From: Coprinellus micaceus | Taxonomy: Eukaryota; Basidiomycota; Agaricomycetes; Agaricales; Psathyrellaceae | Direction of reading: 5' to 3' | Assembly (NCBI GenBank): GCA_951394405.1 | Contig: OX596337.1 | Coordinates: 3,100,001-3,164,000 of the forward strand | Length of the DNA: 64,000 bases | Shown: positions 1 through 64,000 of the stretch, one piece after another | How positions within the stretch are numbered: the first letter of the stretch is position 1 | How the letters are laid out: each line of letters starts with the position of its first letter | Notes under the pieces: model-generated | Told to the model about the DNA's origin: nothing | Seen by the model: the letters and a program-made list of their open reading frames with translations, nothing else | Databases searched by the model: none | Made by a program: the position numbers and the translations under genes

Positions 1-1457
1 TTGAGTTACATCAAGGTATGGGTCAGTGCATCGTCCTAGCCCTTCCACTGACCACCCTTTCGCAGGCCCGAACACCAGAAAAGTTCGAACCTATCGCCTC
101 AATAGACGAACGGGAGTCGGAAATGAATCTGCAGCGTCTCCAACACGCGAAGATCGACGGCCCTGGTGCGACCATGTCGTTTCTTGCAGATAGCAAAACT
201 TATGTGAGTACTAAATTGACCTACCGTCACTGGAAAAGAAGGTTTACAGTTGCTTTAGAGAGAGCCCGTTGAGGCGCTTTTCCGCTCCCTCCTCCTTGTT
301 TTCATGGACAATGCCACAGCGGAATACACATTTATTTCCCAATTCTTCGCCTCCAACCCGTCTTCGTCAACGGTGGACACTAGTCTTTCGCTGTTGACAC
401 CCGTAGCTTCGGTGCCTACACCCACGATGATGGCCACCCCTGACACTGCCATCTTTATCGAGAACAGGTCTCCTGTGACCTCGGAGTACGAGGAAAGTTC
501 GCGGCAAGTCTCCGGTCTCATGCCTGGCTTAGGTGGTGTCATCCCTATGGTCAACTCCAAGGAAGAACAGGCGCTCGTAGACTCCATCTGGAAGCAAATC
601 ATGGACCCCGTAACAGAATACTCCCAGGTGCGTGCACCACTTCCCCCTTTCCAACAGGAATCTTACACATATTCGCCGCAGGACTTTGTCAAGGCCGTAC
701 TGGAACCTACGCCTCCCGCAATTCCATTATTGACCATGATCCGTTTAATTGAGGAAATTGTGACAGAAATCCAGAAGAGACGATGCCCGCCAGCAGAGAA
801 TTTCATCTTTGGCATTCGGATACAGATGTGGCCTGCCTTCCAAAAGGCTATGCACGAGCACATCGAGTCTTTGAAGAGGCTTGCTGAAGGGGGCGCGAGC
901 TACGGTTATTTCAGTCGAGCTGTACCTGTTACGGATGCGACAGTGGCCAAGGTAGGTGCCTAATATGTTCCGGAATATGGGGTGCCTAATATCTTCACCA
1001 GGTTGCACGACATTATATCAACTTTTTCAACTCTTTTGTGTACCTGACGGAACACGAGGAGGAGACTATGATCTTCTCCAAGTGAGTAATTTGCCATTCC
1101 CTTCCCTTTCACCCTGCTAACTGCGAAATAGCTTGCAACGTCTGAGGGATGAGTTGGTCAAACTTATCAACAAACACACCGAGAGGATAACAGACGTCGT
1201 TGCGAAAGCCACCGCTCAATCAGCCCTTTACGAGGTGATACTGCAACAACTAAGCGTACGTCTCGCGATAGCTCCTGTTGCTGAGCTTCAATCACTCACC
1301 TTACGTGCTCCAACAGAAGGGGACTCAGCATACAGCCCACCTAAAACTTCAAAAAGAAATTGCTTACTGGGCATACCAGGACGAGGAAGTGAAGCGCAAG
1401 ATCGTCTCTGCTGGTCAGTCGCGTCCTCCTAGACGTTCTGAAGTACCTGCCACTTAG
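1..1457 (+). CDS. VPS52: VPS52, GARP/EARP tethering complex subunit (5' end outside window)
   Basis: Vps52 is a core subunit of the GARP/EARP tethering complexes, which capture endosome-derived vesicles at the trans-Golgi network. Exons read 1-15, 66-203, 259-951, 1002-1081, 1132-1255 and 1317-1457; all joins keep frame. The visible part is the conserved C-terminal two thirds. It has the REPVEALFRSL stretch just after the second intron, an FGIRIQMWPAFQKAM helix, the EETMIFSNLQRLR segment and the KHTERITDVVAKATAQSALYE segment, all characteristic of the family, and a short basic tail. The stop is TAG at 1455-1457. The start codon and N-terminal coiled coil lie to the left of the window. THOC7 follows 248 bp downstream on the same strand. 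Confidence 0.87.
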
Positions 1458-1705
1458 CTGCCGCTCTTCGACAGTCTCTAGTTATGTTGGGCGATGACCG
1501 CATTGAACATGATACTGCACACCTACCTACCCTACTTATACTGGATACCTTTAATAATTGCGCATATATTGGATCCAAAGTCACGGAAAGGATTTGTTTG
1601 AGTTGATGCTTGTGGACGAAATGGACCTGGTCCATCAATGGCAGCTGAAAGCTTGTTCTGAACCACCACCACCTCCTTGTCCATTTTATCCCCACCACGT
1701 CCGAC

Positions 1706-2896
1706 ATGGCTCCTGCGAATGCCTCAGATGCATCAAGAGGGAGACAAATCCCTGTTCCAATACCACATATGACGGCGGAGGAGGAAGGTAATATCTCGTG
1801 TCCCTTCAACTCCAATGAGATTGCTCAAGCGGGCGCTAATTCATAGAATCGTTATTGTCTCCCGACAGATTCTATCATCCTCGCACGAATAACGAATGAT
1901 GAGCGTCCTCTGAAGCGCGTTATTAAGAAGTTCCATGCCTATGCATCGGTAGCAGCACCCCCCATTGTACCACCATCCGCTTCGGCAACGGGAGCGACCA
2001 CGGTGGAGGACGCAAAGGAGGCGTTCTTGGTGGAGCTGAGGGCGTATCAGCTTGCGCTGAAGAAAAGTGCTATGATCTGTGACGCGGAGACGAGGCAGGT
2101 GGAGGAGTACCAGCGGGAGAAGGAGCGCATAGGTGCGTTTGACGATTCGTGCCCTAGCGCTCCTGCATTGACCAGTACCACCGTTTTCGCTCGGATGTGA
2201 AACAGACCAAGAGCATGTCACTCTCCGAGAGCAGATTGAAGAGCTGAAGGTGGCCTTGGAGCACGCACAAATGCTCAGACGACGGAAGATCGAGTACGAC
2301 CAGGTCACGGAAAAGGTCAATTCACTGCCTTCGCGGGAGGAACTCGAGCTGTGCGTTTGAATATCTTTTTACGCGCATTCTCAGCTCACCGTTACGTCCT
2401 TCTCAGGTCTATTACTGAGCTCGAGAACGACATGGCTGCGATTCGCGTAGAACATGAGGCACAGAATCGTGTCTTACTCGCTCAGAAGTCGGCCCTGGAC
2501 ATCATCGTCACCGACCTCGCGGGGTTGCGATTCATTGGAAAGGACAAGGAGACGATGACGCCCTCCATATCTGCAAGAGCAACGCCCTTACCAGACGCCG
2601 ACCCTTCCGGCCAGTACCTCGCCGTTGAGTCGTCAACGAGAGCGGTTTCGTCAGCGCCGTCTCAGGTTGACCAGTCCTCATACGGGGATGAGGAGAAGGA
2701 GGAAGGGGAGGACGACGGGGACGACAACGGGTCTCTAGGGATGACTGACGACGGAGAGTTAAATGAGGGCGATATTGAGATGGGCGAAGTCGAAGAAGAA
2801 CCTCGGAAGAAATTGACGAAAGCGGTCGAAGAGGAGCTCGAGGAAGGAGAGGCAAGCGACTTTAGCAGCGAATTATCGGACCCTCCAGATGATTGA
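1706..2896 (+). CDS. THOC7: THO complex subunit 7 homologue
   Basis: THOC7/Mft1-type protein of the THO complex, which couples transcription elongation to mRNA export in the nucleus. Exons 1706-1787, 1869-2132, 2206-2350 and 2407-2896 give 326 aa. The conserved helical region runs from about residue 25 to 210: a TNDERPLKRVIKKFH start, a long coiled coil containing KKSAMICDAETRQVEEYQ, and the EQIEELKVALEHAQMLRRRK segment. The C-terminal third is an acidic, disordered tail rich in E, D and G. The start ATG at 1706 opens a short N-terminal extension before the first intron. Upstream in-frame sequence does not look coding. The gene converges on the tRNase Z gene; the two stops are only about 50 bp apart. 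Confidence 0.86.
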
Positions 2897-2946
2897 GGGA
2901 TTCGAGCATTCTTATTTCACAGCACTTGCATCTGTCAATGGCATTT

Positions 2947-4221
2947 TTATTCCTTCGACAAACTGATATCTACACTCGTCAAGTCCCTTGCGCAGAGAAC
3001 ATCCTGCCCAAATTCCTTCGCCGCAAGGTCTCCAATCGCACCCATGATTCGTAGTGACTGCTCCGACTCATCACCAGGATAGCGAGCCGAAAAGTGGTTC
3101 AAAATCAGGCGCTTCGCTCGAATGGCCTTTGCGAATTTCCCCGCCATTTGCGGTGTGGAATGCCCTCTTGATTTGGCTCTCTCCTCGACAGATTCGTAGG
3201 TGTCACTGTCTTTCGTGCTGGTGTCGATGCCTGGCAAATGGGCATTCGTGGCCTCGTGGATGAGCAGGTCCGCGTCTTGAGCAATAGGGATGATTGGCGA
3301 AGGGTCGTAGGTATCTCCTAAGATGACCACCTTTCTACCAGGTCGTCGAGGAGGTCCTTCAAGGACAGTTCCGTCGCTCAGAGTGATACTCTGACCTTGT
3401 TGCAACTGCCGCATAACTGTCATCGATGTATTGGTTCGCTTGAGATGGGGGGTATAGTCCTTTGGGTTGATCTTGCCTGGGATGGGCGCCTCTGTGACAA
3501 CGTAACCGACACATGGTATGGAGTGCAGAATGGGGGCTGCTGAGACTGAGACAACCCCGTCCTTGTAGATGTCCGGCCAAATGCCGTCAAGCATTTGGAT
3601 GTTCCGTCCAGTGGGCAACTCAGCAGGGGACGCGGTAAGTGTTGTGTAGTCTTGGTCTGCCGGGTCCGTCGGGAACCGTAACTCATGGACGACGTAAGGG
3701 CGACCAAAGAGTGTGTGGGTGTATGAGGCTCCGCTGCGAATATATGCTCGCGTACCAAGAGGGCCGTATATTTCCAGTGGCTGGTGGACCACCTTTATTT
3801 CCAATGAACTCCACTGAAATGAATAAGACGTACTGGGGTGTTTTGGTCCACTTGCACCCGAGGATCCTCTGTCCCTTCTGCGGTACCTCCCGCGCCGTTC
3901 ATACAGCTTGCAAGGAGCGGAATGAGCCCAAAGATGTGGTCGCCTGGTGCCTCTCACTTTTAGCCAGTTTTCAGATTAATTCGGGATTATCCACTCACCA
4001 TGAGTATGCGTGATAAATACTTTCTCAATCTTCCCCATCTTCACGGGGGACTTTTGCAACTGGTGCTGTGTCGCCTCCCCACAGTCGAAAAGCCAAACAT
4101 CCGAGTTGAGCCTCAATGCCAGGGCGGAATGGTTCCTCGTCGACGACGGTTGCGCCGATGCCGTCCCTAAGAAGGTAACGCTGAGAGATGTCAGGGGCTG
4201 TCTTCGCCGTTCAGACCCCAT
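2947..4221 (-). CDS. tRNase Z (ribonuclease Z, short form, metallo-beta-lactamase fold)
   Basis: Endonuclease that removes 3' trailers from precursor tRNAs. Exons on the minus strand are 4221-3999, 3943-3834 and 3780-2947, giving 388 aa. Visible signatures are FLGTASAQPSSTRN near residue 18, the zinc motif HTHGDH, which is split by the first intron, LEIYGPLGTR after the second intron, VVILGDTYDP, a HEATN motif, GHSTPQMA, and the terminal LILNHFSARY with its metal-ligand histidine. One catalytic domain is present, as expected for the ELAC1/bacterial-type short form. The chosen ATG at 4221 lies about 15 residues before the first conserved strand. The frame stays open upstream to an ATG at 4344, which would add 41 hydrophobic and basic residues resembling a mitochondrial presequence. 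Confidence 0.9.
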
Positions 4222-4531
4222 GGTCGTGGTTTTGAGTGGACTCGAAGCAAAATGACTGGGACATGTTTGGACGCGGTATAGCCTGAGGTTGGTGAGTCGC
4301 ACGTTGGATGGTGTGCGGAACAAGAAAAGCATCAACAGCACCAAGGGTCAAACGGCACGAACCACACCGGCTAGTTCCAACATGATGCTGGATCATTGAC
4401 CGCATGTGCGCTACGGGAGGAGGATATCCTCCAGAGGCGCTCGTGGTGCTCCTCCAAGGTTGGTTGCAGGAAGACCAGGGGAGAAGGCCTTTTGCCCCTA
4501 TACCATTACACATAAGCAATAATTTACTCAA
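4222..4531. other. Intergenic, 5' of the tRNase Z gene
   Basis: Upstream region of the tRNase Z gene, up to the tRNA. The minus-strand frame of tRNase Z remains open to 4344. No other convincing gene or repeat was seen here. Confidence 0.5.
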
Positions 4532-4611
4532 GTCCTTGTCGATTAGGGGTTAAATCATCTCGTTGTGGTCCCTGCTCCGAGAAGCCGGAAGTTCGAATCC
4601 TCCCTGGGACA
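4532..4611 (+). tRNA. tRNA-His (GUG) with an 8-nt anticodon-loop intron; weak match
   Basis: A cloverleaf can be drawn. The 7-bp acceptor is 4532-4538 with 4604-4610. The D stem GATT/AATC is 4541-4544 with 4553-4556. The 5-bp anticodon stem TCTCG/CGAGA is 4558-4562 with 4578-4582. The T loop TTCGAAT is at 4592-4598, followed by a T run from 4613 that suits a Pol III terminator. The anticodon loop begins TTGTGG, as in eukaryotic tRNA-His, and then holds about 8 extra bases (TCCCTGCT), the position of a canonical tRNA intron. The acceptor stem has one T.T mismatch and a G.T wobble, and the T stem has one A.C mismatch. The gene may therefore be a degraded copy. A covariance-model scan would settle it. 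Confidence 0.5.
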
Positions 4612-5758
4612 GTTTTTGCTTCTTCGTTCTATTTTACTGAGCCTCTTAGGCATTTGGGAGCCTCGGGCCCTCTTCTCGACCATTTTCCTGAATCCTACCA
4701 TCCGTAGCGGAACCAAGCCAGCTGCTATCGGTGCCTTCCCTGCTTCCTTCGGATTCCCTGCCAGGAGTATGGACTTGTGGTTTTTCCGAAATTCAGAATC
4801 ACGGCGGCCAGTAGTCACACTTTCATGGTCATATTCCGAACCGGATCCTCGAAGAGATGGGTTTAGAAGTTTCATTGTGGCTTCGTTGCATGCGGCCTTG
4901 ATGTGCCCAGAAGTCCCAGCACCAGATTGAATCACTGTCGAGGAGGCTGCCCAGCAAACGAACCACTTGACCCCTTCGTAAGATTCTAAGAAGCATAATC
5001 CAAGATATTGGTGCGCAGTCGGCCTCAGGTACAGCCTTTACAGTAGCCGCACGCATATAGATACGCTCCCAACTTCCCGTACATCGATTACTCCGTGGAA
5101 GATAGTAGCACTTCCTAAGAAACACGAACACCGGGCACCGGAAAACCTGTGGCTCACCTGAGCGTTGAACTCACGTTATGTACGGATAAGCCATGAAATT
5201 CAAAATTTCAATCTGCGATGCCCAGATTTCAGTCTGTGAGGGTCGTCTGATTGGCGCCCACCGGCGCCTACACCTCATCTTCTGTAAACGGCCACCGGAT
5301 CCTTAGCAACATCGGGAACAGACACTGGCGGTCCATGGCAACGACTAATAGCCTACCCCTTTACCTTTCTATGGGTAGTCTCATGTTAGGTAGAAGGGTG
5401 AACTGATCATGCGTCCAGGAACCTCTTGGGCCGCGCCAGACCTAGCCGACCTTCTCTTCTTGTCCACACTGTTGCCTCTGAGCGCGTTAACTGCGCGATA
5501 AAATGGCTGGACTCGGGGATTGGGAGGGTAAACTTTCCCAAAGGCGATGCTGCAGCCCGCAGAAGAAACACATAATCTGTTGCGCGAGAAGTCCAATGCT
5601 TCTGGCGGAGAACTTCGCTGTTTCCGCATTTAAATAGGGTACTTTCAGCCCGCTAAAGGCTACACTGGCACCTCAAGCATTACTTCAATAACAGTGAGTC
5701 CCATCGCTGAGCGCAGCTTGCTAGCACCCGCATAATATTTTTTGTTTGGGGAATAGAA
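4612..5758. other. Intergenic, no gene recognised
   Basis: About 1.1 kb with only short open frames that lack coding-like composition or splice structure. A TATA-like TTTAAATA at about 5631 lies about 120 bp before the secreted-protein start and may be its promoter. Confidence 0.5.
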
Positions 5759-6178
5759 ATGCGATACGCACTTCTAAGCGCGCTCACGATGATTCCCGTC
5801 GCCTATGGAAACTTCCACGTCGGACGAACAACGCTACGAGTCAACGGCGCGTACGCAGGCCACCGTGCATGCCCCTCCAACCAGTATGGCTGCAGTTGCT
5901 TCAAGGCAGGGTCCAATGTCAAGCTTTCCGGGGCTCGGCAAGAGCTCGAGACGTACTTCCAGATCCAACCAGGCTTCTGTGGTATGGGATGGCTCGACTT
6001 CTACAAGGCGTCTGATGGTTCGTGGGATTTCTATGTGAACAATGGGGATGGTCAGGTGCAAGGGAAGTGCTGGAGCAATTCTGCATATGCGGCGTGCCCT
6101 CTTGGATCCATGCCCATCAACTCAACGCTAGAGTATAACGACAAATTGGTCTGTTACAGTAACATTTGTGGAGATTAG
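5759..6178 (+). CDS. Small secreted cysteine-rich protein (unknown, effector-like)
   Basis: Single-exon frame of 139 aa. The N-terminus (MRYALLSALTMIPVAYG) reads as a signal peptide with a short hydrophobic core and small residues before a cleavage site at about residue 17. The mature part has eight cysteines, including a CSC pair and a final ...VCYSNICGD, an even number that suits four disulfides. It also has several aromatic and glycine residues. No known domain was recognised. Small secreted cysteine-rich proteins are abundant in Agaricomycetes and often act at the cell surface or in host or substrate interaction; a role here is only inferred. The ATG is the first one after the TATA-like element near 5631. 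Confidence 0.7.
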   Translation: MRYALLSALTMIPVAYGNFHVGRTTLRVNGAYAGHRACPSNQYGCSCFKAGSNVKLSGARQELETYFQIQPGFCGMGWLDFYKASDGSWDFYVNNGDGQVQGKCWSNSAYAACPLGSMPINSTLEYNDKLVCYSNICGD

Positions 6179-7391
6179 GATGGTCCCTTCCCCCAATGAC
6201 CTCTAGCTCGTTCCGAGAAAGGGCCATATCATGTCTGGTCTAAATCAGCCACGGACCTCTCATGGATTGCAGAACGACGAGGCCGGTTCTAGTAAGGTTG
6301 GTACTTCGTAGCCATCTGACCGGCGACCGGTGAGTGATGGATATATTTAATTGGGATGGGTGCTGGAGCGCGTCTGAAGCCAGGCGAGTTCCCTCCAACG
6401 TCAGTGATGTGTAGAAAACCATCTACCAGATTTCCAGGGCCACCCCCGGACACCAGTCGGATGGTGAGGGGCACTAACTACCGTCCCGACAGACGTGCCC
6501 GCTAGGGATCTGGTCATATCTGCGGACAATCTTGAGAACTGTACAGGGATGGATGACAACGTCGTATTGACCTAAATGACCATGGCAGTAGGTACATAAG
6601 ATTGTGACGGTCAACGTCACCCGAGTCCGTGAGGAGGTCCTAGTAGCGCGCAACTATGTTCACCGTAGCTCTATTGTTTGTTTTTCTTTGTCGGATCAAC
6701 GCTTTTCTTCTCGTTCTCCGTCGTACTGAAGCTGTCGGCGTGTCCTTGCCCATGACAAAGATCACGCCGAAAGACTGAAGCGGGACGACACTACACGGTC
6801 AGTGGCCGACGACCCTCAAGTTGTCGCGCGGAGTTACCACGATCACGCCTTCCTCGATCTATTACCCTGGTATCGTCAAGATCGGGCAAGTGGCATGCCT
6901 TTTTCGTCATTTATTACTGTCGTCGTTGCGCCTGGCGCATGAAGCAAGTACCACCTGCCAAATCCTGGACCAGAATACAGACAGGCGGAATGGATCTAGC
7001 GTCATTGTCGTAAAATTCATTAATCGTTCGCAACGCCCATTCGATGGCTACACAAGCGTAGTACGAAACGTTGCCATGGGCGACTGATACTGTAGGGTGT
7101 AACGTAACGTACTCGCCAGGACGGGACTAGGGGGTATCATTATAGAGGGTAAATAAACAACAGATAAAGGAATGCCGATCTGTATGTGGGAATGTATGCA
7201 AGGATGATAGCGTGCGATTCGGTATGATCAAGAGGAGGGATGATAAATAGATGACGCAGGGTTCCCAAAGATGAAGGTGTAGAAGAAGTGAAAAATGAAA
7301 AGATGCCCCATACCAGATGAGAAGCGGGCAAAGGGTAGGCAAGAATGGGGAGGCAGAAGATAAAGAGTGTATATATAAAGGAAAGAAGGGA
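6179..7391. other. Intergenic, no gene recognised
   Basis: Stretch of 1.2 kb between the secreted-protein gene and the 3' end of the Uds1 gene. Open frames are short and have no recognisable motif. The last 250 bp are likely the 3' UTR and terminator of the minus-strand Uds1 gene. Confidence 0.5.
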
Positions 7392-10300
7392 CTACCTCCC
7401 GGCCTTCGCAGCCCGCAACTGCTGGCGAAGCTGGGCATTCTCGGTCTGCATCGTATTCAATTCGTCCAGTAAGGCAATCCTCTGGCCCTGCTCCGCACTC
7501 CTCATCGCATCGACTTCATCTCGAGCATCCTCCAGCTCCTTGGTTCGGTCATCAAGAAGCTTTTTGTTGTCATCGAGTTGACGTTTGACGTCGTCGAGCT
7601 GCTTGCGAACGATCTCGGGTGCGTTCGCGGCTTCCTCAGCCAGGTTGAGGGCACGAGCAGACAGGGTATCATTGGCTTCGCTAAGCTGGCGGCATGTCTC
7701 TGCTTGTTCAGCGGCGAAAGCTTCGAGCTGGTGCTTCTCGGCCGTAAGACGTTCAACGGCGTCGTGCAAGAGGCGAAGTTCGTCTTGCCTGCGCCCGGCC
7801 ATCAGTCAACAGTTGGTCATAAGTGGAGTGTGGAACTTACAGCTCGGGGACCTTCGAACGAAGGGAAGAATTGTTGGCCTCCAAAAGCTTTACCTGCTTC
7901 TGGTAAGTCTCGAGAGCGATGTTCCCGTCCTGGGCCAACTTCTGCGCACGTTCGGCATTCTTCTTCAGCAAGTCGTGGGCCTGAGCGAAGCGCAACAGCC
8001 TCTCGATCAACGCACGGTCGTCGGTAACGAGCGCATTGACCCGCGCAATGAAGCCTTCCAGGGTGAACTGGCCATTGGGTGGGGATCCGGGCACAGCCAG
8101 CTGTCGAGGGTCATAGAGAGTCTTCAGAGATCGTACGTCAAGGTCAGAGAGGGAGGTGGGGGCTTGGCTAGTGGTGGATATACTGGTCCCGGCGGGGCTG
8201 GGGAGGCCGGAAGTCGAGAGGGAAGGAGACCCTTGACCACGATACGAACGGGAATTGTTGGCGCTGAATTTCGCAGCCCTGGCTTCGGGAGAGGGAAGGA
8301 TGGCCCACACAGGTTGTAATGCTGCGATGAATTTGGCGCCTTCGGTATCGGCACCGAATTCGCTGGACTCGGGCGTGATATTGGCCAGATTGGCGTACAC
8401 CGCTGGCGGTGTCCTAATGGAATCGGTCTTGCTCCGGGGTGAAGATGTAATCGAGCGCGCAGAGGAAGCAATCGTTTCCCTCTTTGCTGCGTCACGCTCC
8501 TTCCTAGTTGCTTCGAGCTCCACGGAAGTGGCTTGCAGCCTCTCGGTTGTTCTCTGCAATTCAACTTCTAGTTGGCGAGACCTGTCGCGTTCCTCTCCAC
8601 CCCTCGCGAACTCCTCCGCCTTTGATTGAGTGCCAGTCAAATGCTGAGTAAGTGCGCCCAAAAGATGTTGCATAGCGGATGTCCTGGAGTCACGTTGGAC
8701 CATGGGGATGTTGAATTGCTGGACGATCTTCCGGAGTGAGTTGAGGGTGAGATTTAGCTCATCGTTCGCTTGCTGAAGGACCTCTTCATCCTGTGCCCGA
8801 AGCTGGTCCATCTCCTGTTGCAGGCGAGCCAAGTCGTCCATCTTCTCATCCTCCAAAGCGTTACGCTCCCTTTCCCAAACCCCCCGCTCATCGGCGAATT
8901 CATCCTTTAGCTGCCGCACTTGTTCGTCCCTCTCGGCCAGCTCTCGCTGGTGCGCCTCTCTCAGCTCGCTCAGCATCTTGGCAGCACCCCCGGACTGTTC
9001 AGCCACGCCATTCTGTAACTCTTCCACTCGGTCCCTCAAAGCCACAGCTTCTTTTGCACTCTCCCTCAACTCTCTCCTCTCCTCGTCCCATTCCAGCTGT
9101 CGCTGCCGTAACTCTTGAAGTTCGTTGTCCAATTCACCGAGTTTCGGCAATTCCTTCTCCATCGAGGCGATCTTATCCTCAGCTGTCTGCAACTCCAAAC
9201 CCATTGTCGTCTCCACTTCCTGTTTTTCCAGCTTGAGGTGCGAAAGCTCTTTCTTCATCTCGGCCTGTATTTTCGACGACTCGGCAAGGGTCGCAGTCGC
9301 TACCTTGAGCCGATCTTCTAACGCCGTTATCTCCTTTGAGGCAGCCTCAGGCGAAAGTTTCCGCCGGGGTACGATCGCGTTCTCATGTCCCGCGAACAAG
9401 TGCGGCCCATCAAACTTTGCCTGTCTCGATGACGATGAGAATGTCGATGTTGCTGAGGGCGGGCTCATAAGAGTACTGCGATTCGAGGAGTCGTAACCCG
9501 AATCTTCACTCGATACGGACATCTTCTTTTCCATATTGCGGACCGAAATACTCAGTACCGCTGCCCGGTGTTCCAAGAGGCGCCGACTGATTTCGTTTGC
9601 GCGCTCGGAGAAACGCCAGAGCTCCCTTTGCGCAACGTCCACGCGCTTGTTGGCGGATTCGAGATGGTCATCAGTTTGCTTGGACACTCGTTTCTGAGCG
9701 GAATTGACTTTTGACAGAGAGGCAGCTGCATCGCGGATTTTGGTTTCGAGGGCCACCTTCTTTTGCAGTGCAGCTACTCTTGTTGAAAGGAGAGCGTACT
9801 CCTGAGGAGACATCGCAGGTTTCTTTAGTCGTTTATAAGCGTAGTCGTGTGTCGTCACATACCTTCTTGAGTTCCTCGACCTCCTCCGCATTCAGGACGT
9901 CATAATCACGAGAATCGACGACAGCTTCACTAGCCATAAGACTCATGAGCAGCTCATCCCTCGTGGTGGAAAGAGTCGAGTTCCTCTTGACAATCCATGC
10001 TGAATCGGTCGATTCCTCGGTTGTTCGTCTACTCAGGTTCCGTTCGCCGTTCACAGGCACAAGACGCGGGGATGAAGTTGAACTTTGCAGACTTCCATTG
10101 CGATTGAGGGAAGAGTGGACTGAAGATATGGATGACTGGTGAGCGTGGTTGGAAGGCCTACCCGACTCCCATGAACGGTCATAGGTCCCATGGTCATCGG
10201 ACAGAAGTGGCCTTGGCTTGTATTTCTTGAGGAAGAGTCCTGCAGTAGTCTTGGGGCTACCTGAAGCGGAATGATTGTCGCCGTTCGATGCTGACCAGGA

Positions 10301-10429
10301 GGCGTTCGGGGCGGTGGACACCGAATTCTTCGAAGAGAACAGCGGCATGACTGACGATGGAGGGGTCGAAGCCGGGTCAGATGGGGGCGACGACGACGAG
10401 CCTCCAAGGAGTCTTCGGACGCCGTTCAT
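7392..10429 (-). CDS. Uds1-domain long coiled-coil protein (up-regulated during septation family)
   Basis: Exons on the minus strand are 10429-9863, 9801-7841 and 7788-7392, giving 974 aa. The N-terminal 160 residues are Ser/Pro-rich and disordered. Next comes the fungal Uds1 domain, beginning with the SEAVVDSRDYDVLNAEEVEELKK segment, crossing the first intron into EYALLSTRVAALQ, and continuing with ETKIRDAAASLS and LWRFSERANEISRRLLEH. The remainder is mostly heptad-rich coiled coil with a low-complexity break around the middle. Uds1 proteins are fungal coiled-coil proteins linked to septation in fission yeast; the role in this species is inferred. The start ATG at 10429 (MNGVRRLLGG) was preferred. 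An upstream in-frame ATG at 10570 would add 47 residues and nearly touch MDM34, transcribed the other way. Confidence 0.8.
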
Positions 10430-10585
10430 GGCGGTGGGTCGCGACGGTGCGACTGACGATGGGAGTGGTAGAGAGAGAAGGTGTTGCGGAAGCTGACAAC
10501 GGAGGGAGTGGAATTGGCTAGTGCCTGAACCTAACCCTAGACGCATTTCATCTTGTTCCGTGACCTCCATGCTCAGGCCCTGTTA
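10430..10585. promoter_or_regulatory. Short divergent promoter, UDS1-like gene / MDM34
   Basis: Only 156 bp separate the two divergent start codons, so the genes must share promoter DNA. No clear TATA box was seen. Confidence 0.45.
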
Positions 10586-13174
10586 ATGTCGTTCACCTTC
10601 AACTGGCCTCGCTTTTCAGACCAGTTCCACTACGATGCCATCCAGATGCTTAATACCGCCCTCAACAAGGGCAACAAACCCCCAGTTATTGCGGATAAAA
10701 TCGAGGTCGTAGAACTCGAGATGGGTACCCAGGTGAGAACATCTGCTATTGTATTCAGCCCTGGTTTGACAGCCCACAGCCTCCCGAGTTGGAAATTCGC
10801 GACATTGGCGACCTCACGATGGACCAGTTCAGAGGGATATTCCGCTTGACTTACAATGGCGATGCTCACCTCGTGCTCAAGACCAAAGTCCAGGTGAGCA
10901 CCCCCTCGCGGCACCACAACCGGCGTTGACAGGCTCTCTGTGCAGGCCAATCCTCTGAACCACAAATTACCAGATATACACCAACTTTCGGGGTCGACGG
11001 GTATGCTAGCCGCAAAGCAACCCCTGGTGGTCCCAATGCTTCTCCGACTCTCCCACTTCAAACTCTCATCCTATGTTGTCCTCGTGGTTTCGAAGCAAAA
11101 GGGCATCACCATCGTCTTCAAGACCGACCCCCTGCAGAACGTTGACATCAGTTCCACCTTCGATTCCATCGCCGTCATCCAAAGTTTCATTCAGCGAGAG
11201 ATAGAGGGCCAGCTGCGGCAAATGTTCAAGGAGGATTTGCCCTCGATCATCCATCGACTCAGCCAGCAGTGGGTTAAGGCCAAGGTGGAAACGCCATACC
11301 AGAAGCAAAATCAAAACTCGTTGCGCAAACCCCCTCACCAAGGACTAGAAACCATGTCCACCCCCGATCTGTCCGTGCCGAGGAGGAGCCCCGCTTCCGA
11401 TGGCATTCCCACATACCGTCCGCCCATCCCGCCTCGGAGACCACGCTCGACGACAGGTATCTCCACTTCCAACAGAGTATCGTCCCCACTCTCAGCCCCA
11501 CCCCTTACAAACGTCCCGTCTGCGTTTCACGACCCTGAAGAGGAACCATTCGACCCGACGTATGGTCTACGACCAGAAGGCTTACCTACAAAACCAGGCT
11601 TTAAAGGGTTCAGCAACCTCTTCGGGCCGAACAAGGGCCTTGCTGACCTCGCTGAGGAATCTCAAGTTGACGATGAAACCGATTACCAAGAGTCCTCTGG
11701 CTCTCTTACAGAGGAAGAGGACGCTGGCAACTACGACTTCGTCGACTGGAACGGGACGAGTAACACCAGTACCCCTCCTGAGCCCGCGATTGAGTATGAA
11801 GCCATACCTGCTATTGGAGGTGGTACCGTCACTCGGCCGAGAATTATCCATTCTCAGTCTCAAATTCAGTCTCCACCAGGCATCATCGCTTCAAGCCTAG
11901 GTCCTTCGGCTTCATCGAAGAATATCGCTGGGATATTCGCCAGCCCTCGGTCTGGTGCCGCAACGCCTGGTATCCTCTCCAGGAACTCGAGCAATCCTTA
12001 TTTCGCTGACTTGAATCCTCCGACAAGCGCACCTCCCGTCATGGGAAGAGGATATCACTCATTCGCCAGCGACGTTGGCTATCCAGACACTACCAGTACG
12101 AGCGGCGCCTCAATGAGAAGGCGTTCAACGTACGCGGTTTCTGTCCAGGATGAAGTCATCTATCCTCGTTCTGGACCCTCCGAAAATGCCTGGGTGCACC
12201 CATATGACCTTGAGAGGCAGAAGTACGATCTCCGTGAAGAAGAATCTGACGAAGATGACGAAGCGTCTGACGGAGACCAGCGGCGGTTACAGATGAGGAT
12301 TCAACGACGGCAGCAACGGGAGTATCTCACCATGCATACTAACGAACCACCACCCACATCCATCACCTCCTCTCCACCGAGACCAGTCCGACCCCTAAGC
12401 CGCAGACGTCTCTCTGTATCATCAAACACCACGACGAGAACTTCCGCCTCGACCACAGGTTTTGCCCACCATTCCGAGGCTTCAGGATCTAACCAGGGTG
12501 GAAACCCGAAGATCGTTCTCCGCCCATCCTTGCTGAACAACTCAATACACCACCTCTCCACCCTCTCACAATCCAACCATACCCTTAGCCCATATACCCG
12601 GAGTCTCGAGCACTTCGCTGTCCGGAGTGGCCCTCCTCGCGCCCTGAGCACCATTCACCGTACGTCCTCTGGCGATACAGCCGGGGGAGGTCAGAGCGCA
12701 CCAGTCACACCCGGAGGAGGTGGACTAACTACCGGTGCTGGCTCAAGCAGTGGTGTTGGTCTCGCGGCAGGGCTAGTGGGTGGTAGTGGCAGTCTTGGAA
12801 GGTCGAAGGGCGGTGCAGTGGCGGGAATCGTTGGCCTGGGTGCGAGCACGGCGAGGCTGGGTAAGAATAAGGCGGAGGTGTCAACCAAGGCGAAGAGGAA
12901 GAGGATGTATAAGATCGGAGGGAAGAAAGACCAGGGGGCGGCTACATCATCGGCTGGTGGCGCTATGGGTACCAGTGGATCGCAGTATCCGGGCGGGAGA
13001 GTAGGAGGGGCGTGGGCCGACGGGCAGGAAGGAGCAAACCCATATGGCCCTGAGGGCAAAGGGAAGGAGAGACAGCGTTCGAGACGGAGTCGAAGAGCAT
13101 CACCTCCTGGAACGGACTTTGATGAAGAGGACATGGATAGGTATTTCAAATCCATGCAGCACGGGGCTGATTAG
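10586..13174 (+). CDS. MDM34: MDM34, ERMES complex subunit (SMP domain)
   Basis: Mdm34 sits in the outer mitochondrial membrane part of the ERMES tether, which transfers lipids between ER and mitochondria. Exons 10586-10732, 10780-10893 and 10946-13174 give 830 aa. The start [15 protein letters not shown] and the following 200 residues form the SMP lipid-transfer domain. Landmarks are [13 protein letters not shown] before the first intron, [17 protein letters not shown] before the second, then [38 protein letters not shown] and the [16 protein letters not shown] helix. The remaining 600 residues are disordered, rich in Ser, Pro, Gly and Arg, with an acidic patch near the middle. This is much longer than in yeast but usual for basidiomycetes. 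Confidence 0.92.
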
Positions 13175-13390
13175 ATTCAAAGTCTGCCATCATCACACCA
13201 CTCACTCGCTATACAACTTATCTTTCGTTGTTGTACAATTTCCCCAGGCTCTACCGTATCAGTAGTATTAATCGCCATAGCTTGCATAATATCACCGACA
13301 TCCCTCGTTCCTTCTCGTGAATGCTATGATTGAGTGAACGAATCGTAAATATGTCGTTCCGGTACAGAGGGCATCAACGAAAAAGCCGTC

Positions 13391-13600
13391 TCAGGATCTG
13401 CTGGACCAGCCGGGGATCTGGGGCGCCAGAGCTGGGTCGCTGACCCTGTTGTTCGTCCAGATCAGGGTGCCTACCCAGATCAGCTGAGCGCAGCAGTTCT
13501 GCTGGGCACCAGTCTGGTTTGCGTCAGATCTGCAACCTGGCAGTCTGGTCTTTTCTGTTCTGCGCTGGTTCCCCCTATTTCCCCAGTGAATTCTCATATG
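13391..13600. repeat. CTGG/CCAG-rich degenerate repeat tract A
   Basis: The words CTGG, CCAG, CAGATC and GATCTG recur many times within about 200 bp, with imperfect spacing. Composition differs sharply from the flanks. The same vocabulary reappears in tract B about 800 bp away, so both may belong to one dispersed element. Confidence 0.45.
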
Positions 13601-14324
13601 ACCACAAAAGATGAATTTGCATTGAGACCGTAACTAAGAACAAATATTTGGGAATAGTGGTAAATGTATACGACATCAGTGCGAGACGTGGTTGTGCGAG
13701 GACGTTGCATGCCTACGTGCGGTGCTCCCCACGGAAGACATAGCGGCTATTGGGCGAGATGCTGAGGGGTGTCCGGCGGGTACTACTACGAGTTAGGTCA
13801 GCTCGCCTCGAAGGCTCCAGACACTCGAGAGCGTTGAGATCGGTACCTATATCCGTAGTCAGACCGAGGACGGTCATGGTATCAACTGAGAAGCTCAGAG
13901 TGATCCTAGGCCATGCGGAATCTGCCCCTCTCTACGCAATCCACTCACCAACGTGTTTCCCGCCCTTCCGACTCCCCGCCTTTACGCGTTCCTCGCCCAG
14001 ACTTACCTGCCGCCCATTCACGCCTCCAAGCCCATCGCCGGTTGTGAGGTGTCGCTGCTGAGCGGGTGCCGGTATCGCTGCTTCAGCACGAGAGCATGCG
14101 TCGAGCACGCCGGCGGCGGGGAAGGGCGGGTCCCGTTTAACGGGATGTGGGGATGATGGGGGAAGGGAGGAAACAAGGGAGGTGAGGAAAACAAGTCGAG
14201 ACGCGCCCATTATGCAGCCATTAAGACGCGCACGGGCCTCCACGTGATGGTGTTTGAAACTCCGCTCGACTTCGTTCAAGCGCTTGTGTGGGCTCTTTTG
14301 GCTGAGGGCGCTCTCAGTTGTAGA

Positions 14325-14700
14325 GATTTTTTTATTTTTTATTTGACACTTATGATACCCGGATATTTAAAAAATGACCCGCTTCCGATACCCGACAGAA
14401 CTGAGCCACTGTAGACTGGCTCAAGCGGGTACAGGTCTCCCATCCTGCTCCGCCCCTGATCTGCATCCCTCCAGCTGGCCCGTCCCTGGTCTGCCACCAA
14501 CAAACTGTTCTGTTCCTGTTCCGCCTTCCTCCAGCTGACTTATCCCTGGTCTGGGTAGCCCAGCCTGGGGATCAGCAGGACATTCTCCCTCCATCCTGGA
14601 ACACAGCTGATCTACAGCTACCAAGCTGGAATGGCCGAAACAGTCTGGTATTAGGGTAGGTCTACTACACTCCAGCCTGGTACTTGAAGACCCGCTAGCC
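14325..14700 (-). repeat. CTGG/CCAG-rich repeat tract B with an A-rich tail (minus orientation)
   Basis: Positions 14,410-14,680 repeat CCTCCAGCTG followed by TCCCTGGTCTG about 60 bp apart, amid many CTGG words. At the left edge is a T-rich run (14,325-14,345), which on the minus strand reads as an A-rich tail at the 3' end of the tract. This layout resembles a small retroposon, but no Pol III boxes were confirmed. Confidence 0.35.
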
Positions 14701-14924
14701 GCATTTTCGTTGATGGGTATGGTGAGGGGGTATACGGACCTAATGCCCAACTAAAGCTACAAATGATGACTTAAAGTGAGATGTAAAGACGTGCAATCCG
14801 CTTGGGAACCAAATGGTAAGGAAAGAGTGACACAAGAACGAAAAGGGGTAGCAGCGATGGAGGCTCGACTTCCAAAGCACAGACGAAAGAACGAAAAAGC
14901 ACCGCCAACGAACCAAAGTCCCCA

Positions 14925-17192
14925 TCATATATCTAGTTCGTCCAACAACGTCCTCAGCCTATAATAATGCCTCGGTGCACCTGGCCCTTGGCCGACCTTC
15001 CTATACCTCGCCAACCCCGTATCATCCTCGGGTTTCATCATCCCCCGCTGATCCCACACACAATGGGACACAAATTCGTTCAGCAATAGCGCGGTTCCCT
15101 TGGCCACGGACCTGCAGTTCGCCAAACTCACGCTCCGCAACTTGCTCTGCGTGGGGAGGAGGTCGAACTGCACTGGGGAACCTGGTTCAGAGAGCGACTC
15201 AGAGCCTGGGGACAAAGTGAACGTGGCGGAGGGTGGGGGTGCAGGCGACCCACTTGACCACGGGAAGGTAGCGCCGCCACAAATTGCATCTGCTTGCGAC
15301 CGCATTTGGAGGCACGCGAGGAGGACGTCCAGGAAGCGCGAGTCGTCTAGGTCCGCATGCGAATTGACAGGGGCTGCTGGAGCGACCATGTACCCACCCA
15401 TGGAGCAGTCGACACCGTGAAGGTAGATATCTGCGAGCCTTGGGGCGAAGAGGGACCGGCTTAATGACGGATTTGGTGTAAGTGGGGATGTGGGACTCAT
15501 GAAGCCGTCGGGGGAAGCGCAGCGGTCATCGTCGGCCTTGAGGTGGAAACGTTGGGCAAGCTTCTTTTCTCGCTTCTCCTTGCGCTCGCGTTCGTGTTCT
15601 TCCCTTTGGATGCAGGCGACGGCGTTGAGGAGGAGGGCCCAGACGAACCCAGAAGGTGGGTGACCGGTGACATCTACCACACGGAGGGAAGGGAGGGTCT
15701 TCATCAACTGTGACCATGTCTTCTGGGTCACAAGGTCCATGTCATGCAAAACAAGCGTCTGGACATTCCCCAGAGTGAGCGCCTTCCACACGGAGCACAG
15801 AGAACCAACGATAACCTCGTCCGTAGAGAAGTCGGGATCTGAGTCGGGCCCGATGATCAGGTCGAGTGAGGGAGTACGGGTCTCTGAGGCTCGGGTAGTG
15901 GGTGACCCATCTCGTACGGGACTTCCCCCTCGCAGGGAGGACTTTCGTCCGGTCTTGCCCGAGCTAAACCCTCTGATCCTGACAGCCTTGGAGGTGAGTG
16001 GTGCGGCGGTATGTGCTCCACCATATATCATACCCTTCCGCGCAGTAGGGTAAGCATCCTCCTCTATTCCACTGAGGACGAGTGTTTCGATGGGAAACCC
16101 GCCACTAGCAAATGCCCAGGAGTGCGCGTTCAGAGTCTGGGCGAACTTGGGCATGGATTGGTGCCAGTCGGAGAGGTTGGTGATCGCGCAAGTAAGGGAA
16201 GCATCGGGAGGGAGGCTGATGCAGTCGAGGACGGTCGTGATCTCTGCAATGGTTCCGGTAAGGCGGAGGGTAGAAAGATTGGGGAGGGGAACGCGGCTGT
16301 TCTTGAAGGTCGAAGGTGATCTGGGAAATGATGGGAGTGGTGGGAGAGGTGGGAATTGACCTGTTGGAGGAGAGGATGATGGACTCTGGCGGGGCGAAGC
16401 TTTCGGGGAAACTGGAGGCGAGTGCAGGTGAGGAAACGGAACTGAGTTGGTAAGAAGGGGAAACGCATTGTCTAATGACAGATGCTCGAGGTCTTTGAAT
16501 TTCGAAAGGGTACACATAAACTGGTGTACTGTGGGTCGTTGGCACGGCGTAAGGTCATGAACGTGAAGCTCTCGCAAAGAGACGTATCGGTCGGAAATGA
16601 GATAAAAGGGCGCAGAATGTAGCTCAAGGTATTGCATGGAAGGCAGGTCCGGTCCCACAAGTGGGTATGCGGGGAGAGGATAGACTTGGCCTTCGACGCC
16701 GTGCCCTGCGGTATTGACTCGTACCGTGATCGATTCTACGGAGGGATTGGGGTGGACGAGGGTATCGAGGAGGCCGTGAATGTGGTGCAACGATGAATCG
16801 AGGTGGACGCTTCCTATCCGGTGCGCAAATTGCAGCGTGCGGTGCAGCTGTTGAAGGTTATGCCGACCGACAACTGCGTGCACACACAGCGATTGCATCT
16901 TGGCACGGGAGAGCGTGACCGCAGTCCATCGGGGGTGGGAGAAGTCGACGTAGCGCCAGAGTTCTGGATATTCGAGGGCAACCTTTCTCCATGTATGGCA
17001 GACGTATGAGATCATGACCCAACTCCATACTTGGTCTCCTCCAGAGCTCTGCCGGCCGTGGGTGCGGGGTGAGGGTAGTGAGAGCTCAGCATTGGGGCGC
17101 CCGACGGACGTCACAGCACAGAGGTCAAAGATCTCCCGAAGGACTCGTTCTGGAAGCCGACAAGGACCTCGTTGAAAGTTGTGGTTGCGCAA
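14925..17192 (-). CDS. F-box-like domain protein (5' end unresolved)
   Basis: Large exon encoding a member of the Agaricomycete-expanded F-box family, which are substrate adaptors of SCF ubiquitin ligases. The F-box-like segment opens with RLPERVLREIFDLC and continues, after a short loop, with SWVMISYVCHTWRKVALEYPELWRYV, the usual VCxxWRxxA...LW signature. About 600 residues follow with irregular leucine-rich strands and Ser/Pro-rich loops, as in relatives that use degenerate LRRs. The first in-frame ATG is at 17192. The frame runs open to the acceptor at about 17,224, and an exon with the typical pre-F-box ELE...LTTLRR helix lies just upstream, so the real start is probably further 5'. I could not join the two in frame. 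Confidence 0.75.
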   Translation of the reverse strand: MRNHNFQRGPCRLPERVLREIFDLCAVTSVGRPNAELSLPSPRTHGRQSSGGDQVWSWVMISYVCHTWRKVALEYPELWRYVDFSHPRWTAVTLSRAKMQSLCVHAVVGRHNLQQLHRTLQFAHRIGSVHLDSSLHHIHGLLDTLVHPNPSVESITVRVNTAGHGVEGQVYPLPAYPLVGPDLPSMQYLELHSAPFYLISDRYVSLRELHVHDLTPCQRPTVHQFMCTLSKFKDLEHLSLDNAFPLLTNSVPFPHLHSPPVSPKASPRQSPSSSPPTGQFPPLPPLPSFPRSPSTFKNSRVPLPNLSTLRLTGTIAEITTVLDCISLPPDASLTCAITNLSDWHQSMPKFAQTLNAHSWAFASGGFPIETLVLSGIEEDAYPTARKGMIYGGAHTAAPLTSKAVRIRGFSSGKTGRKSSLRGGSPVRDGSPTTRASETRTPSLDLIIGPDSDPDFSTDEVIVGSLCSVWKALTLGNVQTLVLHDMDLVTQKTWSQLMKTLPSLRVVDVTGHPPSGFVWALLLNAVACIQREEHERERKEKREKKLAQRFHLKADDDRCASPDGFMSPTSPLTPNPSLSRSLFAPRLADIYLHGVDCSMGGYMVAPAAPVNSHADLDDSRFLDVLLACLQMRSQADAICGGATFPWSSGSPAPPPSATFTLSPGSESLSEPGSPVQFDLLPTQSKLRSVSLANCRSVAKGTALLLNEFVSHCVWDQRGMMKPEDDTGLARYRKVGQGPGAPRHYYRLRTLLDELDI

Positions 17193-17480
17193 CTCAGCCA
17201 GGCGGGAATCGTTGCGGCTGAATAACGTTGACTAGATAGAATAAGATTCAGCGGGGAGCGGAAGGTAAAGAGGAGAGTTACTTACGGCGGCGATCTTGAT
17301 GCGGGGGAGAGCGAATTGTCGAGGTGAAGGGCTCCCCGACCTCGGGATCGCGACGGAGGGTCGTGAGGTCGTTAACATATTTGTGCTCTAGCTCGTGAAT
17401 GCAATCGGGGAGGCGGTGCCTTGAACTGGAAGAAATGAGGTGGCGTTCAGCTCGCCCATGTAGAAACCACATACCGTCGT
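17193..17480 (-). other. Probable 5' exon(s) of the F-box gene
   Basis: On the minus strand, 17,440-17,283 reads as a coding-like helix (IHELEHKYVNDLTTLRR) of the kind that precedes the F-box in related proteins. It ends at a good GTAAGT donor at about 17,284, and an acceptor lies at about 17,224. The simple join is off by one base, so a second small intron or a frameshift is needed. Confidence 0.4.
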
Positions 17481-18312
17481 CAAGCTACTGAGGGGAAAGA
17501 AAGAGAGTGTGGTAGCTAGGCGAGGTCGGGACGGCGGTTAAAGGCAGAGGGACATGAGTCTACTCGTCCTCCAGAGCGCAGCAATAGTACTCATACTAGT
17601 CTTCTAATTGTTACCTGCATGTGAGTTTGATTGTGGCAACGCATGAGCTCCAGTCATTTCGCGCTGTGAAGACAATAGTGGATTCTGTTAATCATGCAAG
17701 ACAATAAGAATTGGCACACGACCCGAGATGTGCCCGGCGCGTGTCGAAGTCAGTTATGGTTCTCGTACAATTGTCGAGTCCATTACATGAGAATGAAGGC
17801 GATACTGCTGCAGGACTTTAGATCTTTCGATTCCACTGGGGGCGATGATGGTGTGGTACGAAGTAACTTGACGGCGGCGTTGCACTATAAATAACGCGTT
17901 CAAGCCAACCCTCAGCACATCAGGGGACCGCGAGCGCTAAGACCGAAGACATAGTGACCTGTGTGGGTCTTTGGGTGCCCCACGCGAGCGCCAATAGCAG
18001 CGCAATGTGGGTCCCCAGTCCCGGCGACCGTGGCCCAAGGGTGGCAATGCGTTCAGGGCCACGAGGCCAAGGCCCCTCGCTGATTGTCTCGAAATGGGAT
18101 ACATAGCGCTGAAGCGCTGACATCCGAAGTGCCCGATGCGAGGAAGGAATACATTAGAGAGTGTAATGACTAGAATACATTGAATATTCATGCGAGTATG
18201 ATGCAAGGAAAGCATTGTCTGTATGAACCGGTAACTCCGGGTGAACCCATAGTTCGCTGAAAGAGCGAATGGGAGAGGCGAGCGAGTCCAAGCAACTTCG
18301 CGGAAGGATATT
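17481..18312. other. Intergenic, no gene recognised
   Basis: Region of 830 bp between the F-box gene's 5' end and the RCF2 3' end. Only short frames without recognisable motifs are present. Confidence 0.5.
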
Positions 18313-19180
18313 TTAGGCAATAGCCGCAGCCGGGGAAGCGGTGGTGCGCTTGCGGAGGGCCTCCTCATCCGCCTTGCGATCGCGCTCCTGCTGCTCAAGG
18401 ACGTCCCTCCAAGAGTGGTCGTGTTGGTTCTGAGCATGGGCTTCAGCCAAGCCGACACAGATGCAAACGACTTTCACGACTCACCTCTTTGGCAAACTCC
18501 TTCCTCGAGTTGTAAGTCAAAGCGCCAGCGGCAATCAAGAGGCCGATGGTGAGACCCTGGGCCCACATACGAGCTTGCACTACCTGCACAAATCACTGGG
18601 ATGAGCGACGCACCTTAAAGGCTGTCTCACCGTAACTCACCTTCTGCGGCAGCGTCTGGTACTTATTCCTCGAGATGATGGCTCCAGCAACACCCAAGCT
18701 TGCGGCCCAACCACCCATAATGAGGGTATACTGGTGACGCAACGACCAGTCATTGATCTTCTCACCCAAGCTCATGTTAGCCCATCGCTTGTCCTTCTCG
18801 AGCTCCTTGTGATCGAGGATACCAACACCAAATTCACCCTCCCTGGCGTCAACTTAGCGACTCGTCCCGAGAAGTAGCGTTAAAGGACTCACCACTGCGA
18901 TCGGTCATACTCCAAGCCTCTGCGTTCGCCCTGGATAGCGATGCATGGCGCGACGAGAATGATGGTGCCGAGAAGTTTCAGGGATGGTGGCAAGTTGCGG
19001 AATCCGGGGAAACGCCTCGCATAGAGGTAGGATGCTCCTGCCAAAGCTGAACCAACGGCGGTTCCTTCGATAGCGCCGCGCACGGAGGCCCGGTGGTGGT
19101 CGTCCAACTGTTGCTGGGTCAAAAGCTAGCCATCTATCAGTTCACATCCTGGAACGACCGCGCGGGCGACTCACCTTCAT
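18313..19180 (-). CDS. RCF2: RCF2-type respiratory supercomplex factor (HIG1 domain)
   Basis: Inner mitochondrial membrane protein of the Rcf1/Rcf2 HIG1 family, which associates with cytochrome c oxidase and respiratory supercomplexes. Minus-strand exons are 19180-19175, 19125-18893, 18842-18641, 18583-18485 and 18429-18313; every join keeps frame and yields 218 aa. Yeast Rcf2 is similar in length. The first exon is only Met-Lys, and the protein then starts LLTQQQLDDHHRASVRGAIEG, matching the family's N-terminus. Two hydrophobic segments occur in the N-terminal half. The C-terminal HIG1-like part carries YTLIMGGWAASLGVAGAII and MWAQGLTIGLLIAAGAL as paired transmembrane helices, followed by a charged tail. 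The tiny first exon makes this gene easy to mis-annotate. Confidence 0.87.
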
Positions 19181-19676
19181 GACTGTCTATGTGGGGGAGA
19201 GGACAAAGGAGGTGTGGTGGATCTGTCTAATGGTATCCACGCAGAACGAGCAGCTCGGTTTTATATGACTTGTTTCTGGTTCTTCGGCCAGGCCTGGGCT
19301 ATGATCTCATTCGGGCTGACCGAGCGGGTCAACACAGCCAATGCATCCGATTGGCTGCCTGGGTTTCCCCGGACCCCCCCTCCGGGCTCCTCCGCTACAG
19401 TAGCACGGGACTCTTCCTCGACAACTCTAAACTGTGGGGGTGGGCAACGCCTGCAAGGCGAGCGGCCGCTGACTAATCACACCGCCACTAGATTTTCTGT
19501 CCGCACTCCTGTCCTAGTCGCGTCTCGTTAATGGGCGCGCAGTTTCATTAGATGTGTAGCTAGGAAGTACAGTAGTAAGTATAAACATGGGCTATGGACA
19601 CTAATATATTATATTTTCATGGTACAGTAGAGGTATTAGGCCAATCTTGGTCAGATGTATGGTTGGAACCGTGAAT
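19181..19676. other. Intergenic, no gene recognised
   Basis: RCF2 promoter side and the 3' flank of the split transposase-like gene. Nothing coding was recognised. Confidence 0.45.
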
Positions 19677-20904
19677 CTAAACTGCATCCCCTTCAACCTC
19701 CATCTCTATCTCCATCTCATCGCCATCTTGAGTCCAAGCTTCCACACTCTCTCCCATGCTGACATCCTCTTGAGGGGGATGGGTATCTCCCTTCTCTGCC
19801 ACATGCAGTAGTACCTTACGCAGCAAATCCCTCTTGTCCTGCAACAGCCCACGGTGGGATTTGTACTTCGGGATCACATCGTCAACACCCCCTCGCAGTT
19901 GCCATGCATCGAGCTGTTCATCAAGATCGCGCACCCGGAGCCCATCGATGTCGGCAAGGCCCACAAATACAACAGCAGAGAGGCGCTCTTGCCGTTCCTT
20001 TGCCTGTTGCTTTGCTAATGCTTCTTTCTCGCGCTTCATCTCCGCTAGCCGCTTCTCAAACGCCGCTTGCTCTTCCCTCCGTTTCCTTTCCATCCCGCTT
20101 GCATCCCAGCGTCTGGCAACCTTGCGAACATACGTGTAGTCCTCTTCGGTGAACATGGCAGCCATGAAAGCGAGGGTGTTGTTCTTCTCGCAAACGGCGT
20201 GGGCGTTATAGTTGAGTAATGTTGTGGTAGGTTTGGCACGCATCCGAACGCGATAAGCCCCCAGCGCCCCCTCATTAACATCGTTCGTAGCAGGCATCCA
20301 GGCTAAATCGCGTTCCGTGAGGGTGAGGCCGTCGATTGTCCCACCAGGTGCGAATTCTGAAGAGAATCGGACCCAGGTAGTCAGCGCGCCTTGGAAGAAA
20401 GCGGCGGTTGCTGAGGCAAGATAAGGCAAGTTGTCTTCAGCCTGTAGCTTGCGAATGGCGGTTATTGCCTTCTCGTCTTCCCATGGCTTCCCATCCAGTG
20501 TTGCAGCCTGGTAAGTCGCATCCTTGTCCACAAGAAGATCAGGGTCATTGACGAGCTTCTCGCAGAACTCCCTAACGTCTTTGTGGAAGGATCCGAGGTC
20601 GAGCAGGTTAACTTGGGCGTTACCAGACCCTCGGACAACGCGCAGGTATGGGTGGGTGACGGCCTGCGAGTAAAGGACCATCACAGCAAGCTCGGTGAGT
20701 GTTGGCTTGTCTTTGAGTGCGTTGAATAAGTTAAGCTCGATGTTTGTCCACCCGGGGCGGAGTTTTCGAAGTCGGGAGTCGTCCAAAAACGCCTTGTAGA
20801 ACTCGAGGTGCTTGAGAAGCTCGGCGGCGGCTTCTGCATGGCTGTTGAACCGAGTATTACTAGTGTCTGGAAACCGGTGAGTTTCCTTGACTCCGAACGT
20901 CGCT
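19677..20904 (-). pseudogene. C-terminal half of a transposase-like multicopy protein (split gene)
   Basis: Minus-strand frame ending at a stop at 19,677 and open upstream through codons for TFGVKETHRFPDTSNTRF, about 400 aa in all. From memory, I recognise the RFPDTSNTRF block, the ELAVMVLYSQAVTHPYLRVV block, LDGKPWE, and ERDLAWMPATNDVNEGALG as the C-terminal part of a large, uncharacterised Agaricomycete family that behaves like a transposon-derived gene. A Lys/Glu-rich helix and a short SAP-like tail end the protein. There is no start codon: similarity stops abruptly at about 20,904, and an in-frame stop lies just beyond. The missing N-terminal half of the same family is at 53,016-54,674 on the same strand. 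The biochemical function is not established. Confidence 0.7.
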
Positions 20905-20909
20905 GCCAG

Positions 20910-20944
20910 GTGACATCGGGCCGTCTATGGTGGCCCGACATCAC
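20910..20944. repeat. Hairpin at the left insertion boundary
   Basis: Arms 20,910-20,922 and 20,932-20,944 pair at 11 of 13 positions around a 9-base loop (GTGACATCGGGCC against GTGATGTCGGGCC read on the other strand). It sits 5 bp inside the proposed insertion edge, where subterminal hairpins of mobile elements often lie. Confidence 0.45.
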
Positions 20945-22003
20945 TTTGTTTTGCGAGAACAACAGTTATATGCCTGTGTCGATAGAAAAATGTAGCCAAG
21001 ACTTGCACCCCGTATGATCACGGTATCTCAGGGACGCTTCTGTTTACAGGCATTCTCATGGCAGGGATGAAGACACAGCTGATGATGTCACGCGCTCTTG
21101 CGAACATTGTAAGATCAATCAGACAGGGATGGGTTCGCAACATGGGCAAGCCTCACCTCAACGATCAACGTCGCATTCGATACCCCGGATTGTAAGGGGC
21201 GTTGCACATGGGGGTAGGTCTTCGTACAGGTTCCTGTGTCAAGATATCCCCTCCTTGCTTGCATTGTCATCGAAGGACGCCTTCTCGAAGCGATCATATT
21301 TCACAGGTTGGGGCCACTACCCATCCTTGCGTAGCGTTGGCCGGGTCCGGCTAGCTATGAAAGTATGGCGGCCAGGAGAACACGCGTACGGGCGCTAGTG
21401 CTGACCTCCCTGCTAAGGATTGGTCGCATGTATCATGAGAATATCGGAATCACCAGACTTGGTTCGAAGGTCAAGTGAGCAATCGATTTTGAGCTTGTCA
21501 AGAATAGACGAGACCACCGAGCCCTTACGAGGCTGTAGCGGGAGTGTAATGGAGCTCGCCATGGTCAATCATTCACGAATTGGGCTCGTGTTCTTCGAAC
21601 AGAGTCTTTCACATTCCAACAGGAACTCAGATCTTTTAAGTCCTACCAGACGGTCGATGCTGCCTAGATGCCAAATCATTGCTCCCCTTAGCGCTTGGGG
21701 CGGTCTTCCTGCATCCGTGGGGCACTGCCAGGCTTCAGATAGTGTTCGGCTCTGGACGACTTAGGACAATAGATCGAATACGACGGTCTTCCAACAATTT
21801 TGACAGAAAGGGAGCACGGCTGACAGACTTTCAGCTCGGAATACAGGGCTGGACCCCTCAACTGCCACTCTTCATATAGGTTCCAGGCAGCTCCGCATGA
21901 ACCAGGGGCAAATGTATGTGATTAGGGAGTCGTGAGTAACAATGGTGGCGAGGATAAAAGTATTTACAGCAAGAACTACATAGGGTCATCGTCAGTTGGA
22001 TGT
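20945..22003. other. Non-coding left end of the insert, no gene recognised
   Basis: Just over 1 kb of sequence with only short frames. No repeat or RNA gene was recognised. Confidence 0.45.
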
Positions 22004-23372
22004 TTAGTTGGCGTCTTCCCTTCGCTTGGCTGCGCGTTTTTCTTTGATCTTGAAAAGGGCGCTGTTCGCCGGGACTGCCCGCCTCACGTTCGAAAAAGAG
22101 GGGAAAACTTGCCGATTCCACCACAGCATGAGGTCCTTCACTTCGACTTGCTCTTCTGGGTCTTCGAAAAGTTCGAGAACCGAAGTGTAGAACGTCTCCG
22201 AATCCGTCTCCTTGTCGGTACGACAAAAGACGCTTGCCGAGGTTAGAGAGAAACGAAGCTAAGGCGGCTGCTTTAATACCTCAAGTATAACTCAATTTCA
22301 AGGACCTCACCTGGGTTGCGACGTATGCGATAGATGCTGGGGTAACGGACGTCATACCGTGAATTCGAGCGTTGCCGGAGCGGGTCGCCTTGGGGTCATC
22401 GTCGACAGAGCTAGGGGACGTGAAGACGTGCTTGTAAGCCTAGTAACCGGGTCAACGTTAATTGGCGTTGGAGGTGAAGCATTTGGACGCACAGAAACAA
22501 GCAACTTGCTTCGAAACAACCCTTTCCATGGCTCCTCAGGGTCGTATGTTTCATCCCGATAGACGAAGATGGGCCAATGGTTGCCGGGAATGATGAGTTC
22601 CCTATCTTTCAGCTGCCTTCTGGTCCTACGACACCATCATGGATCACATGCACAGGTAGGGAGTGAAATATGCACTCACTCGGGATCCGACCAGTCAATA
22701 CCAGGGGGACAAAGGAGAAACCCTGTCCTCTCGTGGTTGAAGCCTCTGTCCAGCTTGATGTTACGAGCCAGGGCAGGCTTCAGCGACTCCCCATGTGGCA
22801 CGATCCAATCGATGATGATAGACTTAAGGCTCTTAGTATCGTCAGATCGTGCGCTGGAGGCCCCCTTCTGCAACTGAACACAACTTGAGCGGGGGTTGAC
22901 CGGGCGGGGAACAGAACGCACCAAATTTGCAACCTCAAGAATAGTGCCGTCGTCCGCATCTTCTGACAAAAGCCGGTCTTCCAGCCCCGGCACAAGCTTG
23001 AGGAGCTTGCGATATACCCGCTGTTCGCGTCGCTCTCTAGATAGGCATCATGCTCGTCGTATTGTGAAAGCACAGGGTAGAGAATGTACGTACTGTTGAG
23101 TTTCTGGAGCCCCGTCTCCATGAGAACCAAGCCCAGCCAGAAGCAGGGCATGGACATTGGCGAAGGCGAAAACTGATCTACCGAAGTGTCGTCCGTGATG
23201 AATCAGGGGATCAGCTTGGGTCCTGACCGATACAGCAGTGAGAGAGGGAACCTATACAAAGGGGCATCCAAACATACGGGCGCTTACGGGGACCGAGCTC
23301 GAGAGAGGTTCCAGGACGTTTCAAGTTCCTGCCCGACCGCGTAAGTTCCTTGTTACTGCTGGACTCAGCCAT
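22004..23372 (-). CDS. DUF6698-family protein (Agaricomycete expanded family)
   Basis: Six minus-strand exons (23372-23258, 23172-23094, 23036-22680, 22616-22493, 22439-22311, 22258-22004) join in frame to give 352 aa. Family landmarks are AFANVHALLLAGLG near residue 45, YRKLLKLVPGLEDRLL, GASSARSDDTKSLKS with the usual IDWIVP, DRGFNHERTGFLLCPPGIDW, PWKGLFRSKLLVS, then AYKHVFTSPSSVDDDPKATR, IHGMTSVTPASIAYVATQ and a DLMLWWNRQVFP block. DUF6698 proteins occur in large numbers in mushroom genomes, often near transposons, and have no known function. The basic C-terminus (IKEKRAAKRRED) suggests nuclear location. The gene looks complete and is divergent from the zinc-motif gene at 24,056. Confidence 0.8.
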
Positions 23373-24055
23373 GGGGATCAATTTGTCTTCTGATGTCGCG
23401 GTTCAAGTCTCAGCTTCTTATATATGCGTTTTCCCTCGTTTGATTGCCGGTGACTTACGGTGTTGTCACCTTCCGTATTCGAACATTATTTTAGCGCCCG
23501 ATCGGCTGTTGCGAGCGCTCACTTGGCAACAGGCTCGCCAATCCGTCTCGGTGTTACCTCTTGGTAAGAAACTATCGTTTTAACGATTGAGCTCCCTCTC
23601 GTTGAATACTGACCAACTTTCTAGGACTATGCAGTTCCCTCAGCGTCAAAATCCCGCCTGCTTGTCAACTCTTCGGAAGGGCTGGAAGCCAAATGAGTAG
23701 TAACCGGCGACCGCGTTTAGTGACCGACTTCTGAACCTTAGTTTCGAAGAAGCTGTCTCCAAGAGAGACCCCGGTAGTGGAGTCCCGGCAGATGTGGTTC
23801 TCTCAGAACTTGCGACGCTCCCCGTCCGAAGCAACGGCTTCTGAGAGCAGCCATGGCTAGCGTTGGGCTAGTGGCGACTTGCCGACCGTCCGGCCTTTTA
23901 AGTCAAGGAATTGTAAACTTCTTTAGTGATTGCAGCTCTTCCAGCGTTGCTACTGGCGGTGTATATTGTGGGGTTGGCGTATAAATACGCTCTAACTTCC
24001 GGGTTACTGGCCCCACGCGCCCCACTGCCTGAGTTCAACTGACTGCCCCCGCACC
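23373..24055. promoter_or_regulatory. Divergent promoter region with a TATA box for the rightward gene
   Basis: TATAAATA at 23,980-23,987 is about 70 bp before the ATG at 24,056 and suits a core promoter. The 680-bp interval holds no coding frame of note and should also serve the leftward DUF6698 gene. Confidence 0.5.
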
Positions 24056-25453
24056 ATGTCTTCCCCAAATCCCTTCCGACTTCATTCCACACGGACCGAC
24101 GCTGGGTCGTCACCCATGTCTGAGAGGGAGTGCTCGCCTACTACTACGACTACCCTTGTATTCAAGGACATCCCTCGCATCCCTAACATCACCCTTCGTA
24201 GGGGGTCGTACCGAATTACCGTTGGCCCTTACTCGAGGAAGCACGCCTTTGTTACGGGTCACTTGGGCACCCCTTCGACAAAGAATAGGATGACCACCCA
24301 CTACCACAGCCGGGATTTCCGTGACGCCAAGGGTAAGTACTACAACTGGCTCAAGCTCCTGGGTAATCAATTGAATGGCCTTTCCAACGCGTTGTACATA
24401 GATTCGGGGTTTGATCCACTTCAAGTTGGTGAAGGACACCTCATGACCATGAAGAAACCGCTGGAGTTTGCCCCACCCTCTGTAGGGCGCTGTCCCTTTC
24501 AGTCTGGCCCGCGCGTCGCTCCCCACGAAACGAGTACGTATCTGGACCCTTATAAGCCCTTTCTCAATATGATGTGACCCTATCTGACCGTGTTTATTCA
24601 AAGCCGCGCCGGGATTGTCTCTACTCGCGAACCTGATAGCTACCCCAGGAGACATCCCCGGTCAGCTTCCGCCGTTGAAGGCCGCCCGTTCCTTCCGTGA
24701 ATTAGATGACGGGGTTGGCGAATCACCGGATGATATCTCGGACTTCAGTGATTCCGACAAGTCGTTGGAGTACCCCGGTGAGCCAGGGCTGATGGTCCTC
24801 ACGTTTGTTAATTGGGGAAAGGGCTGACATTCCGTTACAGATGCAGGCGGGGAACAAGTCTCCAACTTACCCCAGCTCACCGTCCAGTCTGGTCATAGAG
24901 CGGTTCCGGCTGAGCTGGAGCATGGCAGATATCCATTCTCCAAACACAGGCCCGGTGCATTCAGGACCTTCGTCTCTCCCAAAGGTGAGTTCCATCCTTG
25001 ACGCCATTGTATTTCGCCGTTGCCTCTGGCAAGCCAATTAAAGTAATCATTCCTGACCCGCCCATCGCCGCAGGTCGACCTCTGGATGCATTCTTTCTTC
25101 GCCAAGCTGGTATCCAAATTTACTACCCAACGTCAAGCACCCATCTCTCCAACCCCCGACTCCTTCGCGAGTCCCTCATTTCAACGACGGGTATCACTCT
25201 GGTCGAGTTCGGGAAGATCTACAAGGCCTGCTATGATTGCGGTCGCTATGTCTACGCTGTTCGACCATCCAAACATTCTTGCTATGCTGGCGAGGTTGAT
25301 GTTAAGGGGACCGGATTCTGCTTGTTTTCTTACCTCTATTCAGACAAGTATGGCGGTTTGACTATGCGAGATCTCGAGAAGGTTTATCACGCCTGCGAGA
25401 CCTGTCTTCGCATCTTCCCCTCTGCTCTCTCTCCCTATCATTGCTGCTCTTGA
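24056..25453 (+). CDS. Unknown protein with duplicated C-x2-C-x11-H-x-C zinc-like motif (copy 1)
   Basis: Exons 24056-24533, 24604-24777, 24841-24984 and 25074-25453 join in frame to give 391 aa. The first half has a basic region with RRGSYRITVGPYSRKHAFVTG and a disordered acidic middle. The last 80 residues hold two copies of one pattern: CYDCGRYVYAVRPSKHSC and CETCLRIFPSALSPYHCC. Each is preceded by a short helix starting with LVEFGKIYKA or MRDLEKVYHA. This spacing suits zinc binding. The same double motif ends the protein at 40,477-41,320, so the two are paralogues despite very different N-termini. Function is unknown; nucleic-acid or protein binding is an inference. Confidence 0.72.
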
Positions 25454-25670
25454 TTGAAAACCGTTTGCACTCCTCCGAGGGACGTGTAGCTGGGGCGTTA
25501 CTTTCACCTAAACATACTTTCTTACTTTCTTGTCGTGCACATACAGCGCCATTGCCAATACAGCGATTTCGAATAAATTAGGGAGTGGACAATGTAAAAT
25601 GGCTCGGTGATTACAGAAGGTGGAGACCAGGAACAAGTGACTACAGATTTCGATGAAAGGGATACAAAAA

Positions 25671-26534
25671 CTAGAAATACCGAGGGCCACAGGCCCCCGT
25701 ATGAAACTTGCCCAAGACATCTTTGAATAAGGAAGAAGTGAACGAAGGGAAGCTGTAAAAAGCTCGGCCAAGAGATTGATATGGGCGCATGGTATCGGCA
25801 AGGGGTCTTCGGAATGCGCGTTGACCGGCGCTGTGGAGCATGTATTGAGAAATCTTGAACTCCAGGTGAGACGGGAATCGCACTCCTGGGTTGTGAGAGT
25901 CCCCCGGGCCAAATGAAAGCTGCGTGAGCCTTAACCCGATTGAACCGTTTTCTTTTTCAAGCCTTTGGATCCGCTGCATCAACCCCATGCACTCCGTAAG
26001 CTTCATCCCCAGTTCAACTTCAGATCGCTCGATGTCCGAGTGGACCTCGGAGCGTCGCAACGTCAATTGAATCTGCTCTACATCCACAGCAGTGAAGGGC
26101 TATAGTAGTCCGGGATATGATGGTATCATGATCAGCAAGGGCCCCGGAGACGGGAATGGGAAGCTCACATCCGGAGAAGCAGAGGGGTATATTCCCTTCC
26201 GAGGCTCTTGCCCTGAGGGAGAGTTGCTATCGGAGCACCTTGCTGGGCCGCCACGCTTGATCTCGCGAAAGGCCTCGAGCGAACCTACGTCGTCGCAAAG
26301 TTCGCTCTCACGCGGGAACGCCGGAGGTGATCCGCCGTCCGACGAGGGCTCAGACAGATCGCTTTCAAAGGACTCTTCAGACGAATCGTCGTCGGATGAG
26401 CCCTCGGGCGACATTTCGTCAAAGGTAACTCGGGGGAAAGCGTTGAACTAATTGAGCGTGCCCTAAGTCGATGTTTCTTGAATATTTTTGGGAGGACGTA
26501 CGTTTTGGCAGTGTAAAATGGGATGTCCGAGCAT
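25671..26534 (-). CDS. Unknown Ser/Glu-rich coiled-coil protein
   Basis: Minus-strand exons 26534-26502, 26447-26169 and 26099-25671 join in frame to give 246 aa. A TATA-like TATATAG on the minus strand lies about 60 bp upstream of the ATG. Residues 25-55 are a Ser/Asp/Glu run. Residues 105-150 form a probable coiled coil (VEQIQLTLRRSEVHSDIER, then MGLMQRIQRLEKENGSI). The remainder is basic and aromatic. I recognise no family. It converges on the zinc-motif gene, with stops about 220 bp apart. Confidence 0.55.
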
Positions 26535-29500
26535 TTGGGGGGAAAGGAGGGCTGCTGAAGGGGAGTGGAGCTCGAAGGCGGATAGGAGAGGAGACTATAT
26601 AGCACTAACTGGCTCCTGGTAGGGAAGGATGGGCATGCCAAGGAAAAGGGTCAACAGGTGTCAACACACAGTCCCCTAGACTCGCTTACGTGTACTACGT
26701 CCCACGGCAGCGTTGGCTCAGAGGCGAAGAGTATGCCCTGAGCTTGCGTTGAAGGGGACAGAAGGCTCCATCTTCTCGCACTTCGGGAAGTCCGCATCTC
26801 ACAAATTTGGGAAAGTATACCTTACCAAAACAGCCTTGTTGGACTGCTTGCTATCCTCCGGAACCACCGAGGGCCGAATTATTTCTGACGTCTGAGCTTA
26901 ATGTGACTCGGACTTCAGGACCTCTTTGAGCCTAGAATTGCCAGACTCGTCGACTCGATATAGGCTCCTCCTTGCACTGGCACGACTGCGCTCGGCCTCA
27001 GCTGGTGTATGACCCGGGCAATTTCCGAATGATTCCTAAAGTTGAAGGGCTGGCTTTGAAAGTCTGGAAGGGTACTGGCAGGGGATGAGTCCACTAATGC
27101 AGGCACGCTTTTCAGCCTCACTGGACAGCGGTGGGCGTCGTTCAACGTGCGCATCAAATTTTGCCGGATGCTACTCCATCTGAGTTGACTCGGACCTGCT
27201 CTGACCTACAAAGCGTTGGGAAATGGATTGATGGGACTGCTTGACGCGATGGCCGCTGTTTAAGTACCTCCCTAAGCTTACCAGCTCTGATGGACATCGG
27301 TATGGTTACAAACTCCCACTGGCAGTCCTAGAGTCGTTCGGCCATGATGCATTTGAGGATGCTTGAGGATGGCGCTGGTTAAACCCTAACCCTGTGCATC
27401 TTACTTTCCCAAGCTTTCCCAAGCCGGACTCCTACTGAACTCAACCACCACGACCGCCGTCGCCGCACCACCACACTGGCAGCTGAAGGACGGTAACATT
27501 AGAAGGCGGGGGCTTGGGTATGCGATTTCATCGTCTACGTGCTGGCGCTGGGTCCGCACGTTGACGCCGCCGCCTTGGGCAAATCTGCGAGTCCTAGCAC
27601 ACCATCTCCGTTACGGCTCACCTGGTGCCTTGAGACAGGCGAGCGTTATCTACCCATTACAGTCATATGTACGAGTGCGGCTTTCGATGCGTGCTGGACG
27701 GACGAGGCGTAGAAGGATCACCGCAGACTGTGGAGGCCAAGTGAGTTCGTACATCATATTGTTGCATAGCACTAATTAGTGTGCCCTCTAGCCTTGTCTG
27801 CTTGCATTCACTTCTCACATCGCCACTTACATAGAACCAAGCCTTCGGTCAACTCAGCACTCCTTTCAAACTGCGAAATCACATCGTGTTCGCGTTGTAT
27901 TCCAAGTCCAAGTCCAGAACCTCCAACGGCAAGCCCATCTCAGTTTGAATCCCAACGTCGTAGCCCATCAGTCAATTCAACCCCACACCTAGCACTTGTG
28001 AGTCGTGCATTAGCATTGATGAAGCAAACAAAAGCAGATGGCTCATTCACCTCCAGCTCACCGCCGCCCGTGTTGACTCGGACGCCCCCTCCTCCTGACA
28101 ACTCTTCTTGAGAACCCATGATATCGTCCAGCTAGCCTACGTCTCCACACAACGAAGACCTAATTCTCACAATCCTCCCAAATGACGGGCGCCCGTGAAA
28201 TGCGAACACCTGTGGAGCGAACCTCAACAGTGCTGAAGGCCCAATTGCGAGAGACAAGACTCGTTGCGGACTTCGGGACCGTGTATGGAGAGCAGGATTC
28301 AGGGTAGAGCCGTCGTTCTCTACATAGGAGGGTGGATTATGTGTGGTGAACAGGAGGGCGTTTCTTGTTGCCCAGCGGCCGTCAAGCTATGCCCCGCATT
28401 GGCGACCTTAGTGGGACGAACTTGAAGGGGAGAGAGACCGGGCTGCAGGAGAACTTGGACAGAAGGAAAGGGCAGTCGTAGTGAGCTGCCTGGGTCTATT
28501 CACTGCTTCATACGATCTCGACGTCCATTACCCTCCATGTATCATCATTCAGCCCTCACCCTCACTTGTGCCTTCATGTGTCATTCTCATCGCTACTACA
28601 ACTTCAACTTCAACTGGGAAAGCCTATCCTTTTGCCTCAGTCTTCAGTGCCTCAAAACCCGGAAAGTGACAGACAAACAACGACGAACCGACAACGGACG
28701 AGGTTTAGCCCCACGCAATATGGGCTTCCTAAGAGACGGTCTTTGGAGGGTTGGGGCGTGGGCTTGGTGGTGGTTTGGTCCTATCCATTCCGGGAGGTAC
28801 GTCGCCGTTCTCAAGGGGCGCCGTCCCCCGTTCGCTATGGGACATTGATCCACCATAACCCGTCATAAACGCAGGACGTTCCCCCCTCCTCTTTACGGCT
28901 GAGAAAATACTCATGATTTTACCCATTTCCACTGAGGCGCAGGGCTATATTCAAGGTCCAGCCTGATCGTACATCGGCGGCTAGTTTCCCTAACTTCACG
29001 ACCCTTTCGCCCGCCCATCCGCTGAAGCCGTGTCGCCTCCCATTCATTGGGTGTTATTGCCTGACAAGCCGGGTATCTGTTCATCTGATATCAAGTTGTA
29101 ATGTCCACAGCGGGTTTAACCCTTTGCTGACCCGAGGTACCTAGGTGAGCCTCCGTGCTTTTGCACTTTGCTCTCTTCTTTGCGCTTTGCGCCAACATCC
29201 CACTTGGGTTGGCGTGAGCGTGGCTGCATAAGCGTCATGGTACCCATTAAGCAAGGGATGGTCACCGATATAGCCAAGGTCACGCTTCACACCCTCCAGT
29301 GGCGAGGCATAGGGGCACTGAGCGCCCGAAACGCGTAGTATACACCACCTTGGCGCTGGCAATGATAAGAGGCGCAACAAGTGAGCGCCCGACCTTTTAC
29401 GTTCGCCCAAGTACTAAACAGGTGTGTTTGAACCCAGCTATATTCACGAGGCTAATTCTTTGAAAAAGCTATTTGCGCAATGCTACCTTTTGTCAGGGCC

Positions 29501-29657
29501 TGCAACAAATTCAGGCGCGCTTGGATGATGGGCGTGTGAATTCTGTGCGCCGTCGCCCTAAATTCCCACGCTCCCAGCCAGCCACCGCTCTGCCCTCAGA
29601 CATTCGCCCCTCTTGATTCAGCCATACGCCAAATATCCCCCAGCACAGCGTTCAAGC
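26535..29657. other. 3.1-kb interval without a firm gene
   Basis: A possible two-exon frame occurs at about 27,561-28,090 on the plus strand. Its intron at about 27,740-27,790 has GTGAGT, a CTAAT branch site and CTCTAG, but the flanking reading frame is uncertain and no family is recognised. Elsewhere there are only short frames. The last 200 bp should be the promoter of the dioxygenase gene. Confidence 0.4.
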
Positions 29658-32600
29658 ATGTCTACAAGTCGCACCATCATCGAAGACGATGACCCCGGAC
29701 CCTTCAACGTCAGCTTGACCTCAGAAGAACTCCTCTGGCTTTGGCAAAATTTGAAGATCATGTCTCTTTCCCCCCAGCCTCCTGAATGCGAGACAGTGAG
29801 CAGGAAATTAGGACATCTTCTCCTAGGAGAAGTAAGTCATCATGCAATCCCCCCTAGGGACCCTTTATTGACGGTGAAACAGGAGCAACCGACGTCAAAT
29901 AGCTCACCGGAGCCCAGTCGCAAACAGCCTCAGCGAAGTGGGAAACGACGTCCTGGAGGGGGTAAGAGCAAGCGGAAGGGGAAAGGAACAGACGCTCGAG
30001 GAGCTCGGGCCCAACCGCTTCAACGCTTTTTCGGCAAGAAGGGTGGGCGGGGCGTAGGTGTTGGTCCAGAGTTGCTCGGTGCTCAGGGCAAAGACGAACG
30101 CGGAGCTGGTGACGGAGGACAGGGCGTCGACGGAGGGCAACAGCATATAATGGCTTCAGGATGCGGATTCAGAGATGGCGGGGACGAAGAGGCGCGGGAC
30201 GTCGAGGGCAAGGGCAAGGGCAAGGGCAAGGGCAAGGGCAAGGGGCCACGAGACGTTGATGGGGAAGGGGCACCGTACGTCGATGGGGAACAGGACGTTG
30301 ACGGGGAGCATGATGTCGACAGGGAACAGGGCGTCGACGGAGGGCAGCCACAGGAAACAAGTTCAGGGCGTGGATTCAGAGATGTCGGGATCGAAGGGGC
30401 ACGGGACGTCGAGGGGGAAAGAGGCGCGCCTCCTGTTGGCCCTGTCACACGAGCCCGAAGCAACCGGTCTGGGCGTCACGATGCACCACAAGCGAGCCTT
30501 GCTGAAAAGCGTCCTCGATCTCAAGTTCCCGAAATCGGGCACGGCAGTCCCTCTGGGACGGACAAACGACCTAGGTTGGTAGGTAAAGTGTCGAATGTGC
30601 AAGAGGCAGGGCCTAGCCGAATCACGCCCAGGTACACCGTAATTCAGAACGGTGCAACGATAGCGGAAGAGCAACCCTTGGAAGCTGCCGCTGAGCGCCT
30701 TCTAGCGGGATTGGTTGCTGTCGCCCGTGATGCGGTTTTGGAGGATGTACAGGGATCCACAGTCGTCTCGAGCGTTCGCTCGGTCTTGAACTCTGTTACT
30801 TCTAGCCCCGACCTTTCACAGGTGAAGCCAAGCGAGGCCGACTCTCGATTCCAATTTCAGTCAATCGTCAACCGAGTTCAGGCCGCCGAGAAGTCCCAAG
30901 CGGTGGCGGAGTTGACGTATTGGACGAATGTGATTCAATTCACCTTCAAATTTGATGGGTACGTCCAGAATTATTTTGAGCATCGATGTCTCTCTAACAC
31001 GAAACGGCAGTGAGATGAAGGCCAGACCCGGAGTTACGCCAACAGCTTTGTTGAAGGAAATTCAAGCCCAGCAAGGCAGCAACGTGACGCTATACGCACT
31101 GCGCCGTTATCTAGACAACGGAACGAAGGCATGCGCATTGGCGGGAGCAGGTGAGCCCTATCTCATACGTAGGAAACGCGCTCGCTGAACAGGATCTTCC
31201 AGGATCTATGTACCTCATCGTACTCTTGGCTTGCGCTAGGGTTCGATCTGAAATCCCGCACATCACTGGGGAGCAATTTCTTCGCCTGGCCAGGATGATC
31301 GCCTGCCCATCCCCCTCCGGTGAGCCCGCTTTTCATCGCACCTAAGCAATCCAGCTGACTTCACCCCTCCAGGCAAGGTAGGGAAACTGGTGAGAGAATA
31401 CATCATCCCGGGGATTTGCTTCCTCCGGTCTCGCTATCCTCTTAAACTTTCCGAGCTGTTCCCAGCACCATTTCTCTGGACCTTTGGCTGCCCTTCCGAC
31501 ATATCTTGTGGGGATTTACCGCGTTGTGACATCCTTTTTGACATGATCGCATATCAGTAAGTCGCCGGCATTCATGGACAGGATCATTTGACTCATGGTC
31601 TCTGCCAGCGACTTTGTTAAATCCAGGGACTCTATTGCATGGGCGGCCGGCCTCACCCCCGTCCCATCCAGTCCCGGGCTAAATCTGACCCTGGAGTCAG
31701 GGCCCCCTTTCGAACCACGGGCTCACCTTGCAGGCCCGTCTGCGGCGCAACCCCCTCCGCCACACATGCGTAGGATTTCTACCAACTTTGACCCGGAGTT
31801 GGCGGAAAATAAGAAGGTGAATTACCGACAAGGCGATCACCAGGACGCCTATGAGCACACCGTTAAAGAAAGGGAACTGGCGGAACGAGCGGACGTATGC
31901 AGCAGCATTGACCAGTTTGAACGGTTGGTAAGTGGGGCTTACCACATTAGTTTTTCTGGCAAGCTAACCTGGATAAGTTAAAAGAGAAGCTGGCAAATGG
32001 AACCCGACAGGAGGCGTCTCCCTATACGCGGTTGGACACTGCGCAGCTAAAGGGGGAGACTATCCGCCTCGACGATCTTAATGAGGATTGGTTCCTGATT
32101 GGGATCACCGATATGCCGGACGATATGAGACAGTTCGTCATGGACATCGTGGATTCTACAATGCCAGGGCTTCTACGAGTGGTGGATACGCGACAAGAAG
32201 GCATCGGCAACATCTTTCAGGCCATTCATATCTCCGTCTACAACAGATACGCTCAACACGTATGTAATCTCCCCCGTTCTCATTTGCAATGTTAACGTTG
32301 GCGTGTTAGGCTCAAGAAGGTGCTCCGATGGGTGTTGACGTCGCAAGTATTCGCAAGGCTGGTAAAGCGTACGTTAATAGCTGCCTCAATGTGCCCCGAG
32401 GAAGTCAGGAGAGTCAAGAAAGCCCCGCAGAACGCGATGCCATCCTGAATCGACTGGGTTCTTTTCTCAACTGGGTATCGGAACGGGTAGGTACATCCTT
32501 GCTCGACCCGATTTACCTCGCTGATTGCGAATGTCCTAGGTGCAAGCAACGTTGCCCGAGGATTGCGAAATCATCTCCGGGTTCGTCGATTGCTTGCCAG

Positions 32601-32932
32601 GCAATCATGCCGTTCCGTGTTACCCTTTCCCTGGGCTCGTCATCAACTTCAACGTTGCGACTCGCTTGCATAAGGACAAGAACGACGGGAACTTTTGTGT
32701 TTCGGTCGCATTTTGCATTGGGCAAGGGGGCGAGCTTTGTCTCAAGGAACCGGGCATTGTGTGCCACTCCCGCCCCGGGGATGTATTCGCTTTCAGAAGC
32801 AGCCGAACTAGTCATTTTAACTTGGACTATGTAGGTAAACGGATTTCCTTCGTGTTCCACACGGAACGCACTGGGGACTTGTGGGCTGACAATAGGAACG
32901 GCTGGAGCTCCCATCGCGACATGCGACAGTAG
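29658..32932 (+). CDS. TET/JBP-like 2-oxoglutarate/Fe(II) dioxygenase
   Basis: Eight exons (29658-30958, 31011-31150, 31203-31319, 31373-31556, 31609-31927, 31978-32259, 32310-32486, 32540-32932) join in frame to 970 aa. The first 300 residues are disordered and basic, with a Gly-Lys run and degenerate DVDGEQ repeats. The middle is a helical region of unknown fold. The last 130 residues form a double-stranded beta-helix dioxygenase. The HxD motif is RLHKDKND (His884, Asp886), then GGELCLKEPG, PGDVFAFRSSRTSHFN with distal His932, and GKRISFVF with the 2-oxoglutarate-binding Arg941. This H-x-D-x-x-D, GGEL and GD-FRS-HFN series matches the fungal TET/JBP family, known to oxidise 5-methylcytosine or thymine in DNA and often carried with KDZ transposons. 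The substrate of this protein is an inference. All catalytic residues are present. Confidence 0.78.
30207..30242 (+). repeat. Hexanucleotide GGCAAG x6
   Basis: Six perfect tandem copies inside the dioxygenase gene encode an alternating Gly-Lys run. The array is in-frame and could vary in length between strains. Confidence 0.85.
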
Positions 32933-33029
32933 GCTACGATACCAGTAGACAATTGTGATCGAGACCTAAATTTAACCACTCTACGAAGCTCTATACATAC
33001 GTTTCCGCTGCCCTTCTTCCATACGCACC

Positions 33030-33642
33030 ATGGCTTTCCCCCTCAGCCCCCATTCACTGACCGATCTCATTCACTTTAGCCCAATCGTAACCCGGCCCCC
33101 ACTGGCCGTTTGTCACGATTGCATTTCCTAGGCCATGTCAATTCAGAGGAGCGTGGTATGCCAAGGCAAGTCGTGCGCTAGATCTGTCTCTTAACGTCCG
33201 CCTGACTTTCATTCAGTTTAGGTTTAGGGTATTGAGGAGAAGCACCTACGCCGCTCCGCCTTCGGAGATCGATTCTCCCGAATCTACGATGGGGCCCGAT
33301 ACCCCCAAGCTTGAGTTCAAGCCTCAACCCTCTGAACTCCCGGTGGGTGTCCGTTGCGCCCAATTCACAGCAAAGGCCCAGCCTAATGGTGGTGTGCTCC
33401 TGGACGGCGAACCCAGTACGCGATACCCTTACAGCCTTGCAGTCCCTCAAGTTTGTGACTCACATTCCTGTTAAGTGTTACCCGCTTTCAAACAGAGTTA
33501 GCTTCAGAAGCATGGTAATGACCCGCCGGTAGGGGCTCCACAGTGGCTCGGGGAAACCTCCTGTACTGGGTTTCTGAACTTCTGCCGAACCCGACAGCTT
33601 ATTCAAGCAACTCCGAAGCCTCTCAAGTTCGTACGACCATAG
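33030..33642 (+). CDS. Unknown small four-exon protein
   Basis: Exons 33030-33086, 33132-33155, 33217-33450 and 33508-33642 keep frame and give 149 aa. An acceptor 6 bp earlier (33,501) would also fit the last exon. No domain was recognised. The middle has a Pro-rich PGAPPSEID-like stretch and VRCAQFTAKAQPNGGV, and the end has two cysteines and a basic tail. The stop is TAG at 33,640. The same frame stays open for 60 codons after the stop, which could mean a longer ancestral gene, although a TATA box for the next gene lies there. It lies 97 bp downstream of the dioxygenase stop, on the same strand. Confidence 0.5.
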
Positions 33643-33730
33643 CAAATTCAAGTTCATCTTGGCCTGGCACCTCTTCAACGTGCCCTGCGTCAATCTAGTC
33701 TTAGGTATGGGAGCCGATTCCACCTATTGG

Positions 33731-33737
33731 TATATAA
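33731..33737 (+). promoter_or_regulatory. TATA box of the 33.8-kb gene
   Basis: TATATAA about 100 bp upstream of the first coding frame of the next gene. Confidence 0.4.
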
Positions 33738-33845
33738 TCGCCGACGCTACCACTCTCAACTAGCCAGGAACTGTACCCTTCAAGTCGAAACATGGATTGA
33801 GTAGGCGGCCCCAACCAGTGGGCATCGGATAATGCTTCATTCAAC

Positions 33846-36827
33846 CTCTTGCCAACGGGTCATCCTTACGGACCATCCAGTGGCACGATAGACGACCTTT
33901 TCCACAACATCCATTCAAGCACGCTCACGACCGACCTCAACTTTAAGCTCCCCAAGCCCTGGAGTCTTCGATTTTCGTCAAGCGACGTCCCCATCCCTCA
34001 CGACATACCTGAACCATCCATTTCGGATGTTGAGGTATGCATTGCCCCTGTTCTCCTTTGCCCACAACAAACTGACTGGCCCCTGACAGTCTTTGTACGG
34101 AAATCGCCTAGATAGCTCTTCAAACCAGCCGGTAAGTATGGTTACTCGCGCCGCCTAGGACGGAGGCTAATAGTGGGTCTGCTGTCTTCATGCTAGGTGC
34201 TCAACGTACACGCACGGCTACCGGACACATCGAGTACCTCGTTCACCCTTCACCGTGTTTCTTCCCAGGGCCCAGATGCATCTGCTTCCCTCCCTCTTCC
34301 CAGCGGCGTCCCTTCCGTCGACGTGCACCAGGGCGAATCAGCACCCTTGCCGAACGTGCAGGAGTTATCCCCCACCCTCGGTTCCAATCATCTCGGCAAG
34401 ATGCTCAAGTTCCACGCCGACTTCGACGATGAGTGCAAGCGGCTGTTAGAAGAGGCCATTCGGTCATGCTCTCTGGAGGGCGACCAGCTGAAGGCGTTTA
34501 TCGCACTAGCGCGAGAATTCTACGAGGAAGCCCGGCTGAAGAATACCCGACAAGCTTTCGACCTCATTCATAGAGCTCTCATGGGTTCCATCCTGCTGAG
34601 CGGCGACCCTCGGTACGGGCCATTGACGGCCGAACTGCATTTAGCTCACTACCATCGCTCTCGGGAAGTCTGCGTCCTCCTCGCCAAGGCCATCGACGTG
34701 GATGTAGAAGTCGTCACAGCGCTCGTACTTCAAGACCAGTTTCAATGGGCAGCCTGCCCCGACGCAAAGCTACAAGCTGCTTACCTGAGAATCGTCGACC
34801 CATCTGCGCGCGAGGTGCGTTTTTAGATGGTTCGTTTGTGCCCCACTCATGCCATATATGTATAGGCAGCTCAGTTATACGAAGATACCCTCACGGAGCT
34901 GATGCACTTTTGCCGAGTGCAAGTATCCTCCAAGCCCAACCTTGCTCCCGACATCGCCAGGAGTTTTCCTCTGCGAGGGCCGACAGAGACTGTCGTAGAG
35001 AGTCACGCTCGGTTTGGCACTCTCTTGCATTCGGTGGAGACCGTAGAAATCCAGAACGCTAGGCAGAACAACCCCACTTTCGGTGGGCTTGAGTACAACG
35101 AAGTCGGTTCCCCTCATCTTTGATGAACGATTCTATATGCTTAACGAATATCATCGCTTCCATTAGCCGCCCTGCTTCATCGGTTATTATAAGATGAAAA
35201 ACTCCGTCGAAAAGGGTGATCGTTCTCGGTATCGAATAAGGATGTTCGGACATGGGCTTGTTCTCGGCACGGCCACCAAGGCCTTCGAGATACTTGGACG
35301 TATTTCCCCCTGGGGACTGTACCAGTTTCTCATCGAGGAGAACCAGCTCATCAACAAGGGGAGGACTGGGTCATTCGCCACCGTCACTGCAGTCGCGGCC
35401 TCTGCTGTGAGTGATTTATGCATTGTCTTTCGGTATACTGAATCAAGTCCAAGATTTGTATGGCAATGTTTGATTACAAGGAATTCCTTCGTCTCGTCAA
35501 CCTCCCAGAGAACTGCGGCCGCCCATTGCCCAGGATCAACATGAGCAAAAACGCCCGGCTTCTCCGTGCCGGCAATCTGGACGTATGTCTGCAGATGGTT
35601 GAGTGGCTTAACAGTGGTGGGGTCTCTGGCCAGCGATCAGACGGCAAGACGGAGCTCGTGGAATTCAAGCCGAGCTTGAAGGCCGATAGCGCTTTCAGCA
35701 ACGGCTTTTGCTTCTCCCATGGTCTTGAGGCATTGCGCTCCTCTGAGGAAACCATTGACGACATTATCGAAGATTTCGCTAGCTTGCCCGTCCCGAGCTC
35801 GGTTGCGCGCCTCCCCGATCCCAACGGTGGATTTTCCGGGACCCGGATTGCGTATTATCATGGCCCTCAGGCCGAGGACGACCACTGCGACAGTAAGCTC
35901 CTACGCTGTGCTCTGCTCAACTGTTTTCTGACCGTACATTCGAGGAGATACCCCGGCGTTCCTGATCGCCCACAACAAGGATGTATTTAGTAAGTTCGAC
36001 TGTCATCGTACCGTTATGTGAGTACTCAACTCCGCGTAGACACAGCCGCCAAGGGCACATCCAGGGAGATGGTGAGAAGGGCTCCTCTTGGAAGACCTGA
36101 TCCACCGAGTACGTATCACTAATATTTCTTCAACTGTCGTGTTCTGACCGACAAGTTCTCCTGCATAAAGATACTTTGGCACCAACCCAGATTGCTGGAT
36201 CCTCCAGCCAACCTCAAAGGAGCGCCGTCGCTGCTGGAAAGCAGCGCCAAGCCCCCCCATGTGAGGGTTATCAATGCTTTGTGATACCACTGTACTGACG
36301 GCTCAACGACACTCTCAGCCCATCAACGGGCCTTGGTACCATCCCAGTCTACGCATGCGCGTGGCGTCTCCCAGCAACCCCCTCCCAGCGTTCCTTCGCA
36401 GAGGGCGACTCCCAGCAGCTTCGCCGTGGAGGGCAACTCCCAGCAGCCTCTGGGACAAGGAAGCTCGCGTCCTTCCTATGCCCATGGCAGCTCGCGTCCT
36501 TCCTATGCCCATGGCAGCTCGCGTCCTTCCTATGCCCATGGCAGCCCTCCAGCGCCATTCGTACAGAACATCTCCCGGCGCTCCTTGACGCAGGGCACCT
36601 CTAACATTTCCTACGCCCAGCACCACTCCGCCGTGCAGGGCGTCATACCCCATCCTCACTCTTTCAGTCGGGCGAGCTCGCAGGGCCAGGATGTTCCAAT
36701 GTGGACCACTCTCTCAGATGCATCTCAGGACGAAGAGAGTGAGTATCCGAACAGATCCGGTAGGAAGCGCCCTCGAGTTCAAAGCAGCATGGGACCGCCC
36801 TCTACCAAGCCACCCCGCCAGGGTTAA
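33846..36827 (+). CDS. Unknown multi-exon protein, disordered C-terminus (5' end and one splice unresolved)
   Basis: Supported exons: up to 34034, 34090-34131, 34197-34814, 34866 onward, about 35166-35406, 35448-35892, 35945-35989, 36040-36109, 36171-36260 and 36319-36827. All joins after 35,166 keep frame. The join between 34,866 and 35,166 is unclear: a GT-AG intron at 35,107-35,165 with a CTTAAC branch site fits if one more intron lies before it. The part around 34,390-34,810 is a helical domain (KRLLEEAIRSCSLEGDQLKAF onward). Another globular part is at 35,170-35,890. The end is Ser/Pro/Gln-rich with three exact 9-residue repeats. No ATG was found in the first supported exon. No known family was recognised. 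Confidence 0.5.
36459..36539 (+). repeat. 27-bp tandem repeat x3 (coding, SSRPSYAHG)
   Basis: Three 27-bp units, nearly identical, in the last exon of the gene above; each encodes the same nine residues. A likely site of copy-number variation. Confidence 0.85.
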
Positions 36828-37224
36828 GAGACGGAGGATATTCTTCATAACCTGACCCACTTTCAGTATACCCTTATTTTCTTCCCCTTTTTTGCCTTGT
36901 ACATATCGGTTCTTCTGCACGCTATAACTGTACACTCTGCACACAATAGATTCGGCACTTGGTTCCAGCCTGAGAGAGATCTAATTTGTGGGCTTTGTGG
37001 GATCTGAGTATCACTGGGTCTCCGGGAGTCGCCTTCGATACCACGTTAGAACGCCGTAGGAATCAACGCAGGTTACTTCCGAGAGAAGCCCAATGATGGT
37101 GCAGAGAACCCGGGTGGCTGTTGTTGACCGCTGCAGAGAAGCCTCTCAAATTGCGTCACCAAGGCAGCCCTACGTGATAAAAGCCAGGCCACCCAGGCCC
37201 TGTTTATGCAGTAGATTCACCCCA

Positions 37225-38166
37225 ATGGAGGACCAAGTAATGGATCGCCTCGCCAGGGGTTTCCCCTGCCCCCTTCTGTCCAAGGTCTGCCACCTTCTAA
37301 CTGTAACGTATCGCGGTCTCATTGCTCTGAATCTCAGGTCTGGGTCAACCAAACGAGAAAAGGTATCAAAGATAACGGAGGTCCTGCTGCTGAGGATGCC
37401 TTCGATGCCCTCATGGATAGGGTGGATCACGCGGCGCTTCATACCTCCCTCTCGGACACCGCAGAAGAGGGGACAGGTCTCGACCCCAACATCCCCTTGC
37501 CTACGATGTGTGACATCATCCCAGGTCCAATGGTACTCGAACTCAGGCATCTCACCGACATCGGCATCAGTGCCTTCGAACTTGAACGGGTGCGCTATAA
37601 CCGGGATCGCTCCTTCCATCTGAAGATGAGGGCGCTCTCCATCGAGGGAAAGGTTGCCACTGAAGACGGCCTCCTCGAGATGAAAAGGAGGCTGCCTCAG
37701 TATCCTCACAAGTGTCTCAAGCTGACTCTCTCTGACGGGACCGTCGAGTTGGATGCAATTGAATTGGAGCCCTTGGGCCTTCGTTTGGGCGCGACGCCGA
37801 TGGGTACCAAGGTGAGCACTGGCAGCTCGGCAACTCAGCGGACTCAATATAACGGATCATCCGCCCTCGGCGCCTAGATTCGGTTGGTCGACATTCCTGT
37901 GAGAGGCGGGATGGCCTATCTGAAGCCGGGAAACGTTGAGGTTTTGGGGGGGAGGGTGGAGGCACTCGAATGTGTTCATCGATCCCGCTTGGCCCTAGAG
38001 TTTTACGATCGCATGCAAGAAGAGCTTGTACTAGCTCAGGTATGCATTGGCTTCCGTCAGTCGATATGGTGTGTTCTGCATTAATGCTATTTTTCAGGAG
38101 AATGGGGTAGCCGTCGAGCAGCTCTTTGCCAACCTCGAGGTGTCTCCGGCCCTTTCAACCAACTAA
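37225..38166 (+). CDS. RMI1-like OB-fold protein (RecQ-mediated genome instability protein 1)
   Basis: Exons 37225-37284, 37338-37811, 37878-38039 and 38098-38166 give 254 aa, close to the 241 aa of yeast Rmi1. The N-terminal part is helical. The OB-fold is clear: KCLKLTLSDGTVELDAIELEPL, then LGATPMGTKIRLVDIPVRGG and YLKPGNVEVLGGRVEALE, which is the family's typical strand series ending in the xLLxPxNVxVLGGxV motif. Rmi1 works with a RecQ helicase and topoisomerase III to dissolve double Holliday junctions. Whether this copy is the host gene or element cargo cannot be told from the window; it lies inside the proposed insertion in a same-strand gene run. Confidence 0.68.
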
Positions 38167-38434
38167 GGGCATTCAATACGGTTAATTAGTTGTCATGTAC
38201 GAATAAGGATATGGCTTGTAGCACGATTTGCCTGTCCCACTCGCTTCTGTAGTTTGAATCAACGTGTTTCTCCCCACCTCTATGTGAGACGCCGGCCCAA
38301 TCCCGGCTCATTGACTTGTATCCACTTCTTTGCTTCTTTGACTTGTAGTCAACCCGAAGAAAAAAACGAAGCTTCTCTCGGGGACATAGTGCTAAAATGG
38401 TAGTCACGACGACGGTATTGGCTCGTGTTGTTCA

Positions 38435-38442
38435 TATAAATA
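38435..38442 (+). promoter_or_regulatory. TATA box of the tail-anchored protein gene
   Basis: TATAAATA about 100 bp before the ATG at 38,542. Confidence 0.4.
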
Positions 38443-38541
38443 GCGCTGTAGCTTCGCGGCACAATTGACTGTAAACCCCCAGAAAGAGGGCTAACAACCA
38501 CTCGATAAATCATACAGTAACATACGCCGTTCAGAATCATC

Positions 38542-39008
38542 ATGCTGTCCCTTTCTGCTCCTCCGACAGTCTTCAGAACACTTGGAGCAACCAAGCCGGC
38601 GAAGGCTAGCCACGATCCTTTCGGCCTATCAACTGCTGGGCGCTGGGCTAATCCGACATTGGTGGGCCCTAACCATTTTATTTCGTGGAGATAAGCTCAA
38701 GTGTCCTGCCTCAGCAGGATACCGTGACTCCTTCTGGAAGAGGATGGAGGCAAAAGCAATTAGCGCGCAAGTGCAGGCGCGATGGAGACTACCAGCCCAC
38801 CTCACCCTTACCACCATCCATATTTCCCCCGGCGGAGGTTTCTCCCGTTTTAGTGCAGCCATATCCCTCCTCAAACTCGAAGCACGTTCGACCGGCCATT
38901 ATTTGCAGGGGCTACAAACGCGAGCGGTTGTTCTTCGCCCATATGTTGGCATTGCTGTTGATCTGCGGACTTATTAGTGTGACTCTCCGAGCATTACTCT
39001 TCTCGTAG
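38542..39008 (+). CDS. Small predicted tail-anchored membrane protein (unknown)
   Basis: Two exons, 38542-38661 and 38715-39008, give 137 aa. The 53-bp intron has a perfect CTAAC branch site and joins in phase 0. Without splicing the frame stops, so this gene is easily missed. The body is basic and Pro/Ser-rich. The last 25 residues (FFAHMLALLLICGLISVTL and a short end) form one hydrophobic helix near the C-terminus, as in tail-anchored proteins. No family was recognised. Confidence 0.55.
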
Positions 39009-39219
39009 TCATTGCTACCGTATATCGGTGTCCAAATGTATTCTTCTCGTCACCGTTGCTACCTGTTGCTACCATATATCGGCGATTAAATCTATTCAGG
39101 GGTCACCGGTCACCATCAATCCGTTTAGTATAAGTCCCCGAGAGTGCCAAGGCTCCGCTGTTTGCACTTTGATCTCTAACCTCGGTCCAGCTGCCTCAGT
39201 TCCCCTCTCGCATCCAACT

Positions 39220-40074
39220 ATGAAGGAGTTGAACATCCCCCCCGACGCCTCGTTCTTGATAAATCTGCACCAAACAACACAGCTGCTCGAAGCTGCCGGT
39301 GCTCCCTCCACCGACCTCGAAACTCTGCTCCTCTTGATTCAAGTCGGCGCTGTGGTCCAACCTCCCCCGTTGCAGGCAGCTTCCGCTGAACCCCAAGACC
39401 AAACAGCTCGAAGGGGATCTTTAAGGGACGCTAGGAATTCGACCCCCTCTACAGCGACTCCCAATCGTTTGCCGGAAGGCTCTACTTCGGCGAGAAGTGG
39501 TGAACGAACTCAACGCCCGAGGGCCTATACATCAACCAGGGCCGCCCCCACTGTGGCTTCACCCTCACCATTGGTCCAGTCGAGGGACATCCATGGCCTT
39601 CACCAGCACTTTAAAGCATCCTGTTCTCTAGACGGCTCACCAGCCCTGCACGCAGGGAGTTCCCGCGTTCCCGGCCCCAGTCCCCAGCACACTCCTGTGG
39701 GCAATCAAGCGCCCCGGAGCAGGGCGCCCCTTCAGAGGGCTCCTACGCCTCCTATTCCGAGCCCATATGGGGGCACGGAATGGTTTGCCATTGTTGTGGG
39801 TATAAAAGTCGGCGTGGTTTACTCATGGTGAGCGAGGGAAAGGCTCTCAGCGATTCTATTCCCTCACTAATCATTTTGCAACCCCCACAGGACTGCCACC
39901 GCCCCCTATGTTATCGGCTACTCTGGAAATATCTACAAGGGGTACAAGTCCAAGGAGAGGGCCCTTCAGAGGTTCTGGGAGGAATATCCCCAAAATATCA
40001 GGTCTGGAACTGGCATTGTGCTCGGCATTGAGCAGTTCGACCGTCTCACGCCGCGACCTGGCCTGGACAGATAA
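39220..40074 (+). CDS. Viroplasmin/RNase H1 N-terminal-like domain protein
   Basis: Exons 39220-39827 and 39891-40074 give 263 aa. The first 185 residues are a short helical region (MKELNIPPDASFLINLHQ) and a long disordered Pro/Ser/Arg-rich linker. The last 75 residues resemble the viroplasmin-like hybrid-binding domain of RNase H1: EWFAIVVGIKVGVVYSW, PYVIGYSGNIYKGYKSKERA and an LQRFWEEYP helix. That fold binds RNA-DNA hybrids or double-stranded RNA. No RNase H catalytic domain follows. Agaricomycetes have many stand-alone proteins of this kind, of unknown role. Hybrid binding here is an inference from the fold. Confidence 0.65.
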
Positions 40075-40476
40075 CTGCACGTAACCTCTTCGTTCCTATG
40101 TCTTGTCTGTACATATATCCTTTGCTGTCGTAGTTGGTAACGATCTGAACTCATGTACCGTCCCTGTAGTGTATTATTGCTTCTCAATGGACTCTCGGGA
40201 ATGCCGGTTTCTTGAACTCATTGAAGTGGAAGCGTTGAGATTGATCCAGAATGCAACCGGTGTCTACTTGAATGATAACCGAAGGAGATGATTGGCCATA
40301 TCCCTAGTGATTTGAACCTGGGAGAAGTCCCCGAGGGTTGGCTGTATCCAACCCAAGCTACTCGAAGCGCCACTACCCTGAAGCAAGAAAGAAGCACGTA
40401 ACTATGCGACTGTCTCACCCGCCTATCTGAACCATTTATAAGGAGTACTAAATTCGTACGATCTTAGTATTAGCCC

Positions 40477-41320
40477 ATGGTTTCCCTCAGTCCATCGAGC
40501 GATATTGGGAGATTGGGAATGGACGCCTCGCCACTTGTTCCGACCGCCCCGACCACTCCAGAAGGTCATCGGAGTGTGCCTATTGGTAGGGGGCTTCGAC
40601 GTGCCAGCCCTCCTCAGATGCCCTTCTACATGTACCCTAACCCTTATTCCACTCCGGTGCAACCAGATGGCAGCCCAGCGCCTCGGGCCAAAGACGGCCG
40701 TGCTAGCTTGCAAGGTGTGATTGCCCCCTACTTATGCTTTGGAATCTCGATGTCCTCAACGAAAATAGGGAGCCAGAACGATGATAAACCAGGTGCCCAG
40801 CTCTCAAGCCCAGGACTCGGGCACGAAGAGCCGATTGCCGCGTTAGTCAAGCACCGCTCCGCCTTGCGGTACCGTTGTGAGTACCGTAGCACTGGCTGCT
40901 ACGCCGACCATTGAGTTGATGATTCGCGCAGCCGTCGAATTCGATGACGCACATTACAACTCGTGCAAATTAGTCGGCTTCAATCCCAAGACACGCAATT
41001 TATCCCCCCTCAGTATTTTATTCGTTTTGGGTCGCATCTTTGGCCCAGGTATCACGAAGGCCCAGTTCCGACAAATCGTTCGGAAGTGCATCGTCTGCAA
41101 TAACATTTGCTTTGTAGAGAGGCTCCATCTTCACCAGTGCTACGGCACAGTCTTACGTACCATGGCCGACGGGTTCGACTTTGAAGCTATGATGCTCTCT
41201 AACAAGGAGCATGCTGGCTTCAGCCGGTTTGATATCTACCGCCTATTGGAGTTGTGTGCGGACTGCGGCCATATTTGCATGGAAGGAGCGGTTAGCCTCC
41301 ACAACTGCTCCGCCGAGTAG
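40477..41320 (+). CDS. Unknown protein with duplicated C-x2-C-x11-H-x-C zinc-like motif (copy 2)
   Basis: Exons 40477-40714, 40769-40876 and 40932-41320 give 244 aa in frame. Two motifs, CIVCNNICFVERLHLHQC and CADCGHICMEGAVSLHNC, have exactly the spacing of the two in the gene at 24,056-25,453. Each again follows a short helix (AQFRQIVRK, RFDIYRLLEL). The N-terminus is Pro/Ser-rich and disordered and is not shared. A TATA box (TATAAGG, 40,437-40,443) lies only about 40 bp before this ATG, so translation may start at the ATG at 40,519 instead. Probably a zinc-binding paralogue; function unknown. Confidence 0.68.
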
Positions 41321-41737
41321 TCTTAATACCTCCCCCATTGTACTTTATACACTGTCCGTACAACTTTGACATCTTGTTCCTGCTCCACTGTTACTTTCAG
41401 AGTTTTGTCAGTGGGCGCTTAACGCCGTTTCCTGGCAACCCGGGTCCAATATCATTATGCCGTGGGCAAAAGGTCATCACCTGACCGTGACGAGCCGTCG
41501 CTTGTATTTTCTTCCTCCTCCTCCAGCCTCCTGCTCAGACTCGGAGGTTTTATGTCCGTGGTTCCACCAGGCAGGCCAGAGCGTCCCCCAGGCGCCCCGC
41601 TCGCTGCTGTAAGGTTCGTAAGTTTGCGTGATCTCAGGTTGAAAGAGTTGCTGACGTGCCTTCTCATACCCTGTCCAGCTATCGCGCAGGGGTCCCGGAA
41701 TGAATGCCCACGGCAACTGCACCCGGCGCCGACGTTG

Positions 41738-41879
41738 GTGAACAGCTTCACTGGGTTGAATGGCGAGCAGTCCAAGGCGATGGTCGAGCGGGTGCGCATC
41801 TACATGACGGTGAACGGGCGGATTTCGATGGCGGGGCTCAACAGCCACAGCGTCGGGTACGTCGCGGAGGCGGGCGTAG

Positions 41880-41902
<23 letters not shown>
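41738..41902 (+). pseudogene. Captured 3' fragment of an aspartate aminotransferase gene
   Basis: A 50-codon frame reads [18 protein letters not shown] followed by [20 protein letters not shown] and YVAEA. This is the C-terminal part of class I aspartate aminotransferase: the FSFTGL block, then YMxxxGRISxAGLN, which includes the substrate-binding Arg. No start, no lysine site and no upstream part of the enzyme are present within the window. It runs directly into the PRP8 fragment around 41,880, where the two reading frames overlap. Confidence 0.65.
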
Positions 41903-47060
<5,158 letters not shown>

Positions 47061-47302
47061 GATAGACTCGTGCCGAGCTCTTGGATTATATGTTCCTCGT
47101 TCGCTATCACTTATATTTTACTCCGAGCCGTTGATATAAAGCCTTCAGAAAGCATTGAATGCGATATAGTCGATACGAGAGGCCAACTCGTTTCAAACAG
47201 GTTAGTTTGAATTCAAACGGCCGCCAGTCACGGCGATTACTAAGCGCGGTGCGTGACCACAGTTGAAGTCGCGCTCACCCTATTTTGTTCCCTTACCGTC
47301 AC

Positions 47303-47310
47303 TATAAATG
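47303..47310 (+). promoter_or_regulatory. TATA-like box upstream of the Plavaka gene
   Basis: TATAAATG about 210 bp before the ATG at 47,518. Confidence 0.35.
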
Positions 47311-47517
47311 GCGCCGGGCAGTTCCTTGTAATCCAAGGACCAGATTACTCGGTCATCTCGAATCCCTCTTCTTGCCGCCGCTTGAAGGGGCTCGTACCGT
47401 TGTGGTTCCTGTCCTGGTCCCAACTCCTCGACTGCATTCGTCTTAGAAACCCACTGGCACGCGCGACGCGTCCTCCATAAATCCCTCTCTCCGATTACAT
47501 GAAAAAATCTGCCCCCA

Positions 47518-50500
47518 ATGGGTGAGGTTTATGACCCCGACCTCCCAAATCAGCCCTGGAGTGCCACATGTGTTTGCCGAAAGCAGTTCATGCAGCCTAA
47601 TGCATACGGGCTGCACATCAATCGCTGTCCACAATTCAAGCGCCGGCTTGTCCACGGGCTCGAGGGGGCCCGCCAACGACGCAAATGTGGTACTGGGCTA
47701 AACCAACGGGATCTCTCTCGGCCCGTCGGTGGGGCTCCTTCTCAGCCCATCGATTCAATCTCGTCACGGAGAGCTGGTATGAAAAGAAAACCCGAATGGA
47801 TGGATGATGATAACCTTGACGTCGATATTATTGTGTCTCTACCTTCAGTAAATGGGCACGCCGCAGATTTACAGAGCCCTTCCCATGTACGTGTTTGACT
47901 TTAAAGTTTTTTCTTCACTCTACCAATCTGATGCTCCAGTCGGCCGTTGAACAGGCTCAGGGCACCCTCACTTTGGCTAATAGTACGACGCGTGACGACG
48001 AGGTGCGTTTAGCGAATGCTCTCCGCTGTTGCCTACTGAGAGGAATTTGTCAAAAGGAGGTCCCCCATGGGCTTCACGAGGGCCCCGGTGAACTCGGCAG
48101 AGGCCATCGATCCAAGAAGATGTCCTTCAAAATTCGAGCAAATACCAACTTCCTACCGTCTTCCACCCTTCCTGTTTCCCTGTTTCCATCCGAAGCACTT
48201 CTCCAGCTCCCTTGCTTGCCCAAGCCCTCACAGGCAGTAGCCTCTTCTTCCAAGGATCAAATAGGTGGCAACTTCACCCCGGGACGGTCCCTGAAAGTTC
48301 GAACGATGCGCAACAAATTCGGGTTGTATAAAGTGTTTCCGATGCCCACGTCTGGCGATGCGCCTCATGACCCAGATCAGTCTATCCTCCCCGAGGATTT
48401 ACGAGAGCAACAAACATCGCCGGTTGAGGAGCAAGCCTCAACGGCGGTCCGTCCGCCAAGATCGGAGTTCCATCCTTTCCCAAACCTCAGCTCTTACCGC
48501 CTTGGAGGATGGTTCTGGTCTGACGACACAGAGAAGAGTCAGCAGTCCTTCCAGGATCTGATCAGCATTGTGGGGAGCGAAGACTTCAACCCGGCCGATA
48601 TTCGAGCTGCAAGCTGGAGCCAAATTGATCGAGACCTGGCGAGCTCCCACCACGACGCTGACGACCTGGATTCAAAGGAGTGGGTGGACGATGGCATATC
48701 TTGGAAGCGCATCCCAGTCACAGTCGTTGTTCCATTCAGCAAGAACACGGCAAATCCGGGCGATCATCTGTTCACTGTTGAAGGGTTCCACTACAGACCC
48801 TTGACGTCCATGATTAGGGAAAGGCTGGAGTCCTCTGCAAGCCGCGAGTACTTTCACACCTTGGGCCACGAACTTCGCTGGAACCCGGGTCCTGGAAAGG
48901 AACATGTCCGTGTCCATGGGGAGATGTATCACTCGCCTGCATTTTTGCAGGCATACGAGGAACTTCAGGTGAGTCGGAAGAGCCACCTCACAGAGCATGT
49001 CACTGATAGTTGCCCTCTTTAGAACTCTCCCCCCGAACCCAAGTGCGATCGTCCCCGGCATATCGTAGGGCTCATGTTTGCTTCAGACGCTACCATGCTC
49101 GCTTCTTTCGGCACAGCCAAAGTGTGGCCCCTATACATGTTCTACGCCAATGATTCCAAGTACAAGAGGGCCAAACCGACAGAGAAGCTGTTTGAAACGG
49201 TAGCCTTCTTTGAAAAGGTGATGTCAAGCTCCTTATTCATCGTTCATGACACTGACATTGACTCTTTCGAAAGCTACCCGACAATTTCAAGGATTTTCTC
49301 ATTAAAGTATCCGGGAAATCCACCATTAACCCGGCTCTCTTGACCCATTGTCAGAGAGAATTCTTCCACGAACAATGGCGATGCATTCTAGACGCCGATT
49401 TTATTGAGGCGTATTGCCATGGGATCCTAGTGACATGTTACGATGGGGAGAAACGTCGTTTCTATCCCCGGATCTTTACTTACTCGGCTGACTATCCGGA
49501 GAAAATCCTTTTGGCCAGCATTAAGAACTTGGGGGCCTTTCCCTGTCCCCGCTGCAACGTCCCCATGCCAAATGTCCCAGCTATGGGGAAGAAGCGCGAC
49601 CGTGCTAATCGAATCCGGACCGCGCGACTCGACAATGATGGACATCGGGAGCGGGTCTCAGCTGCGAGGCGATTGATATACGAGGGTCATAACCCTGTTA
49701 CATCTACACTACTTCAAGGGCATCTAGGGGAAGGGTCACTGGTACCAACCAAGGTATGTTCAATTCCCCTCTGTCCATATCAAACACTTGACAAAGGGAC
49801 CCAGAACGCATTCTCTGACAAGTTGTCTTCCCATGGCTTCAACTTATTCAGTATGCTGGTCGTTGACGTCATGCACGAGGTAGAACTCGGCGTGTGGAAG
49901 GCTGTTTTTATTCAGCTTTTGCGGCTGATGGAATCCACAGACAAAGGGGCCATCAACAAGCTGGATGAACGGTCAGTGGCTCGCCCATTCCAATTCTTCA
50001 ATACAGCGTACTCTGACACGTCGTCCTTGGTACCAGGTTTCGCAGTATGCCCACATTCGGCAAGGACACAATTCGTCGTTTCACCAACAACATCAGTGAA
50101 ATGAAGCAACTGGCTGCCCGAGATTTTGAAGATCTCTTGCAGGTGCGTACTAGTCTTAGATCTGACATGCTCTTAATCTGAAAATCAGGGACAGTGTGCC
50201 ATACCCGCTTTTGAAGGCTTACTACCTGCCCCGCATGACGGCAACATTATGAACCTGTTATTCATCTTTGCTCAATGGCATGGCTTGGCCAAGCTCCGGC
50301 TTCATACTGATCACACCCTCGCTATGCTGGATACCCTTACCACCGAGCTCGGGGACACCCTCAGGCGGTTTGTGGTGAAGACATGCTCGGTAATCGCCAC
50401 CAAGGAGTTGAACCGCGAGTACCAAGCCCGCAAGCGGAGGGAAGCACGACAGAAAAGCAAGAAAGCAACTCAGGGAAAGCAAGGGCCACCACAAAAGCGG

Positions 50501-52248
50501 CAAAAAATAGCAGAAGATAATCCACAAGCATCTTCGAACCCAACCAGTGAGTAAAGCTAACCGTTAGGTTTGTGTTTTTGGGAGGCTGACGACTGGCATT
50601 TTGAAAAGACGGAGAGCCAGATGACGCTGAGCGCAAGGCGAAAACCTTGAACCTCAACACGTACAAATTCCATGCCCTAGGTGACGTTGTATCCACAATA
50701 CGGCAATTCGGGACGACAGACTCATATTCAACCCAAATGGTAAGTTCCTTGCCTGCTCTGATGGACGTGTACGCTGAGCTGACCACCTGATAATACAGCC
50801 AGAGCGCTTTCACCGGTACCCCAAGATGCACTACAAACGAACAAGCAAGAAAAATGTCAACACTCAGCTGTCACGAATCCAAATGCGACAAGCCCGAATT
50901 CGCAAGCTGCGCAAGCAGCTCATCCCTGACCCTGAGGAGGGATACATAGACGAGGATGCGCAGAGTCGCCCATACTTTATCGGGAAGTCACAGAACTGCC
51001 CCATCAACCTGCCTAGCCTCTTGCAGCCTAACAGACGAGATCCTGCCACGAAGGTAACGTTCACGACTCCTGGGAACTCCCTTGCTGTGAACTAACCTTC
51101 CAAACATTAACAGGACTTCATGTCGAAGATGAGAAGACACCTTCTTCCCCGGGTATACGAGGTTCTCTTTCAAGAGGCCAAAGCTGTCGCCGACCCGGAC
51201 AGCGCACAAATCCAGCTTCTCGGTTCCTTAATTCACGCCTGCAATGACGTCGAGTTCCTCAAGACCCCAGAGGCGGCTCTGGATGCCGATCAAATCTACT
51301 TCCACTCAGAACGGATTTACGAGCACAACATTTTACATATCAACTTCACCTCCTACGATGTCCGACGGGAGACCGACATCGTGAACCCCAAGACATCGCG
51401 CCAAGATGTGATGTGTCTACGGTGTGTGGATGAAAAGGAACAATCAGACCAGTCCACCAGTCCACCGACGCCTCCCGGGCTGCATCGATTCGTCCATGCC
51501 CGAGTTTTAGGCATCTTCCATACCAATGTCGTGTACCGTGGCAGGGGCTCATCGGACCTCCGCAGGCGGCGATTCGACTTCCTTCTCGTCAGGTGGTTCG
51601 AATTTTTGGAGGATTCCTCAGACCCCAAACGTCTCGATCGTCTCGCCCTATCCCTGGTCAGCGAAGAATCTGCCATTGGATTTTTGGATCCAGCAGACGT
51701 CCTACGAGGGTCTCATATTATCCCGCGCTACTCTCTAGGGCGCCGGCACCCAGAGAGCAATGGGTCCAACTGCTTGTACCCAAGCACACACACTAGCGAT
51801 AGGATAGTCTCAAAGCTAGCACGGGATTGGGAAGACTGGGAGGAATACTACGCTAACCGGTATGTTGCACAGTTGCAGTCTCGCTTCTGCCTTTGCAGTA
51901 TCTTTCATCTCCCTTTACTAATATAACCTTCCCAGCTTCGTCGATAGAGACATGGTCATGCGGTACCTGTGGGGTCACGGAGTCGGGCATCTGTACTCCC
52001 ACTCCGACGCCCCTGACAAACCTCCAGATGACCTTTCAAACAATGGTCAACCCCTTGGGCACTCCCTGGAGGAGCCGGAAGAGGAGGGGATGGAGGGAAT
52101 GTCCCAAGGAGGCTCGGAAGACCATCACGATTCCCTGGAGGACTTGGAAGGGGAGGAGCTGGAAGTTTTTTGTGATTCTGAGAGGGATGACTCAGACCTG
52201 GATCCCCAAGAACCAGAAGACGACACCTATGAGGACGAAAGATGGTGA
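47518..52248 (+). CDS. Plavaka-type (CACTA-like) transposase, apparently complete
   Basis: Multi-exon gene whose parts read through without an obvious lesion. It starts MGEVYDPDLPNQPW with a C2HC-like finger (CVCRKQFMQPNAYGLHINRC). It continues through NKFGLYKVFPMPTSGD, YHSPAFLQAYEELQ, DATMLASFGTAKVWPLYMFY, LLTHCQREFFHEQW, PRIFTYSADYPEKILLASIK with CPRC, VVDVMHEVELGVWKAVFIQL and FGKDTIRRFTNN. It ends with the family's AHL/PRYSLG-like, YYANRFVDRDMVMRYLWGHGVGH block and an acidic tail. Introns identified include 47,888-47,939, 48,968-49,021, 49,219-49,275 and several downstream. Plavaka elements are DDE DNA transposons common in basidiomycetes. Terminal inverted repeats were not found by eye. 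Confidence 0.85.
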
Positions 52249-53015
52249 TACGCATTTAAGACGCGTTCTTCCTATTGGGTGCAGGGCTCTACTCTCCTAT
52301 ACACTCCCCAGTTTGCTAGTAGAAGCCACTATGAACGTCTTTGTTGCAACGCTGTGGTTTATTACAATATTTACATAGCGCCTGATCTTCCCTTTTCCCG
52401 GACTTTTGAAAGCTAGCCAACAGTTCCCCCCGATGTGTTCTCACCGTTGTACTTGGAAATTGAACCAATACAGCGGCGACAGTCATACCGCTTTCTTTCC
52501 TCGAGGAGGGAATTTCCTGGGGACGATTGGATGCCCTCTGAAAGGCTGGGGGATCCCATCAGCGGTGACCCGCCAATGATCTGTCGCCTCTCACTTCAAA
52601 TGTTTGCACATACCCGGCAGTCTGAAATGCGCATGTAAGTGCTGGACCAGGGCGGTAGCACACACCTATCGTGACCCGATCGTATGGTACCATTCTCGGT
52701 CCTCTGACACATGCCCCCATACTGGGGGGTATCGTATCAGCCGCGGCCATCCTGAAATCATCATTGTCCCGCTATTACAGAGATGGCTCATATCTAACAG
52801 GTTTGTATCCGCGGATAACATGTGGACCAGTCCAGTGTCATGCAATTATCATGGCCCGACCGTGGGCTGTCTCCCTTGGCCTTCTGACGCGCCCTCCCCT
52901 CCTGGGAGAGCCTGCTCAGCTGGGAGTCAACAATTATAATCCTTGGCCGCGATCAGATCAGCGGCATCATGAAGGCCATTCTGGGGCATCACCACCTCGA
53001 AAAACCATTGTCGCT
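52249..53015. other. Right end of the insert, no gene recognised
   Basis: A plus-strand frame spans 52,671-53,027, but it has no start context or known motif and crosses the proposed insertion edge, so it is not called. No hairpin or inverted repeat matching the left end was found. Confidence 0.4.
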
Positions 53016-54674
53016 CGATTTTCCTGATGGAATGGTATGCTGATCACCGAATCCCTTCTTGTCGTCTTTGTTGTTCATGAGGGCCCCAGCTAGTGCGGTT
53101 GCCTTGACTCCTCCCCTTGTAGATGCTGCGATTGCGGCCTCTTCCTCTGGTGTAAGGGGTGAATCCTTTCTGCTTGGGTTCAAGGCCTCTCGCACCTTCG
53201 CCGCATTAGCTTTATTGGCGAGTAGGATAGGTGGATCGAGATTTTTCTCCTCCCAGAAGGCGCCCATGGCTGCTGCGCCACCCTTGAAGCTGTTCTGGTC
53301 CTTGTGCATGCAGCACCCAGCCCAGACAAACAGGTCCAACGCAAATCGTGCCTCCTCAGGTAAGCTCTCGTACTCCTCTTTTCCAAGCTCGCGTTTCAAC
53401 CCATCCATGAGCTGCTCTTCGTGCACCGACTGTTCCACCTCTGTCAACCCCTTCCATCGCTCCAGCCCACCCAAGCCATCGATCATCTTAGCCTTTCGCT
53501 CGTTGAGAAAGGCCAGAAGCTCGACAAGGTCCTTCTCAAGCATTCTCTGCTCTCCCAGCTCCATCTCCGTCTCCTTGGTTTTCCAGTCCTTCAAGATGGT
53601 AAACGAAGCCTGTTCTCCGTTCGCATGATCGCTGATCATCCCCTTTAGCTTCAATGCAAATTGTCGAAGGGAGAACGAGGCATTTGACCGCTTTGCGAGA
53701 GGAGAGTCGCTATAAACGTCAAAGACGGCCTCTAGAAGTTGGAGCCACTTATTGGCTGACGTTTTCGCGCTGTGGTCTACGGTGGATGCGACTCGAACTA
53801 GTCGTGTCACAGGAGTTGAGTTGGGGTTCGGGGTCGACTCCCCAATGGCGTAGTTTGGGACACGAACGGTGACGTGGTGAGACTGGTAGTTTATACTGCG
53901 ATTTGACGTGCTATCCTGGCTGATTGTGATGCCCTCGTTCAACCGCAGCTCGTGCCCCAACTGCATGTCCGCAGCGGCTAGTGCTTCAAGTACACAGCGC
54001 TGAACGGTACGTCGTGACATGGCGCGTGTAATGTTGACCCCAAATGAAGCAGCAATACGGATGATGAGAGGGCCGATTTTCGAGGGTGCACATCCAGATT
54101 TATGCAAGTGTCGTGCAAGGTCCCGGGTCTGGGCGTTGTACGTGGTTGCGTGGCCTTTCTGAGTGAGAGATGCACGATTCCTGAGGGATTTCTTGGAGCT
54201 GCGGGTAGACGTGCAGTGTGCGGAAGCTCCGAAGCGGATAATACGCTTGTTAAGCGCCCGTATTGATGCCTGGTACCGGACTTTATCTTCAGAAGCTGCG
54301 GCAATGTGCTGGTGCAAACTCTCCATGCGGGCTTGTAGGCTAATGTTGGCAGCCTTGAGGTCCACGATGACAGTTTGCTGGTGCTTCAATGTCTTCTCCA
54401 TTTTTTCCTTCATATCCTTCTTCTCTTTCTTCAACCCCTTCACCCTCGCAGCCGCACGCAAGTAACTGCGCCGACTATTCGCCGCCTTCTTTTTCCATTC
54501 CTCGACCTCGGCATTTGTGACTTGTTTTGGTGGAACTGAAGTAGTTGCACGGGGCGCCGGGGGAGGGATGTTCTCTTTATTAGTTCGTCTTCTGCTCTTC
54601 GCAAAATTCGTAGTGTAACTTTCTTCCTTTTTCTTGGAGGCAGGCCTCTTGCCAAAGGGCCGTGGGTGCCCCAT
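53016..54674 (-). pseudogene. N-terminal half of the transposase-like multicopy protein (split gene)
   Basis: Single minus-strand frame from ATG 54,674, about 550 aa. The first 130 residues are basic (nuclear-localisation-like) with a Lys-rich coiled coil. Next come AMSRRTVQRCVLEALAAADM, ISQDSTSNRSINYQSHHV, STVDHSAKTSANKW, a KLKGMISDHANGEQAS block, WAGCCMHKDQNSFKGG, and TRGGVKATALAGALMNNKDDKKGFGDQH. I recognise these as the N-terminal and central part of the family whose C-terminal part lies at 19,677-20,904. Similarity stops just after KKGFGDQH, and the frame then runs into unrelated sequence and stops. A frameshift near 53,035 would be needed to continue in the family's frame. Function not established. 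Confidence 0.7.
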
Positions 54675-55460
54675 ACGCGCAGTTATTAGTATGTCTGCAT
54701 TGAAGAAATATGGTTAAGAGGGAAATTTTTGATACATAAAGAGGGCACATACATTAATCTGCCATTTTAAAAGCATATGAATCGTCTGAAAGAGCACTTA
54801 CGGTCTTTTCAAGGTTATGTGTTGTCACTGACGCGCCGATATTCGCGTTAGGCGCGCGTTACATAATCCAATTATCCGCGTCAAAGGGGCTCGTAAGTAA
54901 AGTACACATTGTGAGGGGGGAAACACATCTTTCATCGAAATTCTTTCACTCATAGGGTATGATCCTCAATTGCGACAAAATAGTCCTTTAGAAACCCCCG
55001 ATTTCGAACAGGAGGCATGCTTTCTGGGGTGAAACCACGTCGGAAATTAAGAAAATTTGAGGTTTTAAAGGACTAAAAGGCTTTAAATTACCTCGCAGAT
55101 ATTTCTGTGTAGTCAAATTTATGAGATAGGCAGTGTGCAGCCCACAAAGTGCACCGGACAGGTTTTGGGTTCAGTTGGCGGGGAGCAAACACTACCAAAC
55201 ATTCCGGCCCTTTTGCGGGCGTTGCCCACCCCCATAAACTGACAAACCAATTCCAAATGCTGGGATAACATTGAAGCGGACCCGTTCTTACAGGAACTGG
55301 ATACTACAGATCCAAGTACTAAGTACATGCAAAGAGAACAACAAATCGAAAGTCTGATCGATGGAAAGGCAGACGAAACCCGAACAATATGATATAGGCA
55401 AGAGAGAGGGTACACTGAGAGCACAAATGGTATTCAAGTCAATGGAGTAGGTAAAGGGGA
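54675..55460. other. Intergenic, AT-rich, no gene recognised
   Basis: Promoter side of the split gene and 3' flank of NUP98. A CG-rich inverted repeat, TGACGCG at 54,829-54,835 and CGCGTCA at 54,877-54,883, stands out within AT-rich DNA. No gene was seen. Confidence 0.45.
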
Positions 55461-58400
55461 CTAGAAATGGTCCACTTTAAACGTCCATTTACCCGTCTCC
55501 ATATCGAAGTTCTCAAAGTGGGTGTCCTTCATGTTCTTCAGCCTCTTCAGATGCCTCTGCACGTTGGGGTGATCTGCTTCCTTTATGGGCTCCCTCGTGG
55601 CCTTGTCCACTGGCCAACACCTCTCCAGAGTAATCTTGGCGTTTACATTCAACCCAGAACCAGGGGGAGGCTTGTCTGCGTCTTCGCTGTCAGGATAGAC
55701 GCTGCACTCCTTATCCTCGAAGTGGATGACGTCACCCAAAAGGGCACCCAGTTTTGACAGGCCCGTGAGGTCAACTGGGTCCAAGAACTCGATCTTGCCA
55801 TAACCGACCCTTCCAACGACCAAACCCTTGAACGCCGAAAGCTCGTCGTATCCGAGAGCCTTCAACGAATTCAAGTCAGGTTTCACCCAGTAATCGCCCT
55901 CCTCCAAAGTACCAGAAGAACCACCCAGCTGCTCAGCGACGTTCTTCGTGCTGGGTGCGGCCGTGAACTTGTTGGGACTCTTCTTTGGTGGTGCACGAGG
56001 TGCAGGGGTAGGCGAGTCTAGATGCTGGCTGCTGTTCTTCGCCGCGAGCGCAGCAGCTTCACTCTCCCTTGCAGCGATGCTCAATGCCGGGCTAAAGACA
56101 ACCCTGCCTCCAGGAATGGGGCTGCCTGACTTTACGAACAGCTGGGAGGGCTCAACCTTCTTGTCCAAAATAACCTTCTTGACGCTCTGTCGGCTGCCAC
56201 TACCCAAAGCAGGGCTCCCAGCGCGACCAAGGATATCGGGACCAACAGATCCTGCACGCGACTCGGTCAACGACAACGCACCAGGCTTGCCGTTAAGCAA
56301 GGTCGACCCAGTGAATGGATTCCCAGGCGAGTGGACGGTTGCTGCCGCCGAAGCACCAAATCCACGAAGCTTAGAGCTGGCAGGGGCGAAGGTTTGGGGA
56401 GCGCGAGCAACGGGAGCACGGGTCGGGATGTCCACAAAGAAAGGAGCCTTCTTCTTAGGCTGGGTTTGGTCGAGGTCGACGAGGCGGGGACCAGGAGGGA
56501 GCATGTTGAAAATGGGAAGATTGGATCCAATAGGCTGATTGATCGTGGCCGTCAGAGAAGCTTGGGGAGGAGCAGCGGAAGCTCCGAACGCATTGGTTGA
56601 TCCAACGGCTGTCGACCCAAACAGCCCCCCTCCAGGTTGCCCGGTGGACATCGCAGTGCCCATCGCAGGTGCCGCAGGTTTGTTGCCGAAGAGACCCGAC
56701 CCGAAGGTCGACTGCTGGTTGGCGTTGTTTTGACCGAAGGTCCCCGTGCCACCGAATAATCCTCCACCAGCGGTCGCAGCGGGGGCAGCGGTGTTGGTCT
56801 GACCGAAGCCCCCAAAGAGGTTTCCCCCAGTGGTAGGGGCAGCAGGCTTGGCGCCGAAGAGTCCTCCTGCAGCGGGTTGCTGCTGCTGCTGCTGGTTGCC
56901 AAAAAGACCACCACCTCCGCCGCCGAAGAGTCCGCCTCCCTGTTGCGTATTTGCGTTGGTAGCGCCGAACACTAAAGGAAGGGTGAGTGCTCGTGGGCAA
57001 ATTTCAGGAAAATAGGCAAGCGTACATCCAGTTCCGACACCAGCCTGAGCAGGTTGCTGTTGCTGCTGGGTGTTCTGTCCGAACAATCCACCACCTTGGC
57101 TAAAAAGACCAGTTCCCGCCTGCTGCTGTTGGCCAGGCTGTTGCGGCGCACCGAATCCACCGAAGGTATTAGTAGCGGGGGCAGCCGCAGTCGTAGCTGT
57201 GCCGCCAAACAGTGGCTTAGCCGCGGTGTTGCCTACAAAGGAGTTAGAGCCCCGATATCAAATGGAAGAGAGATGCTTTACCGAATGCACCACCTCCAAA
57301 AGCATTCGTTGTTGCTGCAGGGGTTGAGCCGAACAGACCGCCACCAGCAGCTGGCTGGGCTGCGGTCTGGGTATTTTGGCCAAACGCACCGAACGCGTTG
57401 GTCGTTGCTCCCGTCGTGGATGCTGGATCGTATGTCAATCAGCTTGCCATCAAGTGGTACGAGGCAACATGAATCCACTTACGCGTAGCACCGAATGCAC
57501 CAAAGCCGGCAGGCTTAGCCGCGTTGGCGCTGGCGCCAAACGCATTGTTGTTTCCACCGAAAAGACCAGTGGATTGTTGCGGTTGCTGCTGTTGTTGGGC
57601 GCCAAACCCACCGAAGGCTGAAGTTGTAGCAGCTGGTTGAGCTGGTGTCGATCCAAATGCTCCTCCACCACCAAAGAGACCGCCACCTGTCGCAGGCTGA
57701 GCAGTGGTGTTTGTGTTTCCAAACGCACCGAAAGCGCCAGTTGCTGGTGCTGCTGGTGCTGCCCCAAATGCTGAGGCTGCTGGTTGTGCGGGAGTGGCAC
57801 CAAAGAGACCAGTGGAGGGTTGTGCAGCAGGGGTGGATCCAAAGGCACTTGGAGTCGCACCAAATGCACCAGTGGCAGAGGCAGCCTTACGGCCCTGGGA
57901 GTAGTCTTGGAAGCGCAGCTCCTAGGAGTATATCAGTAAACGAAGAGAAAGCAATAAAATTCGCGACACACGTCGAAGGAATACCCAGCATAGGGTGGCA
58001 TGCAGACGATGGATTGATACTGGGCAGTCTGGTTGCCGTCTTTTTCGTGGTGAGCTGCATATGTAGGGTTCGCGGTTCCGGTCGTAACCGCTGGAGGGGC
58101 TGCCGTGCCTAGAGCCGCTGCAAGATAATGAACTCGTCAGAGATACTGGCGACGGAGACATGGCAAGCAGATACGCACTTGTCCCAAACGCCGACGTCGC
58201 TGGTTTATTCTGTCCAAACAATCCTCCACCTCCAAATGCGCTAGTTGTCCCTGTCGTGGACGCCGCAGGCTGTCCAAAGAGACCGCCGGTCGTGGTGGTG
58301 GCTGCAGGTTGACCAAACGCGCCAGTGGTATTGCCTCCAAACGCGCCTGTTGTCCCAGTCGTTCCTCCTCCGCCGAACGCGCCAAATCCAGTACCTGCAG

Positions 58401-58810
58401 GCTTCGCACCGAAGGCGCTGGTGCTGGCGTTGGCAGTGTTCCCGAACGCTCCTCCGCCTGGATCATCGTCAGTCTCTACCACAGTTGAAGAACGTGTCGA
58501 ACGCGTACCAAACGCACCGGTCCCCCCTGTCCCTGCCGCCGGGGTACTCAGATTTCCAAACATCGGGTTTGCCGCTGGGGTCTGCTGTTGTTGTGGTTGA
58601 CCAAAGGCACTTGTGGAACCAAAAGCTGGGGCGTGTTGATATCACATTAGAATTCACAGCACAAAAGCCAGAACAATGACTCAATGCAATGAATGACTTA
58701 CCATTAGTAGTGTTCGTGGCACCGAAGGCACCCGGGGTACCGAAGGCATTGGTTCCCTGCTGCTGGTTCCCCTGAGGGTTTGCCCAAGACGAGGAGACGT
58801 TCCCGAACAT
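55461..58810 (-). CDS. NUP98: NUP98-type FG nucleoporin with GLEBS motif and autoproteolytic-type domain
   Basis: Nuclear pore protein; its GLFG/FG repeats form the transport barrier. Starts at ATG 58,810. Introns are 58701-58626, 58178-58118, 57971-57922, 57482-57423, 57281-57233 and 57025-56972, all in frame. FG and GLFG repeats fill the N-terminal two thirds. They are interrupted by a GLEBS motif (YQSIVCMPPYAGYSF, then DELRFQDYSQGR after an intron), which binds Rae1/Gle2. The C-terminal 150 residues are the Nup98 autoproteolytic domain: YWVKPDLNSLKALGYDELS, VGRVGYGKIEFLDPVDL, and a terminal TGKWTFKVDHF. The protein stops exactly at His-Phe, where Nup98-Nup96 precursors are cleaved, so no Nup96 part is fused here. 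Confidence 0.9.
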
Positions 58811-58999
58811 GGTGAGGACGTTGTTTTCAAAACCCAACGCTCGCGGGTTGACCAAGTCCGTGCGGCGAACAGTCTTTCCAACTCCGCCCCACTGTGCTCT
58901 CACGCACATTCACGCCCCGCCCTGCCGGCATCACGTGGCCCAGATTTTTGAGATTTTGGTTTTGGCGCCGTCTCCCCTGTGTTCACTACAATTTCCTCA
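58811..58999. promoter_or_regulatory. Divergent promoter NUP98 / RPA135
   Basis: The two start codons are 189 bp apart on opposite strands. No TATA box was seen. Confidence 0.5.
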
Positions 59000-61900
59000 A
59001 TGTCGGAACCGTCGGGGTCGACGTTCAACACACTAGCCCGTGAAAAAACATTCCGAAACCCCCCAACCAAGGGGTCCACATATGAGATCCTCAATGAATT
59101 CGTGACCCCGCACATCGAATCATTTAATGCACTCTTCGACGACTCTGGTTTGCCTGCGGGGGACGGAGATGGAAGTGGTCTCTTGTCTCTGGCGTTGAAG
59201 GATATTGGCGAGCGCGTTGTGTTCGACGGCCAGGGGTCTGATGGCAGCTGGGGAAATAAAATGCGAAGTACGTTGCTTCACCGGCTTTCCAGGAATAGGC
59301 ACTCAACTTGAATGTTAGTTTGGATCGAACAGGTTACCCTCGCAAGGCCTATGGTACCTGACAAGGACAGGACTGCGAAGGAGCGACGAGTCTTCCCAAC
59401 AGAGGTATGCCTTGTTCCATGGAACTATATCCTTCTCTAATACATCCCAGGCCCGCGAGCGCCTGACCACATATCGAGGGAGAATGACTATGAAACTCTG
59501 CTGGACCGATCCTTCAGGTCAAAAACACGAGATGCCCAAGGATTGCGGTCTTGTCCCGATTATGGTTCGAGTGAGTGACTGCCAATATTACCGCAATTCA
59601 ACTCTCAATCCATACAGTCAGTACGCTGCAACCTCCGCGGAATGTCATCTGCCGAGCTCGTAAAGCACCACGAAGAGCCTGAAGAATTTGGCGGCTATTT
59701 CATTATCAACGGAAACGAGCGTCTAATTCGTTACCTCATCCTTCCCCGCCGAAATCATGTTATCTCTCTCCTTCGACCCTCCTTCTCCAACCGTGGCCCT
59801 TCCTACACCCAATATGCCGTTCAGATCCGTTGTGTTCGACCAGATCAGACCGCCGTCACCAACACCCTTCACTACCTCGCCAACGGCAGCGCCATGTTCC
59901 GCTTCTCTTGGCGAAAGCAGGAGTATGTTATCCCCATCATGCTCATCCTTAAAGCCCTCGTCGACGCCTCGGACAAGGAGATCTTTGAGGGCGTCATCAT
60001 GCAAGACTACGACAACACCTTCTTGACCGACCGTGTTGAGCTCCTCCTTCGCAGCTTCAAGATGTACACCATGCACACGGGGAGCCAGTGTCTAGAGTAC
60101 CTGGGAGACAAGTTCAGGGTCGTCTTGGGCTTGCCGGAGGACTGGACGAACGCGGCTGTCGGCATCTGGCTGATCGACAAGCTCGTGTTGGTGCACTTGG
60201 GCTCTGCGAGAGATAAGTTCCGCATGCTCTTGTTCATGCTCAGGAAATTGTTCGCGTTGGTTTCCGGTTCATGTTCTTCCGACAACCCCGATTCCCCCCA
60301 GCACCAGGAGGTTCTCCTTCCAGGAAGCCTATACGGGATGATCATCAAGGAGCGAATGGAGGAAATTCTCAACAATATCCGTCTCAACATCTCTATCGAC
60401 GTGCGGAATGGGTCTCACGTCGACTTCAACGACAAAAAGTACTTCCAAAAGGTCATCTCGCGCGTCAACTTTGACATTGGCGCTCGACTGTCCAACTTCC
60501 TCGCTACTGGCAACCTCGTATCGCCAACAGGCCTTGATTTGCAGCAAGCCTCGGGTTTCACAATCGTGGCGGAAAAGCTGAACTGGTTGCGTTACATCAG
60601 TCATTTCCGTTGTATCCACCGTGGTGCCTTCTTCGCCGAGCTCAAGACCACCACTGTTCGTAAACTTCTCCCCGAAGCATGGGGTTTCCTATGCCCTGTC
60701 CACACGCCCGACGGTTCTCCCTGTGGTCTCCTCAACCATCTCTCTCGCACCTGCCGTATTACCACCCACCCCATATCCGTCTCCGTTATCCCCAACCTCC
60801 TTGCCGCTCACGGGATGACCCAAGCCTTCGCACCTGGTGTTGACGGCAAAAAGAATCTTTGTGTGCAGCTCGACGGCCGTGTCATCGGATGGGCGCGTCC
60901 CGCCGTCGCCCAACAACTTGCGAGGAATCTACGGATATGGAAGAGTGAGGGTAAAAACGATGTTCCACTTGACCTGGAGATTGGGTTCGTCCCCGAGTCA
61001 GATGGAGGCCAGTACCCCGGGTTGTACCTTTTCTCGACAAAGGCCCGGTTTATGCGACCTGTCAAGTACCTGGCGAATGGTCGTGACGACCAGATCGGGT
61101 CGTTTGAGCAGGTGTATATGGATATTGCGTGTACGCCGGAGGAGATTGAGGACGGTGTGTCGACGCACGTCGAGCACGATCCTACGAGCTTCATGTCGAT
61201 TCTCGCGAACATGACGCCATTCTCCGACTTCAATCAGGTTCGTACTCACATTTCTTACAAATTAATGCTCACTGACAACTGCACACCTTTCAGTCTCCTC
61301 GTAACATCTACCAGTGCCAGATGGGTAAACAAACCATGGGCACACCTTCCACGGCCATCCAACATCGAACCGACAACAAACTCTACCGTCTCCAAACCGG
61401 CCAAACCCCCATCGTTCGCCCCACTCTCCATAACAAGTATGGCTTCGACTCTTTCCCGAACGGCACTAACGCTGTCGTGGCCGTCATTTCTTACACTGGT
61501 TACGACATGGAGGACGCCATGATCCTCAACAAGTCCGCTCATGAGCGCGGCTTTGGGTATGGTACGGTGTACAAGTCGCAGATCATCGACTTAAAGGATG
61601 TGAGGGGTGCAACGAAGTCGTCAACGCCAACCTTACATTTCGGGTTGGGAAACGATATTCGGTTGACGGGCGAGAATCCTCATCATTGCAAGGAGCTGGT
61701 GGATAGAGATGGGTTGCCATTCGCGGGGGCGAGGATTGCGCCTGGGGACCCAATTGCAGGGTATACCGACGATACGACCGGGCGTACCAAGTTCATCAAG
61801 TATAAGGGTGACGAAACTGGGTATATCGATCAGGTTCGATTGCTGGGTGAGCTGTCACTGTCTATGCTTCGCCTGCATTCGTCTTGACTTTCGTTTCTCG

Positions 61901-63165
61901 CAGGTTCCGATGCAGGCGATTCCGAACTCCAGAAAGTGCATATCACTCTCCGAATCCCTCGTGCCCCCGTCATTGGAGACAAGTTCTCCTCTCGCCACGG
62001 TCAAAAGGGTGTGTGTTCGCAGAAGTGGCCCGCCATCGACATGCCTTTCAGTGAAAGCGGTATCCAACCCGATGTAATCATCAACCCCCACGCCTTCCCT
62101 TCCCGTATGACTATTGGAATGTTGGTCGAGAGTATGGCGGGGAAGGCTGGTGCGATGCAGGGTTTGGCCCAGGATGCAGCTCCGTTCAAGTACGCTCTAC
62201 CTCAGCTATGTCAAAAATATACGTTAACGTTCGGTCAGGTTCACTGAGGAAGATACAGCCATCGACTACTTTGGCAAGCAGTTGTTGGCATCTGGGTACA
62301 ACTACTACGGCAACGAGCCCATGTACTCCGGTATCACTGGACAAGAGTTTGCAGCAGACATCTACTTCGGCGTCGTCTATTACCAGCGCCTGAGGCACAT
62401 GGTGTTAGATAAGTTCCAAGTGCGAACCACTGGTCCTGTCGATCCGGTCACCAGGCAACCCGTAAAGGTGAGATTTCGTCCTACCGCCGCTTTATCTGCT
62501 TCTTGTCATTCCTTCCCATGTTTCAAGTCTGAGTCACCGTGCCCCTTCCGCTGTTCCTCCGTTCCCCCGTTCATTCATTTTGGGTGCATCGTCGCAACGC
62601 TATCGAGTTGCTCATTATTATCACTAATTAACGTCTCCGACATTCCGACATTGACACTGACAACCTGCTATTCTATCTCCACTAGGGTCGTAAACGTGCT
62701 GGTGGTATTCGTTTTGGAGAGATGGAGCGTGATGCTCTTATAGCACATGGAACGTCTTTCCTCCTCCAAGACCGTCTCATGAACTGCTCCGATTACTCAA
62801 CCGCCTGGGTCTGCCGGACCTGCGGCAGCCTCATCTCTCTTGGTTATGAGGATGTAAGCCTGGGGGAGATGGTATCAGGACAGTCTCAAAATCTCAAGCC
62901 CACTGGACCTGGGGGCGAGTACTGCAGGATTTGCAGAGCCGCGGCAGAGGAGCAGGAGGAGCGCGAGAGGCAGGCCCTGGCGACTGGGCAGCACTTGCAG
63001 AGACACCAGGCTGATGTGACGGTGGCGATTTCATCCCAACACGTACTCAACCGGGCGTCGTCGAAGGGCGGAGACCTCGATGTTGTTGCAATCCCCTACG
63101 TGTTTAGGTATCTCTGCGCGGAGTTGGCGTCCATGGGCATTGCTGTGTCGTTAGCCGTGAGGTAG
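59000..63165 (+). CDS. RPA135: RNA polymerase I second-largest subunit (RPA135/RPA2)
   Basis: Second catalytic subunit of the polymerase that makes rRNA in the nucleolus. ATG at 59,000. Introns are at about 59,268-59,316, 59,405-59,452, 59,571-59,618, 61,238-61,293, 61,847-61,903, 62,191-62,238 and 62,467-62,685. Pol I-type features are [16 protein letters not shown] at the start and [22 protein letters not shown] (fork). The catalytic-site region has [17 protein letters not shown], and later come [33 protein letters not shown] and the [18 protein letters not shown] block. The C-terminal zinc site has CRTCGS and CRIC. The early sequence resembles RPA2 more than RPB2 or RPC2. It is complete and intact, and shares a promoter region with NUP98. 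Confidence 0.93.
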
Positions 63166-63624
63166 GTAGACAGATAGGTAACTTGTGATTGGATCTCTCT
63201 CTCAGAGGGTTGACTGAGCATTGACTACTTGCATGGCCATGACCATCTTACATTTCCTTACACTTGTTGCAATACATTTTTTTTCCATGGGAGGTTCACA
63301 ACAGGCGTTAAGGTTCGCAATACGACAACGGCGTGTACAATGTTCAATGTTACAGAGGAAGGCATTTAGGTGTGTAAGGGTTCCCCACGAGGTAGCGAGT
63401 CAAGAAAGAATACGGAAGGTGTAATAAACTAAGTAAAACCTAATATCAATCAGATAAGACCGGGGTAAATAGTACTAATAGCAATCAAGAACGAAGGAAT
63501 AGGGAGGATGGGATGGTGGGCGGGAAGGTAAAAAAACATAGATGGACAACAACTGGGTGATACGATGATAATGAAACATAATATAAGAATCAACAAGGAG
63601 TGGACTGAAACGGAGGGCAAGCCA
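63166..63624. other. Intergenic between two convergent 3' ends
   Basis: 3' flanks of RPA135 and of the leftward partial gene. No feature was recognised. Confidence 0.45.
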
Positions 63625-64000
63625 CTAGGCCGGGATGGGAGTTGCGTGCATCGGGAAATCAGATGGATTCTTCCAAGTGGTGATGGACTTCTCTTGTTCC
63701 TTCTCATGCGTTACATGTTGGGGGGACGGGGCAAAGGAGGGGCCAGGAGTTGGCTCGGCCTTGGGAGGTCGAGGAAGGCCTCGACGTTTAGGCGGGGACG
63801 GTGGGGTTGCAGGTTGCTGCTGCTGGGATGGCTGCTGAGGCTTCGGTTGGAGAGGAGCCGGCGAACCTCCAGAGCCACCGAGCAGGAAGTCGACCAATGT
63901 ATTCTCCAAGGAACCCTCAGGAGTTGATGCCGCGGTGGTTTGACCTTGCGTTGGCTGTTGAGTCTTGATCAAAGATGGTGACGGGGTCGGATAGGGTGCT
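63625..64000 (-). CDS. C-terminal end of an unidentified Pro/Gln-rich protein (5' part outside window)
   Basis: Minus-strand frame open to the right edge and ending at the stop at 63,625, about 125 codons. The sequence is disordered: TPEGSLENTLVDFLLGG, then poly-Gln/Pro and Lys/Arg/Pro runs, and an HVTHEKEQEKSITTWKNPSDF end. No domain was recognised. It converges on RPA135. Confidence 0.5.
   Translation of the reverse strand, partial: APYPTPSPSLIKTQQPTQGQTTAASTPEGSLENTLVDFLLGGSGGSPAPLQPKPQQPSQQQQPATPPSPPKRRGLPRPPKAEPTPGPSFAPSPQHVTHEKEQEKSITTWKNPSDFPMHATPIPA

Follow-up and report, generated by a model that had tools for sequence, protein, structure and literature searches.

The window, that is, the whole 64,000-nucleotide stretch of Coprinellus micaceus DNA that was analysed, contains a minus-strand transposon gene that is split in two by about 32 kb of inserted DNA. 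The gene models in the following list were predicted from the DNA sequence and built so that their frames stay open, and the dN/dS values, all against a related copy on contig C9, are rough because dS between the old copies is near saturation:

19435..55234, minus strand: interrupted TIR transposon with the TIR TGGGGGTGGGCAACGCC, which holds the insert; the 7-bp duplication TAAACTG flanks the outside of both ends
19677..20913, minus strand: transposon gene, C-terminal part; 100% (rounded) identical to C6:1232044-1233280
20912..20913, no strand: target-site duplication, left copy, GA, 2 bp
20914..53029, plus strand: giant PlavakaB-like element, 32,116 bp, ends CATCGGG...CCTGATG; empty site in the C6 target copy and the same ends at three further loci
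22004..23372, minus strand: DUF6698 protein gene, six predicted exons; PF20414 E 4.3e-83; dN/dS 0.073
24056..25453, plus strand: conserved cargo gene with a Cys-rich C-terminus; dN/dS 0.34
25671..26414, minus strand: conserved cargo gene; dN/dS 0.22
29658..32928, plus strand: tentative TET/JBP-like 2-oxoglutarate dioxygenase gene; PF12851 E 0.0024; dN/dS of the domain part 0.062; alignment with P0123-P0125
34197..35989, plus strand: conserved cargo gene, exons approximate; conserved between copies
37225..38048, plus strand: RMI1-like protein with an OB fold at the N-terminus, position of the last segment judged by eye; PF08585 E 9.1e-21; dN/dS 0.128
38727..38852, plus strand: conserved short coding segment; tblastx matches to the C9, C4 and C2 copies
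39244..40113, plus strand: RNase H1 N-terminal (Cauli_VI) domain protein, limits approximate; PF01693 E 1.7e-6, 28.6 bits, cut-off 21
40892..41317, plus strand: conserved Cys/His-rich cargo gene; 70-79% amino acid identity to the C9, C4 and C2 copies; dN/dS 0.11
41563..47088, plus strand: captured broken 5' PRP8 fragment with introns; PF08082/PF08083/PF10597
47931..52248, plus strand: Plavaka transposase gene, nine predicted exons, ~1,270 aa; PF18759 E 1.4e-17; dN/dS 0.165
53030..53031, no strand: target-site duplication, right copy, GA, 2 bp
53030..54674, minus strand: transposon gene, N-terminal part; 100% (rounded) identical to C6:1233279-1234923

The two halves belonged to one gene, as the best alignment of both was to the same uninterrupted copy on contig C6 (gene at C6:1232044-1234923) and not to two family members. 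This gene is part of a 3,682-bp TIR transposon (19,435-55,234 in the window) and not an ordinary host gene. When the flanks of the insert were joined in silico, the C6 transposon proved to be an empty site within the same genome, identical at 3,676 of 3,682 positions and free of gaps. The original prediction, which had described one gene split by a 32-kb insertion, was thus right about the split and the size, but its exact edges and its 6-bp target duplication did not hold. The breaks lie at 20,913/20,914 and 53,029/53,030, about 10-14 bp away from the edges first proposed. GTCGCT was rejected as the duplicated target, as the copy at 20,899-20,904 sits in the target gene and the copy at 53,010-53,015 within the element's own end, and the real duplication is the 2-bp GA; the hexamer occurs 28 times in the window on both strands. 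The mere six differences in 3,682 bp between the interrupted and the empty target point to a recent movement, barring homogenising gene conversion, and for this reason the activity of the element ought to be testable. An assembly artefact that joined unrelated stretches is extremely improbable: the edges are known from the assembly, and all copies and the empty site come from one genome assembly of one strain, but four loci show matching ends with different duplications, and the flanks rejoin without a gap.

The ends CATC[G/A]GG...CCTGATG were shared by four loci, including the window copy, and each locus carried its own 2-bp duplication (GA, TG, TA or CA). The left end read CATCG in three of the copies, the window copy among them, and CATCA in one, while the right end was TGATG in all four. 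For PlavakaB, CATCA..TGATG ends and duplications of 2-3 bp have been described (PMC12730594), so the duplications at all four loci fall within the published range, and the ends, compared by sequence, fit PlavakaB bar one base (CATCG for CATCA) at three of the four left ends. The predicted transposase scored 64.3 bits against the PF18759 Plavaka domain (cut-off 26.3) and shared 67% identity, across 83%, with a Plavaka-domain protein from Coprinellus micaceus. Inspection of its translation by eye showed a CPRC motif; the CMCT-clade criterion is C(2)C plus H(3-4)H between the second D and the last E.

These features bear on two other kinds of giant or gene-capturing element. The left 25 bp can fold a CGGGCC/GGCCCG hairpin, as judged by eye, and the insert includes a captured piece of DNA, as would be expected of a Helitron that gathered gene fragments. 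However, Helitrons make no target duplication and have ends of the TC...CTRR type, whereas duplications were present at four of four loci and the ends differ from that type. The paired bases of the hairpin were also not conserved in the left ends of the C9 and C4:2850735 copies, and the insert has an open Plavaka gene model, so a Helitron is very improbable. The original prediction had placed the insert in the frame of the Starships, which are mobilised by a DUF3435 tyrosine recombinase (PMC12134995). The size, the cargo and the landing inside another transposon agree with a Starship or another tyrosine-recombinase giant element, and one study reports eight Starships from Tremella fuciformis, a basidiomycete (PMC13066641). 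Against this, a Plavaka transposase is present, and the short inverted ends, bar the one base at three left ends, and the 2-bp duplications fit PlavakaB. The Plavaka transposase (CACTA/EnSpm clade) is the likely mobiliser, and the Starship reading has very little credence. A search of the genome for DUF3435 gave 0 matches, though it likewise drew a blank in all 14 control genomes.

The near-identical relative of the window copy, C6:261635-313717, was 52,083 bp long, including a nested 18.85-kb LTR unit with 382-bp direct ends (99.5% identical), an AGTTT duplication and another Plavaka match inside. This copy was rejected as a bigger cargo variant, as its surplus DNA is mainly the LTR unit. Premature stops were found in its transposase (three), its dioxygenase-like gene (three) and one gene without an assigned function (one). 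The diverged relatives, C9:708153-739376 (31,224 bp) and C4:2850735-2882374 (31,640 bp), were only ~65-80% identical in DNA to the window copy, yet the gene order was common to all. The element's own sequence is 31-33 kb across copies, with about ten genes. Independent elements nested in one another, together with pieces of host DNA, that never formed a single unit could explain the nested LTR unit and the later addition of the PRP8 fragment, but this reading is improbable given that DUF6698, the dioxygenase-like gene, the RMI1-like gene and the Plavaka gene follow in the same order in all four copies, two of them ~65-80% identical. The PRP8 fragment was present in the window and C6 copies, and no DNA match to it was found in the C9 and C4:2850735 copies. 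Compared with the host gene at C7:1945190-1939718, it was 93.5% and ~77-79% identical in DNA, with gap lengths that were not multiples of three. It would be a passenger that one lineage acquired at the DNA level as a later addition. The broader expectations of the original prediction were thus borne out: the inserted ~32 kb include a Plavaka gene, several gene models with more than one exon and a piece captured from the host, and a giant element sits inside another one in the genome of a mushroom, for which the empty site on C6 serves as proof.

The evidence on single cargo genes was uneven. The RMI1-like protein scored 74.6 bits against PF08585, above the curated cut-off of 23, matched the RMI1 structures 4cgy/3nbi with an E-value of 9.6e-8, and yielded two proteins in a protein search; RMI1 is a double-Holliday-junction dissolution factor. 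The dioxygenase-like protein scored 17.5 bits against PF12851, under the curated cut-off of 34.9, and is therefore labelled TET/JBP-like only, as a tentative and weak assignment from its sequence. An HxD...H...R pattern was seen by eye in its last exon, and the hallmark given for the PE type is HxE (PMC12730594). Two structure predictions had mean pLDDT values of 30 and 39. A search returned three relatives, all from Ephemerocybe angulata, and none of these matched a Pfam family at E 0.01. An NCBIfam search gave no match, nor did a PDB search with the single sequence; with a profile, the PDB search gave a low-complexity match alone. For DUF6698, 0 papers were found in the open PMC literature.

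Among old copies, dN/dS estimates against the C9 copy show apparent purifying selection on the cargo. When the window copy was set against the C6 copy, the RMI1-like gene had eight nonsynonymous changes and one synonymous change, and because of this ratio and the premature stops in the C6 copy, the constraint is claimed for the old-copy comparison and not for recent times. Genome-wide, nine of eleven RMI1-family loci had a listed Plavaka match no more than 40 kb away (null mean 1.4), or ten of eleven if the C9 element is included, in which the transposase was identified by DNA match only. For DUF6698 the count was 60 of 79 (null mean 11.3), and the remaining 19 were not near a listed match. 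The insert might also be a true giant transposon with a cargo that contributes nothing to its transposition, and the recent changes in the RMI1-like gene, which look unconstrained, and the PRP8 fragment, as proof of passenger uptake, speak for this. We consider it rather unlikely, as dN/dS is low between old copies and the RMI1-like and DUF6698 genes are co-located with Plavaka throughout the genome.

Given its exact ends, a 2-bp duplication at each of the four loci, the empty site, a gene order kept in diverged copies and low cargo dN/dS between old ones, the insert is very probably a PlavakaB-like giant transposon of the CACTA/EnSpm clade, 31-33 kb long in its own sequence and with a stable payload of about ten genes, that recently inserted into a small TIR transposon. 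We take it to be a giant variant, with a stable set of many genes, within the known Plavaka superfamily. It resembles PlavakaB of Agaricomycotina in its Plavaka transposase, CATC...GATG ends and 2-bp duplication, and tentatively in its TET/JBP-like gene, as some PlavakaB families carry a TET/JBP gene (Kojima 2025, PMC12730594). The left end CATCG in three of four copies and the HxD of the dioxygenase-like protein, in place of HxE, set it apart, and its 31-33 kb and about ten conserved genes, including the RMI1-like and RNase H1-N genes, may do so as well. Compared with the Plavaka giant repeats described from Amoebidium (PMC11244446), the element has multi-exon gene models, a fixed order and exact ends. 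Enlarged CACTA-clade elements with extra genes are also on record for the red alga Chondrus crispus, where large En/Spm elements have 4-5 ORFs in 16-20 kb (cited in PMC6431247), but these are about half the size and have fewer genes. Like Starships, it is a giant fungal cut-and-paste element with cargo; unlike these DUF3435-driven elements (PMC12134995), it resides in a genome where DUF3435 gave no match, as in the equally silent controls. In the open PMC literature, no description of this cargo set on Plavaka was found.

We infer that the element's own transposase would bind the conserved ends, cleave at CATC...GATG and join the ends to a target cut with a 2-bp stagger. More tentatively, the dioxygenase-like protein may help the element to evade silencing by DNA methylation, and the RMI1-like protein and the one with the RNase H1-N domain may assist in processing what a 30-kb movement creates, be it joint molecules, RNA:DNA hybrids or gaps. 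It is possible, though we hold this only tentatively, that mushroom genomes harbour a class of giant cut-and-paste transposons with a conserved kit (an RMI1-like dissolvasome factor, an RNA:DNA-hybrid-binding protein, a dioxygenase and DUF6698) without which more than 30 kb could be neither moved nor kept.

Through its exact ends and empty site, the element links a transposase of the CACTA clade with a stable mushroom unit of ~32 kb and ~10 genes, in the size range familiar from Starships. It gives DUF6698, whose function is unknown, a genomic home, and it suggests that a protein related to RMI1 is carried along as transposon cargo. If the kit-carrying class is real, it would be an agaricomycete counterpart of Starships with a different enzyme, and the large DUF6698 and RMI1-like expansions in the genome would be transposon cargo.

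The original prediction placed two half-genes on either side of a long insert as parts of one split gene. The genome (17 contigs, 50.34 Mb, with the window at C4:3100001-3164000) was searched with each half for an uninterrupted copy, and one was found on C6 (C6:1232044-1234923), matched by both halves. At this C6 site lies a transposon of 3,682 bp, bounded by inverted ends TGGGGGTGGGCAACGCC and with the duplication CTATTGT. The ends of the window copy are identical, and it has a separate duplication, TAAACTG. The joined window flanks also measure 3,682 bp, of which 3,676 positions are identical to the C6 target copy without a gap. The interruption thus lies in a transposon gene, for which the C6 copy provides a genuine empty site.

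Target transposon in the window
19435-20913: first half
53030-55234: second half

The protein encoded by the target transposon measures up to 972 aa, taken from stop to stop in the unbroken C6 copy. A Pfam search with both window halves of this protein gave no match above the cut-off, and the inverted ends and 7-bp duplications suggest that the transposon may represent an undescribed transposase family.

The giant insert occupies 20,914-53,029 and is flanked by GA on either side, so that the proposed 6-bp target duplication gives way to one of 2 bp. Its termini read CATCGGG at the left and, inward, CATCAGG at the right. PlavakaB elements are described in PMC12730594 as having 2-3 bp duplications and ends CATCA..TGATG; the left end was one base off the published form in three of the four complete copies delimited in the genome. 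These copies were located by searching with both end regions and then fetching the flanks.

Complete copies of the giant element
Window, 20,914-53,029: 32,116 bp, duplication GA
C6:261635-313717: 52,083 bp, duplication TG
C9:708153-739376: 31,224 bp, duplication TA
C4:2850735-2882374: 31,640 bp, duplication CA

A 2-bp match at all four copies would arise by chance about once in 65,000, assuming even base use. Over 31,894 aligned bases the C6 and window copies share 98.8% identity, and a nested 18.85-kb LTR unit accounts for most of the extra length on C6. Those at C9 and C4:2850735 show about 64-82% identity in matching stretches, yet remain collinear with the window copy. Further relatives with transposase matches lie on C2 near 3,771-3,783 kb and on C12 near 2,065-2,071 kb; only their right sides were reached, and by eye the right end resembled that of the giant element. 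The nested LTR unit (C6:270317-289162) has 382-bp ends that are 99.5% identical, a duplication AGTTT and a strong Plavaka match at 276-277 kb. The C6 copy also has a short insert that the window copy lacks, C6:264256-264485, which contains a tRNA-like stretch by eye and is possibly a SINE.

The predicted Plavaka gene was recovered within the insert, together with conserved cargo.

Genes of the giant element
Right end: Plavaka transposase, nine-exon model (PF18759, E 1.4e-17)
Near left end, strand opposite to Plavaka: DUF6698 gene (E 4.3e-83)
Between these two: TET/JBP-like dioxygenase gene (PF12851, E 0.0024, below cut-off)
Between these two: RMI1-like OB-fold gene (PF08585, E 9.1e-21)
Between these two: RNase H1 N-terminal-domain gene (PF01693, E 1.7e-6)
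Between these two: several other conserved genes, function not assigned

The DUF6698, dioxygenase-like, RMI1-like and Plavaka genes were present in all four copies in unchanged order and orientation. Among scored candidates, the nearest transposase was a Coprinellus micaceus protein (67% across 83% of the query length); proteins of other Coprinellus, Ephemerocybe, Candolleomyces and Coprinopsis came next, and the host is accordingly a probable member of the Psathyrellaceae. The RMI1-like protein matched solved RMI1 structures (E 9.6e-8), and the dioxygenase-like protein carries an HxD...H...R pattern in alignment with three Ephemerocybe proteins. In Ephemerocybe angulata, the dioxygenase-like protein P0124 and the Plavaka protein P0084 are each encoded on a 417,680-long contig, perhaps the same one.

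The dN/dS ratios between the window and C9 copies were estimated by the Nei-Gojobori method and are rough because dS was 1.0-2.2.

dN/dS, window versus C9
DUF6698: 0.073
Dioxygenase domain: 0.062
N-terminal part of dioxygenase-like gene: 0.229
RMI1-like: 0.128
Cys/His-rich gene: 0.113
Transposase: 0.165
Three genes without assigned function: 0.22-0.34

Contrary results came from the window versus C6 comparison, in which the RMI1-like gene had eight nonsynonymous changes and one synonymous change and the dioxygenase-like gene a ratio of 0.64. The C6 copy has premature stops in the transposase (3), the dioxygenase-like gene (3) and one gene without assigned function (1), and an 8-bp gap in DUF6698. 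The window gene models are stop-free, but open by construction.

A captured host fragment had been anticipated inside the insert, and the window and C6 copies contain about 5.5 kb derived from the host PRP8 gene (41,563-47,088 in the window; C7:1945190-1939718 in the host). It retains introns and has gaps that are not multiples of three. DNA comparison showed no match to it in the C9 and C4:2850735 copies, and thus it was probably acquired later, at the DNA level. Its dN/dS against the host gene, 0.51, is consistent with decay in a copied piece of a highly conserved gene. The fragment is a mosaic, with a middle 93.5% identical to the host gene and both ends at about 77-79%, a pattern that resembles gene conversion of the central part by the host gene.

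Genome-wide, PF18759 gave at least 137 matches in at least 86 clusters, a lower bound because only the best candidates were scored. Nine of 11 distinct RMI1-family loci lay within 40 kb of a PF18759 cluster (mean 1.4 in 5,000 circular shifts), or ten with C9, whose transposase is matched by DNA though missing from the PF18759 list. The remaining locus, C6:2256262, matches the family best and departs furthest from the cargo version (34%), and is therefore probably the RMI1 gene of the host itself. Among 79 DUF6698 loci, which come from those of the 219 matches whose rows were listed, 60 were equally close (mean 11.3 in shifts). Contigs of no stated extent were approximated in this test as the last match plus 50 kb. 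Database proteins P0012 (Coprinellus aureogranulatus) and P0093 (Trametes sanguinea) hold Plavaka and DUF6698 within one annotated chain, suggesting that the two are neighbours in other species as well, perhaps joined there by fused gene models. At C3:4129177-4168689 and C12:2239292-2278769, each contig has a Plavaka match about 39 kb from an RMI1-like match, in opposite orientation; the RMI1-like scores are identical and the Plavaka scores similar, and the pairs are perhaps two near-identical copies of a second giant family. Plavaka matches at C1:638623, C2:584314, C6:3829430 and C13:1606284 score identically, each with a DUF6698 match about 13-14 kb away, and probably represent a further multi-gene Plavaka family in four recent copies.

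Giant size by itself has precedent, as published accounts describe giant repeats of up to 50 kb flanked by Plavaka in Amoebidium (PMC11244446) and a largest element of about 42 kb, of unstated kind, in a Marasmius oreades library (PMC9674265). In the open PMC literature searched, we found no description of a mushroom element with a conserved RMI1-like, RNase H1-N, DUF6698 and dioxygenase-like set bounded by exact ends. The Starship test, a DUF3435 search of the genome, gave no match, but the 14 control genomes were silent as well. Neither this nor the one-base difference at three left ends alters the odds of the overall claim, since it is carried by the transposase together with the duplications and the empty site.

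The element is an exact mobile unit with old, conserved cargo and a transposase model that is open, and the target copy it interrupts differs little from the empty one. By analogy with the Plavaka/CACTA family, the DDE transposase would cut and paste the element with a 2-bp stagger. All TET-bearing Plavaka families are PlavakaB members in the account of PMC12730594, which proposes a silencing-countering role for transposon-borne TET/JBP genes. With lesser confidence, the dioxygenase-like protein may likewise counter silencing and, also with lesser confidence, the RMI1-like and RNase H1-N proteins may aid joint-molecule or hybrid processing during movement or gap repair.
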